A stretch of DNA of 64,000 nucleotides from Neolewinella agarilytica. GTDB taxonomy: Bacteria; Bacteroidota; Bacteroidia; Chitinophagales; Saprospiraceae. A program made the translations under genes and the position numbers. The notes under the pieces are model-generated. The model was given only the letters and a program-made list of their open reading frames with translations, was not told the origin of the DNA and did no database searches. Shown in pieces: positions 1 to 64,000 of the stretch. Position 1 is the stretch's first letter; each line of letters starts with the position of its first letter. The DNA lies in contig NZ_FOFB01000001.1 in assembly GCF_900110645.1 (NCBI RefSeq), forward strand, positions 186,001-250,000, written 5' to 3'.

Positions 1-86
1 ACTCCATAGTTGATGCCCGTAGCCACCAGCCCGGTCATGGCGAAAGGGATTTTCTCCCGGATGAATTGCCAGAGTCTTTCCATCAT
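1..86 (-). CDS. GtrA-like membrane protein, N-terminal fragment
   Basis: Only the first 28 codons are inside the window. Reading from the ATG at the right edge gives MMERLWQFIREKIPFAMTGL followed by VATGINYGV. This resembles the start of GtrA-family proteins, small four-helix membrane proteins involved in moving polyprenyl-linked sugars, whose first helix begins with a Lys/Phe-rich stretch and a T-G-x-x-x-T/A-x-x-N-Y pattern. The start codon overlaps the stop of the upstream nucleotidase gene (ATGA), so the two are translationally coupled. The family call is tentative because more than 100 residues are missing. Confidence 0.5.
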   Translation of the reverse strand, partial: MMERLWQFIREKIPFAMTGLVATGINYG

Positions 87-628
87 GCCATCTCCGCTGT
101 TCTTTCAGCCCGTTGCCGGCGGAAATAATCTCTTACTTCCAGCCAGTTATTGACCCGGTGATACCGTTTTTCGTCCAGATTGGGGCTTGAGGTAAACAAA
201 AGTCCGGTGCCGGAAAACGTATCCAGGTTTTTAGCTTTGTCGTCAATCATGAAGTCTCCATGAACGATACTTTTGTCACCGCAGAATACGATCCGACTAT
301 GGTGAATGAAGGGAAAATGCTCCTCCAGCCACTCGTACTTATCCAGGAAACTGTACCGAAACTCGGTTGCCGTCGTGACAATGTACACCTCGTAGTGGAC
401 GTATAGTTCCCGGACGACTTCCACCGCGTTTTCAATGACCGGCAGGTTACGAAAATGGCCCTTCTCGTACAGCACATTTCGCACCTCGGCCAGCCCCGGC
501 AAATCGTAGACTTTTCGCCCCCGATGATCCTCTGGCCCAACATCAATGCCAAAGCGCTCCTTCGCCTCCCGGTAAAAGGAAGGGAAGTTATCCGCCAGGA
601 CTTCGTCCATATCGATGATAATACGCAT
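83..628 (-). CDS. 5'(3')-deoxyribonucleotidase (NT5C-like HAD phosphatase)
   Basis: A 181-residue HAD-superfamily phosphatase predicted to dephosphorylate deoxynucleoside monophosphates. The nucleophile motif is DMDEVLAD at residues 5-12, the conserved Lys lies in FCGDKS, and the acidic motif III is DFMIDDK in the last third. This is the NT5C arrangement, and the length is normal for the bacterial cytosolic type. The ATG preceding RIIIDMDE is chosen as start because the 18 codons upstream of it are low-complexity sequence belonging to a flanking inverted repeat. It overlaps the downstream GtrA-like gene by four bases. Confidence 0.85.
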   Translation of the reverse strand: MRIIIDMDEVLADNFPSFYREAKERFGIDVGPEDHRGRKVYDLPGLAEVRNVLYEKGHFRNLPVIENAVEVVRELYVHYEVYIVTTATEFRYSFLDKYEWLEEHFPFIHHSRIVFCGDKSIVHGDFMIDDKAKNLDTFSGTGLLFTSSPNLDEKRYHRVNNWLEVRDYFRRQRAERTAEMA

Positions 629-653
629 GGTTGGTTCTTTGGTCTTTTGGTTC

Positions 654-752
654 TTTGGGCTGCCGCATATTGAAGGCGGCAATGTGTAATTGTGCTATGT
701 GTAGCTCAGCAGTATCGAAGCTTGCCTTTCCGGGCTCGTGCGGCAGCCCAAA
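654..752. repeat. Palindromic intergenic element
   Basis: The arms TTTGGGCTGCCGCA (654-667) and TGCGGCAGCCCAAA (739-752) are a perfect 14-bp inverted repeat enclosing about 70 bp. Outside the arms, TTGGTCTTTTGG on the left and AAGACCAAC on the right also pair in part. An internal TGCCGC/GCGGCA hairpin competes with the left arm. The element fills the gap between the RND permease stop and the nucleotidase start. Its architecture resembles other nested palindromes in the window but its sequence does not. Confidence 0.6.
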
Positions 753-780
753 AGACCAACGACAAACAGACTAAAAAAAA

Positions 781-3700
781 CTACTCCGCAGGCTCGTGTT
801 CAAGCTCTGGCACTTCCGCATCCTGATTGATATCGAAGTGCAATTGCTTATAGGCTGGTTCCACATCTCGATAACTCAGGTCTGCGTCAGGGTCTTTAGC
901 CCGGGCAAAATTGTACCGGAACCGATTGAGCAGTACCAACAGTGCCGGTAAAAGGATCAGTAGAATGAAAGTAATGGCCAGCAGGCCAAAGGCCACCGAA
1001 ATGGCCATCGGGATGAGGAACTGTGCCTGGCGGCTCTTGTTCAGGAGCAGTGGCGCCAGGCCGGCAAAGGTAGTTACCGAAGTAAGCAGGATCGGCCGGA
1101 AGCGGCTCCGCCCCGCGTCCGCCAACGCATCCATCATCGGCATTCCATCGCGGAGGTTATCGTTATAAGTAGCGATGAAAACCAGACCGTCATTTACGAT
1201 GATGCCGATGAGGGCAATGATACCCAGGCCGGAGAAAAGCGACATGGGCTTATCCATTAACCAGTGCCCCCAGATTACACCGATGAAACCAAAGGGAATC
1301 AGCAGGAACAGCATCAGGGCCTGAGAGATGGAACGGAAAGTCAATGCAATGACGAAAAACATCAGACCAAAGACTACCGGCATTACCAACGCCAGCGAAG
1401 CCCCGGTCTTTTTCTGGTTGCGTACCTGTCCGTCGTCGACGGTACTAACGCCGGGATAACGATCCAGAACGGTCGGCAGAATATCATCCTGCACACGCGC
1501 ATTTACGTCCGTTACGGATACCGAGTTATTGCTGATATCTGCTTCTACCTTTACTTCTCGTCTGCCGTCTACGTGATTAATGCCAATCACACCGCGCTGG
1601 GGGGTAAAGGAGGCAATCTCCGACAGCGGATACTCCGCTCCGCCGGCCAGACGGATACGCATGTTGTTCAGGTCCGCCAGGCTCCGGCGTTCATTTTCGC
1701 CATAGCGGAGCCATACTCGAACCTCATCTTCTCCACGTTGTAAGCGCTGGGCTTCGGTGCCAAAGAAGGCGGACCTGACCTGACCAACGATGTCTTGCAG
1801 ATCAATCCCCAGGTAGCGGGCTTTCTCCTTCAGCGTAATGTTCATTTCGCGCAGGCCTTCCTGGTTATTATCCACCACGTCAGCCAGTTCCGGCATCAGG
1901 CTAAGCTCCTTTTTCAGGTCTTCCGTAGCCTTGGCCAACTCATCAATATTACTGCCCGTGAGGCTTACACTTACGGGTTTACCGAAAAAGGAACGCCCTC
2001 CGAAGGAAAGCACTTCCGCCTCATCCACCGGACCTACGGCCTGGCGAATAGCGCGAGTCATCTGCTCCTGGGTTACCGGCTCCCGGTCTTCGCCGGGAAT
2101 CATGGCAACGGTGATACTTCCCTGATAGGTAGTTGGGCCAACCTTTATTTCTATCCGCTCTACGGCCTGCTTTTCCTCATTACCGTAGGTTTCGGCGCTA
2201 ACCTCTTTACCTACCCGCTCGGCGGTCTCGGCAATGTGATTGAGCAACTCCATTGTCCGCGTTTCGGGCGTACCAGCGGGGAGCTGCAGCGTAATCTGCA
2301 CATCATCTCCGGGAATAATGGGGAAGAAAGTCGTTTTCACAAACCCACCCGATACCATGCCAAAACTGAGGAAAAGAATGGCCACACATAAGGACAGGCT
2401 GATGAATTTATTCCGCATCGTCCAGCGGAGAACGGGGCCGTAGATCGTGTCCCGCATGAAATCCATGAGCTTATCGAAGGTCCGTTGCACCAGGTTCGGT
2501 TTGGATCCTTTGGCGAGGGCCTTACTATGGGCTACGTGTGTTGGCAGAATGATGGCTCCTTCCACCAGCGAGAACACCAGAGAAAAGATCACCACTATGG
2601 CCATTTCCGGAAAGAAGTCTCCGAGAGAACCATCCAGAAAAAAGAAGCTGGAGAAAGCAATGACGGTCGTTACGATGGCGGCAAAGACCGCACTAAGCAC
2701 ATTGTTTGTCCCGTCGATAGCTGCCCGAATACGGGGAATTCCTTTTTCGTGATAGCTATAGATGTTCTCCCCGATTACAATACCGTCGTCCACCAGAATA
2801 CCAATCACGAGAATCATACCGAAGAGGCTGATAACGTTGAGGGTAATGCCCAGCGCGTTGGCAATGATGAACATACCGGCAAAACTAATCGGGATGGAAA
2901 GCGCCACCCAGAAGGCCAGTCGCCAGTGCAGAAAGACCGCAAGCAAAATACAGACGATGAGGAAGCCCTGCCACCCATTGTTAATCAGGGTGTTGATCCG
3001 CTGGCGCAGGGTAACACTTGCATCGCTGATGATTTCAGCGCGAATATCCGTATTCTCTGCGTTGAACTCTTCGATGTAGTTTTTAACCTTGTCCGTGATG
3101 GCCAGCATGTCTTCCTCCAAAGTGTTCTGCACGTTGACGTTAACGGAGGGCGAACCGTCTACGAAGGTCCGGTCGGGCGTATCTGCCCAACGGTCCCGCA
3201 CGGTCGCAACCTGATTGAGGCGTACCGTACCACCATTCGGGGTGGTTTTCACCACAATATCCCGCAGGCCATCGGCATAATACTCCTTGTTACGAGCCCG
3301 GAGGAGTAACTCTTCCTCGGTTCCTTTTACCGTACCACCAGTGATGTCAACATTGGTACGGCGGACAGCCGTTGCCGCCTCGGCGAAGGTCATCCCAAAA
3401 CGTTGCAGGTCTGCTTCACGAAAGGCGATTTCGATCTCTTCGTCCGGAAAACCGGAGAGTTGCACTTTAGAAAGCCCGTCGAAGGCCAGCAGGTCATCCT
3501 CGACTTGTCGGGCGGCGCGTTTAAGCGCCGCCAGGCTGACCCCGTCGCCGGTCAGGGCAAAACTGATGGCTCGTCCTAAAGATTCCTGCTTATAAATCAC
3601 GGGAGGCTCCATGCCTACCGGGAAAGAGTTGATCCGGTCAACTTCATTCTTGACGTCCTGCAGAATAATTTCCGTGTCGTAACCTTTGAGCACCTCCACA

Positions 3701-3978
3701 GTCACTGTTCCGCTGTTCTCTGAACTAACACTGGTGTACCGCTCAATACCGGTAAGCCCCTTCAGGTTCTCCTCGATCTTATTGATGATGCCTTCTTCCA
3801 CCTCCTCCGGGCTTGCACCCGGGTAGATGATCTGAATGGAGATGGTACGGCTCTTAAACTCCGGAAAGAAGGTCGCCTTCATCTGAGTCAGACTCACTAC
3901 TCCGAGAATCAGAATCCCGAACATGATCAGGTTCGCAGCAACGGGATATTTGATAAAATATGCGATGAAATTCTTCAT
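781..3978 (-). CDS. Efflux RND transporter permease
   Basis: A 1065-residue inner-membrane proton-driven pump of the AcrB/MdtB superfamily. It shows the expected duplicated plan: a first transmembrane helix near residue 15-30, a large periplasmic loop, a bundle of helices around residues 335-530, a second single helix near 530-555, a second periplasmic loop, and a final helix bundle near 865-1035. Conserved pieces include the TM4-like segment GILVDDGIVIGENI with its paired aspartates and the second-half counterpart GIIVNDGLVFI. It lies downstream of a MarR regulator and the fusion protein. No outer-membrane channel gene is in this cluster, so the pump probably borrows one. The substrate cannot be told. 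Confidence 0.95.
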   Translation of the reverse strand: MKNFIAYFIKYPVAANLIMFGILILGVVSLTQMKATFFPEFKSRTISIQIIYPGASPEEVEEGIINKIEENLKGLTGIERYTSVSSENSGTVTVEVLKGYDTEIILQDVKNEVDRINSFPVGMEPPVIYKQESLGRAISFALTGDGVSLAALKRAARQVEDDLLAFDGLSKVQLSGFPDEEIEIAFREADLQRFGMTFAEAATAVRRTNVDITGGTVKGTEEELLLRARNKEYYADGLRDIVVKTTPNGGTVRLNQVATVRDRWADTPDRTFVDGSPSVNVNVQNTLEEDMLAITDKVKNYIEEFNAENTDIRAEIISDASVTLRQRINTLINNGWQGFLIVCILLAVFLHWRLAFWVALSIPISFAGMFIIANALGITLNVISLFGMILVIGILVDDGIVIGENIYSYHEKGIPRIRAAIDGTNNVLSAVFAAIVTTVIAFSSFFFLDGSLGDFFPEMAIVVIFSLVFSLVEGAIILPTHVAHSKALAKGSKPNLVQRTFDKLMDFMRDTIYGPVLRWTMRNKFISLSLCVAILFLSFGMVSGGFVKTTFFPIIPGDDVQITLQLPAGTPETRTMELLNHIAETAERVGKEVSAETYGNEEKQAVERIEIKVGPTTYQGSITVAMIPGEDREPVTQEQMTRAIRQAVGPVDEAEVLSFGGRSFFGKPVSVSLTGSNIDELAKATEDLKKELSLMPELADVVDNNQEGLREMNITLKEKARYLGIDLQDIVGQVRSAFFGTEAQRLQRGEDEVRVWLRYGENERRSLADLNNMRIRLAGGAEYPLSEIASFTPQRGVIGINHVDGRREVKVEADISNNSVSVTDVNARVQDDILPTVLDRYPGVSTVDDGQVRNQKKTGASLALVMPVVFGLMFFVIALTFRSISQALMLFLLIPFGFIGVIWGHWLMDKPMSLFSGLGIIALIGIIVNDGLVFIATYNDNLRDGMPMMDALADAGRSRFRPILLTSVTTFAGLAPLLLNKSRQAQFLIPMAISVAFGLLAITFILLILLPALLVLLNRFRYNFARAKDPDADLSYRDVEPAYKQLHFDINQDAEVPELEHEPAE

Positions 3979-4123
3979 GCAGGCTGGGTTGTTCGACTCT
4001 TACTTTCCCTGGGAGGTTCTCCTGAAGACAGGATATAACAGCAGGGTGAATCGTTTGTGTTTTGGATAGTCGCTAAAAGTACCTGACTGGTAAGACCGTT
4101 CATCAGAACTTCGCGATAAAGAG

Positions 4124-5320
4124 TTATTTTGAAACGGGAACTTCCGCCTGAGCGGCTGGCTTTTCACCAGCCGTATCTCCTCGTTTTACAGCACCTGTCC
4201 GTTTTACGCGCATGCCATCGTAAGCGCCGGCAACATCACTGGTCAGTAATTCAGCACCTTCGGGTAAACCACTGACAATTACGGTCTCCCGATTGAATTT
4301 ACGCACCACCACCGGCACCAGAGAGAGCAAAGTATCGTTTTCCACTACGTAAACTTCTCCTTCGTCGATCAGTAAATCACGATCAATTTCAACGACGTTT
4401 TCCAGAGTTCGGGCGTCTGCTTCTCCGCGCAAGTACATGCCTTCACGGAGTTCTTTACCGCTTACGCCAATAAAGACGTTTACCGTTTGGGTAGTAGCGT
4501 CAATCTGATCGCTTATCCGGCGAATTTTTCCCGTCCATTTGCCGTCAATGTCTTCACTATACAGCTCTACAGAACCACCGGGCTTCAGGAAGTCGAGGTC
4601 CGAAAGTGAAACCGTCGCCACCATCTCATAAAATCCTGTTGCCATGATTTCCCCCAACTGCTGACCGGGGCGAACGACGGCTCCACGATCAATTTCGGTG
4701 CTGGTTAACACACCGCTGAAAGGTGCACGCAGCGTGTATTTGCTCAGCCGTTCTTCTACACTTTTAATGTTATAGTACTGACTGTACAGATTTTTCCCGG
4801 CGATGAAGAGCTTCTCCCGCTGGTTAACGGCTGAGGGAAGTGGCTTAATGGGTGCATTTTCATCAAATTGACCGAGGTAGCTCTCCCAGGCAGCAAAACT
4901 CTCGGGGTAATCAATTTTCAGGTCCGGCATGATCATCGCAATGCCGTTGAGTAAAGTTGCCTTCTGAGCCTGCAGACTCAGACGGGCTTCGGCATCATCG
5001 ATTCTCAGTAAGGTTTCGCCCTTACCAAAGTACACACCCTTTTTAAAAGATTTACCCGTTTCCAATACGGTTCCGCCAACTTCTGTAAACAGAGCAATCT
5101 TGTTGTAGGCTTCCAGCCGTCCCTGCACATCAAGCTTAGTGGCTAAAGCGGCGTTCTTCACGGTAGCAGACTCGACGCTCTTAATCCGTTTAGGAATTTC
5201 CTTTTTCATTGGCGCAGGCTTCATGCCCGCCAGCGCATTATAGCCCATATAGCCTCCAACCAGAATCAATACGCCTAGTAAAATGGAAAATATGGTTCTT
5301 GGAAGATTACGGTTACTCAT
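4124..5320 (-). CDS. RND efflux periplasmic adaptor (membrane fusion protein)
   Basis: A 398-residue HlyD/AcrA-type adaptor with an N-terminal membrane anchor (residues 9-30), a split lipoyl/barrel-sandwich domain (DVQGRLEAYN early, RAPFSGVLTSTEIDRG later), a helical hairpin between them, and a beta-barrel domain. It connects the permease to an outer-membrane duct. The start overlaps the end of the MarR gene by 8 bp, and the permease follows after 145 bp, giving a marR-MFP-RND operon. The low-complexity tail (residues ~375-398) is rich in Ala, Lys and Glu. Confidence 0.93.
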   Translation of the reverse strand: MSNRNLPRTIFSILLGVLILVGGYMGYNALAGMKPAPMKKEIPKRIKSVESATVKNAALATKLDVQGRLEAYNKIALFTEVGGTVLETGKSFKKGVYFGKGETLLRIDDAEARLSLQAQKATLLNGIAMIMPDLKIDYPESFAAWESYLGQFDENAPIKPLPSAVNQREKLFIAGKNLYSQYYNIKSVEERLSKYTLRAPFSGVLTSTEIDRGAVVRPGQQLGEIMATGFYEMVATVSLSDLDFLKPGGSVELYSEDIDGKWTGKIRRISDQIDATTQTVNVFIGVSGKELREGMYLRGEADARTLENVVEIDRDLLIDEGEVYVVENDTLLSLVPVVVRKFNRETVIVSGLPEGAELLTSDVAGAYDGMRVKRTGAVKRGDTAGEKPAAQAEVPVSK

Positions 5321-5783
5321 GACTGGATGTTTGGGGAATACTCAGTTGCTGGTGCAAATTTTGGTAGACGCGTTTCAGTACGTCAATACAAGTGTCGAAT
5401 TCAGTTTGCTCGATATCGTGGGTCGCAGTTACCATTGTTTCTGTAGCCTTGCTCTGAGCAAATTGCCACAGGCGGTTTCCCTTATCGGTAAGGCGAATTA
5501 GTTTCTGGCGGCGGTCATCTGCATCTATCTGACGCATCAGGAGACCGGCGGACTCCAATTGCTTAAGCGCCCGGGCAACCGTTCCCTTGTCTTTGATGGT
5601 GGAAATCGCCAAATCCTGCTGTCGAAGGCCATCATTCCCCACAAGATCCGCAACCAGGCCCATATGGGTGCTTTGTGGTAGAAAGCCTTCAAACTCCATT
5701 TGTTCAAGCATCAGACGGGATAATTGCCGGCCAACGCGGTTGGTCAGGAAAATGAGGAGGTCGTGTGGTTTAGTGCCGGGCAA
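5313..5783 (-). CDS. MarR-family transcriptional regulator
   Basis: A winged-helix repressor of about 156 residues. The core AISTIKDKGTVARALKQLES, followed by AGLLMRQIDADDRRQKLIRL, is the recognition helix plus wing of MarR proteins, with the family D-x-R-x-x-x-x-x-L-T signature. The reading frame stays open upstream to an ATG at 5936, but those 51 extra residues are basic and unconserved-looking, and no in-frame ATG occurs before the conserved part. The TTG at 5783 gives the normal family length and has a 5-bp inverted repeat directly upstream, so it is preferred; the start remains uncertain. It is first in the efflux operon and probably represses it. Confidence 0.8.
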   Translation of the reverse strand: MPGTKPHDLLIFLTNRVGRQLSRLMLEQMEFEGFLPQSTHMGLVADLVGNDGLRQQDLAISTIKDKGTVARALKQLESAGLLMRQIDADDRRQKLIRLTDKGNRLWQFAQSKATETMVTATHDIEQTEFDTCIDVLKRVYQNLHQQLSIPQTSSHE

Positions 5784-5787
5784 ACTA

Positions 5788-5801
5788 GTTGCGTTTGCAA
5801 C
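5788..5801. promoter_or_regulatory. Possible MarR operator
   Basis: GTTGC-GTTT-GCAAC is a perfect 5-bp inverted repeat lying 4 bp upstream of the proposed TTG start of the MarR gene. Autoregulation through a palindrome overlapping the promoter is the rule for this family. Binding is inferred only from position and symmetry. Confidence 0.4.
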
Positions 5802-6006
5802 GAATAACCGATGCCGGGCCAAAGGGTTCAGTGACGACCGCCTTTTATTTCCCCCGACAACAGACTCCTTCCTTTGCTTTCCGGTTAAAACCCTTGCAAT
5901 GGCAGCTCGGAGAGCTTCGTACCACAGTTCCGACACTTGTCAGCGGGCAGGAAACCTGCAAAATTATTGCCTACTCAAACCATCCTGCGCTCCCCCATTT
6001 TCTTCG

Positions 6007-6014
6007 TATTTTCG
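6007..6014 (+). promoter_or_regulatory. Putative -7 promoter element
   Basis: TATTTTCG, a match to the clade's TAnnTTyG -7 element, 19 nt before the start codon of the first FG-GAP lipoprotein. No clear -33 TTTG was found at the usual distance. Confidence 0.4.
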
Positions 6015-6033
6015 CCTTCCCCAAATTGCGTTC

Positions 6034-9000
6034 ATGCTATCTGACATTCGATCATTCCTTTTTCCATTTTCCATCCTTCTTTTCCCCTTCCTGTTCAGTA
6101 GCTGCGAATCTTCCGATTCAGGCTACCGGGCACCGGCCAATGCGGTGTTCACTGACCTGGGCGGAAGTGCCAGCGGTGTAGACTTTGTCAACAAGGTCGA
6201 AGACGGTGAAGATTTCAACGTGCTTTCTTACCGGCTGTTCTACAACGGCGGTGGAGTGGCCATCGCCGACCTGAACGGTGATGACCGCAATGATCTCTAC
6301 TTCGTCGCCAATCAGGGCCCAAACCGGATGTACCTCAATGAAGGAGACCTTCAGTTTACCGAAGTGGAGGGCGCAGCCGCAGGTGCCATGACCTGGTCAA
6401 CCGGAGTCACCGCCGTTGACGTTAATGCAGATGGCCGCCAGGATTTATATGTCTGCAACTCCGGCGACAATGAGGGCAGTGGCAGAACAAATGAACTGTT
6501 CATTAACCAGGGCAACGACGAAGCGGGCAACCCCCGTTTTGAAGAAATGGCCAGCGCCTACGGCCTGGCCGACGAAGGCTTCGGCACCCAGGCCGCCTGG
6601 CTGGATTATGACCGTGACGGCGACCTCGACGTCTACCTGCTCAACAACTCCTATCTCAACCCAGAGCGCATCAACCCTAACGGCGAAAACCGCAGTATCC
6701 GCGATCCGGAAGGTGGAGATAAACTGCTACGCAATGACCCCGGACCAGACGGGCACCCCGTATTTACCGACGTCAGCGAAGAGGCGGGCATCTTCGGCAG
6801 TAAGGTGGGCTTTGGCCTGGGCTCCGGCCTCGGAGATGTCAATGGTGATGGCTGGACGGACATTTACGTCTCCAATGACTTCTGGGAACGAGACTACCTC
6901 TACATCAACCAGCAGGACGGAACCTTCAAAGAAGAACTCACCAGCCGGATAGACCACATTTCCATCTCCTCCATGGGCTCTGACGTAGCAGACCTGGACA
7001 ATGACGGCGACCTGGAGATCTTCTCCACCGATATGCTGCCCTCGGATAATACCCGCCTGAAATCTGCCACCCTGTTCGACAGCTACAATACCGAAGCCAT
7101 CAAGTTCGAGGCGGACTACCACCACCAGATCCTGCAGAACTGCCTGCAGGTCAATGATGGCTCGGGCAACTTCATCGAGACAGGCCACTATTCCGGCGTA
7201 GCGGCCACTGACTGGAGCTGGGGAGCTCTGCTCTTCGATATGAACAATGACGGGCTGAAGGACATCTTCGTCGCCAACGGCATTTACCGGGACATTATGG
7301 ACCTGGATTTCGCTGACTTTCTGGCCGATAAGGAAAAGGTGAAAGCCATGGTGGAAGCCCGGGGCCGCTATGACTGGCGCGACTTTGTGGAGAAGCTGCC
7401 GCATAACCGGCAGCCCAACTATGCCTTCCTCAACCGCGGAGAGCTGCAGTTTGACAACCAGGCCCACGCTCTGGGCCTGGGCGCACCGTCTTACTCCAAC
7501 GGTGCCGCCTACGGCGACCTGGACGGAGACGGAGACCTGGAACTGGTCGTCAATAACGTCAACCAGCCCGCCATGATTTACCGCAACAACAGCGTGGAAA
7601 ATGGAGCTGGATTCCTGATGGTCAAGCTGGAAGGACCGGCGACGAACCCCGCAGGCATCGGGGCAAAAGTCAGTGTTACTGCCGGCGCCCAAACCTTTGT
7701 GCAGGAGCAATTCACCAGCCGGGGCTTCCTGAGCTCCGTTGGCCGGGAAATGGTTTTTGGCCTTGGAGACATTGATGCCCCGCTGGAGATCGTCGTTAAC
7801 TGGCCCGACGGGAGAGTTACGGCGGCCACGGCTTCCGTAAAGGAGACCGTAGTCGTCAGTCATAGTCAGGCAAGCCCTGCTCCTTCCACCAGGCCTGCAC
7901 CTGCGACAGCGCCCCTTTTTGCGGAGGCTTCCGGACTACTGGATCGGCCCGCCGTTCATGCAGAAAAATTCCACAATGACTTTGACCATGAGCCGCTTTT
8001 GCTCCAGAAAATTTCTGACCCCGGGCCTAAGATCGTCAAAGGCGACCCGAACGGAGACGGGCTGGAAGACTTTGTTTTACTTGGTGGGCAAGACGACCCC
8101 GACAAGCTCTATCTGCAGCAGCCCGATGGCAGCTTTAAATTTGAGCCCAACAGTTTCTTCGAAGCGACTGCCGAATACGAAAGCAGCTGCGGCGCCTTCT
8201 TCGATATCGATGGTGACGGTGACGACGACCTGATGCTTGGCGCTGGCGGCAACGAATTTAGCCGTGGTTACCGGGCCTACCCCATTCGGACCTACGAGAA
8301 TATTCGCGGCCAACTGGTCTCTAACCACCTACTCTCCCCCACCGCCGGCGGCGAGGTGAGCTGCATCGTACCCGAGGACATTGATTTTGACGGAGACATC
8401 GACCTCTTCATCGGCGGCCGGGCGGTGCCCGGCAACTACGGCCTCATTCCCGGTTCCTTCCTCTTCATCCGCGAAGGCAACAGCTGGGTTAACCAAACGC
8501 CTCAAGACATCGGTGGCTCAGGCATGGTAACCGATGCCACCTGGGCTGACCTGAACAATGACGGCCGACCGGACCTTGTGATGGTCGGCGACTGGATGCC
8601 AATCACCGTCGCTTTTACTCTGAACAACGCCAGCATCAGTCAGATCTTCGAGATTCCGAACAGCTCCGGCTGGTGGAACAGCGTTGAGTCAGCCGACCTG
8701 GACGGCGACGGGCGCGAAGACCTCATTGCCACTAATTGGGGGCTGAACTCCAAGTTCCGTGCCAGCGTAGATAAGCCGCTCAAACTTCACGTCAAGGATT
8801 TTGACGACAACAAAAAGAGTGACTTCATCATCGAGTGGTATCCACCCGCTGACGAGCAGCCCTACCCCTTCGCCAGTAAGCGGGAACTACACGCTCAGCT
8901 ACCGCACCTCCGCAAGAAAACACTGCAATACAAAGATTTTGCCGCTGCCACCTACGAGAGCCTCTTCACCGAACAAGAACGGGAGAGAACCCAGAATTGG

Positions 9001-9396
9001 GACGCAAAGGAACTACGCAGTTGTGTCATCTGGAATCAGGATAAGGGTAACGTCCGTATCGAACCACTCCCCTGGCAGGCACAACTAACCAAGCTGTTCA
9101 CCGCCGCCATCGGTGACGTAAACGGAGACGATCGCCCGGATCTCTGGCTCGGCGGCAACATCTTCGGCCTGTCCCCACAAGTAGGCCGGGCGGATGCCGG
9201 CCGCGGTTGCCTGCTGCTGAACGAAGGCGACCGAAACTGGTCTTACGTAGATAATGAGCAATCCGGAATTTCCGTTAAGGGGCAAGTTCGGGACGCCCAG
9301 TTCATTGACCTGGCTAATGGCGGTAAATCACTAATGATTAGCCCCAATAATGAAGCATTACGGGTGTTTATGCTGGGGTCCCCGAAGACTAAGTAG
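6034..9396 (+). CDS. FG-GAP/VCBS repeat lipoprotein with ASPIC/UnbV domain (CRTAC1-like), copy 1
   Basis: A 1120-residue lipoprotein. The signal peptide ends in the lipobox FLFSSC, so it is probably anchored in the outer membrane. The body is a beta-propeller type array of calcium-binding repeats of the form D-x-N-x-D-G-x-x-D-L/I-Y, such as DLNGDDRNDLYF, DYDRDGDLDVYL and DLDGDGDLELVV. An ASPIC/UnbV domain lies around residues 530-605 (GIGAKVSVTAGA ... FGLGD). A second propeller block follows an Ala/Pro-rich linker near residue 620. The ATG at the signal peptide is chosen over upstream in-frame codons. It is a tandem paralogue of the next gene. The ligand is unknown; such proteins are common in Bacteroidota and thought to act at the cell surface. 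Confidence 0.88.
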   Translation: MLSDIRSFLFPFSILLFPFLFSSCESSDSGYRAPANAVFTDLGGSASGVDFVNKVEDGEDFNVLSYRLFYNGGGVAIADLNGDDRNDLYFVANQGPNRMYLNEGDLQFTEVEGAAAGAMTWSTGVTAVDVNADGRQDLYVCNSGDNEGSGRTNELFINQGNDEAGNPRFEEMASAYGLADEGFGTQAAWLDYDRDGDLDVYLLNNSYLNPERINPNGENRSIRDPEGGDKLLRNDPGPDGHPVFTDVSEEAGIFGSKVGFGLGSGLGDVNGDGWTDIYVSNDFWERDYLYINQQDGTFKEELTSRIDHISISSMGSDVADLDNDGDLEIFSTDMLPSDNTRLKSATLFDSYNTEAIKFEADYHHQILQNCLQVNDGSGNFIETGHYSGVAATDWSWGALLFDMNNDGLKDIFVANGIYRDIMDLDFADFLADKEKVKAMVEARGRYDWRDFVEKLPHNRQPNYAFLNRGELQFDNQAHALGLGAPSYSNGAAYGDLDGDGDLELVVNNVNQPAMIYRNNSVENGAGFLMVKLEGPATNPAGIGAKVSVTAGAQTFVQEQFTSRGFLSSVGREMVFGLGDIDAPLEIVVNWPDGRVTAATASVKETVVVSHSQASPAPSTRPAPATAPLFAEASGLLDRPAVHAEKFHNDFDHEPLLLQKISDPGPKIVKGDPNGDGLEDFVLLGGQDDPDKLYLQQPDGSFKFEPNSFFEATAEYESSCGAFFDIDGDGDDDLMLGAGGNEFSRGYRAYPIRTYENIRGQLVSNHLLSPTAGGEVSCIVPEDIDFDGDIDLFIGGRAVPGNYGLIPGSFLFIREGNSWVNQTPQDIGGSGMVTDATWADLNNDGRPDLVMVGDWMPITVAFTLNNASISQIFEIPNSSGWWNSVESADLDGDGREDLIATNWGLNSKFRASVDKPLKLHVKDFDDNKKSDFIIEWYPPADEQPYPFASKRELHAQLPHLRKKTLQYKDFAAATYESLFTEQERERTQNWDAKELRSCVIWNQDKGNVRIEPLPWQAQLTKLFTAAIGDVNGDDRPDLWLGGNIFGLSPQVGRADAGRGCLLLNEGDRNWSYVDNEQSGISVKGQVRDAQFIDLANGGKSLMISPNNEALRVFMLGSPKTK
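6370..6386 (-). repeat. Bipartite motif GCACCTGCG-N3-GCGCC (coding copy)
   Basis: Exact match on the minus strand, N3 = GCT. It lies in the FG-GAP gene, where the plus strand reads Gly-Ala-Ala-Ala-Gly-Ala. Confidence 0.7.
7897..7913 (+). repeat. Bipartite motif GCACCTGCG-N3-GCGCC (coding copy)
   Basis: Exact match, N3 = ACA. It encodes Ala-Pro-Ala-Thr-Ala-Pro in the linker between the two propeller blocks of the FG-GAP lipoprotein. Confidence 0.8.
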
Positions 9397-9434
9397 AATT
9401 AAATTGCTAAGTCCTGAAATCCTCCCCGTCAAGT

Positions 9435-9567
9435 CCGGACACTCAAAGGAGTTAGCACTTCCGCCTCCGGCTGCATGGCTATCACCTTCGAGGTCCTCAG
9501 TTCAGTAGGACCTCGAAGGTGCTCAACACGGAGCGGAGCGAAGTTTTGAGTTCCTTTGAGTGTCCGG
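9435..9567. repeat. Long nested palindromic element between FG-GAP paralogues
   Basis: The outer arms CCGGACACTCAAAGGA (9435-9450) and TCCTTTGAGTGTCCGG (9552-9567) are a perfect 16-bp inverted repeat. The inner arms CACCTTCGAGGTCC (9483-9496) and GGACCTCGAAGGTG (9508-9521) are a perfect 14-bp stem with an 11-nt loop. The segments between them also pair imperfectly. As RNA this would be one very long hairpin in the 216-bp gap between the two lipoprotein genes. No coding capacity is visible. Confidence 0.8.
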
Positions 9568-9612
9568 CCAACGAACCATTTTCACCCGCCGCCTGATAAA
9601 CCACCTTTCCAA

Positions 9613-12600
9613 ATGAAGTACCTCATTTTTCTATCAACGTTGCTGTTTTTGGTCAGCTGCACGGAAAAACAAGTCACCACCTTTACCCGCCTCTCCCCCT
9701 CAGAAACCGGCATCACCTTCACCAACCTTACCGGTGAAAGTGACAGCTTCAACATCCTTACTAACGAGTACATCTATAATGGTGGTGGAGTTGGGATCGG
9801 AGATTTTGACCAGGATGGCCTGCCCGATGTATTCTTCTCCGGCAGCGACACCGAAAACCAGCTCTACCTCAACCGGGGAGACTGGACATTTGAAGACGTC
9901 AGCCAGGTGGCAGGCATTGGCGGTGGTGATAACTGGAACAATGGCGTCACTGTTGTTGACGTCAATAATGACGGGCTGGACGACATTTACGTCTGTTCTA
10001 CCATGCGGCAGGAAGCCCGTCTACGGGCCAACCAACTTTACCTGAATCAGGGGAAGAATGCCAATGGTATTCCGACCTTCATTAACGTTGCGGCTGCCTA
10101 CGGCATCGCCGATACGACGCATAACACCCAGGCGGCGTGGCTGGACTATGACCAGGACGGCGACCTCGACCTCTTCCTGCTCGTCAATGAAATGATCGAT
10201 AGCCGCAAGCCTAACCAGTTTAGCCGGAAAACACAGGATGGTAGCGGGATCCGGACGGACAAGTTATACCGACAGGATGAGGTAGATGGACAGATTAGAT
10301 TTACGGAGGTGGGCAAGGAGACGGGGATTCTCTTCCAGGGCTTTGCGCTTGCAGTTACGGTGACGGACTTCAACCGGGACGGCTGGCCGGACCTCTACAT
10401 CAGCAATGACTACCTCAGTAATGACCTGGCCTACCTGAATACGAAAGGCCCGGATGGCGGCCGCTACTTCGTCGACATCGCCAGCCAACTGGTAAAACAC
10501 ACCAGCTACTCCGCCATGGGTAACGATGTAGCCGATATGAACAACGATGGCATCCCAGACATCGTCGCCGTAGACATGCTCCCCGCCGACAACCTCAGAC
10601 GCAAAATGATGTTAACGGCCAACAACTACACCTATTTGATTAATTTAGAACGTTATGGTTATCATCCACAGTTTACGCGTAACACCTTGCAGATCAGCCA
10701 GGGAATACGGTCTGACTCTATGAAAGGTTTACCTCAGTACAGTGAGCTGGCCATGCAGGCGGGCCTGCCGGCCACCGACTGGAGCTGGACGCCGCTGGTA
10801 GCCGACTTCAACCTGGACGGCAACAAGGATGTCATCATCACTAACGGCTTTCCGCGGGACATTACGGACAAAGACTTCGGCGACTACAACGCCGAAAACA
10901 GTCGCTTCTTTTCGGTGAAGAAGATGCTGGAGAAAATCCCCTCCGTCAAAATTCCTAACGTTGCCTTCCGGGCAAGACCAACGGAAGATGGTGTACCGAT
11001 CTTTGATGACGTGACGGAGGAATGGGGCATTGACGTCACCAGCTTCAGTAACGGCGCGGCCTACGCCGACTTTGACCGCGACGGCGACCTGGATTACATC
11101 GTGAACAACATCGATGACCCGGCGCACGTGTATCGGAACAATACGATTTCGGACAAAAAAGAGAATCCCGGCTTTCTCCGCATTACCGTAGACCCTGCGG
11201 TACGGGACGCCGCCATGTTTGGGGCGGAAATTGAAGTGATGTCTGACCAAGGCTCACAGGTCTATTATTTGCATCCGCACCGGGGATACTTATCGAGCAC
11301 CTCGAAGGAGGTGCTGGCGGCTGCCAGCGGTTCGGTAACCGTGAAGGCCATCTTCCCCGGTCAAAACGCCCGTTACTGGGAAGCAACTGCGGGGAGCACC
11401 CTGACCATTTCTCCGGATTCAGGCGCCAAGGGGCCGCTCAGGCCGGATAATTCCCAGGTGAGGACTTTCCTGAGAGCACTCCCCTCTCCTGCCTTTACCC
11501 ACGTGGACAAGGATTACATTGACTTCAACGTGCAGCCCATGCTGCTGCATAAACTGAGCCAGCAAGGACCGGGCCTAGCCGTGACAGACTGGAACAACGA
11601 CGGCATTGACGATATCTACGTTAGTGGTTCTTACGAAGAGGCGGGCACCTTCCTGCAGGGCACGGCGGATGGCTTTGAGCCCATCCTTTCCCTGATCGAT
11701 GGCGAGACCGATGAGCGGCGCGAAGAACTGGGCGCCTTGTTCTTTGACGCCGACGGTGACGGCGATGAGGACCTCTACGTCGTCAGTGGCAGCTATGAGT
11801 TTACGCTGGAAGACGGTGATTTTAAAGACCGTTTCTACCGTTTCGAGAACGGGCGTTACGTGCGCGACGATGCGGCCCTGGCCGGCCTTACAACTTTCTC
11901 TGGATCCTGCGTCCGCGCCGCTGACTATGACAATGATGGAGACCTCGATCTCTTCGTTGGTGGCCGTGTGGAACCCCACAAATATCCTTCGCCCGTCGCC
12001 AGTTTGCTCCTGCGCAATGAATCTTCCAACGGTACTGTGCGTTTCATTCAGGATGAAGCGGCAACGGCAGCCATCGCCTCGGCCCAAAACGTCTGTGATG
12101 CTCTCTTCACTGACTACGACAACGACGGCGACCCAGACCTGCTGCTGGCCGGAGAATGGTCTCCCCTCCGCCTCTATGCCAACGACGGCGGTCAGTTCAA
12201 CGAAATAACCGAGGGTCAGGGGCTCGCGGGAAAATCTGGCTGGTGGAACTCCCTCGCCGCCGGCGATTTTGACAATGACGGAGACACCGATTACCTGGCC
12301 GGCAACCTCGGCGACAACAGTATCCTGCGGCCAACACAGGACGAACCCGTTACCGCCATCCTCACCGATCTCGACCAGAACGGTGGCGTGGATTTCATCC
12401 CTTTCACCTGGTTCACTGATGCAAGTGGCAAGCGAGGCAACTATCCCTACTTCAACCGCAATGACTTTGCGAAGCAGGTGACCAAGATCAAATCCCTGCA
12501 CAAGACCCACAACTCCTACGCAGCAGCTGACAAGGCCAGTTACCTGTCAGAATTACCCGACGACTATCAGGAATTCAGCGTCAATTACGCCAAATCCGTC

Positions 12601-13059
12601 TACCTGGAGAACACGCCGGAAGGCTTCGTCTTTCACGAATTACCAGCACCAGCTCAATCCTTCCCGGTGTTCGGTATGCTCCCCATTGATCTGAACGATG
12701 ATGATTTTCTTGACCTCCTGGTTATTGGAAATGATCATGGCTCGGAGACGGCTCAAGGGTTTATGGACGCCGGAAATGGGTTGCAGCTGCTGGGGCGTGG
12801 AGACGGAAGTTTTTTCAAGGCACTAACTTCAGATCGATATCAATCAAGTGACCAGTTTGTTATCCCCGGCGAGGGACGCGCTTTGGTCTTGGCTAATGCG
12901 CCTTCCGGCACGAAAGTAGTCGCCTCCCAAAATTCAGGTCCGCTGGTGGTGGCGCAGCCGCTGGTGCAAACTAAGCTTACCGAAGCAGTGGAGGGCCGGA
13001 AATCGGAGGTATACTGGGGCAGCGGGTATTTGGGCCAGTCGATGCGTGCCAGGCAGTAG
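9613..13059 (+). CDS. FG-GAP/VCBS repeat lipoprotein with ASPIC/UnbV-like domain, copy 2
   Basis: A 1148-residue paralogue of the preceding gene with the same order: lipoprotein signal (lipobox LFLVSC), Ca-binding FG-GAP repeats (DFDQDGLPDVFF, DVNNDGLDDIYV, DYDQDGDLDLFL), an ASPIC/UnbV-like domain near residues 535-600 (MFGAEIEVMSDQG ... HPHRGYLSS), then a second propeller. Aligned landmarks are shared with copy 1, for example GWWNS and the ATDWSW motif. The upstream in-frame ATG codons are rejected because the sequence before MKYLIFLSTLLFL overlaps the palindromic element. Function is unknown; duplication suggests surface recognition or ligand diversification. Confidence 0.87.
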   Translation: MKYLIFLSTLLFLVSCTEKQVTTFTRLSPSETGITFTNLTGESDSFNILTNEYIYNGGGVGIGDFDQDGLPDVFFSGSDTENQLYLNRGDWTFEDVSQVAGIGGGDNWNNGVTVVDVNNDGLDDIYVCSTMRQEARLRANQLYLNQGKNANGIPTFINVAAAYGIADTTHNTQAAWLDYDQDGDLDLFLLVNEMIDSRKPNQFSRKTQDGSGIRTDKLYRQDEVDGQIRFTEVGKETGILFQGFALAVTVTDFNRDGWPDLYISNDYLSNDLAYLNTKGPDGGRYFVDIASQLVKHTSYSAMGNDVADMNNDGIPDIVAVDMLPADNLRRKMMLTANNYTYLINLERYGYHPQFTRNTLQISQGIRSDSMKGLPQYSELAMQAGLPATDWSWTPLVADFNLDGNKDVIITNGFPRDITDKDFGDYNAENSRFFSVKKMLEKIPSVKIPNVAFRARPTEDGVPIFDDVTEEWGIDVTSFSNGAAYADFDRDGDLDYIVNNIDDPAHVYRNNTISDKKENPGFLRITVDPAVRDAAMFGAEIEVMSDQGSQVYYLHPHRGYLSSTSKEVLAAASGSVTVKAIFPGQNARYWEATAGSTLTISPDSGAKGPLRPDNSQVRTFLRALPSPAFTHVDKDYIDFNVQPMLLHKLSQQGPGLAVTDWNNDGIDDIYVSGSYEEAGTFLQGTADGFEPILSLIDGETDERREELGALFFDADGDGDEDLYVVSGSYEFTLEDGDFKDRFYRFENGRYVRDDAALAGLTTFSGSCVRAADYDNDGDLDLFVGGRVEPHKYPSPVASLLLRNESSNGTVRFIQDEAATAAIASAQNVCDALFTDYDNDGDPDLLLAGEWSPLRLYANDGGQFNEITEGQGLAGKSGWWNSLAAGDFDNDGDTDYLAGNLGDNSILRPTQDEPVTAILTDLDQNGGVDFIPFTWFTDASGKRGNYPYFNRNDFAKQVTKIKSLHKTHNSYAAADKASYLSELPDDYQEFSVNYAKSVYLENTPEGFVFHELPAPAQSFPVFGMLPIDLNDDDFLDLLVIGNDHGSETAQGFMDAGNGLQLLGRGDGSFFKALTSDRYQSSDQFVIPGEGRALVLANAPSGTKVVASQNSGPLVVAQPLVQTKLTEAVEGRKSEVYWGSGYLGQSMRARQ

Positions 13060-13112
13060 CAACGGCTTCTGCCGTTCGCTGGCAAGCGAAGACTAATTGA
13101 AAAAGCGCTTCG

Positions 13113-13131
13113 TTAGCCAGCAGATGGCTAA
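13113..13131. terminator. Hairpin between convergent genes
   Basis: TTAGCCA-GCAGA-TGGCTAA is a perfect 7-bp stem lying between the stops of the FG-GAP gene and the tolC-like gene. A second stem, TTCGCT-GGCA-AGCGAA, precedes it. There is no strong U-run, so termination is only a suggestion. Confidence 0.35.
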
Positions 13132-13139
13132 GGCCATCG

Positions 13140-14615
13140 CTACCACTCCGCGATCAAATACCGCAGCGTAACCACCGCCTTATTCCGCGAGAAGCGCAGC
13201 TTCTCCAGATTCAACAGGGCCTTCTGGAAGTTCTGCTGTCGGGCGTTGAGCAAAAACTGGGTACTTTCTCCCAGGGAGAATAACTCCTGTTCGGCTTCCA
13301 GCAAGCGACGCGACTGATCGGCGAGCTGCCCGGCGGCGGAAAGTTGCTGGTTGTAGGCGGCGATGGCGTCCTGGTAGGCAGCTGACTTCTGTTCCAGCGA
13401 CTGGGTTTTAGCGGAGAGCTTCGCGGCTCCTTCCCGGATTTTCAGCTCTGCCTCCTGCACCCCGCCGCGGGCTTTACGGTTGAAGATGGGATAGCTGGCT
13501 TTAGCACCGACTTTGAAAGCACGGTCCAGCAGACCGCCGTTTTGATCATCGCCTGCCGGCAGGTCGAAGCCGTCACCCAGGAGGTAGTAACTTACGTCCA
13601 GGGTGGGTTTGAGCATTTCGCGCTTGAGGCGTTCCTGAAGCTGGTAATCATTGACGGTCAGGCGGGCCTCCTGCAATTCCGGGTGAGTGGCCGCCCAATT
13701 CCCCGTAGGGATAACCATCAGCCATTCGGGGCGCAGGCCATTAGGGATGTCCGTAAACTCCAGCGGCCAGTAGAGTTCGCTCAGGGATCGACGGGCCAGA
13801 TCAGCATCTACCTGTGCCTGACGGGTCGCCTGCCGCTGGGTGTTGAGGTAAACGCTGGCTTCGAGCGTATCTACGGCGGCTTTGTCTCCCTGCTGAAAGA
13901 GACCCCGGGTGTTTTCCAGGTAGACGTTGATCAGTTCTTCGGTCTCCTGATTGATGGCTACTGCCCGCTCAGCGTAGAGCCAGGCGGCGTAGCGGGTGGC
14001 CAGGTCGTAGCGCAGTTCATTACGGATCACGTCGGCCATTGCCTGCTGTCTGTCCATTGCCAGCATCCCGCGTTCGCGCCCAATTCTGGCGGCATCCGTA
14101 ATCAGCCCCTGCAGCAAGGGGAGTTTGACCGCTAAATAAGCCTGCCCGTTGGCAGGAACCGTTCGCTCGTCGTTCAGGTAGGTTCCCCGGGCAAATTGGT
14201 AGCCACCGGCAATTTTCACGGCATAAGGGCTTTGCCATTCCACTCCGGCTTCACCATAGTTGAAGTACTCGGTACTCTTGAATTCCTTCAGATCATAAGT
14301 GCCGGACAGCTTCGGATCAAAAGCTCCCCGGGCCTGCAACAGGGCCGCCTCGCCCCGTTCTGCCACGGCATCCGCTAACTCCCCCATGGGATGATTAGCT
14401 TCTGCCCAGGCGAGCATTTCCTCCAGGGAAATTGCTTTTTGGGCTTTCATCCCGACCGGAGAAATGACCAGCAGAATCAGGAACAGCCATATTTTTTGGC
14501 TCCGGGCAACCCACACCCTGCAACCTGCACCCCACAACCTGCAACCTGCACCCTGCACCCTGCAACCCGCAACCTGCACCCTGCAACCCGCCCCCCGCAA
14601 CTTTCGCTCCATCAT
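13140..14615 (-). CDS. TolC-family outer membrane efflux/secretion protein
   Basis: About 491 residues. After an unusual N-terminal repeat (residues ~7-36) comes a hydrophobic signal segment, WLFLILLVISPVGMKAQ, then two TolC-type coiled-coil repeats rich in Ala, Gln, Glu and Leu with long helices (for example residues 190-290 and 385-470). It would form the trimeric outer-membrane duct for the HlyD and ABC proteins upstream. The start overlaps the stop of the HlyD gene (ATGA), which strongly supports this start even though it places a 7-nt tandem repeat ahead of the signal peptide. Gain or loss of one unit would shift the frame. Confidence 0.88.
   Translation of the reverse strand: MMERKLRGAGCRVQVAGCRVQGAGCRLWGAGCRVWVARSQKIWLFLILLVISPVGMKAQKAISLEEMLAWAEANHPMGELADAVAERGEAALLQARGAFDPKLSGTYDLKEFKSTEYFNYGEAGVEWQSPYAVKIAGGYQFARGTYLNDERTVPANGQAYLAVKLPLLQGLITDAARIGRERGMLAMDRQQAMADVIRNELRYDLATRYAAWLYAERAVAINQETEELINVYLENTRGLFQQGDKAAVDTLEASVYLNTQRQATRQAQVDADLARRSLSELYWPLEFTDIPNGLRPEWLMVIPTGNWAATHPELQEARLTVNDYQLQERLKREMLKPTLDVSYYLLGDGFDLPAGDDQNGGLLDRAFKVGAKASYPIFNRKARGGVQEAELKIREGAAKLSAKTQSLEQKSAAYQDAIAAYNQQLSAAGQLADQSRRLLEAEQELFSLGESTQFLLNARQQNFQKALLNLEKLRFSRNKAVVTLRYLIAEW
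14504..14601 (-). repeat. Heptanucleotide tandem repeat inside the tolC-like gene start
   Basis: About 14 imperfect 7-nt units of consensus RGGKTGC (minus strand), e.g. AGGGTGC, AGGTTGC and GGGTTGC. They are translated as a heptapeptide series around Gly-Cys-Arg-Val-Gln. The array begins four codons after the start and ends just before the signal peptide. Confidence 0.85.
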
Positions 14616-16000
14616 TTGATTACATTTTTCACCGGCGCTTTCATTTTAAGCCCCTTTTCTGCTTCCTTTACGTAGCGATCGTCCTGATAATAATCTGGCG
14701 GGAAAGCGTTCAGCTGCCTCCATAGTTCGTACCAAACGGGAACATTTCCCAGCAGGACAATTCCTTCGGCGCCGGAGCCGGGCCGCAGGACGGCCGGCCA
14801 GTCCCGTCCGTCATCACTTGGGCGAACCAGCACCCGGTACCGCCCTTTGCTGTCAATGATATTATCGATGGCAACGATTCTACCGACGAAGGTGCCGTAG
14901 CTAAGTCCCGGCCAACCACTAAAGTTGACCGCCGGCCAACCATCGAAGAGAAAGCGAACTTCCTGCCCCTGACGCACAAGCGGCAGGTTAAAGGGATCAA
15001 CGAATATCTCAACTGCCGAAACAAAATTGGCGGGTAAGAGACTAATGATCGCTTCTCCTTCTTTGATGGTTTCCCCAATCCCTGGAGTTAATATCCGGGC
15101 AACAACACCGGCCTGTGGCGCCAGAATGTATTGAAAGCCCTGCCGGATCCGGTAGTTCGTTTCCTGGGTTTCCAGCTTGGCCACCTCACCGATGCTTCCG
15201 TAATAAGCCGTCAGTGCGCTCTGTCGGTCGCTTTCTGCTTTAGCAATTTTGTTAGCGTAGGTTGGTCCAACGGCTTCAATGGCTATCTGAGATTGCTCAA
15301 CGTCTGTTTTTGCCTGATCGAGCTTGTTTTGGATGGCCGTTAATTTCGCCGCAGCTTCCTGCGCCTTTAGCCGCTTGGCTTCCAGGTCGGTCAGTGGCTT
15401 GAGGCCTTTCTGGTAAAGGCTATCCGCTCGCAGGAGCTGGTAATCAGCAATGGCAACCTGGGTTCGCTGTTGGGCAAGATCTGCTTCGTAGGTAGTAACG
15501 TAGAGACGGCTTTGCTCCAGTTTATTTCGGGTGGTTCTTTCTTTGAGGTCACGTTCCTGGCGCAGGCTGCTGATTTGTTGCGCCAGCGCACTCGCTTTAG
15601 CCAGATAGCCATCGGCACTGCTGGCTTTTGATTCCCGGGTAGTGGCCGTTCTGGCAACAATGTCCGGATCCATGTATTCCGGCTTGATTTCACTCATTCT
15701 CGCGATGGTATCGCCTACGGCGACCGTGTCTCCTTCAAAAACGAACCACTGCTCGATTCTGCCCGGGATAGTAGCGTGGATGGTTTGGGGCCTGCTGGCA
15801 GGATCGAGGGCGGTGACGGTGCCCTTGGCCCGGAAATTCTGCGTCCAGGGAAGGAAAAGGATAATGAACCCAATGATGGCCAGGGCGAGCATCCAGCGGC
15901 GGAACATACGTTGACCAATGGGTAGACTCACCCGGGTAAGTGCAGAAAGATCCATTCCACTTACGTCATTCAAAACACGTTCGGGAGATAAATTCAGCAT
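14612..16000 (-). CDS. HlyD-family secretion adaptor protein
   Basis: A 462-residue membrane fusion protein with a single N-terminal transmembrane helix (residues ~36-53, LALAIIGFIILFLPWTQ), a split biotinyl/lipoyl domain (TIPGRIEQWFVFEGDTVAVGD early and ILAPQAGVVARILTPGIGE late), and a long alpha-helical hairpin at about residues 130-275. It would span the periplasm between the ABC protein and the TolC-like duct. Gene order ABC-HlyD-TolC on one strand, with an 80-bp gap before it and a 4-bp overlap after it, indicates an operon. Confidence 0.92.
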   Translation of the reverse strand: MLNLSPERVLNDVSGMDLSALTRVSLPIGQRMFRRWMLALAIIGFIILFLPWTQNFRAKGTVTALDPASRPQTIHATIPGRIEQWFVFEGDTVAVGDTIARMSEIKPEYMDPDIVARTATTRESKASSADGYLAKASALAQQISSLRQERDLKERTTRNKLEQSRLYVTTYEADLAQQRTQVAIADYQLLRADSLYQKGLKPLTDLEAKRLKAQEAAAKLTAIQNKLDQAKTDVEQSQIAIEAVGPTYANKIAKAESDRQSALTAYYGSIGEVAKLETQETNYRIRQGFQYILAPQAGVVARILTPGIGETIKEGEAIISLLPANFVSAVEIFVDPFNLPLVRQGQEVRFLFDGWPAVNFSGWPGLSYGTFVGRIVAIDNIIDSKGRYRVLVRPSDDGRDWPAVLRPGSGAEGIVLLGNVPVWYELWRQLNAFPPDYYQDDRYVKEAEKGLKMKAPVKNVIK

Positions 16001-16024
16001 TCTTCTGGGGGGTTAAGTTTTCCG

Positions 16025-16045
16025 GGCGCGGGGCCGCGGGTGCAA
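16025..16045 (-). repeat. Variant of the bipartite motif
   Basis: Minus strand TTGCACCCGCG, then five bases, then GCGCC: one substitution and a 5-nt instead of 3-nt spacer. It lies 25 bp upstream of the HlyD start. Confidence 0.4.
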
Positions 16046-16080
16046 GGTTTTGTTGGGAAGAGCAGCGAGGAGGACTATTG

Positions 16081-17820
16081 CTACCGGGGGGGATTCGAGT
16101 GGTTCCAGACTTCGGCAATTTCGGGGAGGTTACAGAGGAATTCTGCCGTATCATCATGTAAAATTCTCCCCTTCCGCATAACTAAGACCCGATTACAGGC
16201 TTCCGCTACGACGGGATCATTGCTAACGATGACTAAGGTCCACGGCTGTTTTTTATCCGTTAGTTCCTTGATGATCTTCATACGGATCGAAGGCTCCAGT
16301 TGCTCCAGCAAACTACCCAGAACCAGCAAGCGGGGCTTGCGGACGATAGCCCGGGCCAGCAACAGCCGTACCCGCACTGACTTAGGAACGTTCTGCCCTT
16401 CTGCCACCAGTTCGAATTCATATCCGTCTTCCTGTTCAGAGACCCAATTGGAGAGATTAGATAGCTCCAGCGCCCATTTGATGTCCTGGAATTTTACGTC
16501 CGGGTGGCCCAGGCAGATATTGTCGTTGAGGCTACCGGGGAAAATGCTTTCATCGGGGCTGTAGTCACCAATATTACGCCGCAGGCTCTCCATTTCCAGA
16601 TTACCTACCGGGACTCCGTTGAAGTTGATCATCCCTTCACAGTCGAAGCGAAGCCCCGTCAGCAGTTTTACCAGAGTTGACCGTCCGGAGCGGTTATAAC
16701 CAGCAATACACACGCGGTCATTAGCTTTCAGGCTCAGGTTTAAGTTCTGGAGCGCAGGCCTGCCGTTGGTGATATAATTGAAGGTGATATCGGTCAGATC
16801 AACAGACATTCCCTCTCCGGTGTCAATAGTTTCGAAACGCAGATCACCACCTCGCTCCAGCGGCAGGTCAGTTACTGAGCTGAGTTTTTCAATACCCGTC
16901 AGGGTATCGTACACCACATCAAGAGTAAAGATCAGCTTCTCCGCAGAGCTTACAATCGACAGAATAACGATTTCTGCCGCAACGAATTGGCCGATATTGA
17001 TCTGATTTTCGATAACCAGCCAGCCTCCCAACAACAGAAAACTGGAGGTAATCAGGGCCTGAATTACAATCAAACCACCGTAGTGAAACAGCAGGACGCG
17101 AAAATGAGAGGCACGTGCGTCCAGGTAGCCGGTTAGTAAAGTGTTTGTTTTGCGCATCGTTAATCGCTCCCCACCAGCTAACTTGAAGGTATTGTTCGTA
17201 CGGGCGATATCTTCCAGCCAGCCAGCCACTTTGTATTTGTATTTACTCTCCGTGAGGCTGGTCTGTAATCCGCGGGGAGCAATGGCACGAATCACTAAAA
17301 AAAGTAACAGACAGAGCACGAGGCCAAACAGCGCGAAAAAGGGATTGTAGAGAGAGACCAGAATCAAACCAAAGAGAATCTGCATAACGGCCCCACTGAG
17401 ATCCAGCAATATTTTGGGTAAGCCTTTTTGTATCGTGAGAGTGTCAAAGAATCGATTGACCAACTCTGGAGGGTAGTGCTCCTGTAAGGCTTCCAGCTTT
17501 ATCCGGGGCAGTCGGTAGGCAAACTCTAAGGCCGCCCGGGTAAAAACCCGGCGTTGCAGGGCTTCCGCAACAACATATTGCATCACCTTTAGTACCCCCA
17601 CCAGCACCGTTGCCCCGGCAACAACCATTACCAACAGGACGAGTGAAGCATTAAGCGTTCCACCGGCAATAATGTTGATGATTGCCTGAACACCCAACGG
17701 AGCAACAAGGGCTAACAAGCCAATCATTACCGCATAGAGGTAGATATAGCTTATTTCTTTCCGGTCAGGTTTCAACAGTCTGAAGAATCGCCGCAAAGGG
17801 TGTATCTGTGAGTTCACCAT
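16081..17820 (-). CDS. ABC exporter-like protein with degenerate nucleotide-binding domain
   Basis: A 579-residue half-exporter: a six-helix membrane domain (residues ~25-310) fused to an ABC domain (~340-579). The fold is recognisable but all catalytic motifs are altered. Walker A reads GYNRSGRST (374-382), with Arg in place of the phosphate-binding Lys and Arg in place of the middle Gly. The Walker B Asp and catalytic Glu are Gly502 and Ser503 (LLVLGSLLEQ). The ABC signature is replaced by QNVPKSVRVR before LLLARA. The H-loop His is Asn534 (IVSNDP). The frame is intact, so this is not an obvious pseudogene. It heads the HlyD/TolC operon. It may work without ATP hydrolysis or with another ATPase. 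Substrate unknown. Confidence 0.85.
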   Translation of the reverse strand: MVNSQIHPLRRFFRLLKPDRKEISYIYLYAVMIGLLALVAPLGVQAIINIIAGGTLNASLVLLVMVVAGATVLVGVLKVMQYVVAEALQRRVFTRAALEFAYRLPRIKLEALQEHYPPELVNRFFDTLTIQKGLPKILLDLSGAVMQILFGLILVSLYNPFFALFGLVLCLLLFLVIRAIAPRGLQTSLTESKYKYKVAGWLEDIARTNNTFKLAGGERLTMRKTNTLLTGYLDARASHFRVLLFHYGGLIVIQALITSSFLLLGGWLVIENQINIGQFVAAEIVILSIVSSAEKLIFTLDVVYDTLTGIEKLSSVTDLPLERGGDLRFETIDTGEGMSVDLTDITFNYITNGRPALQNLNLSLKANDRVCIAGYNRSGRSTLVKLLTGLRFDCEGMINFNGVPVGNLEMESLRRNIGDYSPDESIFPGSLNDNICLGHPDVKFQDIKWALELSNLSNWVSEQEDGYEFELVAEGQNVPKSVRVRLLLARAIVRKPRLLVLGSLLEQLEPSIRMKIIKELTDKKQPWTLVIVSNDPVVAEACNRVLVMRKGRILHDDTAEFLCNLPEIAEVWNHSNPPR

Positions 17821-18020
17821 AGTTTTTCATTCGCTGATGATAGTAATACTTTTAAGGTCGAATTGTTTGCTCGCACGGTGCTTTTTTTAATCCATGATCC
17901 CTTCGTTACTCGGATAGTGGATTTGACAACAGACCGAACATGTTTTTTTCCCTTCCGTTCTTTCTACCAAACAACAAGGTGGCATAAAAAAAACTGCCAT
18001 CCGTTAAACATCAATTTTTT

Positions 18021-18641
18021 ATGAGAAGTTATCTACTTTTTGCGATCGCATTTTCTTGTTTCATTTCTTCGCTTTCTGCTCAGCATTTTGGTCTGCGGGT
18101 TGGTGCAAATGCAACTGATGCAACCTTTGATCTGGATAGCCGCGAAATTGAGACGGAAGGAGAAACCAATTTGATGCTTGGTATTTTTGTCGACCTCCCA
18201 CTGGTTACTGACCTGATCAGCATACAGCCGGAAATCAATTACCTCAATCGAGGCTACAGTACCAACTTCGATGTTGGCGCGCTCAGTTTCAGCCGGACAC
18301 TGGCGTACATTGACCTCGGGGGCATCGTTAAACTAAACCTGGGCGCAGACGATGGTCTCGGCTTTTATCTTGGCGCCGGCCCGATGTACAGCTATGCCGT
18401 TTCCGGTACGGTAACCGAAGTAGGCGGAGAGCGGGATGTGGATTTTGACGGGGATCGGCTTAACCGGGGAGAGTTACAGTTTGCCGGTGTTGCGGGTTTG
18501 ACCTACAACTTCGGTCTACGTTTCTTTGTGGAGGGGCGTTATAATGGCAGTCTGTCTGACCAATCCGATCTGGACAATTCAGAAATCCGCCAGCGATCAA
18601 TTGGCATCAACGGTGGCATAATGATTCCGCTCGGCAATTAA
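18021..18641 (+). CDS. Outer membrane beta-barrel protein
   Basis: A 206-residue protein with a cleavable signal peptide (AIAFSCFISSLSAQ) followed by alternating hydrophobic strands typical of the small porin/OmpA-like barrels of Bacteroidota, e.g. FGLRVGANATDATFDL and GLGFYLGAGPMYSYAVSG, ending in a strand with a hydrophobic/aromatic pattern. No enzymatic motif is visible. The upstream 200 bp is AT-rich with several poly-T runs. It is a single gene, convergent with the GH3 gene 8 bp away. Confidence 0.82.
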   Translation: MRSYLLFAIAFSCFISSLSAQHFGLRVGANATDATFDLDSREIETEGETNLMLGIFVDLPLVTDLISIQPEINYLNRGYSTNFDVGALSFSRTLAYIDLGGIVKLNLGADDGLGFYLGAGPMYSYAVSGTVTEVGGERDVDFDGDRLNRGELQFAGVAGLTYNFGLRFFVEGRYNGSLSDQSDLDNSEIRQRSIGINGGIMIPLGN

Positions 18642-18649
18642 GCTTACAC

Positions 18650-20137
18650 TCAGGCCAGCCCCAGCTTATCCGCAATTTTCCGGTCATTGCTCAAACGGGG
18701 GACTTTGTTCTGCCCACCGAGCTTACCCTGGCTTTTCATGTAATCGCGGAATGCGCCGGGAGCAGTTGGACGCACCACCAGCGGGCGAAGAATCCCGCCC
18801 GTAATCAGATCCTTGTAGTAGATGTTCTGTTTTATCAACGCCTCATCGAGGTCTGCTGCAAAAGCAGTGGGGTCCGCTGGTGGGCTGGCGTATTCCACAA
18901 ACCACTCATGGTAAGGCAGACCACCCTCCGGCGGGGTAACCTGCGGGGCAACGGTAAACTCTGTTACCTCTACCCCATGTTTAGCTACGGCAATACGCAT
19001 GGCGTCTTCCACTTCCTTACCGATCACGTGCTCGCCGAAGGCGGAGATGAAGTGTTTGATCCGGCCGGTTACTTTCAGCCGGAAAGGGTTCAGACTGACA
19101 AACTCAACCGTGTCACCAATGTTATAGCCCCACAGGCCGGCATTGGTATTGAGGAGGATAGCGTAATTAACGCCCGTTTCCACCTGCCCCAGACTCAGCC
19201 GGGTAGGTCGTTCATCAAAAATTTCTCCGGCGGGTACAAACTCAAAAAAGATACCGCTGTCCGAATTAAGCAGTAAGCCTTCTTCGGTCTGGCTATCCTG
19301 AAAGGCAATGAAGCCTTCACTTGCCGGGTAGGTTTCCACGCTGGGGATGCGGCCACCGACCAGGGCTTCGAGACTCTTCCGGTAGGGCTCGAAGTTTACT
19401 CCACCGTAAACAAACATCTCCAGATTGGGGAATAACTCCAGAATAGTGTCTTTGCCGCTTCGGGCCAGCAGACGTTCGTAATACATCTGCACCCAGGGCG
19501 GAATACCCGAAATCAGGCGCATATCAGCGTTGATGGTTTCGTCTACGATTCGCTCAAGCTTCGTTTCCCAGTCTTCGATGCAGTTTGTTTCGTAGGATGG
19601 TAGCTGATTGGTCCGCAACCAGGCGGGTACCTGATGATTAACGATGCCCGATAGACGGCCGGTCAGAATTCCGTTCGTGTCGCTCATTTCCGGACTACCG
19701 CTGAGGAAGATCATTTTACCGTCGAGCCATTTACTCTTACCGGTTTCGGAGATGTAGCTAAAAAGTGCGTTACGCGCCGTTCCAAAATGGTTCGGAATAC
19801 TCTGCCTGGTGAGCGGGATAAATTTCACCCCACTGGTCGTGCCGCTGGTCTTGGCAAAGTATTTGGGTTTACCGACCCAGCTGATGTTGGATTCTCCGTC
19901 GCGAATACGGTCTGCGTAGGGCCGGAAAGCTTCGTAATCAACGATGGGGACACGGGCCTTGAAATCCTCATAAGTCCGGATACCCGCAAAGTCATGGTCC
20001 CGGCCGAAGGCTGTGTCCCTGGCCGTCCGGACTAAATCGAGCATGATTTCTTCCTGCGACAGTACCGCCCGCTCGGCGGCCTTACGAACCTTGCGGCGAA
20101 CGTAATGAGCGTAGGGTTTGAGGAGCGTTGACTTCAT
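18650..20137 (-). CDS. GH3 auxin-responsive promoter family protein (acyl-adenylase fold)
   Basis: A 495-residue member of the GH3 family, which in plants conjugates amino acids to hormones through an acyl-adenylate. The ATP-binding signature KTSGTTSGVKFIPLT is at residues ~94-108, the second motif around YPASEGFIAFQ at ~275, and the hinge region NIGDTVEF near 355. Bacteroidota carry these proteins widely, but their substrate is unknown. A promoter element TACCTTCG lies 27 nt upstream, and the bipartite motif lies a further 50 bp up. Confidence 0.88.
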   Translation of the reverse strand: MKSTLLKPYAHYVRRKVRKAAERAVLSQEEIMLDLVRTARDTAFGRDHDFAGIRTYEDFKARVPIVDYEAFRPYADRIRDGESNISWVGKPKYFAKTSGTTSGVKFIPLTRQSIPNHFGTARNALFSYISETGKSKWLDGKMIFLSGSPEMSDTNGILTGRLSGIVNHQVPAWLRTNQLPSYETNCIEDWETKLERIVDETINADMRLISGIPPWVQMYYERLLARSGKDTILELFPNLEMFVYGGVNFEPYRKSLEALVGGRIPSVETYPASEGFIAFQDSQTEEGLLLNSDSGIFFEFVPAGEIFDERPTRLSLGQVETGVNYAILLNTNAGLWGYNIGDTVEFVSLNPFRLKVTGRIKHFISAFGEHVIGKEVEDAMRIAVAKHGVEVTEFTVAPQVTPPEGGLPYHEWFVEYASPPADPTAFAADLDEALIKQNIYYKDLITGGILRPLVVRPTAPGAFRDYMKSQGKLGGQNKVPRLSNDRKIADKLGLA

Positions 20138-20164
20138 GGATTGCTTGACATCAGATTCGGGAGG

Positions 20165-20172
20165 CGAAGGTA
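20165..20172 (-). promoter_or_regulatory. Putative -7 promoter element
   Basis: TACCTTCG on the minus strand, 27 nt before the GH3 gene start. It matches the element found in front of many genes here. Confidence 0.5.
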
Positions 20173-20220
20173 ATTATTGTGAAGACAATGAGCAGACGTT
20201 ACCTTGCCCCTAACCTTTCC

Positions 20221-20239
20221 TTGCACCTGCGTCAGCGCC
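20221..20239 (+). repeat. Bipartite motif TTGCACCTGCG-N3-GCGCC
   Basis: Exact 19-bp match, N3 = TCA. It ends one base before the stop codon of the lytic transglycosylase and lies upstream of the GH3 promoter. Confidence 0.85.
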
Positions 20240-20240
20240 T

Positions 20241-21176
20241 CTACATCTCATCCGGTATACGGATATCGTAGCTATTGCCCGAGCGGATGGGCAACGCGCC
20301 ACTCACCAACCAGGGGTTGTACAATTTCAGCATGCGATAACTGGTTCCCTGTTCCTTCGCGAAGTCGCCAAGGTTAGCAATACTCTCTGAAACTGTCACC
20401 GTACGGTACCGGTCAAGTGCCGGATAAGACTCATTCGCTCCGATCTCATAGCCAAAGGCTCCCGGGTCTTGCAAAATGGTTTTTAAGGCCACGATCCTAA
20501 ACAGGTAGGCCATGGTTTCACTGTTGATGTCCAGATCAAATACCGTTTCGGCCCGCTGCCGCTCGCGCCATTTTCGCACATTAGGGCCACCCATATTATA
20601 AGCCGCTGCTACCCAGCGCCAGTCACCAAACTCCCGATGATACTCTTTCAGATACTGGCAGGCAGCCCGGGTGGCTTTCTCCAGGTGAAAGCGTTCGTCT
20701 ACCTGCTCATTGATCTCCAGACCGAAGTGCTTTCCGGTAGGCGTCATAAATTGCCAGACTCCCTTGGCACCGGCAACACTGGTGGCTTCTGACAGGCCAC
20801 TTTCGGCAACTGCTAAATATTTCAGATCATCAGGCACGCCTTCTTCCGCCAAAATCGGTTCAATAATGGGGAAATAGCGGGCACGCCGCTTCAGCAACAG
20901 AATGGTATTACGATGAAAGTAAGCATTCCGCAAAAGCTCCTGATCGAGGCGTTCGCGCACGTCAAAATTATCCATCGGCAATTCCTCTCCCGCAAAAGTG
21001 AAGGGGCCGCTCAGGTCAACAGAGCGAACGCGCTGTGGCAATTGGGCTGAATTGTCACTCACCGAACTGGTCCGGGAAGAATCATCAACCGGTGATGCTT
21101 TGTCAGAGCTGAGCAGGAAGAGCCAGGCCGTCAGAAATACGATACCGATACCAAGGCCAGTTAGAAGATGCTTCAT
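20241..21176 (-). CDS. Lytic transglycosylase (MltD-like)
   Basis: A 311-residue envelope enzyme that cleaves peptidoglycan glycan strands. It has an N-terminal hydrophobic signal/anchor (residues 3-22), then an SLT domain with the catalytic Glu in AVAESGLSEATSVAGAKGVW and the conserved PTG-x-x-x-GL and AAYNMGG motifs (residues ~115-215). A C-terminal LysM-like segment (TVTVSESIANLGDFAKEQGT ... YDIRIP) would bind glycan. The order signal-SLT-LysM and the length fit MltD-type proteins of this phylum. Confidence 0.9.
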   Translation of the reverse strand: MKHLLTGLGIGIVFLTAWLFLLSSDKASPVDDSSRTSSVSDNSAQLPQRVRSVDLSGPFTFAGEELPMDNFDVRERLDQELLRNAYFHRNTILLLKRRARYFPIIEPILAEEGVPDDLKYLAVAESGLSEATSVAGAKGVWQFMTPTGKHFGLEINEQVDERFHLEKATRAACQYLKEYHREFGDWRWVAAAYNMGGPNVRKWRERQRAETVFDLDINSETMAYLFRIVALKTILQDPGAFGYEIGANESYPALDRYRTVTVSESIANLGDFAKEQGTSYRMLKLYNPWLVSGALPIRSGNSYDIRIPDEM

Positions 21177-21259
21177 TGGGATGTGGGATTAATTTGTGCA
21201 AGATAAACCGTTTCCAGAGAAGAGAAATTTCTTTTCGCCGAACTTCTCCTCTTATTTAT

Positions 21260-21267
21260 TAGATTTG
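21260..21267 (+). promoter_or_regulatory. Putative -7 promoter element
   Basis: TAGATTTG, an exact match to the Bacteroidota TAnnTTTG -7 consensus, 75 nt before the ECF sigma factor start. Confidence 0.45.
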
Positions 21268-21342
21268 TCACCACAATTAGCCCTGGACCTCAGCAAAATT
21301 TTAGTAGTGTCTTCTTAGTTTTTTTTATCCTTCTTCAATACC

Positions 21343-21945
21343 ATGGCTATTAAAAGTAAATCAGATGAGCGTCAGGAAATTGTCCTCCGGTTGCTACGGC
21401 AACGGGATGAAGAAGGTATGCGACTATTGTTCCATCACTACTCAGGAGCGTTACTGTCCATTATTCAGCCAATAATCAATCAACAGGAAACGTCTGAAGA
21501 AGTATTACACGATACACTTTTAAAGATCTGGACCAATATAGATTCCTACGACGCTGGCAAAAGCCGCTTCTTTACCTGGATGGCCCGAATTGCCCGAAAT
21601 GCAGCCATTGATAAGATCCGTTCGAAGAGTTTCCGTAAGAATAGAAAAACCGATGTTATTGATGACGTCGTAAGTAAACGTGAGGAGCTTAGTCAGACTC
21701 CCTCAACGGACCATATCGGAGTAGTAAAGTTATTGGATCAACTCGATGAACAACATCGGGCCATCATCCTGTTGCTTTACCTCAAAGATTATACGCAATC
21801 AGAGGCTGCCAAAGAACTTGGTATCCCTCTTGGCACGGTAAAAACCAGAGCGCGCCGTGCTATCCAGCAACTACGCCAGCACCTTGGTGGTGAAGCGACC
21901 TGGTTGCTATTGATTACCTTACTTTCCAACCATCCTCATACCTAA
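21343..21945 (+). CDS. ECF-type RNA polymerase sigma factor
   Basis: A 200-residue sigma-70 family protein with only regions 2 and 4. Region 2 contains HDTLLKIWTNIDSYDAGKS followed by RFFTWMARIARNAAID, and region 4 contains the helix-turn-helix DYTQSEAAKELGIPLGTVKT. It is followed after 6 bp by an anti-sigma factor gene, so the pair forms a signalling unit. The target regulon is not visible here. Confidence 0.93.
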   Translation: MAIKSKSDERQEIVLRLLRQRDEEGMRLLFHHYSGALLSIIQPIINQQETSEEVLHDTLLKIWTNIDSYDAGKSRFFTWMARIARNAAIDKIRSKSFRKNRKTDVIDDVVSKREELSQTPSTDHIGVVKLLDQLDEQHRAIILLLYLKDYTQSEAAKELGIPLGTVKTRARRAIQQLRQHLGGEATWLLLITLLSNHPHT

Positions 21946-21951
21946 GCGAAC

Positions 21952-22758
21952 GTGGATATTAAGCAATACATAAGCTCCGGCATATTAGAACTATATGTTC
22001 TGGGCCGACTACCACCCGAAGAAACGCGGGAGGTAGAAGCCAATGCCGCTGACTATCCTGAGATCAGGGAGGAGATTGAACAGATTGAACTAACGCTGGA
22101 AGGTATGGCCATGGCCATGGCTCCGGAGGTATCTCCTGAGCTTCTTGACCGGGTTTTGGAAGACCTTCCGAGAGGCTCCACTCCGAAGCCACCTCCGTCT
22201 TCGGGAGGCTCCGATACCAAAACAACTTCAGCGGGTGGTTTCCCGCGCATCCTCCCCTGGCTGCTAGCCCTTGCTGGCTTACTGGGCATACTGTATTACT
22301 ACTTCACTCATTCCGCCCTCACCGCCGAGAAGGAAAAGCTCGAAGAGCAAATGCAAATGCTGAAACAGGAATGCGAGGAAACGGAGAACATTTTGCTGGC
22401 CTCCGAGCAGCGACTGCGGGATCTCACCAACCCCGCCACCCAAAACATCATCCTGGCGGGCACAGAATCCCATCCTGATAACGGAGCTGTCGTTTTTTAC
22501 AATACGGCTACCAATAAGGCTTTTTTCACGCCCAGCAACCTGCCTCCTCCGCCAGCGGGAAAGCAATACCAGCTTTGGGCTATCGATGCAGATGGGCCAA
22601 AAGACCTCGGCGTTCTGGCACTTGACATTAGCGCTGACGACATCATCGAAGTTGATTTTCTCCCTGGCGTAGCTGCCTTCGCCATTACACTCGAAGACGA
22701 AGGTGGTAAACCAGCGCCTGATCTGACCCAACTACGGGTGATTGGTAATGTGGGGTAA
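21952..22758 (+). CDS. Anti-sigma factor (RskA-like)
   Basis: 268 residues starting with GTG. The N-terminal ~60 residues (DIKQYISSGILELYVLGRLP) form the zinc-less anti-sigma binding helices. A single transmembrane helix lies at ~101-118 (ILPWLLALAGLLGILYYYF), followed by a coiled coil rich in Glu/Lys and an RskA C-terminal domain (GKQYQLWAIDADGPKDLG ... FAITLEDEGG). It holds the ECF sigma factor at the membrane. An Ala/Pro/Ser-rich linker precedes the helix. Confidence 0.9.
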   Translation: MDIKQYISSGILELYVLGRLPPEETREVEANAADYPEIREEIEQIELTLEGMAMAMAPEVSPELLDRVLEDLPRGSTPKPPPSSGGSDTKTTSAGGFPRILPWLLALAGLLGILYYYFTHSALTAEKEKLEEQMQMLKQECEETENILLASEQRLRDLTNPATQNIILAGTESHPDNGAVVFYNTATNKAFFTPSNLPPPPAGKQYQLWAIDADGPKDLGVLALDISADDIIEVDFLPGVAAFAITLEDEGGKPAPDLTQLRVIGNVG

Positions 22759-22760
22759 GG

Positions 22761-22867
22761 TAGTCTGGCAGGCTCCGCACGTTGGAGGCTTTGGAGGCCA
22801 AATAAAAACCTCCTGCTTTGCCGCCTGTAAGCTCCGAAATGCGTCAGCCCACAAAATAACCAGACTA
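22761..22867. repeat. Palindromic intergenic element
   Basis: TAGTCTGG (22761-22768) and CCAGACTA (22860-22867) form an 8-bp inverted repeat that encloses a GC-rich segment with repeated GGAGGC/GCCTCC-like pieces. The right arm contains the stop codon of the DUF2452 gene. It probably serves the two converging genes as a bidirectional end. Confidence 0.45.
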
Positions 22868-23338
22868 TCCCACGTCTTCGCGTCGCACCAGAATATCCCA
22901 GGTGTGATCAGCCAGTAGCTTAATGGTCGCCACAAAGGCGAAAGGAATTTTCGGGCCCCATTCTTCCGGAGAAACGAGGCTCAGAACGTTGGTGCCATCT
23001 TTGCGGGTATACAGATGGTAGGTTCTGCCAACGATGGGGTCAATTCCCATTTCTGCCTCGTAGATTCTTTCGGAGATAGTCATGCGATTTTGAATCTCAT
23101 TGGCTTGGCGGGCGAGTAATTCTATCTGAGCTTTGATCTGATCGAGCTGCATATCCGTCTGCTCATACATAGCAGACATAGCCAGCCCAACCACCTTACC
23201 CTGGTCCATAGGTTTGATGGAAGCGCCACCACGTTCATGGGCATAGGGCAACAAATGCGGGTTTTCCGCAATCTTTTCACCATCAATGGGGTTGATGATG
23301 CTCTCCTCCAGTGTAGGTTTTTTATCCTTATCGGCCAT
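22865..23338 (-). CDS. DUF2452 domain-containing protein
   Basis: A 157-residue cytosolic protein of a family widespread in Bacteroidota and of unknown function. Recognisable pieces are NPIDGEKIAENPHLLPYAHE, a central amphipathic helix with QLDQIKAQIELLARQANEIQ, and the C-terminal GRTYHLYTRKDG and LVSPEEWG segments. It has no signal peptide or membrane segment. It is divergent from the ArfB gene, with a bipartite motif in the shared upstream region. Confidence 0.85.
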   Translation of the reverse strand: MADKDKKPTLEESIINPIDGEKIAENPHLLPYAHERGGASIKPMDQGKVVGLAMSAMYEQTDMQLDQIKAQIELLARQANEIQNRMTISERIYEAEMGIDPIVGRTYHLYTRKDGTNVLSLVSPEEWGPKIPFAFVATIKLLADHTWDILVRREDVG

Positions 23339-23400
23339 ATTAATTCATAACCGCCGATGGCCGGAATGGTTTTACAAGAAGTGCATAAGCAGCATTTTCT

Positions 23401-23419
23401 GGCGCTGGCGCAGGTGCAA
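23401..23419 (-). repeat. Bipartite motif TTGCACCTGCG-N3-GCGCC
   Basis: Exact 19-bp match on the minus strand, N3 = CCA. It lies between the divergent DUF2452 and ArfB genes, about 60 bp from each start. Confidence 0.85.
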
Positions 23420-23448
23420 AGAACGTTAAAGAACAGCCATGGAAGCCC

Positions 23449-23456
23449 TACCTTTA
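23449..23456 (+). promoter_or_regulatory. Putative -7 promoter element
   Basis: TACCTTTA, 12 nt before the preferred ATG of the ArfB gene. It lies inside the longer open frame, which argues against the ATG at 23439. Confidence 0.4.
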
Positions 23457-23468
23457 AGCCAAGACCCG

Positions 23469-23876
23469 ATGACGATGAACTGGGAACAAATCCTTCAGGA
23501 AACGGAAAAACGCACCTCCCGCGCCAGCGGCGCGGGCGGCCAGCACGTAAACAAGACGGAAAGCCGGGTCGAGATCGTCTTCAACGTCACCACCAGCGAA
23601 GCGCTCAGCGCCCGGCAAAAGCGACACCTCCGCCACCATCTCGGTCGCAGAATCGATAGCCAGGGGCGGATTTCCGTCGTTGATCAGTCTGACCGTAGCC
23701 AGCACGTCAACAACAAACGTGCTTTGGCACGATTACGCAAGCTGTTGGAAAAAGGTATTCGTCCGATTCCAAAAAAGCATAAGGGCAAAGCCTTTGTTGC
23801 CAACAAAAAGAAGCGCTTAGACCGGAAGAAGCGGCGGTCGGAGATTAAGGCGGGACGAAGTAAGAAGTGGGGATAG
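23469..23876 (+). CDS. arfB: Alternative ribosome-rescue factor / peptidyl-tRNA hydrolase ArfB (YaeJ)
   Basis: About 135 residues, homologous to domain 3 of class I release factors. The GGQ motif that hydrolyses peptidyl-tRNA lies in SRASGAGGQHVNKTESRVE. The C-terminal tail is very basic (KKHKGKAFVANKKKRLDRKK), as expected for insertion into the empty mRNA channel of stalled ribosomes. An in-frame ATG exists 30 bp upstream, but a promoter-like TACCTTTA lies between the two, so the inner ATG (or the one 6 bp later, giving MNWEQ) is preferred. Confidence 0.88.
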   Translation: MTMNWEQILQETEKRTSRASGAGGQHVNKTESRVEIVFNVTTSEALSARQKRHLRHHLGRRIDSQGRISVVDQSDRSQHVNNKRALARLRKLLEKGIRPIPKKHKGKAFVANKKKRLDRKKRRSEIKAGRSKKWG

Positions 23877-23980
23877 AGAGAAAGGACGTAAAGGGAAAAA
23901 GGAGTGAAGGGCTAAGGCCGGCCTCTTTTGGTATGGGAGCTTGCCCTGGGGTGTTTCCTTTATTGAGCTACAGGCGTGGC

Positions 23981-24040
23981 GAGTTCTGTGAGCCAGCTCG
24001 TCAGAGCTTTGTAGCACAGGTCTGGGGTTCGATTCGCGGC
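23981..24040 (+). other. tRNA-like remnant
   Basis: AGCTCGTCAGAGC looks like a D-arm, and GGGGTTCGATTC like a T-loop. The T-stem does not pair properly (about 3 of 5 pairs), there is no matching acceptor stem, and the anticodon arm is short. This is not a functional tRNA. It may be a decayed tRNA or a chance resemblance, in a 256-bp gap with no gene. Confidence 0.25.
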
Positions 24041-24132
24041 TGCCTACGGCGGTTAGCCCAAATATGGCCCCAACAATCCGTCCCTGCTCAACTCCTATAG
24101 ACGGACCCCTAGGGCTTACCCAGGGTTGTCGT

Positions 24133-24810
24133 TTACCGCAAGGCCTCCAACACCAGCTCACCCATAATGGCGTAAGCTTTCATGGTAGGGTGAACACCGT
24201 CTTTAGCCAGGTCAGTATCCATGCCATTTTCGTCATTCTTCAGCGCTGAATGATAGTCTATGTAGGTCAGGCCTCTTTCTTTAGCCAACACCTTCAGCGC
24301 TTCATTGAGCGCTACAATTTCAGCTGACCGATCCCCAAGTTTAGGCCGCCAGCTAAATTGAGTAGCGGGTAAAACAGAGGCGACAATGGCTTCAATCCCG
24401 TTTTTCTCCGCCAGGTCAATCATCGACTCAATATTACCAAGAGTAAATGCCTGATCGTAGGGCCCCGTGTTCTCGGCAATATCGTTGGTTCCAATATGAA
24501 TGATCACGGTGGCAGGTTTCAGGTCGATTACATCCTGCCGGAAACGGACCAATAGCTGAGGAGATGTTTGCCCGCTGATACCACGACCAACAAGGTTGTT
24601 ATCCTCAAAAAAAGCTGCATCCCGGACCGCCCAGGCGTCCGTAATTGAATTCCCCAGGAGTACAACCCGGCCGTCAACGTTGACATCAAGTTTTGCATTG
24701 GCTGACTTATAGCGATTCAATCCGCCATAATCCGGGGCGGGGGCTTCTTTGTTCTGCCCAATACAGGGTAGTGTAATCAGGGCCAGTAGAAATGTCAGTA
24801 GCTGCTTCAA
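24133..24810 (-). CDS. SGNH/GDSL-family lipase or esterase
   Basis: A 225-residue secreted hydrolase with signal peptide LLTFLLALITLPCIGQ. It has the four SGNH blocks: nucleophile Ser in VLLGNSITDAW, Gly in GRGISGQT, Asn in HIGTNDIAE, and the Asp/His pair in KDGVHPTMKAY. The pattern fits the acetylxylan-esterase / platelet-activating-factor acetylhydrolase branch. A TACATTTA element lies 26 nt upstream. The actual ester is unknown. Confidence 0.9.
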   Translation of the reverse strand: MKQLLTFLLALITLPCIGQNKEAPAPDYGGLNRYKSANAKLDVNVDGRVVLLGNSITDAWAVRDAAFFEDNNLVGRGISGQTSPQLLVRFRQDVIDLKPATVIIHIGTNDIAENTGPYDQAFTLGNIESMIDLAEKNGIEAIVASVLPATQFSWRPKLGDRSAEIVALNEALKVLAKERGLTYIDYHSALKNDENGMDTDLAKDGVHPTMKAYAIMGELVLEALR

Positions 24811-24931
24811 GGTTGCCTCGTTTTGTTTTGGTTTGCTAAATGTAAGGCCAGCGATTACTTTCGGACTAATCCATTTGAGAGTTTAACCGTTTAACTTCTT
24901 ACATCCATTACTCCCTTCTCCCTTACTCCCC

Positions 24932-25516
24932 ATGCACTACGCCCTTACCGGAAACATCGGCTCTGGAAAATCTACCGTTGCCCGCGAATTTGAGCGGCTT
25001 GGCATTCCCGTTTACTACGCGGATGCTGCGGCGAAGCGGTTGATGCTCGAAGACCAGGAACTGCGCGCGGGCTTGAAGGCTGCCTTCGGCGAAGAGACCT
25101 ATTTACCGGACGGTAGCCTTAACCGCAGCTGGTTGGCAGAGAAGGCTTTTTCGGACGATGAGCAGTTGCGGCGGTTAAATGGCCTGGTCCACCCGGCCGT
25201 CCACCGGGATGCCGCCGCCTGGCGGCGGGCCAACGAGACGGCGCCCTACACACTCTACGAAGCCGCCATTGTACTGGAGCTTGGCCGGCAGGCTGATTTT
25301 GCCGGCGTTATTGTTGTTGCCTGTCCGGAATCCATTCGGCGCCAGCGGGTTATTCAACGAGACCATACAACTGCTGCGGCCTTCGAGGCCCGCGCCGCCA
25401 AGCAGTGGACAGACGATAAAAAAGAAGCCGCTGCCGATTACCTCATTAAAAACAATGGCTACGAATTACTTTTGCCGCAAGTTTTACACTTACACCAGCA
25501 GTTGCTTACCCGATAG
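24932..25516 (+). CDS. coaE: Dephospho-CoA kinase
   Basis: A 194-residue P-loop kinase catalysing the last step of coenzyme A synthesis. The Walker A motif is TGNIGSGKST at residues 6-15, followed by the CoaE-specific YYADAAAKRLM. The lid region contains RRQRVIQRD. Length and domain order are normal for the family. It begins 31 nt after a T/C-rich stretch with no Shine-Dalgarno sequence. Confidence 0.94.
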   Translation: MHYALTGNIGSGKSTVAREFERLGIPVYYADAAAKRLMLEDQELRAGLKAAFGEETYLPDGSLNRSWLAEKAFSDDEQLRRLNGLVHPAVHRDAAAWRRANETAPYTLYEAAIVLELGRQADFAGVIVVACPESIRRQRVIQRDHTTAAAFEARAAKQWTDDKKEAAADYLIKNNGYELLLPQVLHLHQQLLTR

Positions 25517-25594
25517 TAGCTTTTACGCGGTGTGACTTCGCCGACTGCTTTGAGTCTTACTCTCGCAGTAGCTGATAATTAATCATTCGACCTG

Positions 25595-26734
25595 ATGCCA
25601 ACAAAATTTACCGGAGACGCTTGTCCCATCATCCGTACCATCGATGAGCTTTGGCTCTTAAGCGGACTAAAAGACCTGACGGACACCACCGTTGTCGACA
25701 TTGACCTGACGGAGGTGAAGGTAAAATGGGAGGACATCAAAATTGACTGCACTACCCTCTTTATCGGTTGTACTCTGTCACTCGAAACGGAGTTGGCCCT
25801 GCGTGCCAGAGAGGCCAACTTCCTGCATGTCCCTAAAGTATTACCCTTTCGCCCAATACGCCGCAATCTATACACCTGGCGCGAACTGATGGAGGGCTAT
25901 AGCCCTGAGCAGGACAATAGCGCAGACCTTAAAATCTACGAACATTTTGAGTTTGGCAAACGATGCCCGAGCATTAACGAAGCGCTTTGGCAACGTCTTC
26001 ATGACTTCAGCATTGACGAGGGTCTTCGGCGTTTGTTAGATTTTAGCCCAAGCGGTTTACCCAAAAGAAAGGTCGTTGGTTTTATGGGAGGCCACAGCAC
26101 TGCCCGAACCACAGAAGATTACCGCCGGAGCCTGCTCACGGCCAAGCTATTGACGGAGGCCGGCTATTTTGTTGTTTCCGGTGGCGGGCCGGGCATTATG
26201 GAAGCCGCCAACCTTGGCGCCTACCTTGCTGGCAGAAGTGACGAGGACATTAACTGGGTATTAGCAACACTTTCGAAGGCCCCGACTTACAAAGATAAGG
26301 GCTTTCAGGAGGCCGCTTACGCTATTCTTGATCGCTTTCCTGACGGTGCGGAGAGTCTGGCTATTCCTACCTGGTTTTATGGCCACGAGCCCAGTAACCT
26401 GTTTGCCACTTACATTGCCAAATACTTCAGTAACAGCATCCGGGAAGATACGTTGCTGGCCATTGCGTTGTACGGAATTGTCTATGCTCCCGGCAGCGCC
26501 GGCACTACTCAGGAGATATTCATGGACGCTACCCAGAACCATTATGTCACCTTCGACTACGTCAGCCCGATGGTTTTCCTCGGTAAAAAACGGTACACCG
26601 AAGACACGCAGCTATTCCCGCTCATCGAACAATTGGCCGCTGGCCGGGATTACGCTAAATACCTCTACCTTACCGATGATCCAGCGCAAGTCGTTAGCTT
26701 TGTCGATGCCCACCCACCTTTGTTTGTTGAATAA
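25595..26734 (+). CDS. LOG-family Rossmann nucleotide-binding protein
   Basis: A 379-residue protein with a lysine-decarboxylase-like (LOG) domain in its C-terminal half: VVSGGGPGIMEAANLGAYLA and APGSAGTTQEIFMD are the nucleotide and catalytic motifs of the family. The ~150-residue N-terminal extension and overall size recall the large PpnN-type nucleosidases that split nucleoside monophosphates to base and ribose phosphate, rather than the 180-residue cytokinin-activating LOG enzymes. The exact substrate is inferred. The lipoprotein gene follows after 10 bp. Confidence 0.82.
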   Translation: MPTKFTGDACPIIRTIDELWLLSGLKDLTDTTVVDIDLTEVKVKWEDIKIDCTTLFIGCTLSLETELALRAREANFLHVPKVLPFRPIRRNLYTWRELMEGYSPEQDNSADLKIYEHFEFGKRCPSINEALWQRLHDFSIDEGLRRLLDFSPSGLPKRKVVGFMGGHSTARTTEDYRRSLLTAKLLTEAGYFVVSGGGPGIMEAANLGAYLAGRSDEDINWVLATLSKAPTYKDKGFQEAAYAILDRFPDGAESLAIPTWFYGHEPSNLFATYIAKYFSNSIREDTLLAIALYGIVYAPGSAGTTQEIFMDATQNHYVTFDYVSPMVFLGKKRYTEDTQLFPLIEQLAAGRDYAKYLYLTDDPAQVVSFVDAHPPLFVE

Positions 26735-26744
26735 ACAACTTGTT

Positions 26745-27503
26745 ATGCGTACGTTTTTGCTACTTCTGATGGCTGCTTGTTTTTGTAGCTGCTCCTTTTT
26801 TCAAAAGATCACGGGTAAGACGCCGGCGGCGTCTGAGGTGGTAGAAGCCCCCACGAACTTAGAAGGTCCGGCGTATGACCCGGCTACCAGTCCCAGGGTA
26901 ATGACTTCCTCCACACCGCTGCCCACCGCAGCGGGCACGACGACAACTAATAGCGGACAGCCCGCGGCTTATGGTCAGGCACCATCAACAGCACCTGCCA
27001 GCGGGCAACCTGCCACCTATAGCCAACCCTCTGCAACACCAGTTAACGGTGGGCAACCAGAGGTCTACGGCCAGGCGGGCAATGCTCCTTCAACTTACTC
27101 TGCACCTGCGACTGCGCCCCAAACAGAGGCTAAAGGAGGTGCGGCCCCGACAGCTTACGGTAACACTACAACCATGGCGCCACCTACCGGAGAAGCGGCT
27201 GTATTAGCTGCCACCCTAAACGGGCTCTGGGTCAACAGCGTAGACCCCAACGAGGTCGTTGAATTCACGACCGATCATTATTCTACTTTTTACGAAGGGC
27301 AATTACTCATTCAGGAACCCATGGAATACCACGCCCGTTGCCCCGGGGATTGTGCAGATGGGCAGGAAATGGAGATCGCCTGTTTTACCATTACCGGCCC
27401 CGCCGGAACGGATTGCTATGGCATCATCCGGATGACTCCTGATGTTTTAGAACTCAGTATGCTGGGTGTGAGCACGGAAACAATAGTCTACCGGAAGAAA
27501 TAA
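26745..27503 (+). CDS. Putative lipoprotein with Ser/Thr/Pro/Gln-rich linker
   Basis: 252 residues. An N-terminal lipoprotein signal (LLLMAACFCSC) is followed by a long low-complexity stretch, roughly residues 25-155. There the heptamer-like unit G-Q-P-A-x-Y-x-Q recurs (SGQPAAYGQ, SGQPATYSQ, GGQPEVYGQ). A compact C-terminal domain of ~90 residues follows (LNGLWVNSVDPNEVVEFTTD ... IIRMTPDVLELS), reminiscent of lipocalin-like stress domains. No family was recognised. The linker carries one exact copy of the bipartite DNA motif. Confidence 0.75.
   Translation: MRTFLLLLMAACFCSCSFFQKITGKTPAASEVVEAPTNLEGPAYDPATSPRVMTSSTPLPTAAGTTTTNSGQPAAYGQAPSTAPASGQPATYSQPSATPVNGGQPEVYGQAGNAPSTYSAPATAPQTEAKGGAAPTAYGNTTTMAPPTGEAAVLAATLNGLWVNSVDPNEVVEFTTDHYSTFYEGQLLIQEPMEYHARCPGDCADGQEMEIACFTITGPAGTDCYGIIRMTPDVLELSMLGVSTETIVYRKK
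27102..27118 (+). repeat. Bipartite motif GCACCTGCG-N3-GCGCC (coding copy)
   Basis: Exact match, N3 = ACT. It encodes Ala-Pro-Ala-Thr-Ala-Pro in the disordered linker of the lipoprotein. Confidence 0.8.
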
Positions 27504-27578
27504 GCTTCAAGAAAGGTCTGCCAAACGTCTAACAAGGCTACCAATGAGGATATATGCGTGTGCGCAGGCCTACGTTAC

Positions 27579-27586
27579 TATCTTCG
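27579..27586 (+). promoter_or_regulatory. Putative -7 promoter element
   Basis: TATCTTCG, 21 nt before the start of the T9SS cargo gene. It supports the inner ATG over an upstream in-frame one. Confidence 0.5.
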
Positions 27587-27607
27587 CGATCCTACTCAAA
27601 AAACAAC

Positions 27608-29998
27608 ATGAAGCAACTACTATTGCTGGCCATTATGGCCTGCTCCGCCATTCTCTCTGCACAGCTCAATTCCACCCTTCGTTCTAATCTTGAATACGAT
27701 GACGGTGTTAACGACATCTGGGGCTATGTTGCTCCTGATGGAACAGAGTATGCCATTGTTGGTGTACTCAATGGCGTCTCTTTTGTTAGCCTTGCCGACC
27801 CTGACAATCCTGTAGAAGTAGTTCGCGTACCCGGAGACCGCTCCGCATGGCGCGACATGAAGACCTATGGTGATTACGCCTACGTTGTAGCGGATCAGGG
27901 AGATGATGGCATCGTCGCCTATGACCTTCGTTTTTTGCCCGACAGCGTTCCTACTCGCCAGAACCGGTATCAGGTTCCCGGCTTTCCGCTGCAATTCGAC
28001 CAGGCGCATAACATCTACATTGACGAAACAATTGGCCGTGCCTACACTGCTGGTGGTAGCCGACAGATCAATGACGGGGGAATCCTGATGTTCGACCTGA
28101 CGGAAGACCCAATGTCGCCCGTTTACGTCGGTAAAGGGCCAGAAACTTACTCGCACGATGTATTCGTACTGGGTGACACCATGTACTGTTCCGAAATTTA
28201 CGATGGTGAGTTAGCGATCTACGACATTTCAAACCTGGACAGTATCATCACCCTCGGGACGACCCTGACACCACTGGATTTTACACATAATGCCTGGACT
28301 ACTGCCGACGGGCAGACCATCTTTACCACCGACGAACGGGCAAACGCTCCCGTAGCGGCCTATGACATCAGTGATAAAAAAGACATCAAGGAACTGTACC
28401 AGTTCCGGCCTTTAGAATCAATCAACAGAGGAGTCATTCCCCATAATGTACACGTCATTGATGACTATCTCTCCATCAGCTACTATACCGATGGCTTACG
28501 GGTAGCGGATGCCAGCAAGCCGGACAACATCATTGAAGTAGCCAACTACGACACCTGGCTCGGAGCTGACGGAGACTTCAATGGTGCCTGGGGAGCCTAC
28601 CCTTTCCTGCCCAGTGGCCTGACGCTGGTATCTGACCGGCAATCTGGTCTTTTCGTAGTAGACGTTGACTACAAACGAGCCGCACGTCTGGAAGGCATTA
28701 TCACTGACTTTGAGTTCGGTACCCCACTGAACAATGTAGACGTTTCTATTTCTGCGCCACAACTGAACAGCGGCACCACCGATGCCCTGGGACGCTATAA
28801 AACAGGACTGGCTAATGGCGGTACGTATGAGGTCACTTTTACCGCTGAAAACTACAATCCGCTTACGGTTGACGTAACCCTTGAAAACGGTGTTTGCACC
28901 ATTTTAGACACTTTCATGGAAACAACCCTGCCACGCTTTAACCTGAAGGTGACCGTTATTGATGATGAGACGGAAGAGTTGATTTCCTCTTCTACAGTCC
29001 GACTTGTTAGTAACGAAGAGGATATGGTAAGCCAGACGGACATCAACGGGGAAGTCCGGGTCAACGGAGTCTTTGAAACCACCTTCGACCTCTACGTCGC
29101 AGAATGGGGCTATGAGACCGAGGAGCGTCTCAATATCTCTACCGAAGACTTACAGGATTTAGTCATTCGCCTCCGGCCAGGATTCATGGACGATTTCGTG
29201 ACGGATGAAGGTTGGGAGGTTGTCTCAGGAGCTAACAGCGGTAACTGGGAAAGAGCCGTGCCACGAGGTACTTTCTTCGGGAATGAGCCCTTCAACCCTG
29301 GATTTGACGTTGATGGTGACATCGGCGCAGAAGCCTACGTGACGGGCAACCGTGGCACTGGTGCCGGTGATGACGACGTAGACGGTGATGCCACCATTCT
29401 TACCTCTCCGGTTTTTTACTCCCTGCCCGGCCAGGATTCCCTGCGGGTTAAATACCAGTATTGGTTTGCTAATGATGGAGGAGACACCCCGGAGAATGAC
29501 ACCCTGACCATCAGCATCAATAATAACGAAGAGACGGTTATCGTCCGTCAGTACACCGGAATTCAAAACGAATGGACGCAGGATTCTTTCCTGGTCGCTG
29601 ATTACCTGAGAGAGAGCAGCCAGCTACGACTTATCGTCACCACCAGTGACTTTAGTTTTGCCGGCCACCTCGTGGAGGCTGGCTTCGACAACTTCCGCGC
29701 CTACGGGCGGTCCATTCCGGTGAATACCGACGATCTAAGCCTTTGTGCTGACTGTGATCAGGTACACATTTTCCCGAACCCGTCTAACAGCGAATTCCAG
29801 CTTACTATCGGCAGGAACCTCTCAGCGCCCAGCCTGCGGGTTCTGGACGCGCTTGGCCGCGTCGTGGAAAACAGAAAGCTCGCTGCGAATACCCGCGCCC
29901 TGACCTTCGGCCAGCAGTTACCTACCGGATTATACTTTGTTGAGATTCTCGACGGAGGTACCCGGGTGGAAACGAATAAGGTCATTAAGGAACAATAG
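27608..29998 (+). CDS. Choice-of-anchor B family protein with T9SS sorting domain
   Basis: A 796-residue secreted protein. Signal peptide LLLAIMACSAILSAQ. Residues ~25-360 are LVIVD-type beta-propeller repeats (GVSFVSLADPDNPVEVVRVP, LAIYDISNLDSIITLG), as in choice-of-anchor B proteins. Two carboxypeptidase-regulatory-like domains follow (RLEGIITDFEFGTPLNNVDV near 365; FNLKVTVIDDETEELISSST near 455), then a jelly-roll-like region. The end is a type A type IX secretion signal: HIFPNPSNSEFQLTIG ... LPTGLYFVEI. It is exported and attached or released at the surface. Function unknown. Confidence 0.88.
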   Translation: MKQLLLLAIMACSAILSAQLNSTLRSNLEYDDGVNDIWGYVAPDGTEYAIVGVLNGVSFVSLADPDNPVEVVRVPGDRSAWRDMKTYGDYAYVVADQGDDGIVAYDLRFLPDSVPTRQNRYQVPGFPLQFDQAHNIYIDETIGRAYTAGGSRQINDGGILMFDLTEDPMSPVYVGKGPETYSHDVFVLGDTMYCSEIYDGELAIYDISNLDSIITLGTTLTPLDFTHNAWTTADGQTIFTTDERANAPVAAYDISDKKDIKELYQFRPLESINRGVIPHNVHVIDDYLSISYYTDGLRVADASKPDNIIEVANYDTWLGADGDFNGAWGAYPFLPSGLTLVSDRQSGLFVVDVDYKRAARLEGIITDFEFGTPLNNVDVSISAPQLNSGTTDALGRYKTGLANGGTYEVTFTAENYNPLTVDVTLENGVCTILDTFMETTLPRFNLKVTVIDDETEELISSSTVRLVSNEEDMVSQTDINGEVRVNGVFETTFDLYVAEWGYETEERLNISTEDLQDLVIRLRPGFMDDFVTDEGWEVVSGANSGNWERAVPRGTFFGNEPFNPGFDVDGDIGAEAYVTGNRGTGAGDDDVDGDATILTSPVFYSLPGQDSLRVKYQYWFANDGGDTPENDTLTISINNNEETVIVRQYTGIQNEWTQDSFLVADYLRESSQLRLIVTTSDFSFAGHLVEAGFDNFRAYGRSIPVNTDDLSLCADCDQVHIFPNPSNSEFQLTIGRNLSAPSLRVLDALGRVVENRKLAANTRALTFGQQLPTGLYFVEILDGGTRVETNKVIKEQ

Positions 29999-30017
29999 CA
30001 TCCTTTTGTTCATGCTT

Positions 30018-30048
30018 CCGCTGAGCCTTGCACCGCCTGGCTCGGCGG
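30018..30048. terminator. Hairpin between convergent genes
   Basis: CCGCTGAGCC and GGCTCGGCGG form a 10-bp stem with one G-U pair and an 11-nt loop, 20 bp after the stop of the T9SS cargo gene and before the converging MnmH stop. A U-run is lacking. Confidence 0.4.
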
Positions 30049-30094
30049 ACGAATGAGGCTAACGGTTCAAATCCTCCCGTCGGGCGAGTAAATT

Positions 30095-31126
30095 CTAGCG
30101 ACTGCCTCCGCCAGCCAATACCTGCTGCGCAATGGCATCCGGCACAGGAGAATCTGCCATTACCCGTGCAACGATGGTTCCTTTACGCCGCTCACCATAA
30201 TGCTCATAGGCTTTATCGTAATACACCAGCGCGATCCTGGCCGCGGTGGCGTAGTCATTTGCCTCCAGAGCTTCCAGGGCTGCTTTCAGGTGTTGGCCGC
30301 CAAGACGCTTGCGAATGCGCTCAAAGCTCTGTCCCAGGTCTTCTTTAGGATAGGATCCATAGAGCTCAACCAGCCGGTCCACCCGCCAGTCCAGGGGCTG
30401 TTCCAGCACCACCACCGGAGCCGCAATCAGTCGGTCGTAAAACTCGTCTGGTTGATAAACATGACCAATTAGCCGGCTTTCATCCTCCACCCAAACCTGA
30501 CTGCCTTCAGGGATAGCCCGGAGGGCGGCGAAGAGCTGATTTTCGAATTCTTCCGTCGTCGGCTGGGGTAATTCCCCGATGGCACCAAAGGCGGAGCCTT
30601 TGTGGTTGGCGAGCCCCTCCAGATCGATAACCTTAGCGCCCCGCTGACGCATGGCCAGCAGGACGGGCGTTTTCCCGGAGCCCGTAGGCCCGCTCAGTAC
30701 GCTTAGTTGATGGCGGTCTTCGGCCAGGTACTGGCGAATGTAGTGTCGGGCAGCTTTGTACCCACCGGCCAGTTTCACCACTTCCATCCCGGCTCGTTCC
30801 AGCAGCCAGGCGACACTTCCGCTGCGCTGGCCGCCGCGCCAGCAGTGGACAACGACCCGATTGTCTGGTGCCAGTTGCCGGGCAAGTTCCACTAACTGAC
30901 GCATTTTTCCGCCAGCAATGTCAAGCCCTTCCAACAGGGCCGCATCCGGTGATTCCTGCTTGTACAGGGTCCCGACCCTGGCCCGCTCTTCATCAGAGAA
31001 TAATGGTAGAGACTGTGCTGCGGGTAGTTTGCCCGTGGCATACTCTCCCGGCGAGCGAACGTCCAGTAACACGTTGTTTTGCCACTTTGGGTCAGTAAAA
31101 AATTCTTCCGGAGTAATGGTTTGCAT
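30095..31126 (-). CDS. mnmH: tRNA 2-selenouridine synthase
   Basis: A 343-residue enzyme that replaces sulfur with selenium (through a geranylated intermediate) at the wobble 2-thiouridine of tRNA Lys, Glu and Gln. The N-terminal rhodanese domain carries the catalytic Cys in VVHCWRGGQRSGSV, and the C-terminal P-loop domain carries GPTGSGKTPVL. Domain order and length match SelU/YbbB. The companion selenophosphate synthase gene (selD) is not in this window. Transcription probably starts from a TACCTTCG only 7 nt upstream of the ATG. Confidence 0.93.
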   Translation of the reverse strand: MQTITPEEFFTDPKWQNNVLLDVRSPGEYATGKLPAAQSLPLFSDEERARVGTLYKQESPDAALLEGLDIAGGKMRQLVELARQLAPDNRVVVHCWRGGQRSGSVAWLLERAGMEVVKLAGGYKAARHYIRQYLAEDRHQLSVLSGPTGSGKTPVLLAMRQRGAKVIDLEGLANHKGSAFGAIGELPQPTTEEFENQLFAALRAIPEGSQVWVEDESRLIGHVYQPDEFYDRLIAAPVVVLEQPLDWRVDRLVELYGSYPKEDLGQSFERIRKRLGGQHLKAALEALEANDYATAARIALVYYDKAYEHYGERRKGTIVARVMADSPVPDAIAQQVLAGGGSR

Positions 31127-31133
31127 CTGGGAG

Positions 31134-31141
31134 CGAAGGTA
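31134..31141 (-). promoter_or_regulatory. Putative -7 promoter element
   Basis: TACCTTCG on the minus strand, 7 nt before the mnmH start codon. The transcript would have almost no leader. Confidence 0.5.
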
Positions 31142-31191
31142 CGGTTAAGAGCGGGGACTGTTTTAATTTAAGCTGCTGCCCACCGGGTAAT

Positions 31192-31230
31192 AAAAAGCGG
31201 GCCCCGGAACGATTGCCCCGGAACCCGCTT
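31192..31230 (-). terminator. Intrinsic terminator of the RDD gene
   Basis: On the minus strand an AAGCGGG...CCCGCTT stem with an inner CCGG...CCGG pairing is followed directly by TTTTTATT. It lies just after the RDD gene stop and before the mnmH promoter. Confidence 0.75.
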
Positions 31231-31253
31231 CCAACTGGTTTTAAGAGCTCGGC

Positions 31254-31850
31254 CTACAGGCTCTGCGTCTTTGGTTCTTTGTGGACAACGAAAGTTTCCG
31301 CCAGTTGATCGTGGGCAGCCTGCTTGCGTTTATTGGCAAATAAAAACAGTGCAGAGACAAGGGGCAGCCAGCCAGCCAGATTCTGTAAAATTCGCATAGG
31401 CATGCTCATGTTCTCAGCCTGCCATTCAGCCAGCATCATGGAGTATTCCATAAAGCCTTCGGCTTCTTCTATGCCGGGAATCTGAAACATCATCTGAGCG
31501 AAATAGAGCGTAACCAGCAAGCCTAGTATCCAGGGTGTGTACCGGATGAAAGCCTGACTGAGCGTGATGGGAGCATAATCTTTGTTTACTACCTTAAGCT
31601 TTAGAATCATCTTACCCGGGGTAGCTCCGTACAAGCCCTCCAGCACGGGTTTGTATAGAGAGGCAAGCACCATGATGGCCATATAATTCGTGAGACTTGG
31701 CGACATCATCTGAAAGTACATCGCCCCAAAAACCAGGGGGGAAGTGATCAGTCCATCAATAATTGCAGCCCCCAGGCGTGGGCCGAAACCAGCAAAACGT
31801 GGTGCCTGATCAAGGAGGCCGGAGCCTCCGTCAAGAGTATCTGTGTACAT
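31254..31850 (-). CDS. RDD-family membrane protein
   Basis: 198 residues with three or four transmembrane helices. The signature begins FAGFGPRLGAAIIDGLITSP (Arg then Asp-Asp/Asp-Gly in helix 1), continues with GATPGKMILKLKVVN, a classic RDD loop, and ends in a helix near residue 160-175. RDD proteins are poorly understood; some act in ion transport or osmotic stress. A single gene with its own promoter and terminator. Confidence 0.9.
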   Translation of the reverse strand: MYTDTLDGGSGLLDQAPRFAGFGPRLGAAIIDGLITSPLVFGAMYFQMMSPSLTNYMAIMVLASLYKPVLEGLYGATPGKMILKLKVVNKDYAPITLSQAFIRYTPWILGLLVTLYFAQMMFQIPGIEEAEGFMEYSMMLAEWQAENMSMPMRILQNLAGWLPLVSALFLFANKRKQAAHDQLAETFVVHKEPKTQSL

Positions 31851-31873
31851 AAGCGTGTGTTTAGTTTGTGGGT

Positions 31874-31881
31874 CTAAGATA
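31874..31881 (-). promoter_or_regulatory. Putative -7 promoter element
   Basis: TATCTTAG on the minus strand, 23 nt before the RDD gene start. Confidence 0.4.
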
Positions 31882-31973
31882 GTAAGTTGCTTCTGCGAGA
31901 CAAGGATTTAGAGATGAATTACAGTGACTTTTCGACGAAAGGAAAAAAGCGGAAATATCAGCAACAGGAATAC

Positions 31974-31981
31974 TACCTTCG
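31974..31981 (+). promoter_or_regulatory. Putative -7 promoter element for the riboswitch transcript
   Basis: TACCTTCG immediately before the first paired region of the cobalamin riboswitch, exactly where transcription should begin. Confidence 0.55.
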
Positions 31982-31988
31982 CGCCGCA

Positions 31989-32157
31989 ATCGGTAAGCCG
32001 CTCCGGTAAGTGGAGCGGTTTTTAAAAGGGAATCCGGTGAAAATCCGGAGCTATCCCCGTAGCTGTAAGCCCGTGTGGGCGATGTCATCAGGCCACTGAA
32101 TCGGAAGATTTGGGAAGGCGACATTGCCTTAGGGTAAGCCAGAAGACCTGCCGCTGC
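31989..32157 (+). ncRNA. Cobalamin (B12) riboswitch
   Basis: The leader of the TonB receptor contains the diagnostic pieces in order: a P2-like hairpin (CCGCTCC ... GGAGCGG), AAAAGGGAATCCGGTG with AAAATCCGGAGC, the core TATCCCCGTAGCTGTAAGC, GCCACTG, and the B12 box AAGCCAGAAGACCTGCC near its 3' end. Adenosyl- or methylcobalamin would bind and lower receptor expression. The expression platform seems to lie in the ~190 nt between the B12 box and the ATG. Confidence 0.92.
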
Positions 32158-32233
32158 ACATAGTTCTTCGCTTTTCGGTGAGAAAGAGGGAGGTTGGAAG
32201 CTTGGTCCGCTACCAGTGAGAGTATATCCTCAT

Positions 32234-32252
32234 GGCGCGGACGCAGGTGCAA
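32234..32252 (-). repeat. Bipartite motif TTGCACCTGCG-N3-GCGCC
   Basis: Exact 19-bp match on the minus strand, N3 = TCC, between the riboswitch aptamer and the receptor start. Confidence 0.85.
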
Positions 32253-32337
32253 AATGGGTTGCAGAAGCAAGGGGAAAGGGCATCGTTCTTTCGCCAAAGC
32301 GCTTGCCGTGCCCCTGTCAACCGCTGCTCTTTTCTAC

Positions 32338-32356
32338 CGGTTCAACAACCGTTTTT
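32338..32356 (+). terminator. Terminator-like hairpin abutting the start codon
   Basis: CGGTT-CAAC-AACCG followed by TTTTT ends exactly at the ATG of the TonB receptor. An upstream AACCG (32319-32323) can pair with the same CGGTT, so two hairpins exclude each other. This could be the riboswitch output, but the stem is only 5 bp. Confidence 0.4.
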
Positions 32357-34243
32357 ATGCAGCCATTTTCACTCTCTTTACTCTTTGTCCTTTTTCTTTC
32401 CTTCGGGGTCTTTGCCCAGGCTCCTTCGATGACAACTACGGCCGACGAAGTCGTCGTCACCGGCAGTCGATTCTCCCGCTCACTGACCAATAGCCCGCAG
32501 CGGGTAACCGTCATTGATTCAGTGGAAATTGCTCAGTCGGCAGATCTGGCCCAGCTTCTTTCCGAGCAGGCAGGTATCGTTATCAATGGAGCGTACAGCA
32601 ACCCCGGCAAAGACAAGTCTCTCTTCCTCCGTAACGGGGCCAACCAGTTTACGCTCATCCTGATCGACGGGCAGCCACTCCTGGATCCTTCCTCGCTGGG
32701 AGGGGCCGTTGATTTACGCTTACTCTCCCTGGCGGGTATCGAGCGCATCGAAATTCTGCGGGGCGCCAGATCCTTACTTTACGGCTCGGACGCCGTGGCC
32801 GGAGTCATTAACCTGATTACGAAGAAAAACACTGCTCCTGATACCTTCACCTTGCACCTGCGCGCCGCCGCCCAGACCCTCAACACCTACGAGGGAAGCG
32901 CTGCCCTCTCCGGCAGTACTGAAAAACTGGACTATCAGCTCGGCTATGAACACTACCAAACGGACGGGCTGAGTGAAGCCCTCGAGCCCGAAGTCAGTCC
33001 CATCGCTTTTGGCAAAGATGGCGCTCAGCGCCAAACCCTGACCGCCGGACTCACCTATCGCCCCAACGAATACCTGAGCCTCCGCCCTACCCTGCGCCTG
33101 GCTTCCTTTGACGGCGATTACGACGGTGGCAACTTTCAGGATGCTGACAATACCTACACCAACGAACTACTCGCTTCGGGGCTATCCGCTGATTATTCAC
33201 GAGGGGACAACAGTCTCGGTGCCCGCTTTAACTACGCCCACACCGACCGAAAATTCAACAGCACCTTCGGCACTTTTTCCGGCTTAGGCCGGGCCGCTCA
33301 GGCAGAAATCTTCGGCGTACACCGATTCACAGAACGAGCAACCCTGACCGCTGGCGTTCAATTGCGAGACGAAGCTCTCGGCCGCGAAGACGAGCAGCCC
33401 GACACCACCTCCGCCACCACCATCAGTCCCTACCTTTTGCTCAACCTGACCGTCGCCGAAGACCTGCTCGTAGAAGCAGGATACCGCTACAACAATCACT
33501 CCGGGTTCGGGGGGCAGAGCAATTTCTCGCTGGCCCTGGGCGTCAACAGCACCGACCATTGGAGCAGCCGGCTCAACCTGGCCTCCGCCTTCCAGAGCCC
33601 TACTCTGGATCAACTCGCCGGCCCCTTCGGTGCTAATCCGAACCTCGCCCCGCAAGTGGCCAACTCCATTGAAATCAGCACTCAACTGGCGGACCCCAAA
33701 GGAAGCTACCGCATCAATCTCGCCATCTTTCAGCGGGAGATTAAGGACGTTATCACCTTCGACTTTGCCGCCGGCTACCAAAACCAGGACGAACTGCTCG
33801 ACCGGGGCGTAGAGCTCGAAGGTTTCTACCAGTTCAGCCAGCGATTTACCGTTAACAGCTCTCTGAGCCTGGTAAAAGGCCAACTGACCAGCCCCGACGG
33901 AAGCGGGGGAACAACGGAGACCGAAGACTTCCCCCGTCGCCCACAAACCAGCGGCCACCAGGGCCTCACCTACCGGGCAAAAGCGCCCTTTACCGCACGG
34001 CTCTCCGCTCACTACACGGGCCAACGGCCCGATGTGTTCTTCGACGAAAACTTCAGCCGCATCGATACCGAGCTTGATCCTTATTGGCTAATCAATTTCT
34101 ACGCCGAATACCAACTCCTGAAAGACCGTCAGCTAACCCTCTTCGCTGACGTGCGCAACCTGACGAACACTGAATTCACGGAAGTAACGGGCTTCAGCAC
34201 GCTGGGAAGAATGATCCGGGGAGGCTTTAGATTAACCTTATAA
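32357..34243 (+). CDS. btuB: TonB-dependent vitamin B12 receptor (BtuB-like)
   Basis: A 628-residue outer-membrane receptor. The signal peptide LSLLFVLFLSFGVFAQ is followed by a plug domain starting EVVVTGSRFSRSLTNSPQRV, with the plug motifs IEILRGARSLLYGSDAVAGV and NLITKK. A 22-strand barrel follows, ending in an aromatic C-terminus (GRMIRGGFRLTL). The cobalamin riboswitch in its leader identifies the ligand as B12 or a relative. The upstream in-frame ATG lies inside the leader and is rejected because the signal peptide begins here. No periplasmic-binding or ABC partners follow; the repeat array follows instead. Confidence 0.9.
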   Translation: MQPFSLSLLFVLFLSFGVFAQAPSMTTTADEVVVTGSRFSRSLTNSPQRVTVIDSVEIAQSADLAQLLSEQAGIVINGAYSNPGKDKSLFLRNGANQFTLILIDGQPLLDPSSLGGAVDLRLLSLAGIERIEILRGARSLLYGSDAVAGVINLITKKNTAPDTFTLHLRAAAQTLNTYEGSAALSGSTEKLDYQLGYEHYQTDGLSEALEPEVSPIAFGKDGAQRQTLTAGLTYRPNEYLSLRPTLRLASFDGDYDGGNFQDADNTYTNELLASGLSADYSRGDNSLGARFNYAHTDRKFNSTFGTFSGLGRAAQAEIFGVHRFTERATLTAGVQLRDEALGREDEQPDTTSATTISPYLLLNLTVAEDLLVEAGYRYNNHSGFGGQSNFSLALGVNSTDHWSSRLNLASAFQSPTLDQLAGPFGANPNLAPQVANSIEISTQLADPKGSYRINLAIFQREIKDVITFDFAAGYQNQDELLDRGVELEGFYQFSQRFTVNSSLSLVKGQLTSPDGSGGTTETEDFPRRPQTSGHQGLTYRAKAPFTARLSAHYTGQRPDVFFDENFSRIDTELDPYWLINFYAEYQLLKDRQLTLFADVRNLTNTEFTEVTGFSTLGRMIRGGFRLTL

Positions 34244-34257
34244 AAGGATTTACTTAG

Positions 34258-35077
34258 TGGCTGTGTAAATCAGCGGTTAAAAGCTGCGCAGCAGCCTACC
34301 TCTGTGCACCTCTGTGTAAACCTCAAAGCTGCGAAGCAGCCACGTAGTGAATCTGTGTAAATCCGTGGCAATCTGTGGTTAAAAGCTGCGCAGCAGCCTA
34401 CCTCCGTGAACCTCTGTGTAAACCTCCGTGCAACTCTGTGGTTACCTCAAAGCTGCGAAGCAGCCACGTAGTGAATCTGTGTAAATCCGTGACAATCTGT
34501 GGTTAAAAGCTGCGAAGCAACCTACCTCCGTGCACCTCTGTGTAAACCTCCGTGCACCTCTGTGGTTACCTCAAAGCTGCGAAGCAGCCACGTAGTGAAT
34601 CTGTGTAAATCCGTGACAATCTGTGGTTAAAAGCTGCGCAGCAGCCTACCTCCATGCACCTCTGTGTAAACCTCCGTGCACCTCTGTGGTTGCCTCAAAG
34701 CTGCGAAGCAGCCACGTAGTGAATCTGTGTAAATCCGTGACAATCTGTGGTTAAAAGCTGCGAAGCAACCACGTAGTGAATCTGTGTAAATCCGTGACAA
34801 TCTGTGGTTAAAAGCTGCGAAGCAGCCACGTAGTGAATCTGTGTAAATCCGTGACAATCTGTGGTTAAAAGCTGCGCAGCAGCCTATCTCCATGCACCTC
34901 TGTGTAAACCTCCGTGCACCTCTGTGGTTACCTCAAAGCTGCGAAGCAGCCACGTAGTGAATCTGTGTAAATCCGTGACAATCTGTGGTTAAAAGCTGCG
35001 CAGCAGCCTACCTCCGTGAACCTCTGTGTAAACCTCCGTGCAACTCTGTGGTCACCTCAAAGCTGCGCAGCAGCAAA
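34258..35077. repeat. 0.8-kb tandem array of two alternating palindrome-headed units
   Basis: The array alternates a ~57-bp unit (AGCTGCGAAGCAGCCACG, then TAGTGAATCTGTGTAAATCC, then GTGACAATCTGTGG) and a ~68-bp unit (AGCTGCGCAGCAGCCTACC, then CTCCGTGCACCTCTGTG twice). Thirteen heads GCTGC-GNA-GCAGC or close variants can each form a 5-bp hairpin. Units are over 90% alike, so there are no unique spacers. It fills the gap between the B12 receptor and the HAD gene. Inside the units, CTGTG-ending 10-mers recur. Short frames through it are artefacts. Confidence 0.9.
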
Positions 35078-35090
35078 ACCTCCATCCCCC

Positions 35091-35777
35091 ATGAAAACCT
35101 TCATCCTCTTCGACATCGACGGCACGCTTCTCTTCTCCAACAAAGCAGATAGCCGTTGCTTTGCCAGTAGCTATGAGGTCATTTTCGGGCAGGCCTTCCC
35201 CACCATTGACTGGACGAAGTTCCCCGAGGTAACCGATCACGTCATTTTCAGAACGGCTTTCTACGAGCATTTTAAGCGCCACCCATCGGAGGAGGAACGG
35301 GAGACTTTCGAAGAGCACTATTTAGCGGCGCTGGCGCAGGTGCGGGGCGAGAATCCTTCGGAGTTCAGGGAAGTGCCCGGCGCCGCCGCCCTCTGGCGGC
35401 GACTTGAAGCCGATGATCGCTACCTGACGGGAGTCGCGACGGGTGGTTGGCAACGCCCGGCCGCCCTCAAACTGGCGCACGTCGGCATCCCGCCGGAGCC
35501 CCCCTTCGCCGGCTACGCCAACGATAAGTTCAGCCGCCGGGATATTCTGCAGGAGGCCATTGACCTTGCCCGGGCGGAGTACGAAGTCGGCCACATCGTT
35601 TATGTCGGGGATGCCGTCTGGGACGTCACGACCACCCAGGCAATGAACCTACCCTTGATTGGCGTTCGCCACCGCGGAGATCACGATAAGCTACTGGCAA
35701 TGGGCGTGGAAAAAGTTGTTTCGGATTACCTGGATGTGGAAGGCTTTCTCAACGCAGCCTCCGTCGGGCGCTCGTAA
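35091..35777 (+). CDS. HAD-family hydrolase
   Basis: A 228-residue phosphatase-like HAD protein with DIDGTLLFSN as the nucleophile motif (residues 7-16), a helical cap of the C1 type, TGVATGGW as the Thr motif, and GDAVWDVTTTQAMN as the acidic motif. It resembles phosphoglycolate phosphatases, but the substrate is unknown. The frame is open further upstream through the repeat array; the ATG right after the array is the sensible start. No promoter element was seen between the array and the start. Confidence 0.87.
   Translation: MKTFILFDIDGTLLFSNKADSRCFASSYEVIFGQAFPTIDWTKFPEVTDHVIFRTAFYEHFKRHPSEEERETFEEHYLAALAQVRGENPSEFREVPGAAALWRRLEADDRYLTGVATGGWQRPAALKLAHVGIPPEPPFAGYANDKFSRRDILQEAIDLARAEYEVGHIVYVGDAVWDVTTTQAMNLPLIGVRHRGDHDKLLAMGVEKVVSDYLDVEGFLNAASVGRS
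35327..35343 (-). repeat. Bipartite motif GCACCTGCG-N3-GCGCC (coding copy)
   Basis: Exact match on the minus strand, N3 = CCA, inside the HAD gene. The plus strand encodes Ala-Leu-Ala-Gln-Val-Arg there. Confidence 0.7.
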
Positions 35778-35799
35778 TGTCGGCTTCAGTCGGCGAACA

Positions 35800-37194
35800 T
35801 CAATAAAACAGCCCCGCAATCGCCCCGGTCATCAAACAGGCAGCGGTTCCCCCCAACAGGGCGATCATGCCCAGATCCGTCAGGTTTTTGCGCTGTCCCG
35901 GAGCAATAGCCCCGATACCCCCCACCTGAATACCGATGCTGGCAAAGTTGGCAAATCCACAGAGTGCATAAGCTGCAATGAGTACACTTTTTGGCGAAAG
36001 GGAAATTCCTTCCGTTGCCTGAACCACCCGGAAGGTATCATAGGCAACAAACTCGTTAATAACCGTCTTCAGGCCAAGCAACTGACCAATTACGGTAATA
36101 TCCTGCCCGGGGACACCAATGATCCAGGCAACGGGTGCAAAACAAAGCGCCAGTAAATAGGTGAAGCTGAAACCATCAAACCGGCCACCGGTAGAAGCTT
36201 TGATGGCTTCGTTCCAGTCACCAGCGTCAGGGTTAAGGTAAATGGCAAGACCATTCACAAGGTCAGTACCCGTCAGAAAAATCTCATTGAGCATGAAGAT
36301 CAGGGCCGTAAAAACGAGGAGCATGGCGCCAACGTTTACGGCCAGCTTCAGGCCATCCGTAGTACCCCGGCTAATGGCGTCCAGAAGGTTATTGCTGTCA
36401 TCGGCCGCCATGGTGAGGCGGGTGTCTTTTTTAGGCGTAATGGCTTCGTGGGTGTCTCCCTCCATTGCTCCGCCGGTAACTTCGGCCAGGGCTTCCGGTG
36501 TTTCCGGAAGCAGGATCTTCGCGCAAACGATGGCGGCTGGTGCGGAGATCATACTGGCCGTCAGCAGGTGCTTCGCGAAAAATTGCTGGGCCACGGGGTC
36601 AGAGCCCCCCAGAAAGCCTACGTAGGCCACAAAGACACTGCCCGCAATGGTGGCCATACCCCCCACCATAACACAAAGTAGCTCCGAAGGCGTCATCTTT
36701 TCCAGGTAGGGTTTAACGACCAGCGGGGCTTCCGTTTGCCCGATAAAAACGTTGGCGGCGGCGGCCAGGCTTTCCGGGCCGCTCAGGCCCATCGCTTTAC
36801 TCAGCAGCCAGGCCAGCCCGTAGACGACCTTCTGCAAAATCCCGAGGTAATACAGGATGGCAGAAAGGGCCGAGAAGAATACCACCGTAGGCAATACCTG
36901 AAAGGCAAAGATGTAGCCGAAGCTGTCCATATCGTTCACGATGCTGCCAAAAAGAAACTCGGAGCCAGCAGCCGTAAACTCAAGCGTTTTACGAAAACCC
37001 GTAGCGATGTAGTCGAATATGACGCTTACCCCCTTCACTTTAAGGATCAGAATAGCCAACACGAATTGCATGGCCACGCCAATGCCCACCAGCTTCCAGT
37101 CAACCGCTTTGCGGTTGCGGCTAAAGAGGTAGCACACCCCAATCATGACAGAAAGACCGAGTAAACAGCGGAAAAGATCGTAGGCGAAATTCAT
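35800..37194 (-). CDS. Concentrative nucleoside transporter (NupC/CNT family)
   Basis: A 464-residue sodium- or proton-coupled nucleoside importer with about ten membrane helices. The family signatures are present: GQTEAPLVVKPYL (the nucleoside-binding Gln-Thr-Glu), then a second hairpin region and GFANFASIGIQVGGIGAIAP with the conserved Asn/Ser near the C-terminus. It is divergent from uridine kinase, so import and first phosphorylation of nucleosides are linked. The ~110-residue insertion between helices (residues ~255-295, LPETPEALAEVTGG...) is hydrophilic. Confidence 0.93.
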   Translation of the reverse strand: MNFAYDLFRCLLGLSVMIGVCYLFSRNRKAVDWKLVGIGVAMQFVLAILILKVKGVSVIFDYIATGFRKTLEFTAAGSEFLFGSIVNDMDSFGYIFAFQVLPTVVFFSALSAILYYLGILQKVVYGLAWLLSKAMGLSGPESLAAAANVFIGQTEAPLVVKPYLEKMTPSELLCVMVGGMATIAGSVFVAYVGFLGGSDPVAQQFFAKHLLTASMISAPAAIVCAKILLPETPEALAEVTGGAMEGDTHEAITPKKDTRLTMAADDSNNLLDAISRGTTDGLKLAVNVGAMLLVFTALIFMLNEIFLTGTDLVNGLAIYLNPDAGDWNEAIKASTGGRFDGFSFTYLLALCFAPVAWIIGVPGQDITVIGQLLGLKTVINEFVAYDTFRVVQATEGISLSPKSVLIAAYALCGFANFASIGIQVGGIGAIAPGQRKNLTDLGMIALLGGTAACLMTGAIAGLFY

Positions 37195-37233
37195 GGTTTG
37201 GCTTGGGTACGGCGCAATATAGGCTGATTGAAG

Positions 37234-37306
37234 GAGAGAATGGAAGGATTAAGGGAATGAATGAAAGAATGGAGCAATGATGAAGGTGGAATGAGAGAAT
37301 AACCCG
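37234..37306. repeat. Degenerate GAATG-type short tandem array
   Basis: Repeated 7-8-nt units based on GAATGRA/GGAATGA fill most of the gap between the nucleoside transporter and uridine kinase starts. They are related to the arrays flanking the four-helix-bundle cassette near 48.3 and 48.9 kb. Confidence 0.6.
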
Positions 37307-37315
37307 GCATTCTTC

Positions 37316-37323
37316 TATCTTCG
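37316..37323 (+). promoter_or_regulatory. Putative -7 promoter element, leaderless type
   Basis: TATCTTCG, followed by CGCC and then the ATG of uridine kinase. Transcription would start at or within a few bases of the start codon. Confidence 0.55.
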
Positions 37324-37327
37324 CGCC

Positions 37328-37942
37328 ATGCAGAAACCTTTCCTTATTGGCATCACCGGAGGCTCCGGTTCCGGCAAGACTACTTTCATCCGTCAGTTAC
37401 GGGATGGGCTCAATGACGATCAGGTCTGCTACCTGAGTATGGACGATTACTACGTACCCAGGGAACAGCAGAAAGTAGATGACGAGGGTGTTCATAATTT
37501 TGATCGCCCGAAGTCTATTTACCGCGACGAATTCGTCCGGGATCTCAAAAAGCTCTGCAAGGGAAAAACTGTCACCCGACAGGAGTACGTCTTTAACAAC
37601 GAACTGGCGGAGCCCCGGATGCTGGTTTTCAAACCAGCGCCCGTCATCATCGTGGAGGGTTTGTTCGTCTTCCATTACAAAGAACTCCGTAAGATGCTCG
37701 ACCTGCGCATCTTCCTGCACGCCAAGGACAATCTGAAGGTCGTCCGCCGCATCAAGCGCGACCGTGTAGAACGCAATTACCCGCTGGAAGACGTCCTCTA
37801 CCGCTACGAACACCACGTGCTACCTGCCTTCGAAAAATACGTTGAGCCATACAAAGAGAAGGCCGATATCATCGTGAATAACAATACAGACTTCAATATG
37901 GGGCTGCAGGTGGTACGGGCTTTTGTGGAGGGGAAGGTTTGA
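37328..37942 (+). CDS. udk: Uridine kinase
   Basis: A 204-residue P-loop kinase phosphorylating uridine and cytidine for pyrimidine salvage. Walker A is GITGGSGSGKTT at residues 8-19, followed by the conserved YLSMDDYYVPR substrate motif, the NFDRPKSI segment, and VIIVEGLFVFH (Walker B). Length is standard. It is divergent from the nucleoside transporter. Confidence 0.93.
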   Translation: MQKPFLIGITGGSGSGKTTFIRQLRDGLNDDQVCYLSMDDYYVPREQQKVDDEGVHNFDRPKSIYRDEFVRDLKKLCKGKTVTRQEYVFNNELAEPRMLVFKPAPVIIVEGLFVFHYKELRKMLDLRIFLHAKDNLKVVRRIKRDRVERNYPLEDVLYRYEHHVLPAFEKYVEPYKEKADIIVNNNTDFNMGLQVVRAFVEGKV

Positions 37943-37957
37943 TTGATCAGGGTAATC

Positions 37958-38066
37958 GCAAGCTCCCACCTACACGCTTGAAGGTCCAATGAATAGTGGC
38001 AGACAAACCTCGAAGCGTCCCGCAGTATTGCGGGACCTTCAAAAGTTTACTCTTTTCCGAGCTTGC
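37958..38066. repeat. Nested palindromic intergenic element
   Basis: Outer arms GCAAGCTC / GAGCTTGC (37958-37965, 38059-38066), middle arms TTGAAGGTCC / GGACCTTCAA (37978-37987, 38033-38042), and an inner hairpin GTCCCGCA-GTAT-TGCGGGAC (38017-38036). The inner block is homologous, in inverted orientation, to the element at 40588-40627. Non-coding. Confidence 0.7.
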
Positions 38067-38151
38067 AATAGCCCTGTTTAATTGATCCGGTTATCGGATT
38101 ACTTCCCAAGTTGATAAAAGACGGAGCTCACCGCTTCGACTAAAGAGAGCG

Positions 38152-38496
38152 TCAGGGTGGCCATCCATGCCCGCCCACCTTCACGTAGTGTTCAAAAGAA
38201 ACACAATCGATGACAGACATATCGGCGGTAGAGTGATAGTCAACGGCGCGGGCCATGTCGAGGTAATAGCAGGCTTCTCCGGCTTTCACGACGAGGGAGT
38301 CGCCATTCCAGATAGCTTCGTCAACGGAGGGAAGGATGGGCTTTTGCCCGGCCATCAGGTGGTAATCGTCTCCTGCGGCCGAGTACTCCAGGCGTAGGAA
38401 CCAGTTGACGGTGTAGGACTGTTTTTTGCCGCTGCACGCAGGGAGCAAAGTAAGGATGAAGAGCAATGCGGAGAATAGCGTAAGGCTTTGCTTCAT
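38152..38496 (-). CDS. Small hypothetical lipoprotein
   Basis: 114 residues with a clear lipoprotein signal (LLFILTLLPACSGKK). The mature part (~90 residues) has a YTVNWFLRLEYSAAG start and contains two cysteines (EACYY, VIDCVS), with no recognised family. The ATG overlaps the stop of the esterase gene (TAATG), so translation is coupled; an alternative in-frame ATG 36 bp upstream lies inside the esterase and is rejected. Confidence 0.7.
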   Translation of the reverse strand: MKQSLTLFSALLFILTLLPACSGKKQSYTVNWFLRLEYSAAGDDYHLMAGQKPILPSVDEAIWNGDSLVVKAGEACYYLDMARAVDYHSTADMSVIDCVSFEHYVKVGGHGWPP

Positions 38497-39215
38497 TATT
38501 CCGGTTTTGGGCGTTTCTGGGCGAGCATCCATTTGTACAGTTCAGGATCAGCGTAAGCTTTCTCCCAGGCGTTGTGCCCTACCCCTTCGTAAAGGGTAAG
38601 TTTTGGCTTTGGGTTCATTTTTTTCCGGCGGAGGTTCTCGATCATATCGACGGATTCGGAGGGATGGATGAGGTCGTCATCCGTGCCATGAAAAGCCCAG
38701 ATCGGGAGGTTTTCCGGGATCCAGATATCGTAGCTGCGAGGCACGGCGCCACAAACGGGCGCCAGGGCAGCAAAGCGTTCCGGCTCATGCATCGCCAGCA
38801 TCCAGGCGGCGAAGCCGCCACGGCTCAAACCCGTGAGGTAGACCCGGTCCTGATCTATCCGCGGACTAAGCATGAAGTGATCGAGCAATTGGCTCAGGGC
38901 AACGTTATCCCAGAATCCGCGCGTAAACCGGTTCTGCGGAGCAAGCGTGATGAACGGAAACTGCCGGCCTTCGGCAATGTGCCTCGGCAGTCCGTTCTTC
39001 TTGACTTTCTCCAGATCATGTCCGCCCTCTCCTCCGCCATGAAGGAATAAGACCAGTGGCCATTTCTCCTGATTATTGTTGAAGCCTTCGGGGACGTTAA
39101 GCAGATAAAAAATAGTGTCCTTTCCGAGAACATAGCTCCCCTCCGTGAACTGAGCGGAGAGCTGAGTTAAGAAGGTGAGGAGAAAGAAGAAAATTACGGT
39201 AAAAAGTTTTTTCAT
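38496..39215 (-). CDS. Secreted alpha/beta-hydrolase (dienelactone hydrolase / PHB-depolymerase-like)
   Basis: A 239-residue esterase with signal peptide FTVIFFFLLTFLTQLSAQ. Motifs: the oxyanion-hole HGGGEGG early, nucleophile Ser in LTGLSRGGFAAW, the Asp in AFHGTDDDLIHP, and the catalytic His in GVGHNAWEKAY. This is the layout of the LpqC/feruloyl-esterase-like branch. It is coupled with a small lipoprotein gene downstream. Confidence 0.9.
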   Translation of the reverse strand: MKKLFTVIFFFLLTFLTQLSAQFTEGSYVLGKDTIFYLLNVPEGFNNNQEKWPLVLFLHGGGEGGHDLEKVKKNGLPRHIAEGRQFPFITLAPQNRFTRGFWDNVALSQLLDHFMLSPRIDQDRVYLTGLSRGGFAAWMLAMHEPERFAALAPVCGAVPRSYDIWIPENLPIWAFHGTDDDLIHPSESVDMIENLRRKKMNPKPKLTLYEGVGHNAWEKAYADPELYKWMLAQKRPKPE

Positions 39216-39415
39216 TGTAATAGCTGACGCTGCGTTTAAAAGGAAGAACAGGCTAAAAGTACTGCCGAATAAGCTGGTTTGCTCACTTAGTTTATTAATG
39301 ATCGTTGTTGAGTCGTCTAACGAATCCTTTTTTCGGTAAGCCCGCGAAGTTGGTTATCAGGAAAAGTTAGTCCGACGATTTCCGCCACGGTATTCTCTCC
39401 TAAAAGCAGACCACC

Positions 39416-39423
39416 TATCTTTG
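39416..39423 (+). promoter_or_regulatory. Putative -7 promoter element, leaderless type
   Basis: TATCTTTG, then TGACC, then the ATG of the HU-SPOR gene. It overlaps the alternative GTG start, which is therefore unlikely. Confidence 0.55.
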
Positions 39424-39428
39424 TGACC

Positions 39429-40568
39429 ATGTCCAAGCAAATCACCGATATCATCCGGGGCATCCTCATGGAGGAAGATCAGGTCTGCCTGCCAGGCATC
39501 GGCACCCTGCGGCTAACGCCGCAGCCGGCGCTGATCAGCCCGATTGAAGGCAAGGCCACTCCGCCGTCCGAGCAGGTCAGTTTTAATGCTAATCTCGTGC
39601 TTGATGACGGACGAATCCTGCGAGGCCTTACCGAGTCTACGGCACTGGACCGCACGGCCGCACAGGCAGAATTGGCGGCTTTCCTGGAGCAAACAAAGGA
39701 GAACCTTGACGCCGGACGCTCGGTAACGCTGGAAGGTATTGGCCGGCTGTTTCGTCATTTTGACGGGCAACTTCGCTTCACGGCCGGAGGAGACAACTTC
39801 AGCAAGGCGTCCTTCGGATTACCGGCGGTGGACATTCGCCCGATCGCCCGAACGGAGAAAAGAGCCGCTACGTCAGACCCCATGCTGGGCACTCCCCTTG
39901 CTGCCTCAACGGACACTGCACCTGCGTCCGCGCCGCAAAAGAAAGCTCCCGGAGGCATTCTCTATGATCCCGAATTGCGTAAAATTCTTTGGTACGTGGC
40001 CGCCTTTCTGGGGTCCATCGCCCTGCTTTGCCTGCTCTACTTGCTGGGCACCACCATTGCCTCGGCCCTGAATGACGAGCCCACTCCGATCGTCCAGACA
40101 GACGAAGGGCCTGCTCCGCAGCCCCCCATTATCCGTAAGCCATTACCGCCGGTGGACGCCGGACGGGTCGTCCCGGATGACCCTCCACGCCTGCGGCAAA
40201 CAGACAGCGAAGACAAACCCGACCGCAGCTATCAGCAAACCGAGCCTGCCGCCCAAAACAACACCGATCAAACCACTACGACGACGCCCACTCCTGCCCG
40301 ATCATCAACGAGCAGTAGCAGCAATGTTGCCCTGATCGCCACGGGCCTGTACGGCAGCAGCCGGAACGTGGAAAAGAACATTGCCCGCATCAAAGCCGCA
40401 GGTTACGATGCCTTCTCCTCACCCGACGGGCGCTATACCCGCGTCGGCGTTCGTCTGGAATACCAGACGGAAGAAGAGCGGTTCAACGCCCTGAACCGTA
40501 TCCGGCGATTATTCTCAGAAGATGCCTTTGTGTGGGAATTGAACGGAGAGCGGATGTCCGTGCAGTAG
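39429..40568 (+). CDS. HU-CCDC81-like domain, membrane-anchored SPOR protein
   Basis: About 379 residues. Residues ~1-125 hold an HU-like/CCDC81-type fold (EDQVCLPGIGTLRLTPQPAL ... VSFNANLVLDDG), seen in Bacteroidota envelope proteins. A transmembrane helix follows at ~180-205 (WYVAAFLGSIALLCLLYLLG), then a Pro/Thr-rich periplasmic linker and a C-terminal SPOR domain (~298-379, NVALIATGLYGSSRNVEKNI), which binds denuded peptidoglycan at division sites. It probably links DNA- or protein-binding in the cytosol with the septum. An exact bipartite motif encodes its APASAP linker. Confidence 0.85.
   Translation: MSKQITDIIRGILMEEDQVCLPGIGTLRLTPQPALISPIEGKATPPSEQVSFNANLVLDDGRILRGLTESTALDRTAAQAELAAFLEQTKENLDAGRSVTLEGIGRLFRHFDGQLRFTAGGDNFSKASFGLPAVDIRPIARTEKRAATSDPMLGTPLAASTDTAPASAPQKKAPGGILYDPELRKILWYVAAFLGSIALLCLLYLLGTTIASALNDEPTPIVQTDEGPAPQPPIIRKPLPPVDAGRVVPDDPPRLRQTDSEDKPDRSYQQTEPAAQNNTDQTTTTTPTPARSSTSSSSNVALIATGLYGSSRNVEKNIARIKAAGYDAFSSPDGRYTRVGVRLEYQTEEERFNALNRIRRLFSEDAFVWELNGERMSVQ
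39918..39934 (+). repeat. Bipartite motif GCACCTGCG-N3-GCGCC (coding copy)
   Basis: Exact match, N3 = TCC. It encodes Ala-Pro-Ala-Ser-Ala-Pro in the cytoplasmic linker of the HU-SPOR protein. Confidence 0.8.
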
Positions 40569-40587
40569 GCGGATTAGCCAGCCCGGA

Positions 40588-40627
40588 CGCTTAAAGGTCC
40601 CACAGTATTGCGGGACGCTTCGAGGTC
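40588..40627 (+). repeat. REP-like element, second copy
   Basis: GGTCCCACAGTATTGCGGGAC followed by GCTTCGAGGTCC. It matches the inner part of the element at 38005-38044 on the opposite strand with few changes. It lies between the converging HU-SPOR and MORN-caspase genes. Confidence 0.6.
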
Positions 40628-40639
40628 CTTAGACCTTTC

Positions 40640-42316
40640 CTACCGTTTCCCCCGAATCACCGATACCGGCATCAGATCATCATAGGTTCCCGTGAGGGTT
40701 GGCGTCTGAATGTTGCCGGTGTAACGGCGGACCTCGCGGTGGACGAAGCTGAAGAGTTCCTGAATGGAAACGAGCTGATCGCCATTATCGTCGGCTTCGC
40801 CCTTCATACCCCGGATGAGGTAATGGCTAAAGATGCCGCTACGCAGGCCGCCATCTTCGAGGCTGATTTCCTCTCCTTTGCTGGACAGCAACAGTGCCGT
40901 GGACGCCTGGGCATTATTGAGGGCATTGTAGTAAGCATTGAGTGCGGCATCCGCACCGCCACCACTTTTGCCAGCGAAGGCGATGTCCTGGCTGCTGGTG
41001 CGACCACCGAGGCTGCCGCTATGGCAGGCATCTGCGATGACGAGCTTGTGCTTCGCGCGGCTGGCCAGTAGCTGATCTCTAAGCTGGTAGTGCTCCAGGC
41101 GATTGGTGTATCCATCATAATCGACGGGAAGGAAGGCGCCGGGGAGTCCGTGCCCACTGAAGTAAAAGAGGATAACATCATTTTCATCAGCCCGCTGGTA
41201 TACTTCGCGCATTGCCATGATGATGTTGCGGTGGGTTGCATCTTCGTCGATCAGGACACGAACCTGCTCGTCGGGCAGCGCACCTCCTTCCACGCTTTTG
41301 AGGAAAGAGAAGAGGTGATAGGCGTCATCGTCCGTGTAGCGCAGTGTTCGCATGTGGGTATAGCGGGCGGCGCCTACGACGACGGCCCAGACCTTTACAG
41401 CGGGGTCATAATCTACGGAGATTTCCTGCGCCGGGCGCCCCGTTGCGGTAAACAGGCGGCGGAACAAGCGGCCATTTCGCCAGAGGCCACCGTGCATCTG
41501 GCCGTCGGCGTAATACATGATACCCAGCCCGTCGGGCTGGTGGCTGGCGAAGGAACCATGATAAGTATTTCCGTTCGTGAAGGCAACGGTTCCGTTGCCG
41601 GAGGGTAATCCGGACTGGATCATACCGTAGAAGGTTGTCCCGTCCGGAAAGCGGTATTTACCCGGTCCGTCGGGGCAACCAGCACTGCAGTCGGCCACGG
41701 TGTTAGGGTTACCCTGAAAGCCGATGCTCGACCAGTCCGCCTGGAAGTTATCGTCTTCCCAGGTGCCGGCGATTTCTGTGCCGTCTTCGAGAATTTGCTT
41801 CCCTTGCCCGTGGCGAAGGTTATTCATCCATTCCCCGGTGTAGCGGTCACCGTTGACGTATTCCATCGTTCCCTGCCCCGTAATTTGCGTGCCGACCATC
41901 TCCCCCCGGTACAGATCGCCGTTGGCAAATTTGAACTCTGCCTGCCCCTGAATTTTGTCAAAAACCCAGGTAGCTTTTAGTTTATTCGCATTCTTGAAAG
42001 TAATCGTCCCGCCGCCATGCCGCTTACCGTTGTGCCATTTGCCGAAATAACTGGTACCATCGGCTTCGGTCATCCGTCCTTTGCCTTCCTGCAGGGAGTT
42101 TAACCAGTTACCGACATAAAGTCCGCCGCCGGGGAATTTGAGCAGGCCAAAGCCCGTAAACTTCCCTCGCTTAAAATCACCACTGTAAACCGCTCCGTCC
42201 GGGAAGCGGAAGTCTCCTTTTCCGTTGAGGCAATCGCCTTTAATGCATTGTCCTTGCTGAGCGGACAACATAAATGAGAAGAACAGCAAGCTGAAGCAGG
42301 TGAGAAAACGTGTCAT
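40640..42316 (-). CDS. MORN-repeat / caspase-like (C14) protease
   Basis: A 558-residue secreted protein. Signal peptide LLFFSFMLSAQ. Residues ~30-285 are MORN repeats (DGAVYSGDFKRGKFTGFG, NGDRYTGEWMNNLRHGQGKQ, DGTTFYGMIQSGLPSGNG), with one break near 190-210 where a Cys pair occurs. Residues ~305-545 are a caspase-family domain with catalytic His389 in FYFSGHG and Cys431 in ADACHSGS. MORN repeats usually bind lipids or act as scaffolds; here they may place a protease at the envelope. Other caspases of this type cut after basic or acidic residues; the target is unknown. Confidence 0.9.
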   Translation of the reverse strand: MTRFLTCFSLLFFSFMLSAQQGQCIKGDCLNGKGDFRFPDGAVYSGDFKRGKFTGFGLLKFPGGGLYVGNWLNSLQEGKGRMTEADGTSYFGKWHNGKRHGGGTITFKNANKLKATWVFDKIQGQAEFKFANGDLYRGEMVGTQITGQGTMEYVNGDRYTGEWMNNLRHGQGKQILEDGTEIAGTWEDDNFQADWSSIGFQGNPNTVADCSAGCPDGPGKYRFPDGTTFYGMIQSGLPSGNGTVAFTNGNTYHGSFASHQPDGLGIMYYADGQMHGGLWRNGRLFRRLFTATGRPAQEISVDYDPAVKVWAVVVGAARYTHMRTLRYTDDDAYHLFSFLKSVEGGALPDEQVRVLIDEDATHRNIIMAMREVYQRADENDVILFYFSGHGLPGAFLPVDYDGYTNRLEHYQLRDQLLASRAKHKLVIADACHSGSLGGRTSSQDIAFAGKSGGGADAALNAYYNALNNAQASTALLLSSKGEEISLEDGGLRSGIFSHYLIRGMKGEADDNGDQLVSIQELFSFVHREVRRYTGNIQTPTLTGTYDDLMPVSVIRGKR

Positions 42317-42467
42317 CGGTTCGGGATTAGAATATGGTCTTTGGTTAAATCGGTATTTATTAAGCAGCTAAAGATGACGAAAAATTGTGTAGCTAAATCT
42401 TAAGGTTTTTAGAAGTTGAGGGAGCGGTGGCAAATAAGCGGTTAGCGGCGGGATGATGGCGAATTTA

Positions 42468-42486
42468 GGCGCGGTCGCAGGTGCAA
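42468..42486 (-). repeat. Bipartite motif TTGCACCTGCG-N3-GCGCC
   Basis: Exact 19-bp match on the minus strand, N3 = ACC, in the 206-bp gap upstream of the MORN-caspase gene. Confidence 0.85.
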
Positions 42487-42522
42487 GGGGGGATTTTTTC
42501 AGCAAAGAGATGCCATGCCGCC

Positions 42523-43143
42523 CTACATATTCAACTGCTTCTTCACCGCATTGAGATCAGAATAGCCGACGTCCGAGAAAGTAAGCCCGGTGATGTTGAT
42601 AACAGCGTCCTCCGGATTGGCCAACAAATTTTTCTCGTAAGAGATATTAACGTCAGTGGCTTCGGCCGTTCCGGCGGCAGTGGAAGGATCGCTCAGGTCA
42701 AGCGTACCGGACAATTGGGCATCGGGCTGTTTAGCGCGCAAATTCGGGTCAAAACTGAAGAAGCCCGTCATGCGGTCTCCATCATTTTTTGCCAACTTCA
42801 GTTGCGCCGTCACCTTTTCCAGTTCAAAACTGTCTCCGTCGTAGTAAAGCTGGATGGATTCAGAGCCCTTCTCCAGTTTCTTTTTGAAGGTGATGATGGC
42901 CGTTCGTTTTCCACTATTCTTGTGGCGGGAGACGATGCCCGAAGCCTTGGTATAAGCCCAGGCCACCCCGTTAATTTCACAGAGTTTTGTTCCCTGATTA
43001 ACGTTTTGAGGCAGAGTTTTCGACATTGCGACTTCAGGGGTAAGGGTGGTTTCTTCCACAACTTCTGCAGTGGCTTCCGAATCTCCGCCACAGGCAACGA
43101 AGGAGAAAAAACTCAGAAGAATAATAAATCGGAACATGGTCAT
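42523..43143 (-). CDS. Hypothetical lipoprotein
   Basis: 206 residues. Lipoprotein signal FIILLSFFSFVACGGDS. The mature part begins with an acidic low-complexity stretch, then an antiparallel-strand pattern (LCEINGVAWAYTKASGIVSR, AIITFKKKLEKGSESIQLYY, KMTGFFSFDPNL) like the DUF6252-type beta-sheet lipoproteins of Bacteroidota. The family assignment is weak. Two ATGs six bases apart could start it. A 7-bp palindrome sits 10 bp upstream of the first ATG. Confidence 0.75.
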   Translation of the reverse strand: MTMFRFIILLSFFSFVACGGDSEATAEVVEETTLTPEVAMSKTLPQNVNQGTKLCEINGVAWAYTKASGIVSRHKNSGKRTAIITFKKKLEKGSESIQLYYDGDSFELEKVTAQLKLAKNDGDRMTGFFSFDPNLRAKQPDAQLSGTLDLSDPSTAAGTAEATDVNISYEKNLLANPEDAVINITGLTFSDVGYSDLNAVKKQLNM

Positions 43144-43152
43144 AGTTTTTCG

Positions 43153-43168
43153 CCGATCATTTGATCGG
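43153..43168. promoter_or_regulatory. Palindrome upstream of lipoprotein gene
   Basis: CCGATCA-TT-TGATCGG is a perfect 7-bp inverted repeat, 10 bp upstream of the lipoprotein ATG. It could be an operator; no regulator is adjacent. Confidence 0.35.
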
Positions 43169-43300
43169 TACTCAGGCCTTTATGGCCGAAAGAGACGGCG
43201 CGTTACGGATTGGGCTATTTTGCACTCTAATTGCCCCTTGCGCCCGCGCCCGCAATAAAACAAGGATTGCTGCGAACCACCACCGCCACTACTACCTTAC

Positions 43301-43462
43301 TAGGACAAACGTCTTAGATCAAAAGACGTAGTTAAGTAGATGACCTTTGCCCAGCACGAACGTAGTGAGCTGTCACTTGCGGTAGCAAATCAAGAATCAA
43401 GAATCAAGAATCGCCAATCGCTATTCAAAAACGCAGTAAACGAAGTTTGCTGCGTTTGCCCC
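43301..43462 (-). mobile_element. MITE, older copy
   Basis: 162 bp, non-coding, homologous in opposite orientation to the element at 62586-62748. About 108 bp of the right part is ~90% alike (ACGAACGTAGTGAGCTGTCA, then CTTGCGGTAGCAAATCAAGA). The ends, AGGACAAACG on the left and CGTTTGCCCC on the right, keep imperfect inverted repeats. Flanks ACTACCTTAC and ATCTCCTTAC agree at 7 of 10 positions, as an eroded target duplication would. It contains a (AATCAAG)n run and sits ~55 bp upstream of glgE. Confidence 0.7.
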
Positions 43463-43516
43463 ATCTCCTTACATCTTTTTACTTAATTTCGCACTTCTCA
43501 AATCCACGACCACACT

Positions 43517-45451
43517 ATGCAGAATCGTTCCGTTATCGACAACGTCAAGCCGCAGATCAACAACGGCCGATTTATGATCCAGCGGGTCGTAGGGGAAAAG
43601 GTCAACGTTAGCGCCAGCATCTTTGGGGACGGACACGATTACCTGCGCGCCGTAGTAGAGTATAAAAAAGAGGGTACCAAAAAGTGGACCACCGTTGAAA
43701 TGGCGGACCTCGGTAACGACGCCTGGAGTGCTTCCTTCACCGTTACCGAACAGGCTATTTATCAGTACCGGATCGTTTCCTGGGTGGATCACCTGCTCAC
43801 CTGGTACCGGGGCTTCAAGAAAAAACAGGCGGACGGGCAGCCGATGGGCGTTGAACTGGCCATTGGAGGCAACCTGCTCACGGAGGTCGCCAAGTCACTA
43901 GCCAAAAGCAAACAGGCACCGGTTCGGGCGGCCATCAAAGAACTGGGCCAAAAGGACGAAGGCAGCGCTACCGATTATGTTCTCGGACCTGTTTTCGGAA
44001 AAATTGTTCAGGACTATCCACTGCGTAAGTTCGAAACCACTTACGACCACAATATGCGGGTAAAGGTCGGTCGTCTGCGCGAGCGTTTCAGCAGCTGGTA
44101 TGAGCTTTTCCCCCGTTCTGCCAGTCAGGACGTCAACCGCACGGGCACCTTCAAGGACGTAGAGCTCTTACTGCCCCGCATTGATGAACTGGGCTTTAAT
44201 GTGTTGTACATGCCGCCCGTCCACCCCATCGGCCGCAAGAACCGTAAAGGCCGCAACAACGCCACCACGGCGATGGAAGGCGAGCCGGGCAGCCCCTGGG
44301 CCATCGGCGCCGCCGAAGGCGGCCACAAAGCTATCCTCCCCGAACTGGGAGACATCAAGGACTACAAAGCCCTGATCCACAAAGCCAAAACAGAGTACGA
44401 CATCGACGTAGCCCTCGACCTGGCTTTCCAGTGTGCGCCGGACCACCCCTACATCGAGGACCACCCCGACTGGTTCATCTGGCGGCCGGACGGCACCATC
44501 ATGTACGCCGAGAATCCGCCGAAGAAATATCAGGATATTGTCCCCATCAACTTCGAAACCGAAGACTGGAAAGCGCTTTGGGAAGAACTGCTCAGTGTTG
44601 TTCTCTACTGGTGTGAAGCTGGAGTGACCATCTTCCGCGTAGACAACCCCCACACGAAGCCTTACCGCTTTTGGGAGTACGTTATCGGGGAAACCAACAA
44701 AAAATTCCCCGACACCATTTTCCTGGCCGAGGCCTTTAGCCGGCCCGCCGTAATGACGGAACTGGCCAAGCGGGGCTTCCAGCAAAGCTACACCTACTTC
44801 ACATGGCGGACGACTCCGCAGGAAATGAAGGAATACCTGACCGAGCTGACGACAACCGACCTGGCGGACATCATGCAGCCGAACTTCTGGCCCAATACGC
44901 CCGATATCCTTGCCTTCGAGATGATGGGTGCCAACAGCAACCAGTTCGTCAAGCGGCTGTTACTGGCCGCTACCCTCTCCAGCTCCTACGGCCTTTACGG
45001 CCCGAGCTACGAGCTGATGGAAAACCGGGGCAACACCAACGGTAAGGAAGAATACTACGACTCGGAGAAGTACATGGCCCGCCATTACGACTGGAGTTAC
45101 CGCAACCGGATTACGGATGCCTACACATTGATCAACCACGCCCGGAATAATAACCCCGCGCTGCAACAGACGAACAACATCCGCTTCACCGGCTCAGAAA
45201 ACGGCAACCTGCTCAGCTTTGTGAAGTGGGACGAAGAACGGACCAACTTCATCTGGACGATCGTCAACTTCGACCAGCACAATCGCCAGGGCGGTCACGT
45301 ACACGTGCCCCAGGACCTGCTGGGGCATGACGGCTTCCGGGTAACGGATCTGTTAACCGGCAACCAATACTGGTGGAACGGCCATTCTAACTACGTGGAC
45401 CTTGACCCCGGGCAATGGCCGGCGCATGTGTTTAAGGTGGAGTTTAGCTAG
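43517..45451 (+). CDS. glgE: Alpha-1,4-glucan:maltose-1-phosphate maltosyltransferase
   Basis: A 644-residue GH13_3 enzyme that extends alpha-glucans using maltose-1-phosphate. An N-terminal immunoglobulin-like domain (~1-105) and helical insert precede the (beta/alpha)8 barrel. Signature pieces are YMPPVHPIGRKNRKGRNN, nucleophile Asp in VTIFRVDNPHTKPYRFWEY, and acid Glu in FLAEAFSRP. Length is within the family range. No treS or mak gene is adjacent. A TTAATTTCG sequence 32 nt upstream of the ATG may be its -7 element, immediately downstream of the MITE. Confidence 0.95.
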   Translation: MQNRSVIDNVKPQINNGRFMIQRVVGEKVNVSASIFGDGHDYLRAVVEYKKEGTKKWTTVEMADLGNDAWSASFTVTEQAIYQYRIVSWVDHLLTWYRGFKKKQADGQPMGVELAIGGNLLTEVAKSLAKSKQAPVRAAIKELGQKDEGSATDYVLGPVFGKIVQDYPLRKFETTYDHNMRVKVGRLRERFSSWYELFPRSASQDVNRTGTFKDVELLLPRIDELGFNVLYMPPVHPIGRKNRKGRNNATTAMEGEPGSPWAIGAAEGGHKAILPELGDIKDYKALIHKAKTEYDIDVALDLAFQCAPDHPYIEDHPDWFIWRPDGTIMYAENPPKKYQDIVPINFETEDWKALWEELLSVVLYWCEAGVTIFRVDNPHTKPYRFWEYVIGETNKKFPDTIFLAEAFSRPAVMTELAKRGFQQSYTYFTWRTTPQEMKEYLTELTTTDLADIMQPNFWPNTPDILAFEMMGANSNQFVKRLLLAATLSSSYGLYGPSYELMENRGNTNGKEEYYDSEKYMARHYDWSYRNRITDAYTLINHARNNNPALQQTNNIRFTGSENGNLLSFVKWDEERTNFIWTIVNFDQHNRQGGHVHVPQDLLGHDGFRVTDLLTGNQYWWNGHSNYVDLDPGQWPAHVFKVEFS

Positions 45452-45468
45452 GTAATTCAACAATGGCG

Positions 45469-46719
45469 TCAGCCCCAGGCCTTGTCCCGGGCTTTTGTCC
45501 GTTTAGGCCTTTGGGGGAAATAACGCCTGATGAGTGCAGACCGGGCCCGCCAGGGAAGGGCCGAAAGAGCTTGATTGAGCAAACTTCTTGTAGAGGGTGG
45601 AAATTGGTATGTCCCTGAACAGGCAAATGCGTGCAGTGCCCGACGATCACCAGAACAAACGGAATACTCATTGCTCCAGGATTCTTCTGCATATAACTCC
45701 TGCTGCCATTCTGCCCGCTCCCCGTTGGGAAGATAAACCGATAACAGGGCCGTAGCCGTAACGCCTAAAGATTGTTCGTGGGTAGTTACCGTCGCCGTGA
45801 TGGTTTTAAAATGCTTGATTTCTGTAATCTTAGTTACATAGGTGCTATCGTTCACCTTTACCTTCTTTTTGATCTTTTCGACGTAATCCAGCACCTCCTT
45901 TTCATAGACATCACAACTACTACTGGAGTACGGGCCATCTATTCCCCGGCTTAGGTAACTAACTTCTGCAAACAGGTCCACCCGGCGGCCATTATCGGTC
46001 ATCACAATCTGGGTCCAGCCCCTGTTTGTTTCGTTCAGGCTTTGGGTACTTTCCGCCAGGATGCTATAATAATCAGAGTCCGGGTGGGGAGCCAGCAGAA
46101 TGCGGAGAGTACCTAATTCTCGTAGCTGGCTGAGCGTGTCTGCTAAAGTTGATGTCCTTTCAGGAAGGTATTTCAGGGCATTATTGTAGTGTTCGAAGGC
46201 GGCCCGGGCAGCGGGTTTTTCTCCCGCAAATGCAGCGGGCAGACTTGGTCGGGCTTGCGCAAGGAAGTAAGCACCAGCCTTTCGGCGGGCTTCTTCCCGT
46301 TGTGCTTCCAGCACGGCAGGGCGCAGGCCGGGGTGGCGTTCGAGCTCTTTTGTATCCGGCAGGTATTCCACCAAATCGAGGCTTCTGGAATACAGATTTT
46401 GATAGAGGGTGTACAAATGTATCCAACGCCGCTCATCGGTCGTTTTTCTGAGTTCCAGAGCGCTGGCGTAGTCGCGGGATTGTACAGCGGCGTAAGCGTC
46501 CTCGAATTGCAGGAGTGCCTTTTGTCGGGCCTTACTGTAAGGACGTTGGGCGCTGACGCGGGTGCAATGTTTTAAGGCGACGGCATAGGCGCGGTCGTAC
46601 TTTCCTTTTTCCAGCAGCCTGGGAACGCCCACACAGCCAAACAGGGTAATGGAGCAAAGGAAGAGGAGGATCTTCGAATAGGACAAGGTTTCAGATGTTG
46701 GGGTAAGGCGGGTCTGCAA
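45469..46719 (-). CDS. Hypothetical lipoprotein with helical N-terminal region
   Basis: 416 residues. Lipoprotein signal LFLCSITLFGCVGVPRLL. Residues ~35-190 are helical with a TPR-like flavour (GKYDRAYAVALKH, FEDAYAAVQSRDYASALELR), followed by a beta-rich region (residues ~205-350) and a basic, Arg-rich tail. No family was recognised with confidence. It is convergent with glgE 17 bp away. A one-mismatch bipartite motif lies in the TPR-like part. Confidence 0.78.
   Translation of the reverse strand: MQTRLTPTSETLSYSKILLFLCSITLFGCVGVPRLLEKGKYDRAYAVALKHCTRVSAQRPYSKARQKALLQFEDAYAAVQSRDYASALELRKTTDERRWIHLYTLYQNLYSRSLDLVEYLPDTKELERHPGLRPAVLEAQREEARRKAGAYFLAQARPSLPAAFAGEKPAARAAFEHYNNALKYLPERTSTLADTLSQLRELGTLRILLAPHPDSDYYSILAESTQSLNETNRGWTQIVMTDNGRRVDLFAEVSYLSRGIDGPYSSSSCDVYEKEVLDYVEKIKKKVKVNDSTYVTKITEIKHFKTITATVTTHEQSLGVTATALLSVYLPNGERAEWQQELYAEESWSNEYSVCSGDRRALHAFACSGTYQFPPSTRSLLNQALSALPWRARSALIRRYFPQRPKRTKARDKAWG
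46549..46567 (-). repeat. Bipartite motif, one mismatch (coding copy)
   Basis: Minus strand TTGCACCCGCG-TCA-GCGCC, one T-to-C change in the core. It encodes Cys-Thr-Arg-Val-Ser-Ala in the helical lipoprotein. Confidence 0.6.
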
Positions 46720-46885
46720 AACACAAGGTAAGGTGGACAGTCGCTTGCTTTCGTTACGAAAAGATTAAAATGAATGCCTGGCTTTCCAGTTAGAGCGCAA
46801 GACAGATTATCGGCTATTCTCGCGGCTCACTGGTTTACTGCACCGGCAAGAAAACCAATCTTCCAGCGAATTTTCGCTAAATCCA

Positions 46886-46917
46886 TTTGCCCACCCCACC
46901 CGCATGATTTACCTTTG
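46886..46917 (+). promoter_or_regulatory. Promoter with -33 TTTG and -7 TACCTTTG
   Basis: TTTG at 46886-46889, a 20-bp spacer, and TACCTTTG at 46910-46917, then GTCGT and the ATG of the Fe-S oxidoreductase gene. It is the best two-part promoter in the window and predicts a leaderless message. Confidence 0.6.
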
Positions 46918-46922
46918 GTCGT

Positions 46923-48269
46923 ATGCTACAATCGATCATCTTCTGCCTGGTAGCCGCGGCAGCTTTAGGTTACTCCTTTTACCAGTTCCGAAAGGTATAC
47001 GCTAATATAATGATGGCCAAAGCCGAGGCCGTTGAGGGCCCGACGGGCGAACGCTGGAAAAACATGATCCTGGTCGCCTTCGGCCAGAAGAAAATGTTCA
47101 AGCGCATGATTCCCGCCGTACTGCACTTCATGCTGTACGTGGCTTTCGTCTTTACGCAGATTGAACTGATTGAGATCTTCATTGACGGCATCTTCGGCGT
47201 TCACCGCTTTTTTGCTGATGGGCTAGGAACATTTTACAACTTCATCATCAGCACCATCGAGGTACTGTCCGTGCTGGCATTTATCGCTACGGTAATCTTC
47301 CTCGTTCGCCGCAACGTGCTCTTCATTCCACGTTTCAACAAGCCGGAGATGACCGGCTGGCCAAAGCTTGACGCAAACCTCATCCTGATCTTCGAACTCA
47401 TCCTGCTCGTGTGCATCTTCACGATGAACGGCACCGATGAAGTACTGCAGGGCATTGACCCGGCGCACTACCCGGATACCAACCTGGCGGTTACCAGCTG
47501 GCTCGGCCCCGCTCTCTTTGGCGGTCTGAGCGAAGGCACCCTTAAAGTACTGGAGCGCGTAGGTTGGTGGGGACACATCGCCATGGTCTTCGTTTTCCTG
47601 AATTACTTGCCCAAGTCGAAGCACCTCCACATTCTTCTCGCTTTCCCGAATACCTATTTTGCCCGCCTGGGGCAAAAGGGCCAGATGGAAAACATGCCCG
47701 AGATCATGAATGAGGTAAAATCCATGATGGGCCTGGGCGACCCCAATGCTCCGGAGCCGGACATGAACGCCGAGCTACCTGAATTTGGCGCTAACGATGT
47801 TTTCGAGATGAGCCGCATCGATCTGTTGGGTGCTTACAGCTGCACGGAGTGCGGCCGTTGTACCTCCGTGTGCCCGGCCAACATCACCGGTAAAAAGCTT
47901 AGCCCACGTAAGATTGTCATGAACCTCCGGGATCGCTCGGAGGAGGTAGGCGAAAAAATTCGCTCTGGCAACACCGAGTTCTGCAAAGATGAGTCACAGC
48001 CTTTATCCGCTGACAACTTCGATGATGGCCGTAACCTCTGGGATTTCATCAGCCGGGAAGAGGTTCACGCCTGTACTACCTGTAACGCTTGCGTGGAAGC
48101 CTGTCCGGTATTGATCAACCCGCTGGAGATGATCCTGAAGCTTCGCCGTCACGAAATCCTCACTGAAGCTGCCGGACCGCAAGACTGGCTGCCCCTCTTT
48201 AACTCCATCGAGAACCAGCAGCGGGCCTGGAGTGTGAGCACCAGCCGGACGGAGTGGATGAATGAATGA
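46923..48269 (+). CDS. Membrane-bound 4Fe-4S oxidoreductase subunit (HdrC/NarI-like fusion)
   Basis: 448 residues. The N-terminal half has six likely membrane helices, in the style of the quinone-interacting NarI/DsrM domain (residues ~1-240). The C-terminal half has two 4Fe-4S ligand sets, CTECGRCTSVCPAN and CTTCNACVEACPV (~300-405). It would pass electrons between the quinone pool and its partner, the CCG-domain protein whose gene follows but is separated by the four-helix-bundle cassette. The electron donor is unknown. Confidence 0.9.
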   Translation: MLQSIIFCLVAAAALGYSFYQFRKVYANIMMAKAEAVEGPTGERWKNMILVAFGQKKMFKRMIPAVLHFMLYVAFVFTQIELIEIFIDGIFGVHRFFADGLGTFYNFIISTIEVLSVLAFIATVIFLVRRNVLFIPRFNKPEMTGWPKLDANLILIFELILLVCIFTMNGTDEVLQGIDPAHYPDTNLAVTSWLGPALFGGLSEGTLKVLERVGWWGHIAMVFVFLNYLPKSKHLHILLAFPNTYFARLGQKGQMENMPEIMNEVKSMMGLGDPNAPEPDMNAELPEFGANDVFEMSRIDLLGAYSCTECGRCTSVCPANITGKKLSPRKIVMNLRDRSEEVGEKIRSGNTEFCKDESQPLSADNFDDGRNLWDFISREEVHACTTCNACVEACPVLINPLEMILKLRRHEILTEAAGPQDWLPLFNSIENQQRAWSVSTSRTEWMNE

Positions 48270-48296
48270 GGGAATGGGAGAATGAGGGAATGCATA
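48254..48296 (+). repeat. GAATGAG-type short array, left flank of cassette
   Basis: Units such as GAATGAGG, GAATGGGA and GAATGAGG begin in the last codons of the oxidoreductase gene and run to the AT-rich cassette. The inverted counterpart is at 48903-48965. Confidence 0.7.
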
Positions 48297-48339
48297 AAAA
48301 ACTAGAAATTCGATAATTACTAAAACTAGCCGTCTGAAA

Positions 48340-48882
48340 ATGGGAAAATTTAAAGCAATGATATTAGACTTGCTATACTTATCCGCTGATGAAGCACCAG
48401 ACCCTGATTTCAGTATTGAGAATTTCGTTTTCGAAGAGCTTCCTGTAGATAAAAATGACACTCAACTATTGGCAGACCCTCAATCTGAATATGGAAAATC
48501 TACAAAGAAGTCTAAGGAAGAATTTGTTACCTGGTTAAAGGCACGAACTAAAAAAGCGGCCATAGAAATTATAAATCTGATGGAAAATACTGGAAATTCT
48601 CCGGGACTAAATGTTGTAAGATACCAGCTGATCAAATCTTCAACTTCATCTGCCGCTAATTACCGAGCCGCTTGTCGTGCCAGATCCGTAAAAGAGTTCT
48701 ACGCAAAAATGTGCATCGTAGTCGAAGAAACTGATGAAACAGTGTTCTGGCTGGAAATTCTAAATGACTCAAAAATTAAAGTTGACAAATCCACCATTAG
48801 TAAACTCCAAAAGGAATGGACTGAAATTCTAAAAATAATGGCTAAAGCAAAGCACAACGCTTATCCCGCAACCAAGAGATAG
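48340..48882 (+). CDS. Four-helix-bundle protein (S23/IVS-encoded family)
   Basis: 180 residues. Residues ~58-165 show the family pattern: a first helix, VVRYQLIKSSTSSAANYRAA in place of the canonical L-x-R-S-x-x-S-x-x-A-N-Y-x-E-A, then SVKEFYAKMCIVVEETDETV and FWLEIL. The same fold includes the retroelement accessory protein Avd. An N-terminal extension of ~55 residues (ADEAPDPDFSIENFVFEELP) is unusual; the start is thus uncertain. Codon use is far more A/T-rich than its neighbours, and the gene sits inside an operon between inverted short arrays, indicating recent insertion. Function unknown. Confidence 0.82.
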   Translation: MGKFKAMILDLLYLSADEAPDPDFSIENFVFEELPVDKNDTQLLADPQSEYGKSTKKSKEEFVTWLKARTKKAAIEIINLMENTGNSPGLNVVRYQLIKSSTSSAANYRAACRARSVKEFYAKMCIVVEETDETVFWLEILNDSKIKVDKSTISKLQKEWTEILKIMAKAKHNAYPATKR

Positions 48883-48902
48883 TAAGCTAAGATTGATTCA
48901 CT

Positions 48903-48965
48903 CATTCCCCCATCCCCTCATTCACTCGTCCCCTCATTCACTCATTCACACATTCCCCCATTCAC
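48903..48965 (-). repeat. GAATGAG-type short array, right flank of cassette
   Basis: On the minus strand GAATGAGT, GAATGAGG and GAATGTGT units form an inverted counterpart of the left-flank array. It ends directly at the ATG of the CCG-domain gene, whose promoter, if any, was replaced. Confidence 0.75.
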
Positions 48966-48966
48966 T

Positions 48967-49749
48967 ATGACCGTCAAAACCATGGCCCAATTCGCTGCCG
49001 AAGAAAAACAGCCCGAGATCCTCTTCTGGGTAGGCTGTGCGGGCAGTTTCGATGACCGCGCCCAAAAGGTAACCCGGGCTTTTGCCGAGATTCTTACCGC
49101 AGCGGGTATTGAGTTTGCCGTTTTAGGCGACGAAGAAGCCTGCACCGGAGATCCGGCCCGGCGGGCCGGTAACGAGTTCCTTTATCAGATGACGGCCCTG
49201 CAGAATATCGAGGTACTCAATATGTACGGCGTCAAGAAAATGGTGACGGCCTGTCCGCATTGTTTTAATACGATCAAGAACGAATACCCTGCCCTCGGCG
49301 GACACTATGAGATCGTACATCACACCCAGCTCTTGCAGCAGCTCATCGACGACGGCCGGATCAAGATGACCGGTGGTGGCGAATTTAAAGGTAAGCGTAT
49401 TACCTACCACGATAGCTGTTACCTCGGGCGTGCTAATGGCGTCTACGAAGCTCCACGGGAAGTACTGCAGTCTTTAGATGGTCAGCTCGTAGAGATGAAG
49501 CGCAGCAAGACCAACGGTCTTTGTTGTGGCGCCGGAGGCGCGCAGATGTGGAAAGAAGATGAGAATGGTGATAAGCGCATCAACGTGGAAAGAACCGACG
49601 AAGCCCTGGCCACCGGTGCCGAGGTGATTGCCGTAAACTGCCCCTTCTGCCTGACCATGATGACCGATGGCGTAACCGGCAAAGAAAAACAGGACAGCGT
49701 GATGGTTTATGACCTGAGCGAGATGATTGTGCAGCAGATGGCGAAGTAG
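48967..49749 (+). CDS. CCG-domain Fe-S protein (HdrB/LldE-like)
   Basis: A 260-residue soluble protein with two cysteine-rich CCG domains. The first is WVGCAGSFDDRAQ followed by CPHCFNTIKNEYP; the second is HDSCYLGRAN, then GLCCGAGGAQMW and NCPFCLTMM. These coordinate a non-cubane Fe-S cluster that handles thiol/disulfide or hydride chemistry in heterodisulfide-reductase-type complexes. It is the natural partner of the membrane 4Fe-4S protein upstream. Confidence 0.9.
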   Translation: MTVKTMAQFAAEEKQPEILFWVGCAGSFDDRAQKVTRAFAEILTAAGIEFAVLGDEEACTGDPARRAGNEFLYQMTALQNIEVLNMYGVKKMVTACPHCFNTIKNEYPALGGHYEIVHHTQLLQQLIDDGRIKMTGGGEFKGKRITYHDSCYLGRANGVYEAPREVLQSLDGQLVEMKRSKTNGLCCGAGGAQMWKEDENGDKRINVERTDEALATGAEVIAVNCPFCLTMMTDGVTGKEKQDSVMVYDLSEMIVQQMAK

Positions 49750-49770
49750 TTTTAGCCAAAGAATGTTTCA

Positions 49771-49790
49771 GTCAAGCAGTCAAATAGTCA
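49771..49790 (+). repeat. AGTCAAR short array (left)
   Basis: GTCAAGCAGTCAAATAGTCA, three units of an AGTCAAR-type repeat, 20 bp after the CCG-domain gene. An inverted set stands at 50012-50041. Confidence 0.6.
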
Positions 49791-49874
49791 CTTCTGCTCC
49801 TTGTTTACTTATTTTCAATTGCAAAAGCTTAGCGCTTTGAGAAGTAGATAAACTGCTCTCATAATAGCTCCCCA

Positions 49875-49893
49875 TTGCACCTGCGGAAGCGCC
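49875..49893 (+). repeat. Bipartite motif TTGCACCTGCG-N3-GCGCC
   Basis: Exact 19-bp match, N3 = GAA, in the middle of a 301-bp gene-free gap between converging genes. Preceded by CCCA, like the copy near recR. Confidence 0.85.
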
Positions 49894-50011
49894 CAAGTGT
49901 GTTCCATATGATTGTTTGGCAGTAGAGACCGGAAGAGCTACCGTGTAAAAGAAGGCAGGCTATCTGAGTCAACTGAATGAGCGAAGCAAGCATCCCAATC
50001 GCGGCAGCTAC

Positions 50012-50041
50012 TATTTTGACTCTCTGACTGTTTGACTATTT
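50012..50041 (-). repeat. AGTCAAR short array (right, inverted)
   Basis: On the minus strand it reads GCAAATAGTCAAACAGTCAG followed by AGAGTCAAAA, the inverted relation of the array at 49771. The two enclose ~220 bp without a gene. Confidence 0.6.
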
Positions 50042-50050
50042 GCATAAAAC

Positions 50051-51259
50051 CTACAGCACATTCAGCAAATAAACCAGCAGGAAGCTTAGCACCGCCAGTG
50101 CCAGCCCGCCTACGAATACATTGTAGCTTATCGTCAGCAACAAGTACTTTTTGTGCATTACCGCTCCGAGATCATAAAGATCTCTGGCGAGATCATCATA
50201 CAGAGCGTCCTGGTCCATTTTCATGGTGGCCATGTAGTCGATAAATTCTTCCTTTTCCAGTTTAAGGAAGTTACCGAAATACAAGAGACTTGCCTCTTTG
50301 CTTCGGATCAGTTTGTCCTTTTTGATCCGATACTCCGTCACACTGGGCCTGGCCGAGAACACCGCGAAAACGACCGCAGTCAGAGAACTGAGCAGCAAAC
50401 TGATGATCGGGATCAGGAACTCGGGATTTTCGTAAAAGGTTTCTTCAAAAAAGCTAAGACTCGCACCTGACACCGTAATAACGATAGACAGAATGATGGT
50501 GTTAATCGAGATCATCATGTTCGCTTTACCATCAGCGATCCGGCTAAGATTGATGTGATTTCTAAAGGCGGTCCGATACATGGTGTCAATGCCACGACCG
50601 AAGTTTTTACCTGTTTTTAGTTTTACCTCTTTCTCCCCGATTTTATAGTTTGATTGCTGCTGGTTACTAACGTTTTCCCGGCGGCGATCATCAAATTCTT
50701 CTTTTCCTGCGGTGGAGAGATAGTTGAAATTCAGCAGGAACTGCTGCATTTCCTCACCAAATTTCATCGGGTCACCTTCTTTTCCCTTTACGGCATCCCT
50801 TTCCAGTTGAAGCAGATCGGAGCGGCGGTCATAGCGTTTACGGCCTAACCAGCTCCAGGCAGCATCGTGGAGCAAGCGGACGGGAAGGGAGTCTTTTTCC
50901 CGGGCATTATAGGCTGCAGGGATCCAGCTTAAAACTTCCTGATGGTCGTTCACCAGGGCAACATCTTGCTCCTTTGCCCATTTTTCCAACTCTTTTGCGG
51001 AGCGATCAGCAACGTTCTTAGGGCCACCAACATAACCAAGGGGGTAGAAATAGCCTGCGATGGTAAGCAAGTCTGTTTCATCCTCACTCAAGCCGGAAGC
51101 CTTAGCCAGACTTTGGGCTTTGTCAGCTACTTCTTCGGCGTAGGCAAAATTATGAAAGAGGAATTTAGGCGCCAGGCCTTCATTAAAGCGCTGCTTTACG
51201 TAAGCCGCAGCAGATGAAATAACCTCACTATTTTTTGCCTGATCCTTGTCCTTACTCAT
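50051..51259 (-). CDS. Degenerate HD domain fused to Pycsar-type effector (PycTM/DUF5706)
   Basis: 402 residues. The N-terminal ~150 residues follow the HD phosphohydrolase fold (LFHNFAYAEEVADKAQSLAK ... LLTIAGYFYPLGYVGG), but the metal-binding His-Asp of the canonical FHDxGY is Tyr72-Pro73, and the later D-A-D is D-A-A (HDAAWSWLG), so catalysis is unlikely. The C-terminal part carries the PycTM pattern NHINLSRIADGKANMMISIN and three membrane helices (~247-266, 283-303, 373-398). In Pycsar defence such membrane effectors respond to cyclic pyrimidine nucleotides. No cyclase gene is adjacent. The start overlaps the SdiA-regulated gene by 8 bp. Confidence 0.82.
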   Translation of the reverse strand: MSKDKDQAKNSEVISSAAAYVKQRFNEGLAPKFLFHNFAYAEEVADKAQSLAKASGLSEDETDLLTIAGYFYPLGYVGGPKNVADRSAKELEKWAKEQDVALVNDHQEVLSWIPAAYNAREKDSLPVRLLHDAAWSWLGRKRYDRRSDLLQLERDAVKGKEGDPMKFGEEMQQFLLNFNYLSTAGKEEFDDRRRENVSNQQQSNYKIGEKEVKLKTGKNFGRGIDTMYRTAFRNHINLSRIADGKANMMISINTIILSIVITVSGASLSFFEETFYENPEFLIPIISLLLSSLTAVVFAVFSARPSVTEYRIKKDKLIRSKEASLLYFGNFLKLEKEEFIDYMATMKMDQDALYDDLARDLYDLGAVMHKKYLLLTISYNVFVGGLALAVLSFLLVYLLNVL

Positions 51260-52193
51260 CCGTCCGGTTTTTTGTTGGTCCCCCGTCCTTTCGGGTAAAG
51301 CTAGCAATTACTGCCTTACCTCCCCGACCTTCGCTACTAATGTAGAGATTTCCCTGCTTATCAAAGCAAATGCCCTCTGGTTGTTTGAAGGTCTTTTCTT
51401 TCAGTAATTCTATTTGCTTGATCTCACTTTCCCGGTTAATGACCACCATGATATTGCCAACCGACGCAATGACGTATACGTTTTTTGTCAGTGGATCAAC
51501 GGCAACCCCACTGGGCTTCAGATGAAAAGGCTTTTGTTTGCCGTAAACGATTTCACCTACGGCATATTCATCAATGTAATAGCTGGGTTGAGGCAACAAT
51601 TCTTCTTTCTTCAGGTCGTAGCTGTAGATGCCATGCCGGTAAGGCTCCGCCTCTGCCGGATTAAGCTCTTGTTCCTTGGGGACGATGAGCAAGTCTCCCG
51701 TTTCAGTATCATAGCAAATACCCTCTGTGTCGTTTCGGTAACTAAAGGCAGTCTCGAGTTTTTTGGCTTCGTATTCCTTTACTCCCTTTTCGTATTTCAA
51801 TTCATGGATATCTCCATCCCGTTCCAGCACGTAGATATTGTTACCGTTTCTGGCAACACCTTCATAGTCCCGGTCTTTACCAAACTTGAACTCATCTGTG
51901 ATCTCCCCGGTTCTGCTATTGACGACGAACAGCTTTCCATCTTCATCCTGAACACTGAGCAACTCTCCTTCCTTCATCCAGGGGGTAAGCCCACTGATTT
52001 CCACCAGATCTTCCGGCAGTTTCGTAACTAAAGGTCGGTCAAAGTTGAACGGGAAGCTATACTCTTTATCTACCTGATAGTGTTCAAGCTCTGGTGCTTG
52101 TGTATAGGTCACCAGGCCATAGCCTCCGGCAACAAGAACTACCACTCCGAGAATAATACCAGAGAGTAAATTGGGTTTATTTAGCAATGACAT
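51252..52193 (-). CDS. SdiA-regulated-domain protein
   Basis: A 313-residue protein with an N-terminal membrane anchor (residues 9-27, LSGIILGVVVLVAGGYGLV) and a six-bladed propeller of the SdiA-regulated/phytase-like type (EISGLTPWMKEGELLSVQDE, DYEGVARNGNNIYVLERDGD, FKQPEGICFDKQGNLYISSE). Probably periplasmic. An upstream in-frame ATG is rejected because the membrane anchor begins at MSLLNKPN and the operon spacing (13 bp) then fits. Confidence 0.85.
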   Translation of the reverse strand: MSLLNKPNLLSGIILGVVVLVAGGYGLVTYTQAPELEHYQVDKEYSFPFNFDRPLVTKLPEDLVEISGLTPWMKEGELLSVQDEDGKLFVVNSRTGEITDEFKFGKDRDYEGVARNGNNIYVLERDGDIHELKYEKGVKEYEAKKLETAFSYRNDTEGICYDTETGDLLIVPKEQELNPAEAEPYRHGIYSYDLKKEELLPQPSYYIDEYAVGEIVYGKQKPFHLKPSGVAVDPLTKNVYVIASVGNIMVVINRESEIKQIELLKEKTFKQPEGICFDKQGNLYISSEGRGGKAVIASFTRKDGGPTKNRTDE

Positions 52194-52206
52194 ACGTAGC
52201 CTTTGT

Positions 52207-55200
52207 TTAGAACGGGAATCCGGCAGCGAAAGCAATGCGGGCATCGTCGCTATCCGTAAAGTAAGTCAGACTAAGGATAGTAGCGCCCAGCGGAGCTATC
52301 CACACACCACCGCCATAACCGACATGCCAGGTGTCGCTGTCCTCTCCTTCCAGCCATACCCGGCCATAATCCATACCGAGGATGAAACCGCCAAGTGTAG
52401 GCGCTTCTCCCTTGCCAAAACTGAAGCCCATAAAGCGCAGGTCAATGTTATGGTAGAACATAGTATTTCCACGGTATCGATCTGCACGGGCGGCGCGGTA
52501 GTTCGTCCGGCCGCCCATGGCGGCTAGCTGATAATACTCCGGTGTCCCCTCGTTATGTTCAAAACCAACCCGGGTGGCCAGGTTGATGGCTTTCGTGATC
52601 ATACGGTAAACGCTTATTTGTCCACCAACACGAAAAGTGGAAAGGTCTTCTGACTTCAGGTTCCAGCTTTGCTGTGCGTACAAGTCGTATTTGAGACCAT
52701 TATCCGCCATCAGCGGGATCGCCAGGTTGTTGAAAGATAAATGTGCCAGCAGACCACCAAAGGGCTGTTTATCAAATACCCGGGCGGGGATGTTCTGGTC
52801 TGCATCACGAATCAGGGCGAAATCGGGTGTATCCTCATCCAGTTCGTAAGAATGGTAGAACGGACCGATGGAAAACGAGGTCCGGTCCCGCTTACCCCGG
52901 AAACGGATCAGCGGATAAATGGCTACCTCCTGCCGACGGGCCCGGTTGTACTCCAGTTCTTCGTCTTCTCCCACTCCGGGTATTTCATCTTCTTCTGGCT
53001 GACCGGGAGCGTCGTTACCTAGGCCAAAGAAGTTAGCTACGTAGCCCGGGCTGAAATAATGTGCTTCCGTTACCAGATCGATCCTGCGGCCCAGGAGGTG
53101 GTTTAACTCTCCGGTGTACCTGAACTGATAAAATTCGTTCGTACTGTAGCTCCCCAGCAGGGAGTGGCGGGCAGCGTAAGGGTCAGGCTTAAAGCCCTGA
53201 ATGGTCTTTGTAAATCCAGCCCCAAGGAAGAAGCCATCATCAACGTTAAAGCCCAGAGCAGGAATTGGCACCGTGTGATCCGGATAATACTCCTCAAAGT
53301 CGTATTGATTCAGTTCCGGATGTTTATTACTACGACGGTCCTTAATTTTTCCTTCGTTGCCCTTGAAATCCATTCCGGTTTTTTCGTCATATGCTCTGGC
53401 CTGAAGGTTGCCGTTGGCTTCAACTTCATCCCCGTCCGTACCGCCAATGAGCCGGAGCTTTATGGGACTTCTTTCTCCGTCAAGCACAAAGCGGTCATCC
53501 CCGTCGAGGCCATAAATAACCACTTCTCTGGTTTCGCCTTTATGGAACACCCGGTCGTAATACTTTTCGTCGGCCTTACCTTTTTTTGAGGCATCAAATA
53601 CCTTAACGTGGAGATCGCCGTTGGCCAGGCCCGTTGCCTTGACCACGTCGTCTTTTTCGGTAGCCAATACATTTACTTTTTCGGCCAGCACCTCGTAGTA
53701 GTCTCCCGCAAAATCCTCCAGCTGAGTAAGTCTTTCTTTCAGCTTTTCTCCAATCTTTTCCTGCTCGAGGCTGTAAGGGCGGACCTCTTTAGGGAAGCGT
53801 TGCATCGCCTCATCGATCAAGTCGTCCGTGATGGTCGACTGAATAGTGCGGGCCTCCGCCAGCATCTGCTCGCGGGTAAGCTGATTGAGGAAGACCCGGT
53901 CATTCCATTTACCGTTCAGGGCCCGCCAGCGGGCCTTATTGAGTTTACCGGTGAAGGGCCGCAACTTACGTGCTTCGGGCACGAAAATGCGCGCCGCACC
54001 AATGAGTGCGCCATCGAAGTTGGCATACACCTGATCCCGGTCACGCCCCACGGCTACGTAGCGCGTCCGGCCATCCTCCTCCTCGAAGGCGGCCCAGCGC
54101 CACTGATCACGGTGGCGATCCCAGTCCCCGATCCAAAGATCAAACAGTCGGGCCCGGGCGTAATTAGGCTGGTCAGCATAAGACTTCCAGCTACTGGTAA
54201 TTTCCTCGCGAGTAGAAGAGTTACCGATGATGTTTTTACTCCCTCCGAAAAAACGAGTACCACTCCAGTCTTCATCCGGCCGTTGCTCCAGCCAATACAT
54301 CTCACCACCGAAGTTGGTGTTGAACTGTCCTAAGGCTGGTTGCTTCGGGATGTAGTATAAGTAAGGGTCAGCCCCCAACAGGCCAAGCTTTTGCTGCATG
54401 GGAGGCAGCGTAAGTGGCGCAAAGGGGTGAATGGCCGTAAACTGATCCTTCGTCAGGTCTGCAGCAAAGGACTTCTCCAGCAGACTGGGTAGCAATTGTG
54501 CCGGGTTCTTACGGACGGATCTTACCTGGTACAGATGTCCGTCTCCTCCCTGAGTATGCAAACTCATGGTGGTTTGGCCACCGCCCCGACGATAAGGCTT
54601 AAGGCCGCCAAAGATGGTGTCTATCTTCAGCACGGGTACCTCTACCTGCGTAAAGTACAGCGGGCGGTAATGCTTACCGAAAGTCTTGGTGTAAAATCCG
54701 CTTTTATCCACTGCTTCTGTTCCATAGATGGCAGACTTCACAATCCGTTCATTCACCATTTCGGTTGGGGCTTCTTCAATACCCTCGTCCTGGCTTACGT
54801 GACGGTCCTCAATGATCCGCCGATAGAAAACTCTTTCTTCTTCACCCTCTTCATTGACCGTATAAAAACCATTATAAACCTCACCGCTGTCATAGAAATC
54901 AAGGCGACTGTAGCCAACTTCTCCGTAGATAAAGTTGGCATCGTTTCCCGGCCTTGCAGGCCCTCTGACACTACCCGTTCCAGCCGTAATTTTTATGTAC
55001 TCTCCCTCATGGGCAAGCATCATATTGTGTTCATGAGCACCGACAAAAATGACGTTTATCTCATCATCAATACCTGCTTTCACTTTATTAATAAACTGCT
55101 GATACTGGAGGTTGTGGACATCGTCCGGTCCACCGCCTACACTTTGAACACCGCGGATGATTGAACCGATAATGGGTAATGGAATATAGGCACCGGGAAT

Positions 55201-55953
55201 CACGTCCGCCAGGGGAAATAAATGCTGGCTGGCACTGTATTTACCACCCCGGTTACCGTTACTCTGCAGCGGGTGGTGCATCATTACGATTTTGACCTGA
55301 TCGCGGTAGCCTTTGATCTCATCCGCCAGGGCGAATAGCATGGCGTCACGGTTGCGGTAATCACAACCTTCACTGACCTCTTCATCGCGGCTCCAGTCGG
55401 CCATATACCAGGCAGTATTGATGCCGATGAGGCCCACTTTGTCGAAAATTTCGGTGTCATCAGGTCCGGAACAAGCATTGTTGGGCATGAACTTAACCTT
55501 CTTATCAATGTGGTCTTCGAAGTAGTCTTCCAGTCGGTTTAACCGACTGAATTTGGAGGCTTTGCCTAATTCGTTTTCGCCGGGGGTAAAAAATACTTTA
55601 CCGGGTACCTGCCCCAACATTTTGCCGATAGCGTCCAGGTGCGCTTTCTCGGCTTCTCCGTTTTTACGCAGACCATCAGGGCCGGTAATGTCACCAAGCA
55701 ACAGCAAAGAGCTATTCTTTTTACCCGGAGGCATAGCCCGCACTATGGCATCAAGAGTAGTAAGCCCGCGAGCATAATTATGGCCAAGATCACCAACCAT
55801 AAAGGTCGAATACTCTAAGGCTCCGGAAGGAGGTGTTTCGGCAGTGAAACCTTCTAATTCAGCTTCGTGTAGTTTATAGTCTGCACAGTGTGTAAGTAGA
55901 AGAAGCAAAGCCGATAAAAACAATAATCGGGATGGGTAGAGTGTACGCTTCAA
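52207..55953 (-). CDS. Metallophosphoesterase lipoprotein fused to BamA/TamA-type outer membrane barrel
   Basis: 1248 residues. Lipoprotein signal (LLLLTHCADY). Residues ~45-350 are a calcineurin-type phosphoesterase: MVGDLGHNYA, LLLLGDITGPDG, TPGENE in place of GNHE/D, MMHHPLQSNG, and the final GAHEHNM. A middle region (~480-830) of mixed alpha/beta structure contains WIGDWDRHRDQWRW. The last ~400 residues are a surface-antigen/Omp85-like barrel ending FAAGFPF. Such phosphoesterase-barrel fusions occur in Bacteroidota; the substrate is unknown. It leads the operon with the SdiA-regulated and HD-Pycsar genes. Confidence 0.86.
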   Translation of the reverse strand: MKRTLYPSRLLFLSALLLLLTHCADYKLHEAELEGFTAETPPSGALEYSTFMVGDLGHNYARGLTTLDAIVRAMPPGKKNSSLLLLGDITGPDGLRKNGEAEKAHLDAIGKMLGQVPGKVFFTPGENELGKASKFSRLNRLEDYFEDHIDKKVKFMPNNACSGPDDTEIFDKVGLIGINTAWYMADWSRDEEVSEGCDYRNRDAMLFALADEIKGYRDQVKIVMMHHPLQSNGNRGGKYSASQHLFPLADVIPGAYIPLPIIGSIIRGVQSVGGGPDDVHNLQYQQFINKVKAGIDDEINVIFVGAHEHNMMLAHEGEYIKITAGTGSVRGPARPGNDANFIYGEVGYSRLDFYDSGEVYNGFYTVNEEGEEERVFYRRIIEDRHVSQDEGIEEAPTEMVNERIVKSAIYGTEAVDKSGFYTKTFGKHYRPLYFTQVEVPVLKIDTIFGGLKPYRRGGGQTTMSLHTQGGDGHLYQVRSVRKNPAQLLPSLLEKSFAADLTKDQFTAIHPFAPLTLPPMQQKLGLLGADPYLYYIPKQPALGQFNTNFGGEMYWLEQRPDEDWSGTRFFGGSKNIIGNSSTREEITSSWKSYADQPNYARARLFDLWIGDWDRHRDQWRWAAFEEEDGRTRYVAVGRDRDQVYANFDGALIGAARIFVPEARKLRPFTGKLNKARWRALNGKWNDRVFLNQLTREQMLAEARTIQSTITDDLIDEAMQRFPKEVRPYSLEQEKIGEKLKERLTQLEDFAGDYYEVLAEKVNVLATEKDDVVKATGLANGDLHVKVFDASKKGKADEKYYDRVFHKGETREVVIYGLDGDDRFVLDGERSPIKLRLIGGTDGDEVEANGNLQARAYDEKTGMDFKGNEGKIKDRRSNKHPELNQYDFEEYYPDHTVPIPALGFNVDDGFFLGAGFTKTIQGFKPDPYAARHSLLGSYSTNEFYQFRYTGELNHLLGRRIDLVTEAHYFSPGYVANFFGLGNDAPGQPEEDEIPGVGEDEELEYNRARRQEVAIYPLIRFRGKRDRTSFSIGPFYHSYELDEDTPDFALIRDADQNIPARVFDKQPFGGLLAHLSFNNLAIPLMADNGLKYDLYAQQSWNLKSEDLSTFRVGGQISVYRMITKAINLATRVGFEHNEGTPEYYQLAAMGGRTNYRAARADRYRGNTMFYHNIDLRFMGFSFGKGEAPTLGGFILGMDYGRVWLEGEDSDTWHVGYGGGVWIAPLGATILSLTYFTDSDDARIAFAAGFPF

Positions 55954-56042
55954 GTCAATTGATGGTTAATGTCACAGTATAACCTGATAAGTAGTCCGTA
56001 AGTTCGTAAAACACATTCTGGCCATCCGGCCTGCTTTGTGTG

Positions 56043-56061
56043 GGCGCAGACGCAGGTGCAA
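56043..56061 (-). repeat. Bipartite motif TTGCACCTGCG-N3-GCGCC
   Basis: Exact 19-bp match on the minus strand, N3 = TCT, between the divergent phosphoesterase and DUF2891 genes. Confidence 0.85.
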
Positions 56062-56162
56062 GGGAGGTTATCGGACGGCAAAAAGAGGCCCTGGGCTTAG
56101 CTGAAAGCAAACGTACAATTCAGAACGTCGTTTTGCACGAACAGTGATTCGGGAGACATCAT

Positions 56163-56170
56163 TACCTTAG
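56163..56170 (+). promoter_or_regulatory. Putative -7 promoter element, leaderless type
   Basis: TACCTTAG, then AGCC, then the ATG of the DUF2891 lipoprotein gene. Confidence 0.5.
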
Positions 56171-56174
56171 AGCC

Positions 56175-57281
56175 ATGCGCCCACTATTACTTCTCGTCCT
56201 TTCATTGCTCCTTTACGCTTGCTCCGCACCTGCGGCCGCGCCTGAGGAAGACAGCCCCACGCCCATGAGCTCTCCTGCCCCGACCTTAACCCTGGCTGAT
56301 GCTAATAAGCTGGCGGAATTGCCCCTGGCCTGTATTCAACACGAATATCCCAATAAGCTTGGGCAAACCATTGGCGGTCCCAATGATCTGAGAGAGCCCT
56401 CCGCACTCCACCCCGCCTTTTACGGCTGCTTTGACTGGCACAGTGCGGTTCACGGCCATTGGTCTTTGGTGGCCCTGCTGCGCGATTTCCCTGACCTGGC
56501 CCGCGCCGCTGACGCCCGCCGCATGCTCACCGAAAACCTCAGCGCCGCCAACATTGCCGCAGAAGTAGCCTATTTCAACGGCCCCCAAAACAAGAGCTAC
56601 GAACGCACCTACGGCTGGGCCTGGCTGCTGAAGCTGGACGAAGAACTCGCTGCCTGGGACGATCCTCTGGCGCGTGAGCTACACGCTAATCTGCAACCAC
56701 TTACCCAACTGATTGTGGACCGTTATCTGGCTTTCCTGCCAAAACTGAATTATGCGATCCGAACCGGAGAACATCCCAATACGGCTTTTGGGCTCACCTT
56801 CGCGCGGGACTATGCCGTCGCCGCTAACCAGCAGGAGTTATTGGCACTCATCGATGAAACCGCCCGCCGCTTTTACCTGAAGGATCAGAATTGCCCCATC
56901 AGCTGGGAGCCCGGTGGGTTTGATTTCCTGAGCCCCTGCCTGGAAGAAGTCAACATCATGCGCCGGGTATTGCCCGCCGAAGAATTCCATCCCTGGCTGG
57001 CCGGCTTTCTGCCGGGTCTGGACCAGGCATCTTACACCCTCGCCGTCGGGGAGGTCTCTGACCGGACGGACGGCAAACTGGTCCACCTCGACGGGCTTAA
57101 CTTTAGCCGTGGCTGGGTGCTCTACGGTCTTGCCAGCCAATATCCTGACCAATACGGCCATCTGAAAAACCTCGCTAATCTGCACGTGAATTATTCCCTG
57201 CCTAACCTCGTCGGAGACGACTATGAAGGCGGGCACTGGTTGGGGAGTTTCGGGATTTATGCGTTGAAGGAAGTCAAGTAG
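56175..57281 (+). CDS. DUF2891 family lipoprotein
   Basis: A 368-residue lipoprotein (lipobox LLLYACS) with a short Ala/Pro linker and an all-helical DUF2891 domain. Family marks are the HPAFYGCFDWHSAVHGHW block near residue 75, RTYGWAWLLKL, GEHPNTAFGL, and GGFDFLSPCLEE near 250. The fold is expected to be an (alpha/alpha)6 toroid, as in glycan-acting enzymes, but the activity is unknown. An exact bipartite motif encodes its linker three residues after the lipid-anchored Cys. Confidence 0.88.
   Translation: MRPLLLLVLSLLLYACSAPAAAPEEDSPTPMSSPAPTLTLADANKLAELPLACIQHEYPNKLGQTIGGPNDLREPSALHPAFYGCFDWHSAVHGHWSLVALLRDFPDLARAADARRMLTENLSAANIAAEVAYFNGPQNKSYERTYGWAWLLKLDEELAAWDDPLARELHANLQPLTQLIVDRYLAFLPKLNYAIRTGEHPNTAFGLTFARDYAVAANQQELLALIDETARRFYLKDQNCPISWEPGGFDFLSPCLEEVNIMRRVLPAEEFHPWLAGFLPGLDQASYTLAVGEVSDRTDGKLVHLDGLNFSRGWVLYGLASQYPDQYGHLKNLANLHVNYSLPNLVGDDYEGGHWLGSFGIYALKEVK
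56226..56242 (+). repeat. Bipartite motif GCACCTGCG-N3-GCGCC (coding copy)
   Basis: Exact match, N3 = GCC. It encodes Ala-Pro-Ala-Ala-Ala-Pro right after the lipobox, only ~165 bp from the intergenic copy in the opposite orientation. Confidence 0.8.
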
Positions 57282-57282
57282 T

Positions 57283-57308
57283 CAGAGAGTCAAGCAGTCA
57301 AAGTATAG
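57283..57308 (+). repeat. AGTCAAR short array
   Basis: AGTCAGAG, AGTCAAGC, AGTCAAAG directly follow the DUF2891 stop. Same family as the pair near 49.8 and 50.0 kb. Confidence 0.55.
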
Positions 57309-57474
57309 CCACCGCATTCTGAAGGAGGGGAAGTGGTTCCGGGGAACGAGAACCTGGTAGTTGTGAAACCCGTACTTTGTCTAATTCATGTTTTGGGGCA
57401 TTGGCATCACCGGATGTCCCCACGCACTACCCCATACAAACCATTAATTCAATCATCTTCTATTCCTGATTATT

Positions 57475-58296
57475 ATGTATCAAAAACCAAATAAGCGGCT
57501 GCTGGGCCAAACCTGTATAGTTACCGGTGCCAGCTCCGGAATCGGCGCAGCCGTAGCCCAGGCAATCGGACAGGAAGGAGCCAACGTAGTGATAAACTAC
57601 CATACCCACGAAGACACGGCTAATGAAGTGGCAGAAAAGATCCGTTCCTTCCACCCTGACGCTAAGGCAATGATCTTTAAGGCCGATGTAAGTAAGGAAT
57701 CGGATGTAGAAGCTATGTTTGAGGCTACCATCAAAACTTTTGGGACGGTAGATATCCTGGTAGCTAACGCTGGTCTGCAACAAGATGCAGCTACTCACGA
57801 GATGACCCTGGACCAATGGCAGAAGGTGATCGACATTAACCTCACGGGGCAGTTTCTCTGCGCACGCTCCGCCATTCGGGAGTTTCTCCGGCGCGGACCG
57901 CGCCCTGAGGTCTCTTGTGCTCTTGGAAAGATTATTCATATGAGCAGTGTCCACGAGATTATTCCGTGGGGAGGACACGTAAACTACGCAGCATCAAAGG
58001 GTGGCATAAACATGCTGATGCAATCACTCGCACAAGAATATGGCCCCCAGAAAGTCAGGGTCAACAGCATTGGCCCGGGTGCTATCAAAACACCGATAAA
58101 CCTTTCTGCCCGGGATAGCCCGGAGAAAAGAGCAAAACTGATGGAGGTCATTCCCTATAAACGCATCGGTGTTCCATCGGATATCGGATCCGTTGCTGCC
58201 TGGTTAGCCTCTGATGAATCTGACTACATCACCGGAACTACAATCTTTGTTGATGGCGGGATGACGTGTTACCCTGGCTTTTCGGAGAATGGCTGA
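57475..58296 (+). CDS. SDR-family oxidoreductase (glucose 1-dehydrogenase-like)
   Basis: A 273-residue classical short-chain dehydrogenase. Cofactor motif TGASSGIG at residues ~17-24, NAG-type LVANAGLQQ, catalytic Ser in IHMSSVHE and Tyr/Lys in NYAASKGG, and the C-terminal YITGTTIFVDGGMTCYPG. The start Met is directly before YQKPNKRLLG. The likely activity is oxidation of a sugar or polyol with NAD(P). It is convergent with a second SDR-like gene. Confidence 0.9.
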   Translation: MYQKPNKRLLGQTCIVTGASSGIGAAVAQAIGQEGANVVINYHTHEDTANEVAEKIRSFHPDAKAMIFKADVSKESDVEAMFEATIKTFGTVDILVANAGLQQDAATHEMTLDQWQKVIDINLTGQFLCARSAIREFLRRGPRPEVSCALGKIIHMSSVHEIIPWGGHVNYAASKGGINMLMQSLAQEYGPQKVRVNSIGPGAIKTPINLSARDSPEKRAKLMEVIPYKRIGVPSDIGSVAAWLASDESDYITGTTIFVDGGMTCYPGFSENG

Positions 58297-58311
58297 CCGG
58301 CATCAGGAAGA

Positions 58312-58941
58312 TTAAACAACTTCTCTTATGGGAACATCACCTTTCAGGATTTCAAAAGTCTGGTTTGTCCTTACTCCCTCATCCAGTGCAGCAACTAAGG
58401 TTTTGGCCACGTCAGTTCTTGAAATGTTCCCGTCTCCATCAAGCTTCTCACCTAATTTAATTTTTCCGGTACCATCTTCATTGGTCAGCGATCCAGGTCG
58501 GACGATGACGTAGTTTAGATTACTTGCCCGGAGGTATTCATCGGCCTTATGCTTTGCCTCTAAGTAGTCTTCCAGTTCTCCTCCCTGGGCGGGGTTGTCA
58601 GCGCCCATTGAGCTCAGCATAATAAACTTTTCAACTCCGGCCTCCTTTGCTGCATCAGTCAGGTGCTTAGCTCCTTCCTGATCAACTTCTACGACCTTTT
58701 TCCCTCCGGAACCGGCCGCAAAAATAACCTTTTTGACGCCTGTTACTGCCTGACTCAGGTTGCCCGTCAGGTCTGCCAGGACCGTTTCGATATTCTCATT
58801 CTCGAACCGCTCTTTTTGTTCTTCTTTCCGAATCATGGCCACCGGCTCGTAAGTACCGGACTGTTTAAGCACATCGATAATAATTCGACCGGTGGTGCCG
58901 TTTGCACCGGCTACTAATACTTTTGATTTTACGTTATTCAT
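58312..58941 (-). CDS. NAD(P)-binding atypical SDR (YwnB/YhfK-like)
   Basis: A 209-residue protein with the atypical Rossmann motif VAGANGTTGRIIIDVL near the N-terminus, followed by VKKVIFAAGSGG, FIMLSSMGADNPAQGGELED and VIVRPGSLTNEDGTG. Proteins of this group bind NADP and are often linked to stress or flavin reduction, but the substrate is unknown. It has no Tyr-x-x-x-Lys in the classical place. Confidence 0.88.
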   Translation of the reverse strand: MNNVKSKVLVAGANGTTGRIIIDVLKQSGTYEPVAMIRKEEQKERFENENIETVLADLTGNLSQAVTGVKKVIFAAGSGGKKVVEVDQEGAKHLTDAAKEAGVEKFIMLSSMGADNPAQGGELEDYLEAKHKADEYLRASNLNYVIVRPGSLTNEDGTGKIKLGEKLDGDGNISRTDVAKTLVAALDEGVRTNQTFEILKGDVPIREVV

Positions 58942-59410
58942 TATGACTTTTTTATAGATTTCTAACTTTGTCTGAAATGAGACAACTTACTCCTTCTCCG
59001 GAGCGTGACCGTTAGCGTTCCGCCAGCGTATGTGGACAATTGGATAGCATTTACAGTAATACCGTTGCCACAATAGCCAGCGATAAAGCCATATCCCACT
59101 TTGCTTCAGGTAAAGATTCAATCACTTTAACTTCGGCTCATTTATCTCAGTCTAACTAACTTCCATAATTGTATAGCAGGTCCATTGTCCACAATGTTCG
59201 CTCCTATCATTAGAAACAAGCGGTCGCCATTTCCTCAAAAAACAAATTGGCTCCTCCATTTCCGATTGCGAGACAAGTGATAGCCTTGCCCTTCTTTAAT
59301 TACCCAATGCCCATACCTCACCAGCAAATATGACCTGCTGAAGGTGCCGCGGCCGTAATCGCCCTTCCAACTCTAAACTTAACAAAACCGGTAGCATTCT
59401 GACAGAGAAG
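58942..59410. other. Gene-free stretch with distant inverted repeat
   Basis: 470 bp without a credible gene. TGTGGACAAT (59031-59040) and ATTGTCCACA (59184-59193) are a perfect 10-bp inverted repeat 143 bp apart, and AATTGkATAGCA occurs in direct repeat just inside both arms. GGAGCG lies outside each arm. It may be a decayed mobile element or a regulatory region; nothing else was recognised. Confidence 0.4.
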
Positions 59411-60541
59411 CTATTCGAAAAGCATTGTTTCCACCTCTGTATCATACCCACCAATAACCCGTTCCACACGCCCTACCCCGTCGATCAATACAAAGGTTGG
59501 AAAGCCCGCTACTCTAAAGTTATCGTTCATCAGGCTTTCCTTACCGAAACTGGTAAACGGAAATTCCTTTTGCTTCAGGTAAGTCCGCAATTTGGTAGCA
59601 TTGTCCACCGGACTACTATAAAAGAGGTTAATCCCCTTTTTAACCGCAAATGACTTTTTCTTCATCTCGCGCATCGCCAATGCACAACCACTGCAGCCGA
59701 TGAAACCAAACATTACGACTGTCTTTTGTGCCGACTCTCCGTAAATCAATTTCTCTTCGCCCTCGATGCTGGTGTAATCTGCCCGGTAAAGTTGAGCTCC
59801 CGGGCGGATGAGGCCGGAATTCCGCTCTTTCTTGTCCTCAGCCCGGTTAACTTCCCGGTAGGCCAGTGATCCCGGTCGGTCAGAAGCCCCAAAGGCATGT
59901 TGATCATCTGAGAAGACATAATCGCTAAAAAAATAATCGATCAGTTGACTTGTGTCCCGCCCGACATGGGAAACAATCTGGATACGGTCTACCACCTTCT
60001 GCTTCGGGTCCAGATAATACACCCAGGAAGACACCTGACTTTTCGCCGGTGCTTCAGTTGAAACGAAGTAAGCATACTGGTTTTTACCCCCGATGATGGT
60101 GTCCACCGAGCGATCTATTGCTGCCACTTCAGGTAAGGCTTTAGGATCCGCACGAAAACACAGTTTGCTCGTAAAGTAGTCAGTTCTGGTGGCTATTTCA
60201 GTGGCGGATACCCGGACGACCTTTCGTTTGACGTGATCAATTTTCAACTCATCCTGCCCATCATAGAGTAGGTCCGTATTCCCTCCTGTCACATGGTAAC
60301 CAAAGCCCTGCTGACTCTCCGGCAACCAGGAGTAGGTAACCTCCATGGATTCTTCGTAAGTGGAGGAAGCAAAGCGATTGTCCCAGAAAGACCTAAAGCG
60401 GTATTGGTGGGTGGGAGTGGTCAGCATCTTGCTGCGGGTTTCTTCTAATACGGAAAGTGCATCAGAATCGCCGCCAGTGACATTGGGGGCTTCGCAGGTC
60501 GTCAACAACAAAAGCGTTATGCCGAGAAGTGTATATTTCAT
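59411..60541 (-). CDS. Redoxin/thioredoxin-like lipoprotein
   Basis: A 376-residue lipoprotein (LLGITLLLLTTCEAP). Residues ~30-225 form a beta-rich domain resembling outer-membrane lipoprotein carriers (YEESMEVTYSWLPESQQGFG ...), as found in DUF4412-like or LolA-like proteins. Residues ~265-376 are a TlpA-type thioredoxin fold with CxxC in GFIGCSGCALAM and cis-Pro in GFPTFVLIDGVG. It probably acts in periplasmic thiol redox. The fused N-terminal domain was not assigned with confidence. Confidence 0.82.
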   Translation of the reverse strand: MKYTLLGITLLLLTTCEAPNVTGGDSDALSVLEETRSKMLTTPTHQYRFRSFWDNRFASSTYEESMEVTYSWLPESQQGFGYHVTGGNTDLLYDGQDELKIDHVKRKVVRVSATEIATRTDYFTSKLCFRADPKALPEVAAIDRSVDTIIGGKNQYAYFVSTEAPAKSQVSSWVYYLDPKQKVVDRIQIVSHVGRDTSQLIDYFFSDYVFSDDQHAFGASDRPGSLAYREVNRAEDKKERNSGLIRPGAQLYRADYTSIEGEEKLIYGESAQKTVVMFGFIGCSGCALAMREMKKKSFAVKKGINLFYSSPVDNATKLRTYLKQKEFPFTSFGKESLMNDNFRVAGFPTFVLIDGVGRVERVIGGYDTEVETMLFE

Positions 60542-60606
60542 TTGTAATAATTGGAGGGGGCTAAGCTAGTGTAGTACCACCAAAGTATTCAGTATTAAAT
60601 ACAAGA

Positions 60607-60639
60607 ACGCTCCATGGCCGTTAAACGGTCATGGAGCGT
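60607..60639 (-). terminator. Terminator of the DEAD-box helicase gene
   Basis: ACGCTCCATG / CATGGAGCGT (10 bp) with an inner CCGT-TAA-ACGG stem, 84 bp downstream of the helicase stop. On the minus strand it is followed by T-rich sequence (TTCTTGTATTT). Confidence 0.6.
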
Positions 60640-60722
60640 CTGGGCAGCGACTAATTTAAGCTGTTCACCTTCCCGGGAACTTGCTGCCAACACTAATTAC
60701 TGAGCATGAGGAATTAATTCCC

Positions 60723-62435
60723 CTACCCTTGTCCACGGTGCTTCTTTTTTGCCCGTGGCTTGAAGTTACCCGCCTTGAAGTGCTTCTTCTTTTTGCCGCT
60801 GCCACCTTTCCAGGGGGCAGAGACTTTAGTGCCGCCCTCAAAGAAACGCACATTAAGGTCAACGCCTTTATCTTCAGCACCTTCGAAAGCAGCGACTACT
60901 TTTTTGGCTTCCCGGGCATCTACGCCCACGTAGGTCATGTTATTCTGAATATCGATCTTACCGAAGGCAATCTTCTTACCTGGCAGGCGACGATTCATCA
61001 TGCCGATGATCTGGGGAACGGTGTACCCGTGCTTACGGCCAACGGCCATGGCAAGAGTTGTGTATTCTTTTCCGCCTTTGTCTGGGCGACTGTCTCTCCG
61101 ATCCTTGGAGTTGTCATTCTGTACCTGCTTCTGGCCACTGAGCTGACTACTAAGCGCACCAAGACCATAGCCCAGAATTTTCTGGATCAGTTCTTCGCGT
61201 TCCATTCCTTCGAAGGTCTCGATTACCTCAGGGAGGAAAGCGGCAACCTTATCGTCCAGTTTAGCTTCCTTTACCTTGTTGGCGAAGCGGAGGGCCCGGA
61301 GGCGGTAGACTTCGTCCTGACTCGGGACGTCCTGCAGCTTGAATTCAATCTTCGAGTACTTCTCGATGGCCCGAATATGACGTACTTCGCGGCCGGTAAC
61401 GATGCTCATGGCACTACCGGCTTTGCCGGCGCGGCCGGTACGGCCGCTGCGGTGAACGTAGACCTCGGGTGCATCCGGCAGGTTGTAGTTGATGACGTGC
61501 GTCAGGTCCTGAACGTCAAGGCCACGGGCGGCCACATCAGTAGCCACGAGGATGTTGATCCGGCGGCGGCGGAAACGATTCATTACGTCATCACGCTGAG
61601 CCTGGCTCATATCGCCGTGCAGGGCATCGGCGGCGTGGCCGGCAAAGCGTAGATCTTCGCTGACACCGTTTACCTCGCGGCGGGTACGACAGAAAACTAC
61701 GGCGTAGAGGTCCGGGTCAAGCTCGATCAGCAGGCGCAGTAGCGCAAAGCGATCTGAGCCCCGGACTTTAAAGTATTGATGCTCGATGTTGGAGTTACCC
61801 GCATCAGAATGCCCGACGCTGATTTCGGCGGGGTCCGTCATGTAGGTCTGAGAGATCCGCTTTGCCTCCTTTGGCATGGTAGCACTGAAAAGCAGGGTTT
61901 GCTTTTCGTCCGGTGTTGCCGCCAGAATAGCATTAAGTTCCTCCTGAAAGCCCATGTTGAGCATTTCGTCCGCTTCGTCAAGGACAACCCGCTTGAGGTT
62001 CTCCATCTTGAGCTTCTTACGGTTAATGAGGTCGAGTGTACGCCCTGGCGTACCCACCACGATCTGAGCGCCGGCCCGGATGTCTTTGATTTGGTGAGTA
62101 ATCGGCGAGCCGCCGTATACTGCCACCACCTTTACTCCTTTGCGGAAACGGCTGAAGGTGCCGAGGTCCTTGGCAATCTGCAGGCAAAGCTCGCGTGTGG
62201 GGCAAAGAATAAGGGCCTGTACTGATTTGTCTTCTTCGTCAATTCCATCCACTACGGGCAGGCCAAAACCAGCCGTCTTTCCGGTTCCGGTACGAGCCAG
62301 TGCGACGAGGTCGCGGTCGGAGTCCAAAATGAGGGGAATAGCTTGTGCCTGTACGGGTGTGGGCTTGGTGAAGCCAAGCTCGGCTACGGCACGTTTGACA
62401 TCATCGCGCAATGCGCTGTCCTGAAAGGTTTCCAT
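60723..62435 (-). CDS. DEAD-box RNA helicase (DeaD/DbpA-like)
   Basis: A 570-residue helicase. All core motifs are present: Q motif (FTKPTPVQAQAIP), ARTGTGKT, PTRELCLQIAKD, TPGR, VLDEADEML, SATMP, and HRSGRTGRAG in the second RecA domain. A C-terminal DbpA-type RNA-binding domain (~470-545, YTTLAMAVGRKHGYTVPQII) and a short basic tail (GKKKKHFKAGNFKPRAKKKH) follow. Probable role in ribosome assembly or cold adaptation. The ~100-nt leader begins at a TACCTTTG element. Confidence 0.95.
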   Translation of the reverse strand: METFQDSALRDDVKRAVAELGFTKPTPVQAQAIPLILDSDRDLVALARTGTGKTAGFGLPVVDGIDEEDKSVQALILCPTRELCLQIAKDLGTFSRFRKGVKVVAVYGGSPITHQIKDIRAGAQIVVGTPGRTLDLINRKKLKMENLKRVVLDEADEMLNMGFQEELNAILAATPDEKQTLLFSATMPKEAKRISQTYMTDPAEISVGHSDAGNSNIEHQYFKVRGSDRFALLRLLIELDPDLYAVVFCRTRREVNGVSEDLRFAGHAADALHGDMSQAQRDDVMNRFRRRRINILVATDVAARGLDVQDLTHVINYNLPDAPEVYVHRSGRTGRAGKAGSAMSIVTGREVRHIRAIEKYSKIEFKLQDVPSQDEVYRLRALRFANKVKEAKLDDKVAAFLPEVIETFEGMEREELIQKILGYGLGALSSQLSGQKQVQNDNSKDRRDSRPDKGGKEYTTLAMAVGRKHGYTVPQIIGMMNRRLPGKKIAFGKIDIQNNMTYVGVDAREAKKVVAAFEGAEDKGVDLNVRFFEGGTKVSAPWKGGSGKKKKHFKAGNFKPRAKKKHRGQG

Positions 62436-62536
62436 CTTACCTGAGGGGTATTATCGGGCAAGATGGTTTACTACAAACGGTACCAAAGCATAAGGTACCT
62501 GACCATGTAAACCGGGTGATGCCCTGTTTGAGGGTG

Positions 62537-62544
62537 CAAAGGTA
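62537..62544 (-). promoter_or_regulatory. Putative -7 promoter element
   Basis: TACCTTTG on the minus strand, 101 nt before the helicase start, implying a long leader unlike other genes here. Confidence 0.45.
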
Positions 62545-62585
62545 GGCATTTTTAAATTGGGAGGCTAAGGTGCCATTACAACCGG

Positions 62586-62748
62586 CAGGGCAAACGCATC
62601 AAACTTCGTTTGCTACGTTTTTGATTGGCGATTGGCGATTCTCGATATTTGATTCTTGATTTGCTACCGCAAGTGACAGCTCACTACGTTCGATCACAAC
62701 AAAAATCAACTATTGAATTACAGTTTTAGATTTGATGCGTTTGCCCTG
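62586..62748. mobile_element. MITE with 18-bp terminal inverted repeats and 10-bp target duplication
   Basis: 163 bp. Ends CAGGGCAAACGCATCAAA and TTTGATGCGTTTGCCCTG are perfect 18-bp inverted repeats. The flanking TTACAACCGG is present on both sides (62576-62585 and 62749-62758), a 10-bp target-site duplication. The inside is non-coding, with a short AATC-heptamer run and an AGTGA-GCTG-TCACT hairpin. A second, eroded copy is at 43301-43462. The transposase that moves it is not in the window. Confidence 0.88.
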
Positions 62749-62807
62749 TTACAACCGGTGTATTACCGTAATCAAAAACTGATTCCCCTTGCTCTTCCCA
62801 CCTCCCA

Positions 62808-62827
62808 TTGCACCTGCGGTTAGCGAC
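62808..62827 (+). repeat. Bipartite motif, near-copy
   Basis: TTGCACCTGCG, then GTTA and GCGAC: 4-nt spacer and one mismatch. It lies ~86 bp upstream of recR, preceded by CCCA as at 49.87 kb. Confidence 0.55.
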
Positions 62828-62875
62828 AAATGATCTTTCAACGCCACCAAACGTTTACTTTTCTAAGAGACGCCC

Positions 62876-62883
62876 TACCTTCA
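62876..62883 (+). promoter_or_regulatory. Putative -7 promoter element
   Basis: TACCTTCA, 29 nt before the recR start. Confidence 0.4.
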
Positions 62884-62912
62884 CCTGGCTACTAACTGAA
62901 TATTTTTACTGC

Positions 62913-63512
62913 ATGCAATTCTCCTCCAAGCTCATCGAAGAAGCCGTAAATGCTTTTGCTGGTCTGCCCGGCATTGGTAAAAAGACCGCCCTTCGGCTGG
63001 TACTCCACCTGGTGCAGCAGCCCAAGGAAGACAGCATCTATTTTGCCCGGGCCATCGCCGATATGCGGGAAGGCATCCAGCACTGCATTACTTGTGGTAA
63101 TCTTAGTGATCAACATGTCTGTAGCATCTGCCGGGATGAACGCCGGGATCAGTCACTGATCTGTGTTGTTGAATCCATCCGGGACGTGATGGCCATCGAA
63201 GACACCCAGCAATACCGTGGGCTGTATCACGTGCTGGGGGGCATCATTGCCCCGATGGAAGGCGTGGGCCCTACGGACCTGAACATCGACACGCTGGTAG
63301 GTCGGGCCAAGCACCCCGACGTTCAGGAGATCATTATGGCCATCAGCCCTACCATTGAAGGAGAGACCACCATCTTTTACATCAGCAAAATGCTCGATGA
63401 GCTCGATGTAACGGTAAGCAAAATTGCCCGTGGTGTTTCTTTTGGCGGAGAACTCGAGTATGCCGATGAGGTTACCCTGGGCAGGAGCCTGGTGGCCCGA
63501 ACTTCATTATAA
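62913..63512 (+). CDS. recR: Recombination protein RecR
   Basis: A 199-residue DNA-binding ring protein that helps load RecA at gaps with RecO (and RecF). It has an N-terminal helix-hairpin-helix (FAGLPGIGKKTALRLVLHL), a four-Cys zinc finger (CITCGNLSDQHVCSIC), a Toprim domain (LICVVESIRDVMAIE) and a C-terminal GRSLVARTSL. The ATG at MQFSSKLIEE gives the normal family length; a longer in-frame start overlaps the bipartite motif and is rejected. Confidence 0.95.
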   Translation: MQFSSKLIEEAVNAFAGLPGIGKKTALRLVLHLVQQPKEDSIYFARAIADMREGIQHCITCGNLSDQHVCSICRDERRDQSLICVVESIRDVMAIEDTQQYRGLYHVLGGIIAPMEGVGPTDLNIDTLVGRAKHPDVQEIIMAISPTIEGETTIFYISKMLDELDVTVSKIARGVSFGGELEYADEVTLGRSLVARTSL

Positions 63513-63522
63513 GGCTATCTAA

Positions 63523-64000
63523 TCAGACCAATCCATTTTGAACGGCATACATTACCAGGCCAACGATATTTCGTGAGCCGGTTTTTTCCTGAAGACTGCG
63601 GCGGTGACCTTCTACAGTCCGGTAACTGATAAAAAGCTTTTCGGCAATCTCCTTGCTGGTAAACTCCTTGCATATCAGTTGCAAAACTTCCATTTCGCGG
63701 TCACTAATCCTGGGTTTGATGAGGTTATCGGAATTCATTTTATTACGGCTTTTTTTCAACAAAGCTTTAGAAACATAGTCCCGGAAAAAGATCCCCTCTG
63801 CGGCAACTCTTTCTACGGCTTCACAAACAACATCAGGGTCCTCATCTTTGAGCAAGAACCCATTGGCGCCAAGCTCCATTAAATGACTGATTAACCGGTC
63901 ACTGTCGTGCATTGTGAGCATTATCACCCGGATATTATCGTGGGTCGATCGAAGTCTTTCAAGTGTTTCAATACCATCCATTTCCGGCATTTCAACGTCC
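63523..64000 (-). CDS. NarL/LuxR-type response regulator, 5' end outside window
   Basis: The visible 159 C-terminal residues hold the second half of a receiver domain (MPEMDGIETL, VIMLTMHD with the switch Thr, LLKDEDP with the conserved Lys) and a LuxR-type helix-turn-helix (ISDREMEVLQLICKEFTSKE, then IAEKLFISYRTVEGHR). The phospho-acceptor Asp lies just outside the window. The partner histidine kinase is not visible. It is convergent with recR. Confidence 0.9.
   Translation of the reverse strand, partial: DVEMPEMDGIETLERLRSTHDNIRVIMLTMHDSDRLISHLMELGANGFLLKDEDPDVVCEAVERVAAEGIFFRDYVSKALLKKSRNKMNSDNLIKPRISDREMEVLQLICKEFTSKEIAEKLFISYRTVEGHRRSLQEKTGSRNIVGLVMYAVQNGLV

Follow-up and report, generated by a model that had tools for sequence, protein, structure and literature searches.

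Nearly all sampled members of the Neolewinella/Lewinella-like genus carry a strictly kept DNA word, each in a species-specific spelling. In Neolewinella agarilytica the word has two parts, GCACCTGCG and, after three free bases (N3), GCGCC, and 820 exact copies are present in a genome of 6,220,808 bases. By likeness to known systems the motif is probably (a chance of roughly 55%) a self tag resembling DNA uptake sequences, which biased uptake or selection would keep in place. Of the four functions suggested in an earlier note on this DNA, an uptake system fits best, followed by a role in the nucleoid or in other DNA binding. Under either reading the motif is a real and as yet unexplained feature of DNA across the genus.

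The motif in the window and in the genome

The 12 exact copies listed in the earlier note all lie where they had been placed in the window (the whole 64-kb stretch of DNA analysed), against none in 100 dinucleotide-preserving shuffles; when up to two mismatches are allowed, 16 matches stand against a shuffle mean of 0.64. Copies are found throughout the genome, 387 on one strand and 433 on the other, whereas a reversed-pattern control matches once in the same 6.2 Mb. The genome-wide comparison that the note had proposed (820 against 1) thus gives a real excess: the shuffles and the reversed control rule out chance and base composition, and the genome-wide count rules out confinement to the window. 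Orientation is mixed, as had been claimed, with no strand bias overall or in three stretches.

Across 442 kb of the genome the left half occurs 111 times, where an order-3 Markov model expects 5.3. GCGCC follows after three bases in 78 of these, after four in seven and after five in six, while 18 have no right half at a spacing of two to five bases. Upstream, a weak flanking consensus lies about one and two helical turns away, and the unit, judged from its logo, is non-palindromic.

Six copies are intergenic or lie in leaders: 20223..20239 (+), 23401..23417 (-), 32234..32250 (-), 42468..42484 (-), 49877..49893 (+) and 56043..56059 (-). All six carry the TTGCACC extension and each has a different N3, as previously described. 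The copy at 32234 sits between a cobalamin riboswitch (31974-32169) and a TonB receptor gene, and falls among the opening codons when the longest ORF frame is read. The riboswitch is the only match in the window at Rfam gathering thresholds and lies away from the motif sites, so that no known RNA family is found at these sites at those thresholds.

The remaining copies are inside ORFs. Two share ORF 5587..9396 (+), one antisense at 6370..6386 (-; encoding GAAAGA) and one coding at 7897..7913 (+; APATAP). APATAP is also encoded at 27102..27118 (+) in ORF 26328..27503, and APASAP at 39918..39934 (+) in an ORF with an HU-CCDC81 domain; the copy at 35327..35343 (-) is antisense in a HAD-hydrolase ORF, 35016..35777 (AALAQV). 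Near the N-terminus of ORF 56175..57281, the copy at 56226..56242 (+) encodes APAAAP, directly after what we read as a lipobox-like stretch, and it forms a tail-to-tail inverted pair with the copy at 56043. Three near-copies had also been claimed. That at 46549..46565 (-; GCACCCGCG-TCA-GCGCC) stands with one mismatch; at 62808..62827 (+) the left half (TTGCACCTGCG) is present and the right half is not; and at 16025 there is no match within two mismatches at the N3 spacing. A further one-mismatch copy lies at 12951..12967 (-; GCACCAGCG-GCT-GCGCC).

Spellings within the genus

The exact motif occurs in 20 of 21 genomes of the genus, at 3 to 1176 copies each, and outside the genus in two of 19 genomes, with one and three copies. 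With the spellings summed, at least 126 copies are counted genome-wide in 20 of the 21; only G001 falls outside this, its own spelling having been left out of the genome-wide counts. Summed copies span a roughly tenfold range among congeners, from 126 (G006) to 1241 (G004). There are at least five spellings within the one genus, and these dialects share a single architecture with GCGCC or CCGCC as right half and a spacer of 3 or 5. The dialect of one genome, TTGCTACTTTG-NN-AGCC, has 270 copies there and none in the other 20. The pattern GCACC-n-GCG-N3-[CG]CGCC has no match in 102, 53 and 120 kb of G021, G022 and G023, which belong to other genera of the same family, and by eye no k-mer in these stretches is as dominant as in the genus; the three exact copies that G021 has genome-wide are identical to one another.

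Conservation at orthologous sites

The reference for comparing sites is one relative, G009, about 83% identical and with an assembly 55% complete. The queried DNA holds 16 exact copies (ten of the 12 in the window and six in C20:20001-40000), of which 11 align, over 41.5 kb. At these 11 sites the core has changed at 2 of 154 positions, both by substitution, compared with 10 of 33 spacer positions and 268 of 1263 flanking positions; none of 5000 class-matched random placements is as conserved as the core. The copies at 23401, 32234, 35327, 42468 and 56226 are kept in G009, as is 27102 with a changed N3, and 20223 has a counterpart in the corresponding intergenic gap, equally oriented, in each of G009, G002 and G014. 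Two sites, 39918 and 56043, have been lost there by a single core substitution each. A third, the degenerate site at 62808, has an exact core as its G009 orthologue (TTGCACCTGCG-TGC-GCGCC) and involves a one-base gap in the alignment. The copies at 6370 and 7897 lie outside the pieces compared, and 49877 was queried and falls outside the aligned set.

A core that is kept while the spacer is free between species supports what had been proposed from sequence, a putative fixed two-part recognition site, and bears out the view that the copies are not recent duplicates. Recent duplication or transposition is disfavoured by the orthologous conservation and by the substitution differences. Counting against an uptake function, the gene beside 20223 has no copy in 16 of the 19 relatives compared.

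Placement, inverted pairs and spacing

By our own gene caller, 43 of 78 copies are noncoding against 15.6% of the DNA, an enrichment to be read as an upper estimate because the caller put 27102, 32234 and 56226 outside genes despite long ORF frames. The 35 coding copies use four registers on both strands, and their linker and signal-peptide contexts appear to us permissive. Inverted pairs are tail-to-tail in 16 of 18 cases, and in seven of the 18 the starts are 76-85 bp apart.

Noncoding enrichment, together with the strong hairpins into which the pairs can fold, would suit a promoter element, an operator bound by a global regulator of transcription, or a signal acting at the RNA level, such as a terminator or riboregulator. 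Against such a role, start distances and orientations vary widely and many copies fall within coding sequence, on one strand or the other; convergent genes flank just two of the 43 noncoding copies, a T-run (at least six T in the ten bases after either arm) follows none of the 18 pairs, and the sole Rfam match in the window is not at a motif site. We regard it as quite improbable.

Paired repeats in high copy number also recall REP/REPIN-like or MITE-like elements spread by a transposase such as RAYT, which likewise come as hundreds of short repeats with inverted pairs, and Y1_Tnp genes are indeed present in 20 of the 21 genomes. The number of these genes is unlinked to the number of copies (G018 has 675 copies and no gene; G001 has no exact copy and four genes), and no motif occurs in a 7-kb stretch surrounding the source genome's strongest Y1_Tnp gene, so that neither gene counts nor this neighbourhood show an association with RAYT. 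A REP/REPIN is a palindromic, extragenic, mobile unit flanking a RAYT gene, whereas the single unit here is non-palindromic, often coding and shared by orthology, with 11 copies differing by substitutions from their orthologues at ~83% identity. The pair loops look unrelated to one another by eye, and both arms have the same N3 in only two of 18 pairs. Neither a whole-element insertion nor a clean empty site is seen among the compared sites, a check in which the relatives lacking the 20223 copy are unalignable there and one degenerate copy has a one-base gap. A mobile repeat is the least probable origin of those weighed here; like the terminator and regulon readings, it fits poorly.

The pairs and their preferred spacing would also suit an abundant intracellular DNA-binding protein, a nucleoid organiser or chromosome maintenance factor with a site every few kilobases, whose core selection would keep and which would co-evolve with its sites into dialects. 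Core-only conservation, the absence of strand bias, recurrent tail-to-tail pairs with a preferred spacing, weak flanking signals set off by roughly one and two turns of the helix and a hint of even spacing are all consistent with such a protein. The last of these is not robust. Of 5000 randomisations, 377 reach the evenness of the exact copies; for a relaxed pattern the figure is 13 of 5000 with interior gaps and 73 of 5000 with contig ends included. Only for the relaxed pattern without contig ends does the longest gap stand out. In a per-contig test 8.5% and 7% of the randomisations reach the observed evenness, and on one contig of G017 with a single dialect 444 of 5000 do. The first 17.5 kb of contig C27 have no relaxed-pattern copy. 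Even spacing, compared over three patterns, therefore depends on the choice of pattern and of contig ends, and is suggestive only. Against such a protein, known organiser sites (matS, parS, Noc and SlmA) are much less numerous, and without a drive it would be hard for each lineage to rewrite hundreds of sites that it needs; copy number also varies about tenfold among congeners, and the motif is found in phage DNA as well. This function is unlikely, though it ranks second. For an uptake function, the tail-to-tail bias and the 76-85 bp spacing are unexpected, being features that uptake alone does not predict.

Viral DNA

A siphovirus contig carries the motif at about host density. In a scan of IMG/VR, at least 80 stretches contain the motif, and the 79 sites scored by their flanks are mostly chance-like (median flank score -5.3 against the genome's own median of 10.4); 15 of the 79 are at or above its own lower quartile.

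Copies in phage DNA would also be compatible with a site that an end-processing nuclease-helicase recognises, either as a Chi-like recombination hotspot or as a self mark, and the core GCAGGTGC matches E. coli Chi (GCTGGTGG) at six of eight bases. Known Chi sites are 5-8 nt long and polar, in contrast with a motif that has 14 fixed bases, extends into flanks at either end and shows no strand bias, and there is little probability in this explanation.

Competence genes and a possible mechanism

ComEC is present in all 21 genomes of the genus. It is common, being present in the low-copy genomes and in ten of 14 control genomes as well, and is non-diagnostic. Known uptake sequences accompany type IV pili. 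A search with PF00437 (type IV pilus ATPase) gives partial matches only, in 20 of the 21 genomes and marginally at or over the 24.9-bit cut-off in 11 of them (best E 1.3e-5; best stretch ~84 of 370 positions), and the one match examined, in G010, is a ClpB-like AAA protein; by this search the genus has no convincing type IV pilus ATPase. None of the seven neighbouring proteins searched beside comEC is a receptor candidate: they belong to thioredoxin-like, TMEM260-like, AMP-binding, flavin reductase-like, EPSP synthase, histidine-biosynthesis and DUF5682 families.

The uptake-tag reading draws on copy number, restriction to the genus, dialects, core-only conservation, losses by substitution, coding copies in four registers, noncoding enrichment, phage copies and ComEC in every member. 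We infer a receptor, natural transformation in the genus and biased uptake. A sequence-specific DNA receptor, probably located on the cell surface, would recognise ~45 bp of DNA: a strong core (T/C)TGCACCTGCG-N-C-(C/A/T)-GCGCC, preceded by a weak pyrimidine-rich tail at distances of about one and two helical turns and followed by a short run rich in A. The receptor would favour DNA of its own genus for import through ComEC. Recombination of the preferentially imported fragments, possibly together with selection, would fix the core while spacer and flanks drift, and would spread copies into tolerant places such as intergenic gaps, linkers, signal peptides and long-resident phages. If the receptor changed, the copies of that lineage would shift together into a dialect. 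If the genus truly has no type IV pilus, the receptor would be something other than the type of pilin used by Neisseria or Pasteurellaceae.

Relation to known systems

The DNA uptake sequences (DUS) and uptake signal sequences (USS) of other bacteria are both shorter and denser than the motif described here, and its greater length and rarity count against the uptake reading. In USS, weaker segments flank the core, a likeness shared by the element here; ComN/PpdA is the proposed receptor in Pasteurellaceae. The motif is likened to both and kept out of their class because the search gave no convincing type IV pilus ATPase.

Extracts of two reports on the neisserial DUS, whose receptor is ComP, describe many copies in intergenic and permissive coding positions of the core genome, inverted pairs, 97% identity at the sites against a background of ~85%, and species dialects that agree with the species tree (PMC2397512, PMC3630211). 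Here the sequence is another one, bipartite with 14 fixed bases and flanks, at 820 copies in 6.2 Mb and in another phylum, and the pairs are mostly tail-to-tail without a T-run. The portions consulted of two USS papers likewise report two dialect groups, few one-mismatch variants and accumulation in temperate phages of Pasteurellaceae (PMC6776037, PMC1939737). Compared with USS, the core here is longer and bipartite, its spacer mostly 3 and more rarely 4 or 5, and at least five spellings are found within a single genus.

Within the same phylum, Bacteroidota, Riemerella transforms with a preference for its own DNA, and the passages seen describe machinery (ComEC, DprA, ComF, outer-membrane and surface proteins) unlike known pilus systems (PMC8459023, PMC7965970). 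Those passages establish no uptake sequence, and the 10-mers there are A-rich. Literature searches gave no match for an uptake sequence in Lewinella or for uptake sequences in Bacteroidetes and, among the matches listed, no paper on transformation in the genus. Searches for the motif's 9-mer and for Saprospiria repeats or RAYT gave nothing on the motif among the matches listed, and neither genus is named among those listed for Lewinella competence or repeats and Neolewinella repeat motifs.

Significance

We tentatively propose, at a little less than even odds, a third, independently evolved self-DNA recognition system for transformation, in Bacteroidota, whose receptor would not be a pilin of type IV and whose dialects, at least five in the one genus, would have followed changes in that receptor. 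If this is true, a self tag in another phylum and without a convincing type IV pilus ATPase would point to repeated evolution of such systems, and the dialects of this one genus would form a natural series in which to look for the receptor and to separate uptake bias from selection as the force behind the motif. If the function is chromosomal instead, the motif would represent a denser and faster-evolving system of sites than the matS, parS, Noc and SlmA examples.

Abundance and anatomy of the motif

The motif is a dispersed two-part word, a left half and GCGCC separated by three free bases, whose 14 fixed bases form the core; an exact copy matches all 14. The twelve exact copies that the earlier note had placed in the window were all confirmed at their positions, against none in 100 shuffles, and the genome of Neolewinella agarilytica (6,220,808 bases in 74 contigs) holds 820 copies (387 and 433 by strand) against one for the reversed control. 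Of the near-copies named in the same note, 46549 stands with a single mismatch; 16025 has more than two mismatches and 62808 retains the left half only. A mismatch search found one-mismatch copies in the window at 12951 and 46549.

Across 442 kb of this genome, 78 copies are exact, 23 have one mismatch, 14 two and 64 three, a sharp peak and not a decaying family; 12 of the 23 one-mismatch copies are altered at the sixth base. The 9-mer GCACCTGCG occurs 111 times in this DNA (5.3 expected), and most of these belong to the element, the right half at N2-5 being missing from 18. The logo of the 78 copies reads (T/C)TGCACCTGCG-N-C-(C/A/T)-GCGCC, with weaker preferences upstream (mostly C or T from -1 to -9, A at -10, a further cluster at about -15 to -20) and an A-rich stretch at +19 to +22. 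The spacer is four or five bases long in a minority of copies. A 7-bp tandem repeat of the GTTGCAG type, unrelated to the motif, forms clusters on contigs C27 (~63043-63123 and ~281222-281264) and C20 (~11201-11250) of the same genome.

Conservation at orthologous sites

In a comparison with the relative G009 (83.1% identity over a 41.5 kb alignment, gaps included), the queried DNA contained 16 exact copies, of which 11 could be aligned, nine of these in the window. The two genomes differ at 2 of 154 core positions, 10 of 33 spacer positions and 268 of 1263 flanking positions. Class-matched random placements gave a mean of 29 core differences and a minimum of 9, none of the 5000 being as low as 2. 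Two copies are lost in G009, each by a single substitution; conversely, the degenerate window copy at 62808 has an intact orthologue there, with an alignment gap of one base. Three relatives, G009, G002 and G014, carry a counterpart of the intergenic copy at 20223; it lies in the same gap and has the same orientation, with the surrounding bases altered. No copy was found at this gene in the other 16 relatives examined, one of which (G004) has a near-copy by eye; G018 offered no usable locus.

Placement and spacing

By a simple gene caller, 43 of the 78 copies are noncoding, compared with a noncoding share of 15.6% of the 442 kb, which is an upper estimate because three of the window copies so classed fall inside long ORF frames. 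Convergent genes flank only 2 of these 43. The 35 coding copies occupy four registers, as would be expected if the constraint acts on DNA and not on protein: APAxAP linkers (13), a sense CTCxxA-type register confined to residues 1-39 of the called protein (seven, six with CTC), antisense A..QV (11) and antisense GAxAGA (four).

Even spacing of the copies is at most suggestive. When two contigs were pooled and copies lying within 500 bp of each other were merged, the exact copies were matched in evenness by 377 of 5000 randomisations, and a pattern allowing either right half and one degenerate base by 119. The relaxed pattern with N2-5 spacers was equalled by 13, or by 73 when contig ends were counted. 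The longest gap between copies is unremarkable, save for the relaxed pattern without contig ends.

Several other features of the window were noted. The copy at 32234 stands at the start of the frame of a TonB-dependent receptor ORF (32216..34243), upstream of which is a cobalamin riboswitch (31974-32169, +; RF00174, 114.8 bits). A motif-bearing ORF at 39423-40568 (+) has HU-CCDC81 bacterial domains. The ORF at 23439-23876 (+), which we take to be perhaps an ArfB-like protein, contains a GGQ release-factor-like stretch, ASGAGGQHVNKTESRV, that may account for the matches of about 49 bases there in many genomes. A PycTM (Pycsar effector) domain in the ORF at 50051-51307 (-) suggests a defence locus.

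Dialects within the genus

The exact motif is present in 20 of 21 genomes of the Neolewinella/Lewinella-like genus (G numbers), from 3 copies in G010 to 1176 in G005; of 19 genomes outside the genus, one has a single copy, another has 3 and the rest have none. These counts vary at least partly because the spelling varies. GCACCYGCGNNCCCGCC, with only 11 copies in N. agarilytica, is dominant in G011 (590), G017 (356), G008 (296), G020 (232) and G003 (165). A spacer of five bases is dominant in G006 (105) and frequent in G015 (87) and N. agarilytica (103), and the preferred spacer of G013 is GCA (23 sites in 100 kb). G010, with a G+C content of about 50% in the stretches read, has 270 genome-wide copies of TTGCTACTTTG-NN-AGCC, a form with none in the other 20 genomes and none for the control. 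G001, which has no exact copies, carries TACCTGCGC-YCCG-CCGCC; its 9-mer TACCTGCGC occupies 26 separate kilobase bins against 3.7 expected in the 240 kb read. Summed over the counted spellings, copies number at least 126 in 20 of the 21 genomes, the G001 form lying outside the genome-wide count. All spellings share a rough common frame, TTGC..CT..G - spacer - GC.CC - A-rich run, and we read them as dialects of one signal; for the G010 and G001 forms this reading is based on similarity of pattern and not on orthologous sites.

Phage DNA and the uptake reading

In the 22 kb examined of L096, a 38.7 kb IMG/VR viral contig, there are six copies or near-copies, four of them exact, and a gene for a tape measure protein. 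The related viral contigs L099, L083, L089, L091, L095 and L105 also bear the motif. Its density in these contigs, L096 included, is about that of the host and is biased upwards because the stretches were chosen for carrying a copy. All seven are likely phages of this genus. An excerpt of PMC6776037 describes how the uptake signal sequence (USS) of Pasteurellaceae hosts accumulates in temperate phages, an accumulation that the paper takes as a proxy for phage-host coevolution.

The motif is most likely a self tag for DNA uptake, to which we give a probability of about 0.55, because its core-only conservation, losses by substitution, permissive placement, dialects and carriage by phages match what excerpts of published work report for the USS and the Neisseriaceae DNA uptake sequence (DUS) (PMC2397512, PMC3630211, PMC6776037, PMC1939737). 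What uptake explains least is the occurrence of tail-to-tail pairs with a preferred spacing. In a survey of scanned loci of N. agarilytica and relatives, 16 of 18 pairs of close copies (<200 bp apart) are inverted and tail-to-tail, and in 7 of the 18 the starts are separated by 76-85 bp. The first three spacer bases are identical in both arms in 2 of 18 pairs, a T-run follows either arm in none of the 18, and the loops, compared by eye, have nothing in common besides the motif flanks. The chief rival, that the motif is the site of an intracellular architectural protein, seems to us rather improbable, slightly more so in the light of the spacing tests. Inside one tail-to-tail pair of G013 (L377, 13874-14063) lies a long hairpin in which a TTCCACGTGGAA palindrome is doubled.

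Y1_Tnp (RAYT-type) genes occur in 20 of 21 genomes, in numbers that do not track motif counts, and the motif is absent from the 7 kb around the strongest such gene of N. agarilytica. All 21 genomes encode ComEC, and no receptor-like gene was seen beside comEC. The type IV pilus/type II secretion ATPase family PF00437 gave partial matches only; the best E value was 1.3e-5, and the best stretch covered about 84 of 370 positions. Such matches turned up in 20 of the 21 genomes and reached or marginally passed the cut-off in 11; the single match examined proved to be a ClpB-like AAA protein.

We judge that the self tag would work like an uptake sequence, yet we do not class it as a DUS or USS, because this type IV pilus marker was not convincingly found and the uptake role of the motif is putative. 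According to excerpts of PMC8459023 and PMC7965970, transformation of Riemerella anatipestifer involves ComEC, DprA and ComF together with several proteins that do not resemble the known machinery, and R. columbina favours its own DNA. The Riemerella-type outer-membrane and surface proteins have domains that PMC8459023 names as PF18942, PF13620 and PF07075. Given such transformation within the Bacteroidota, a receptor of the Riemerella kind is conceivable for the motif.
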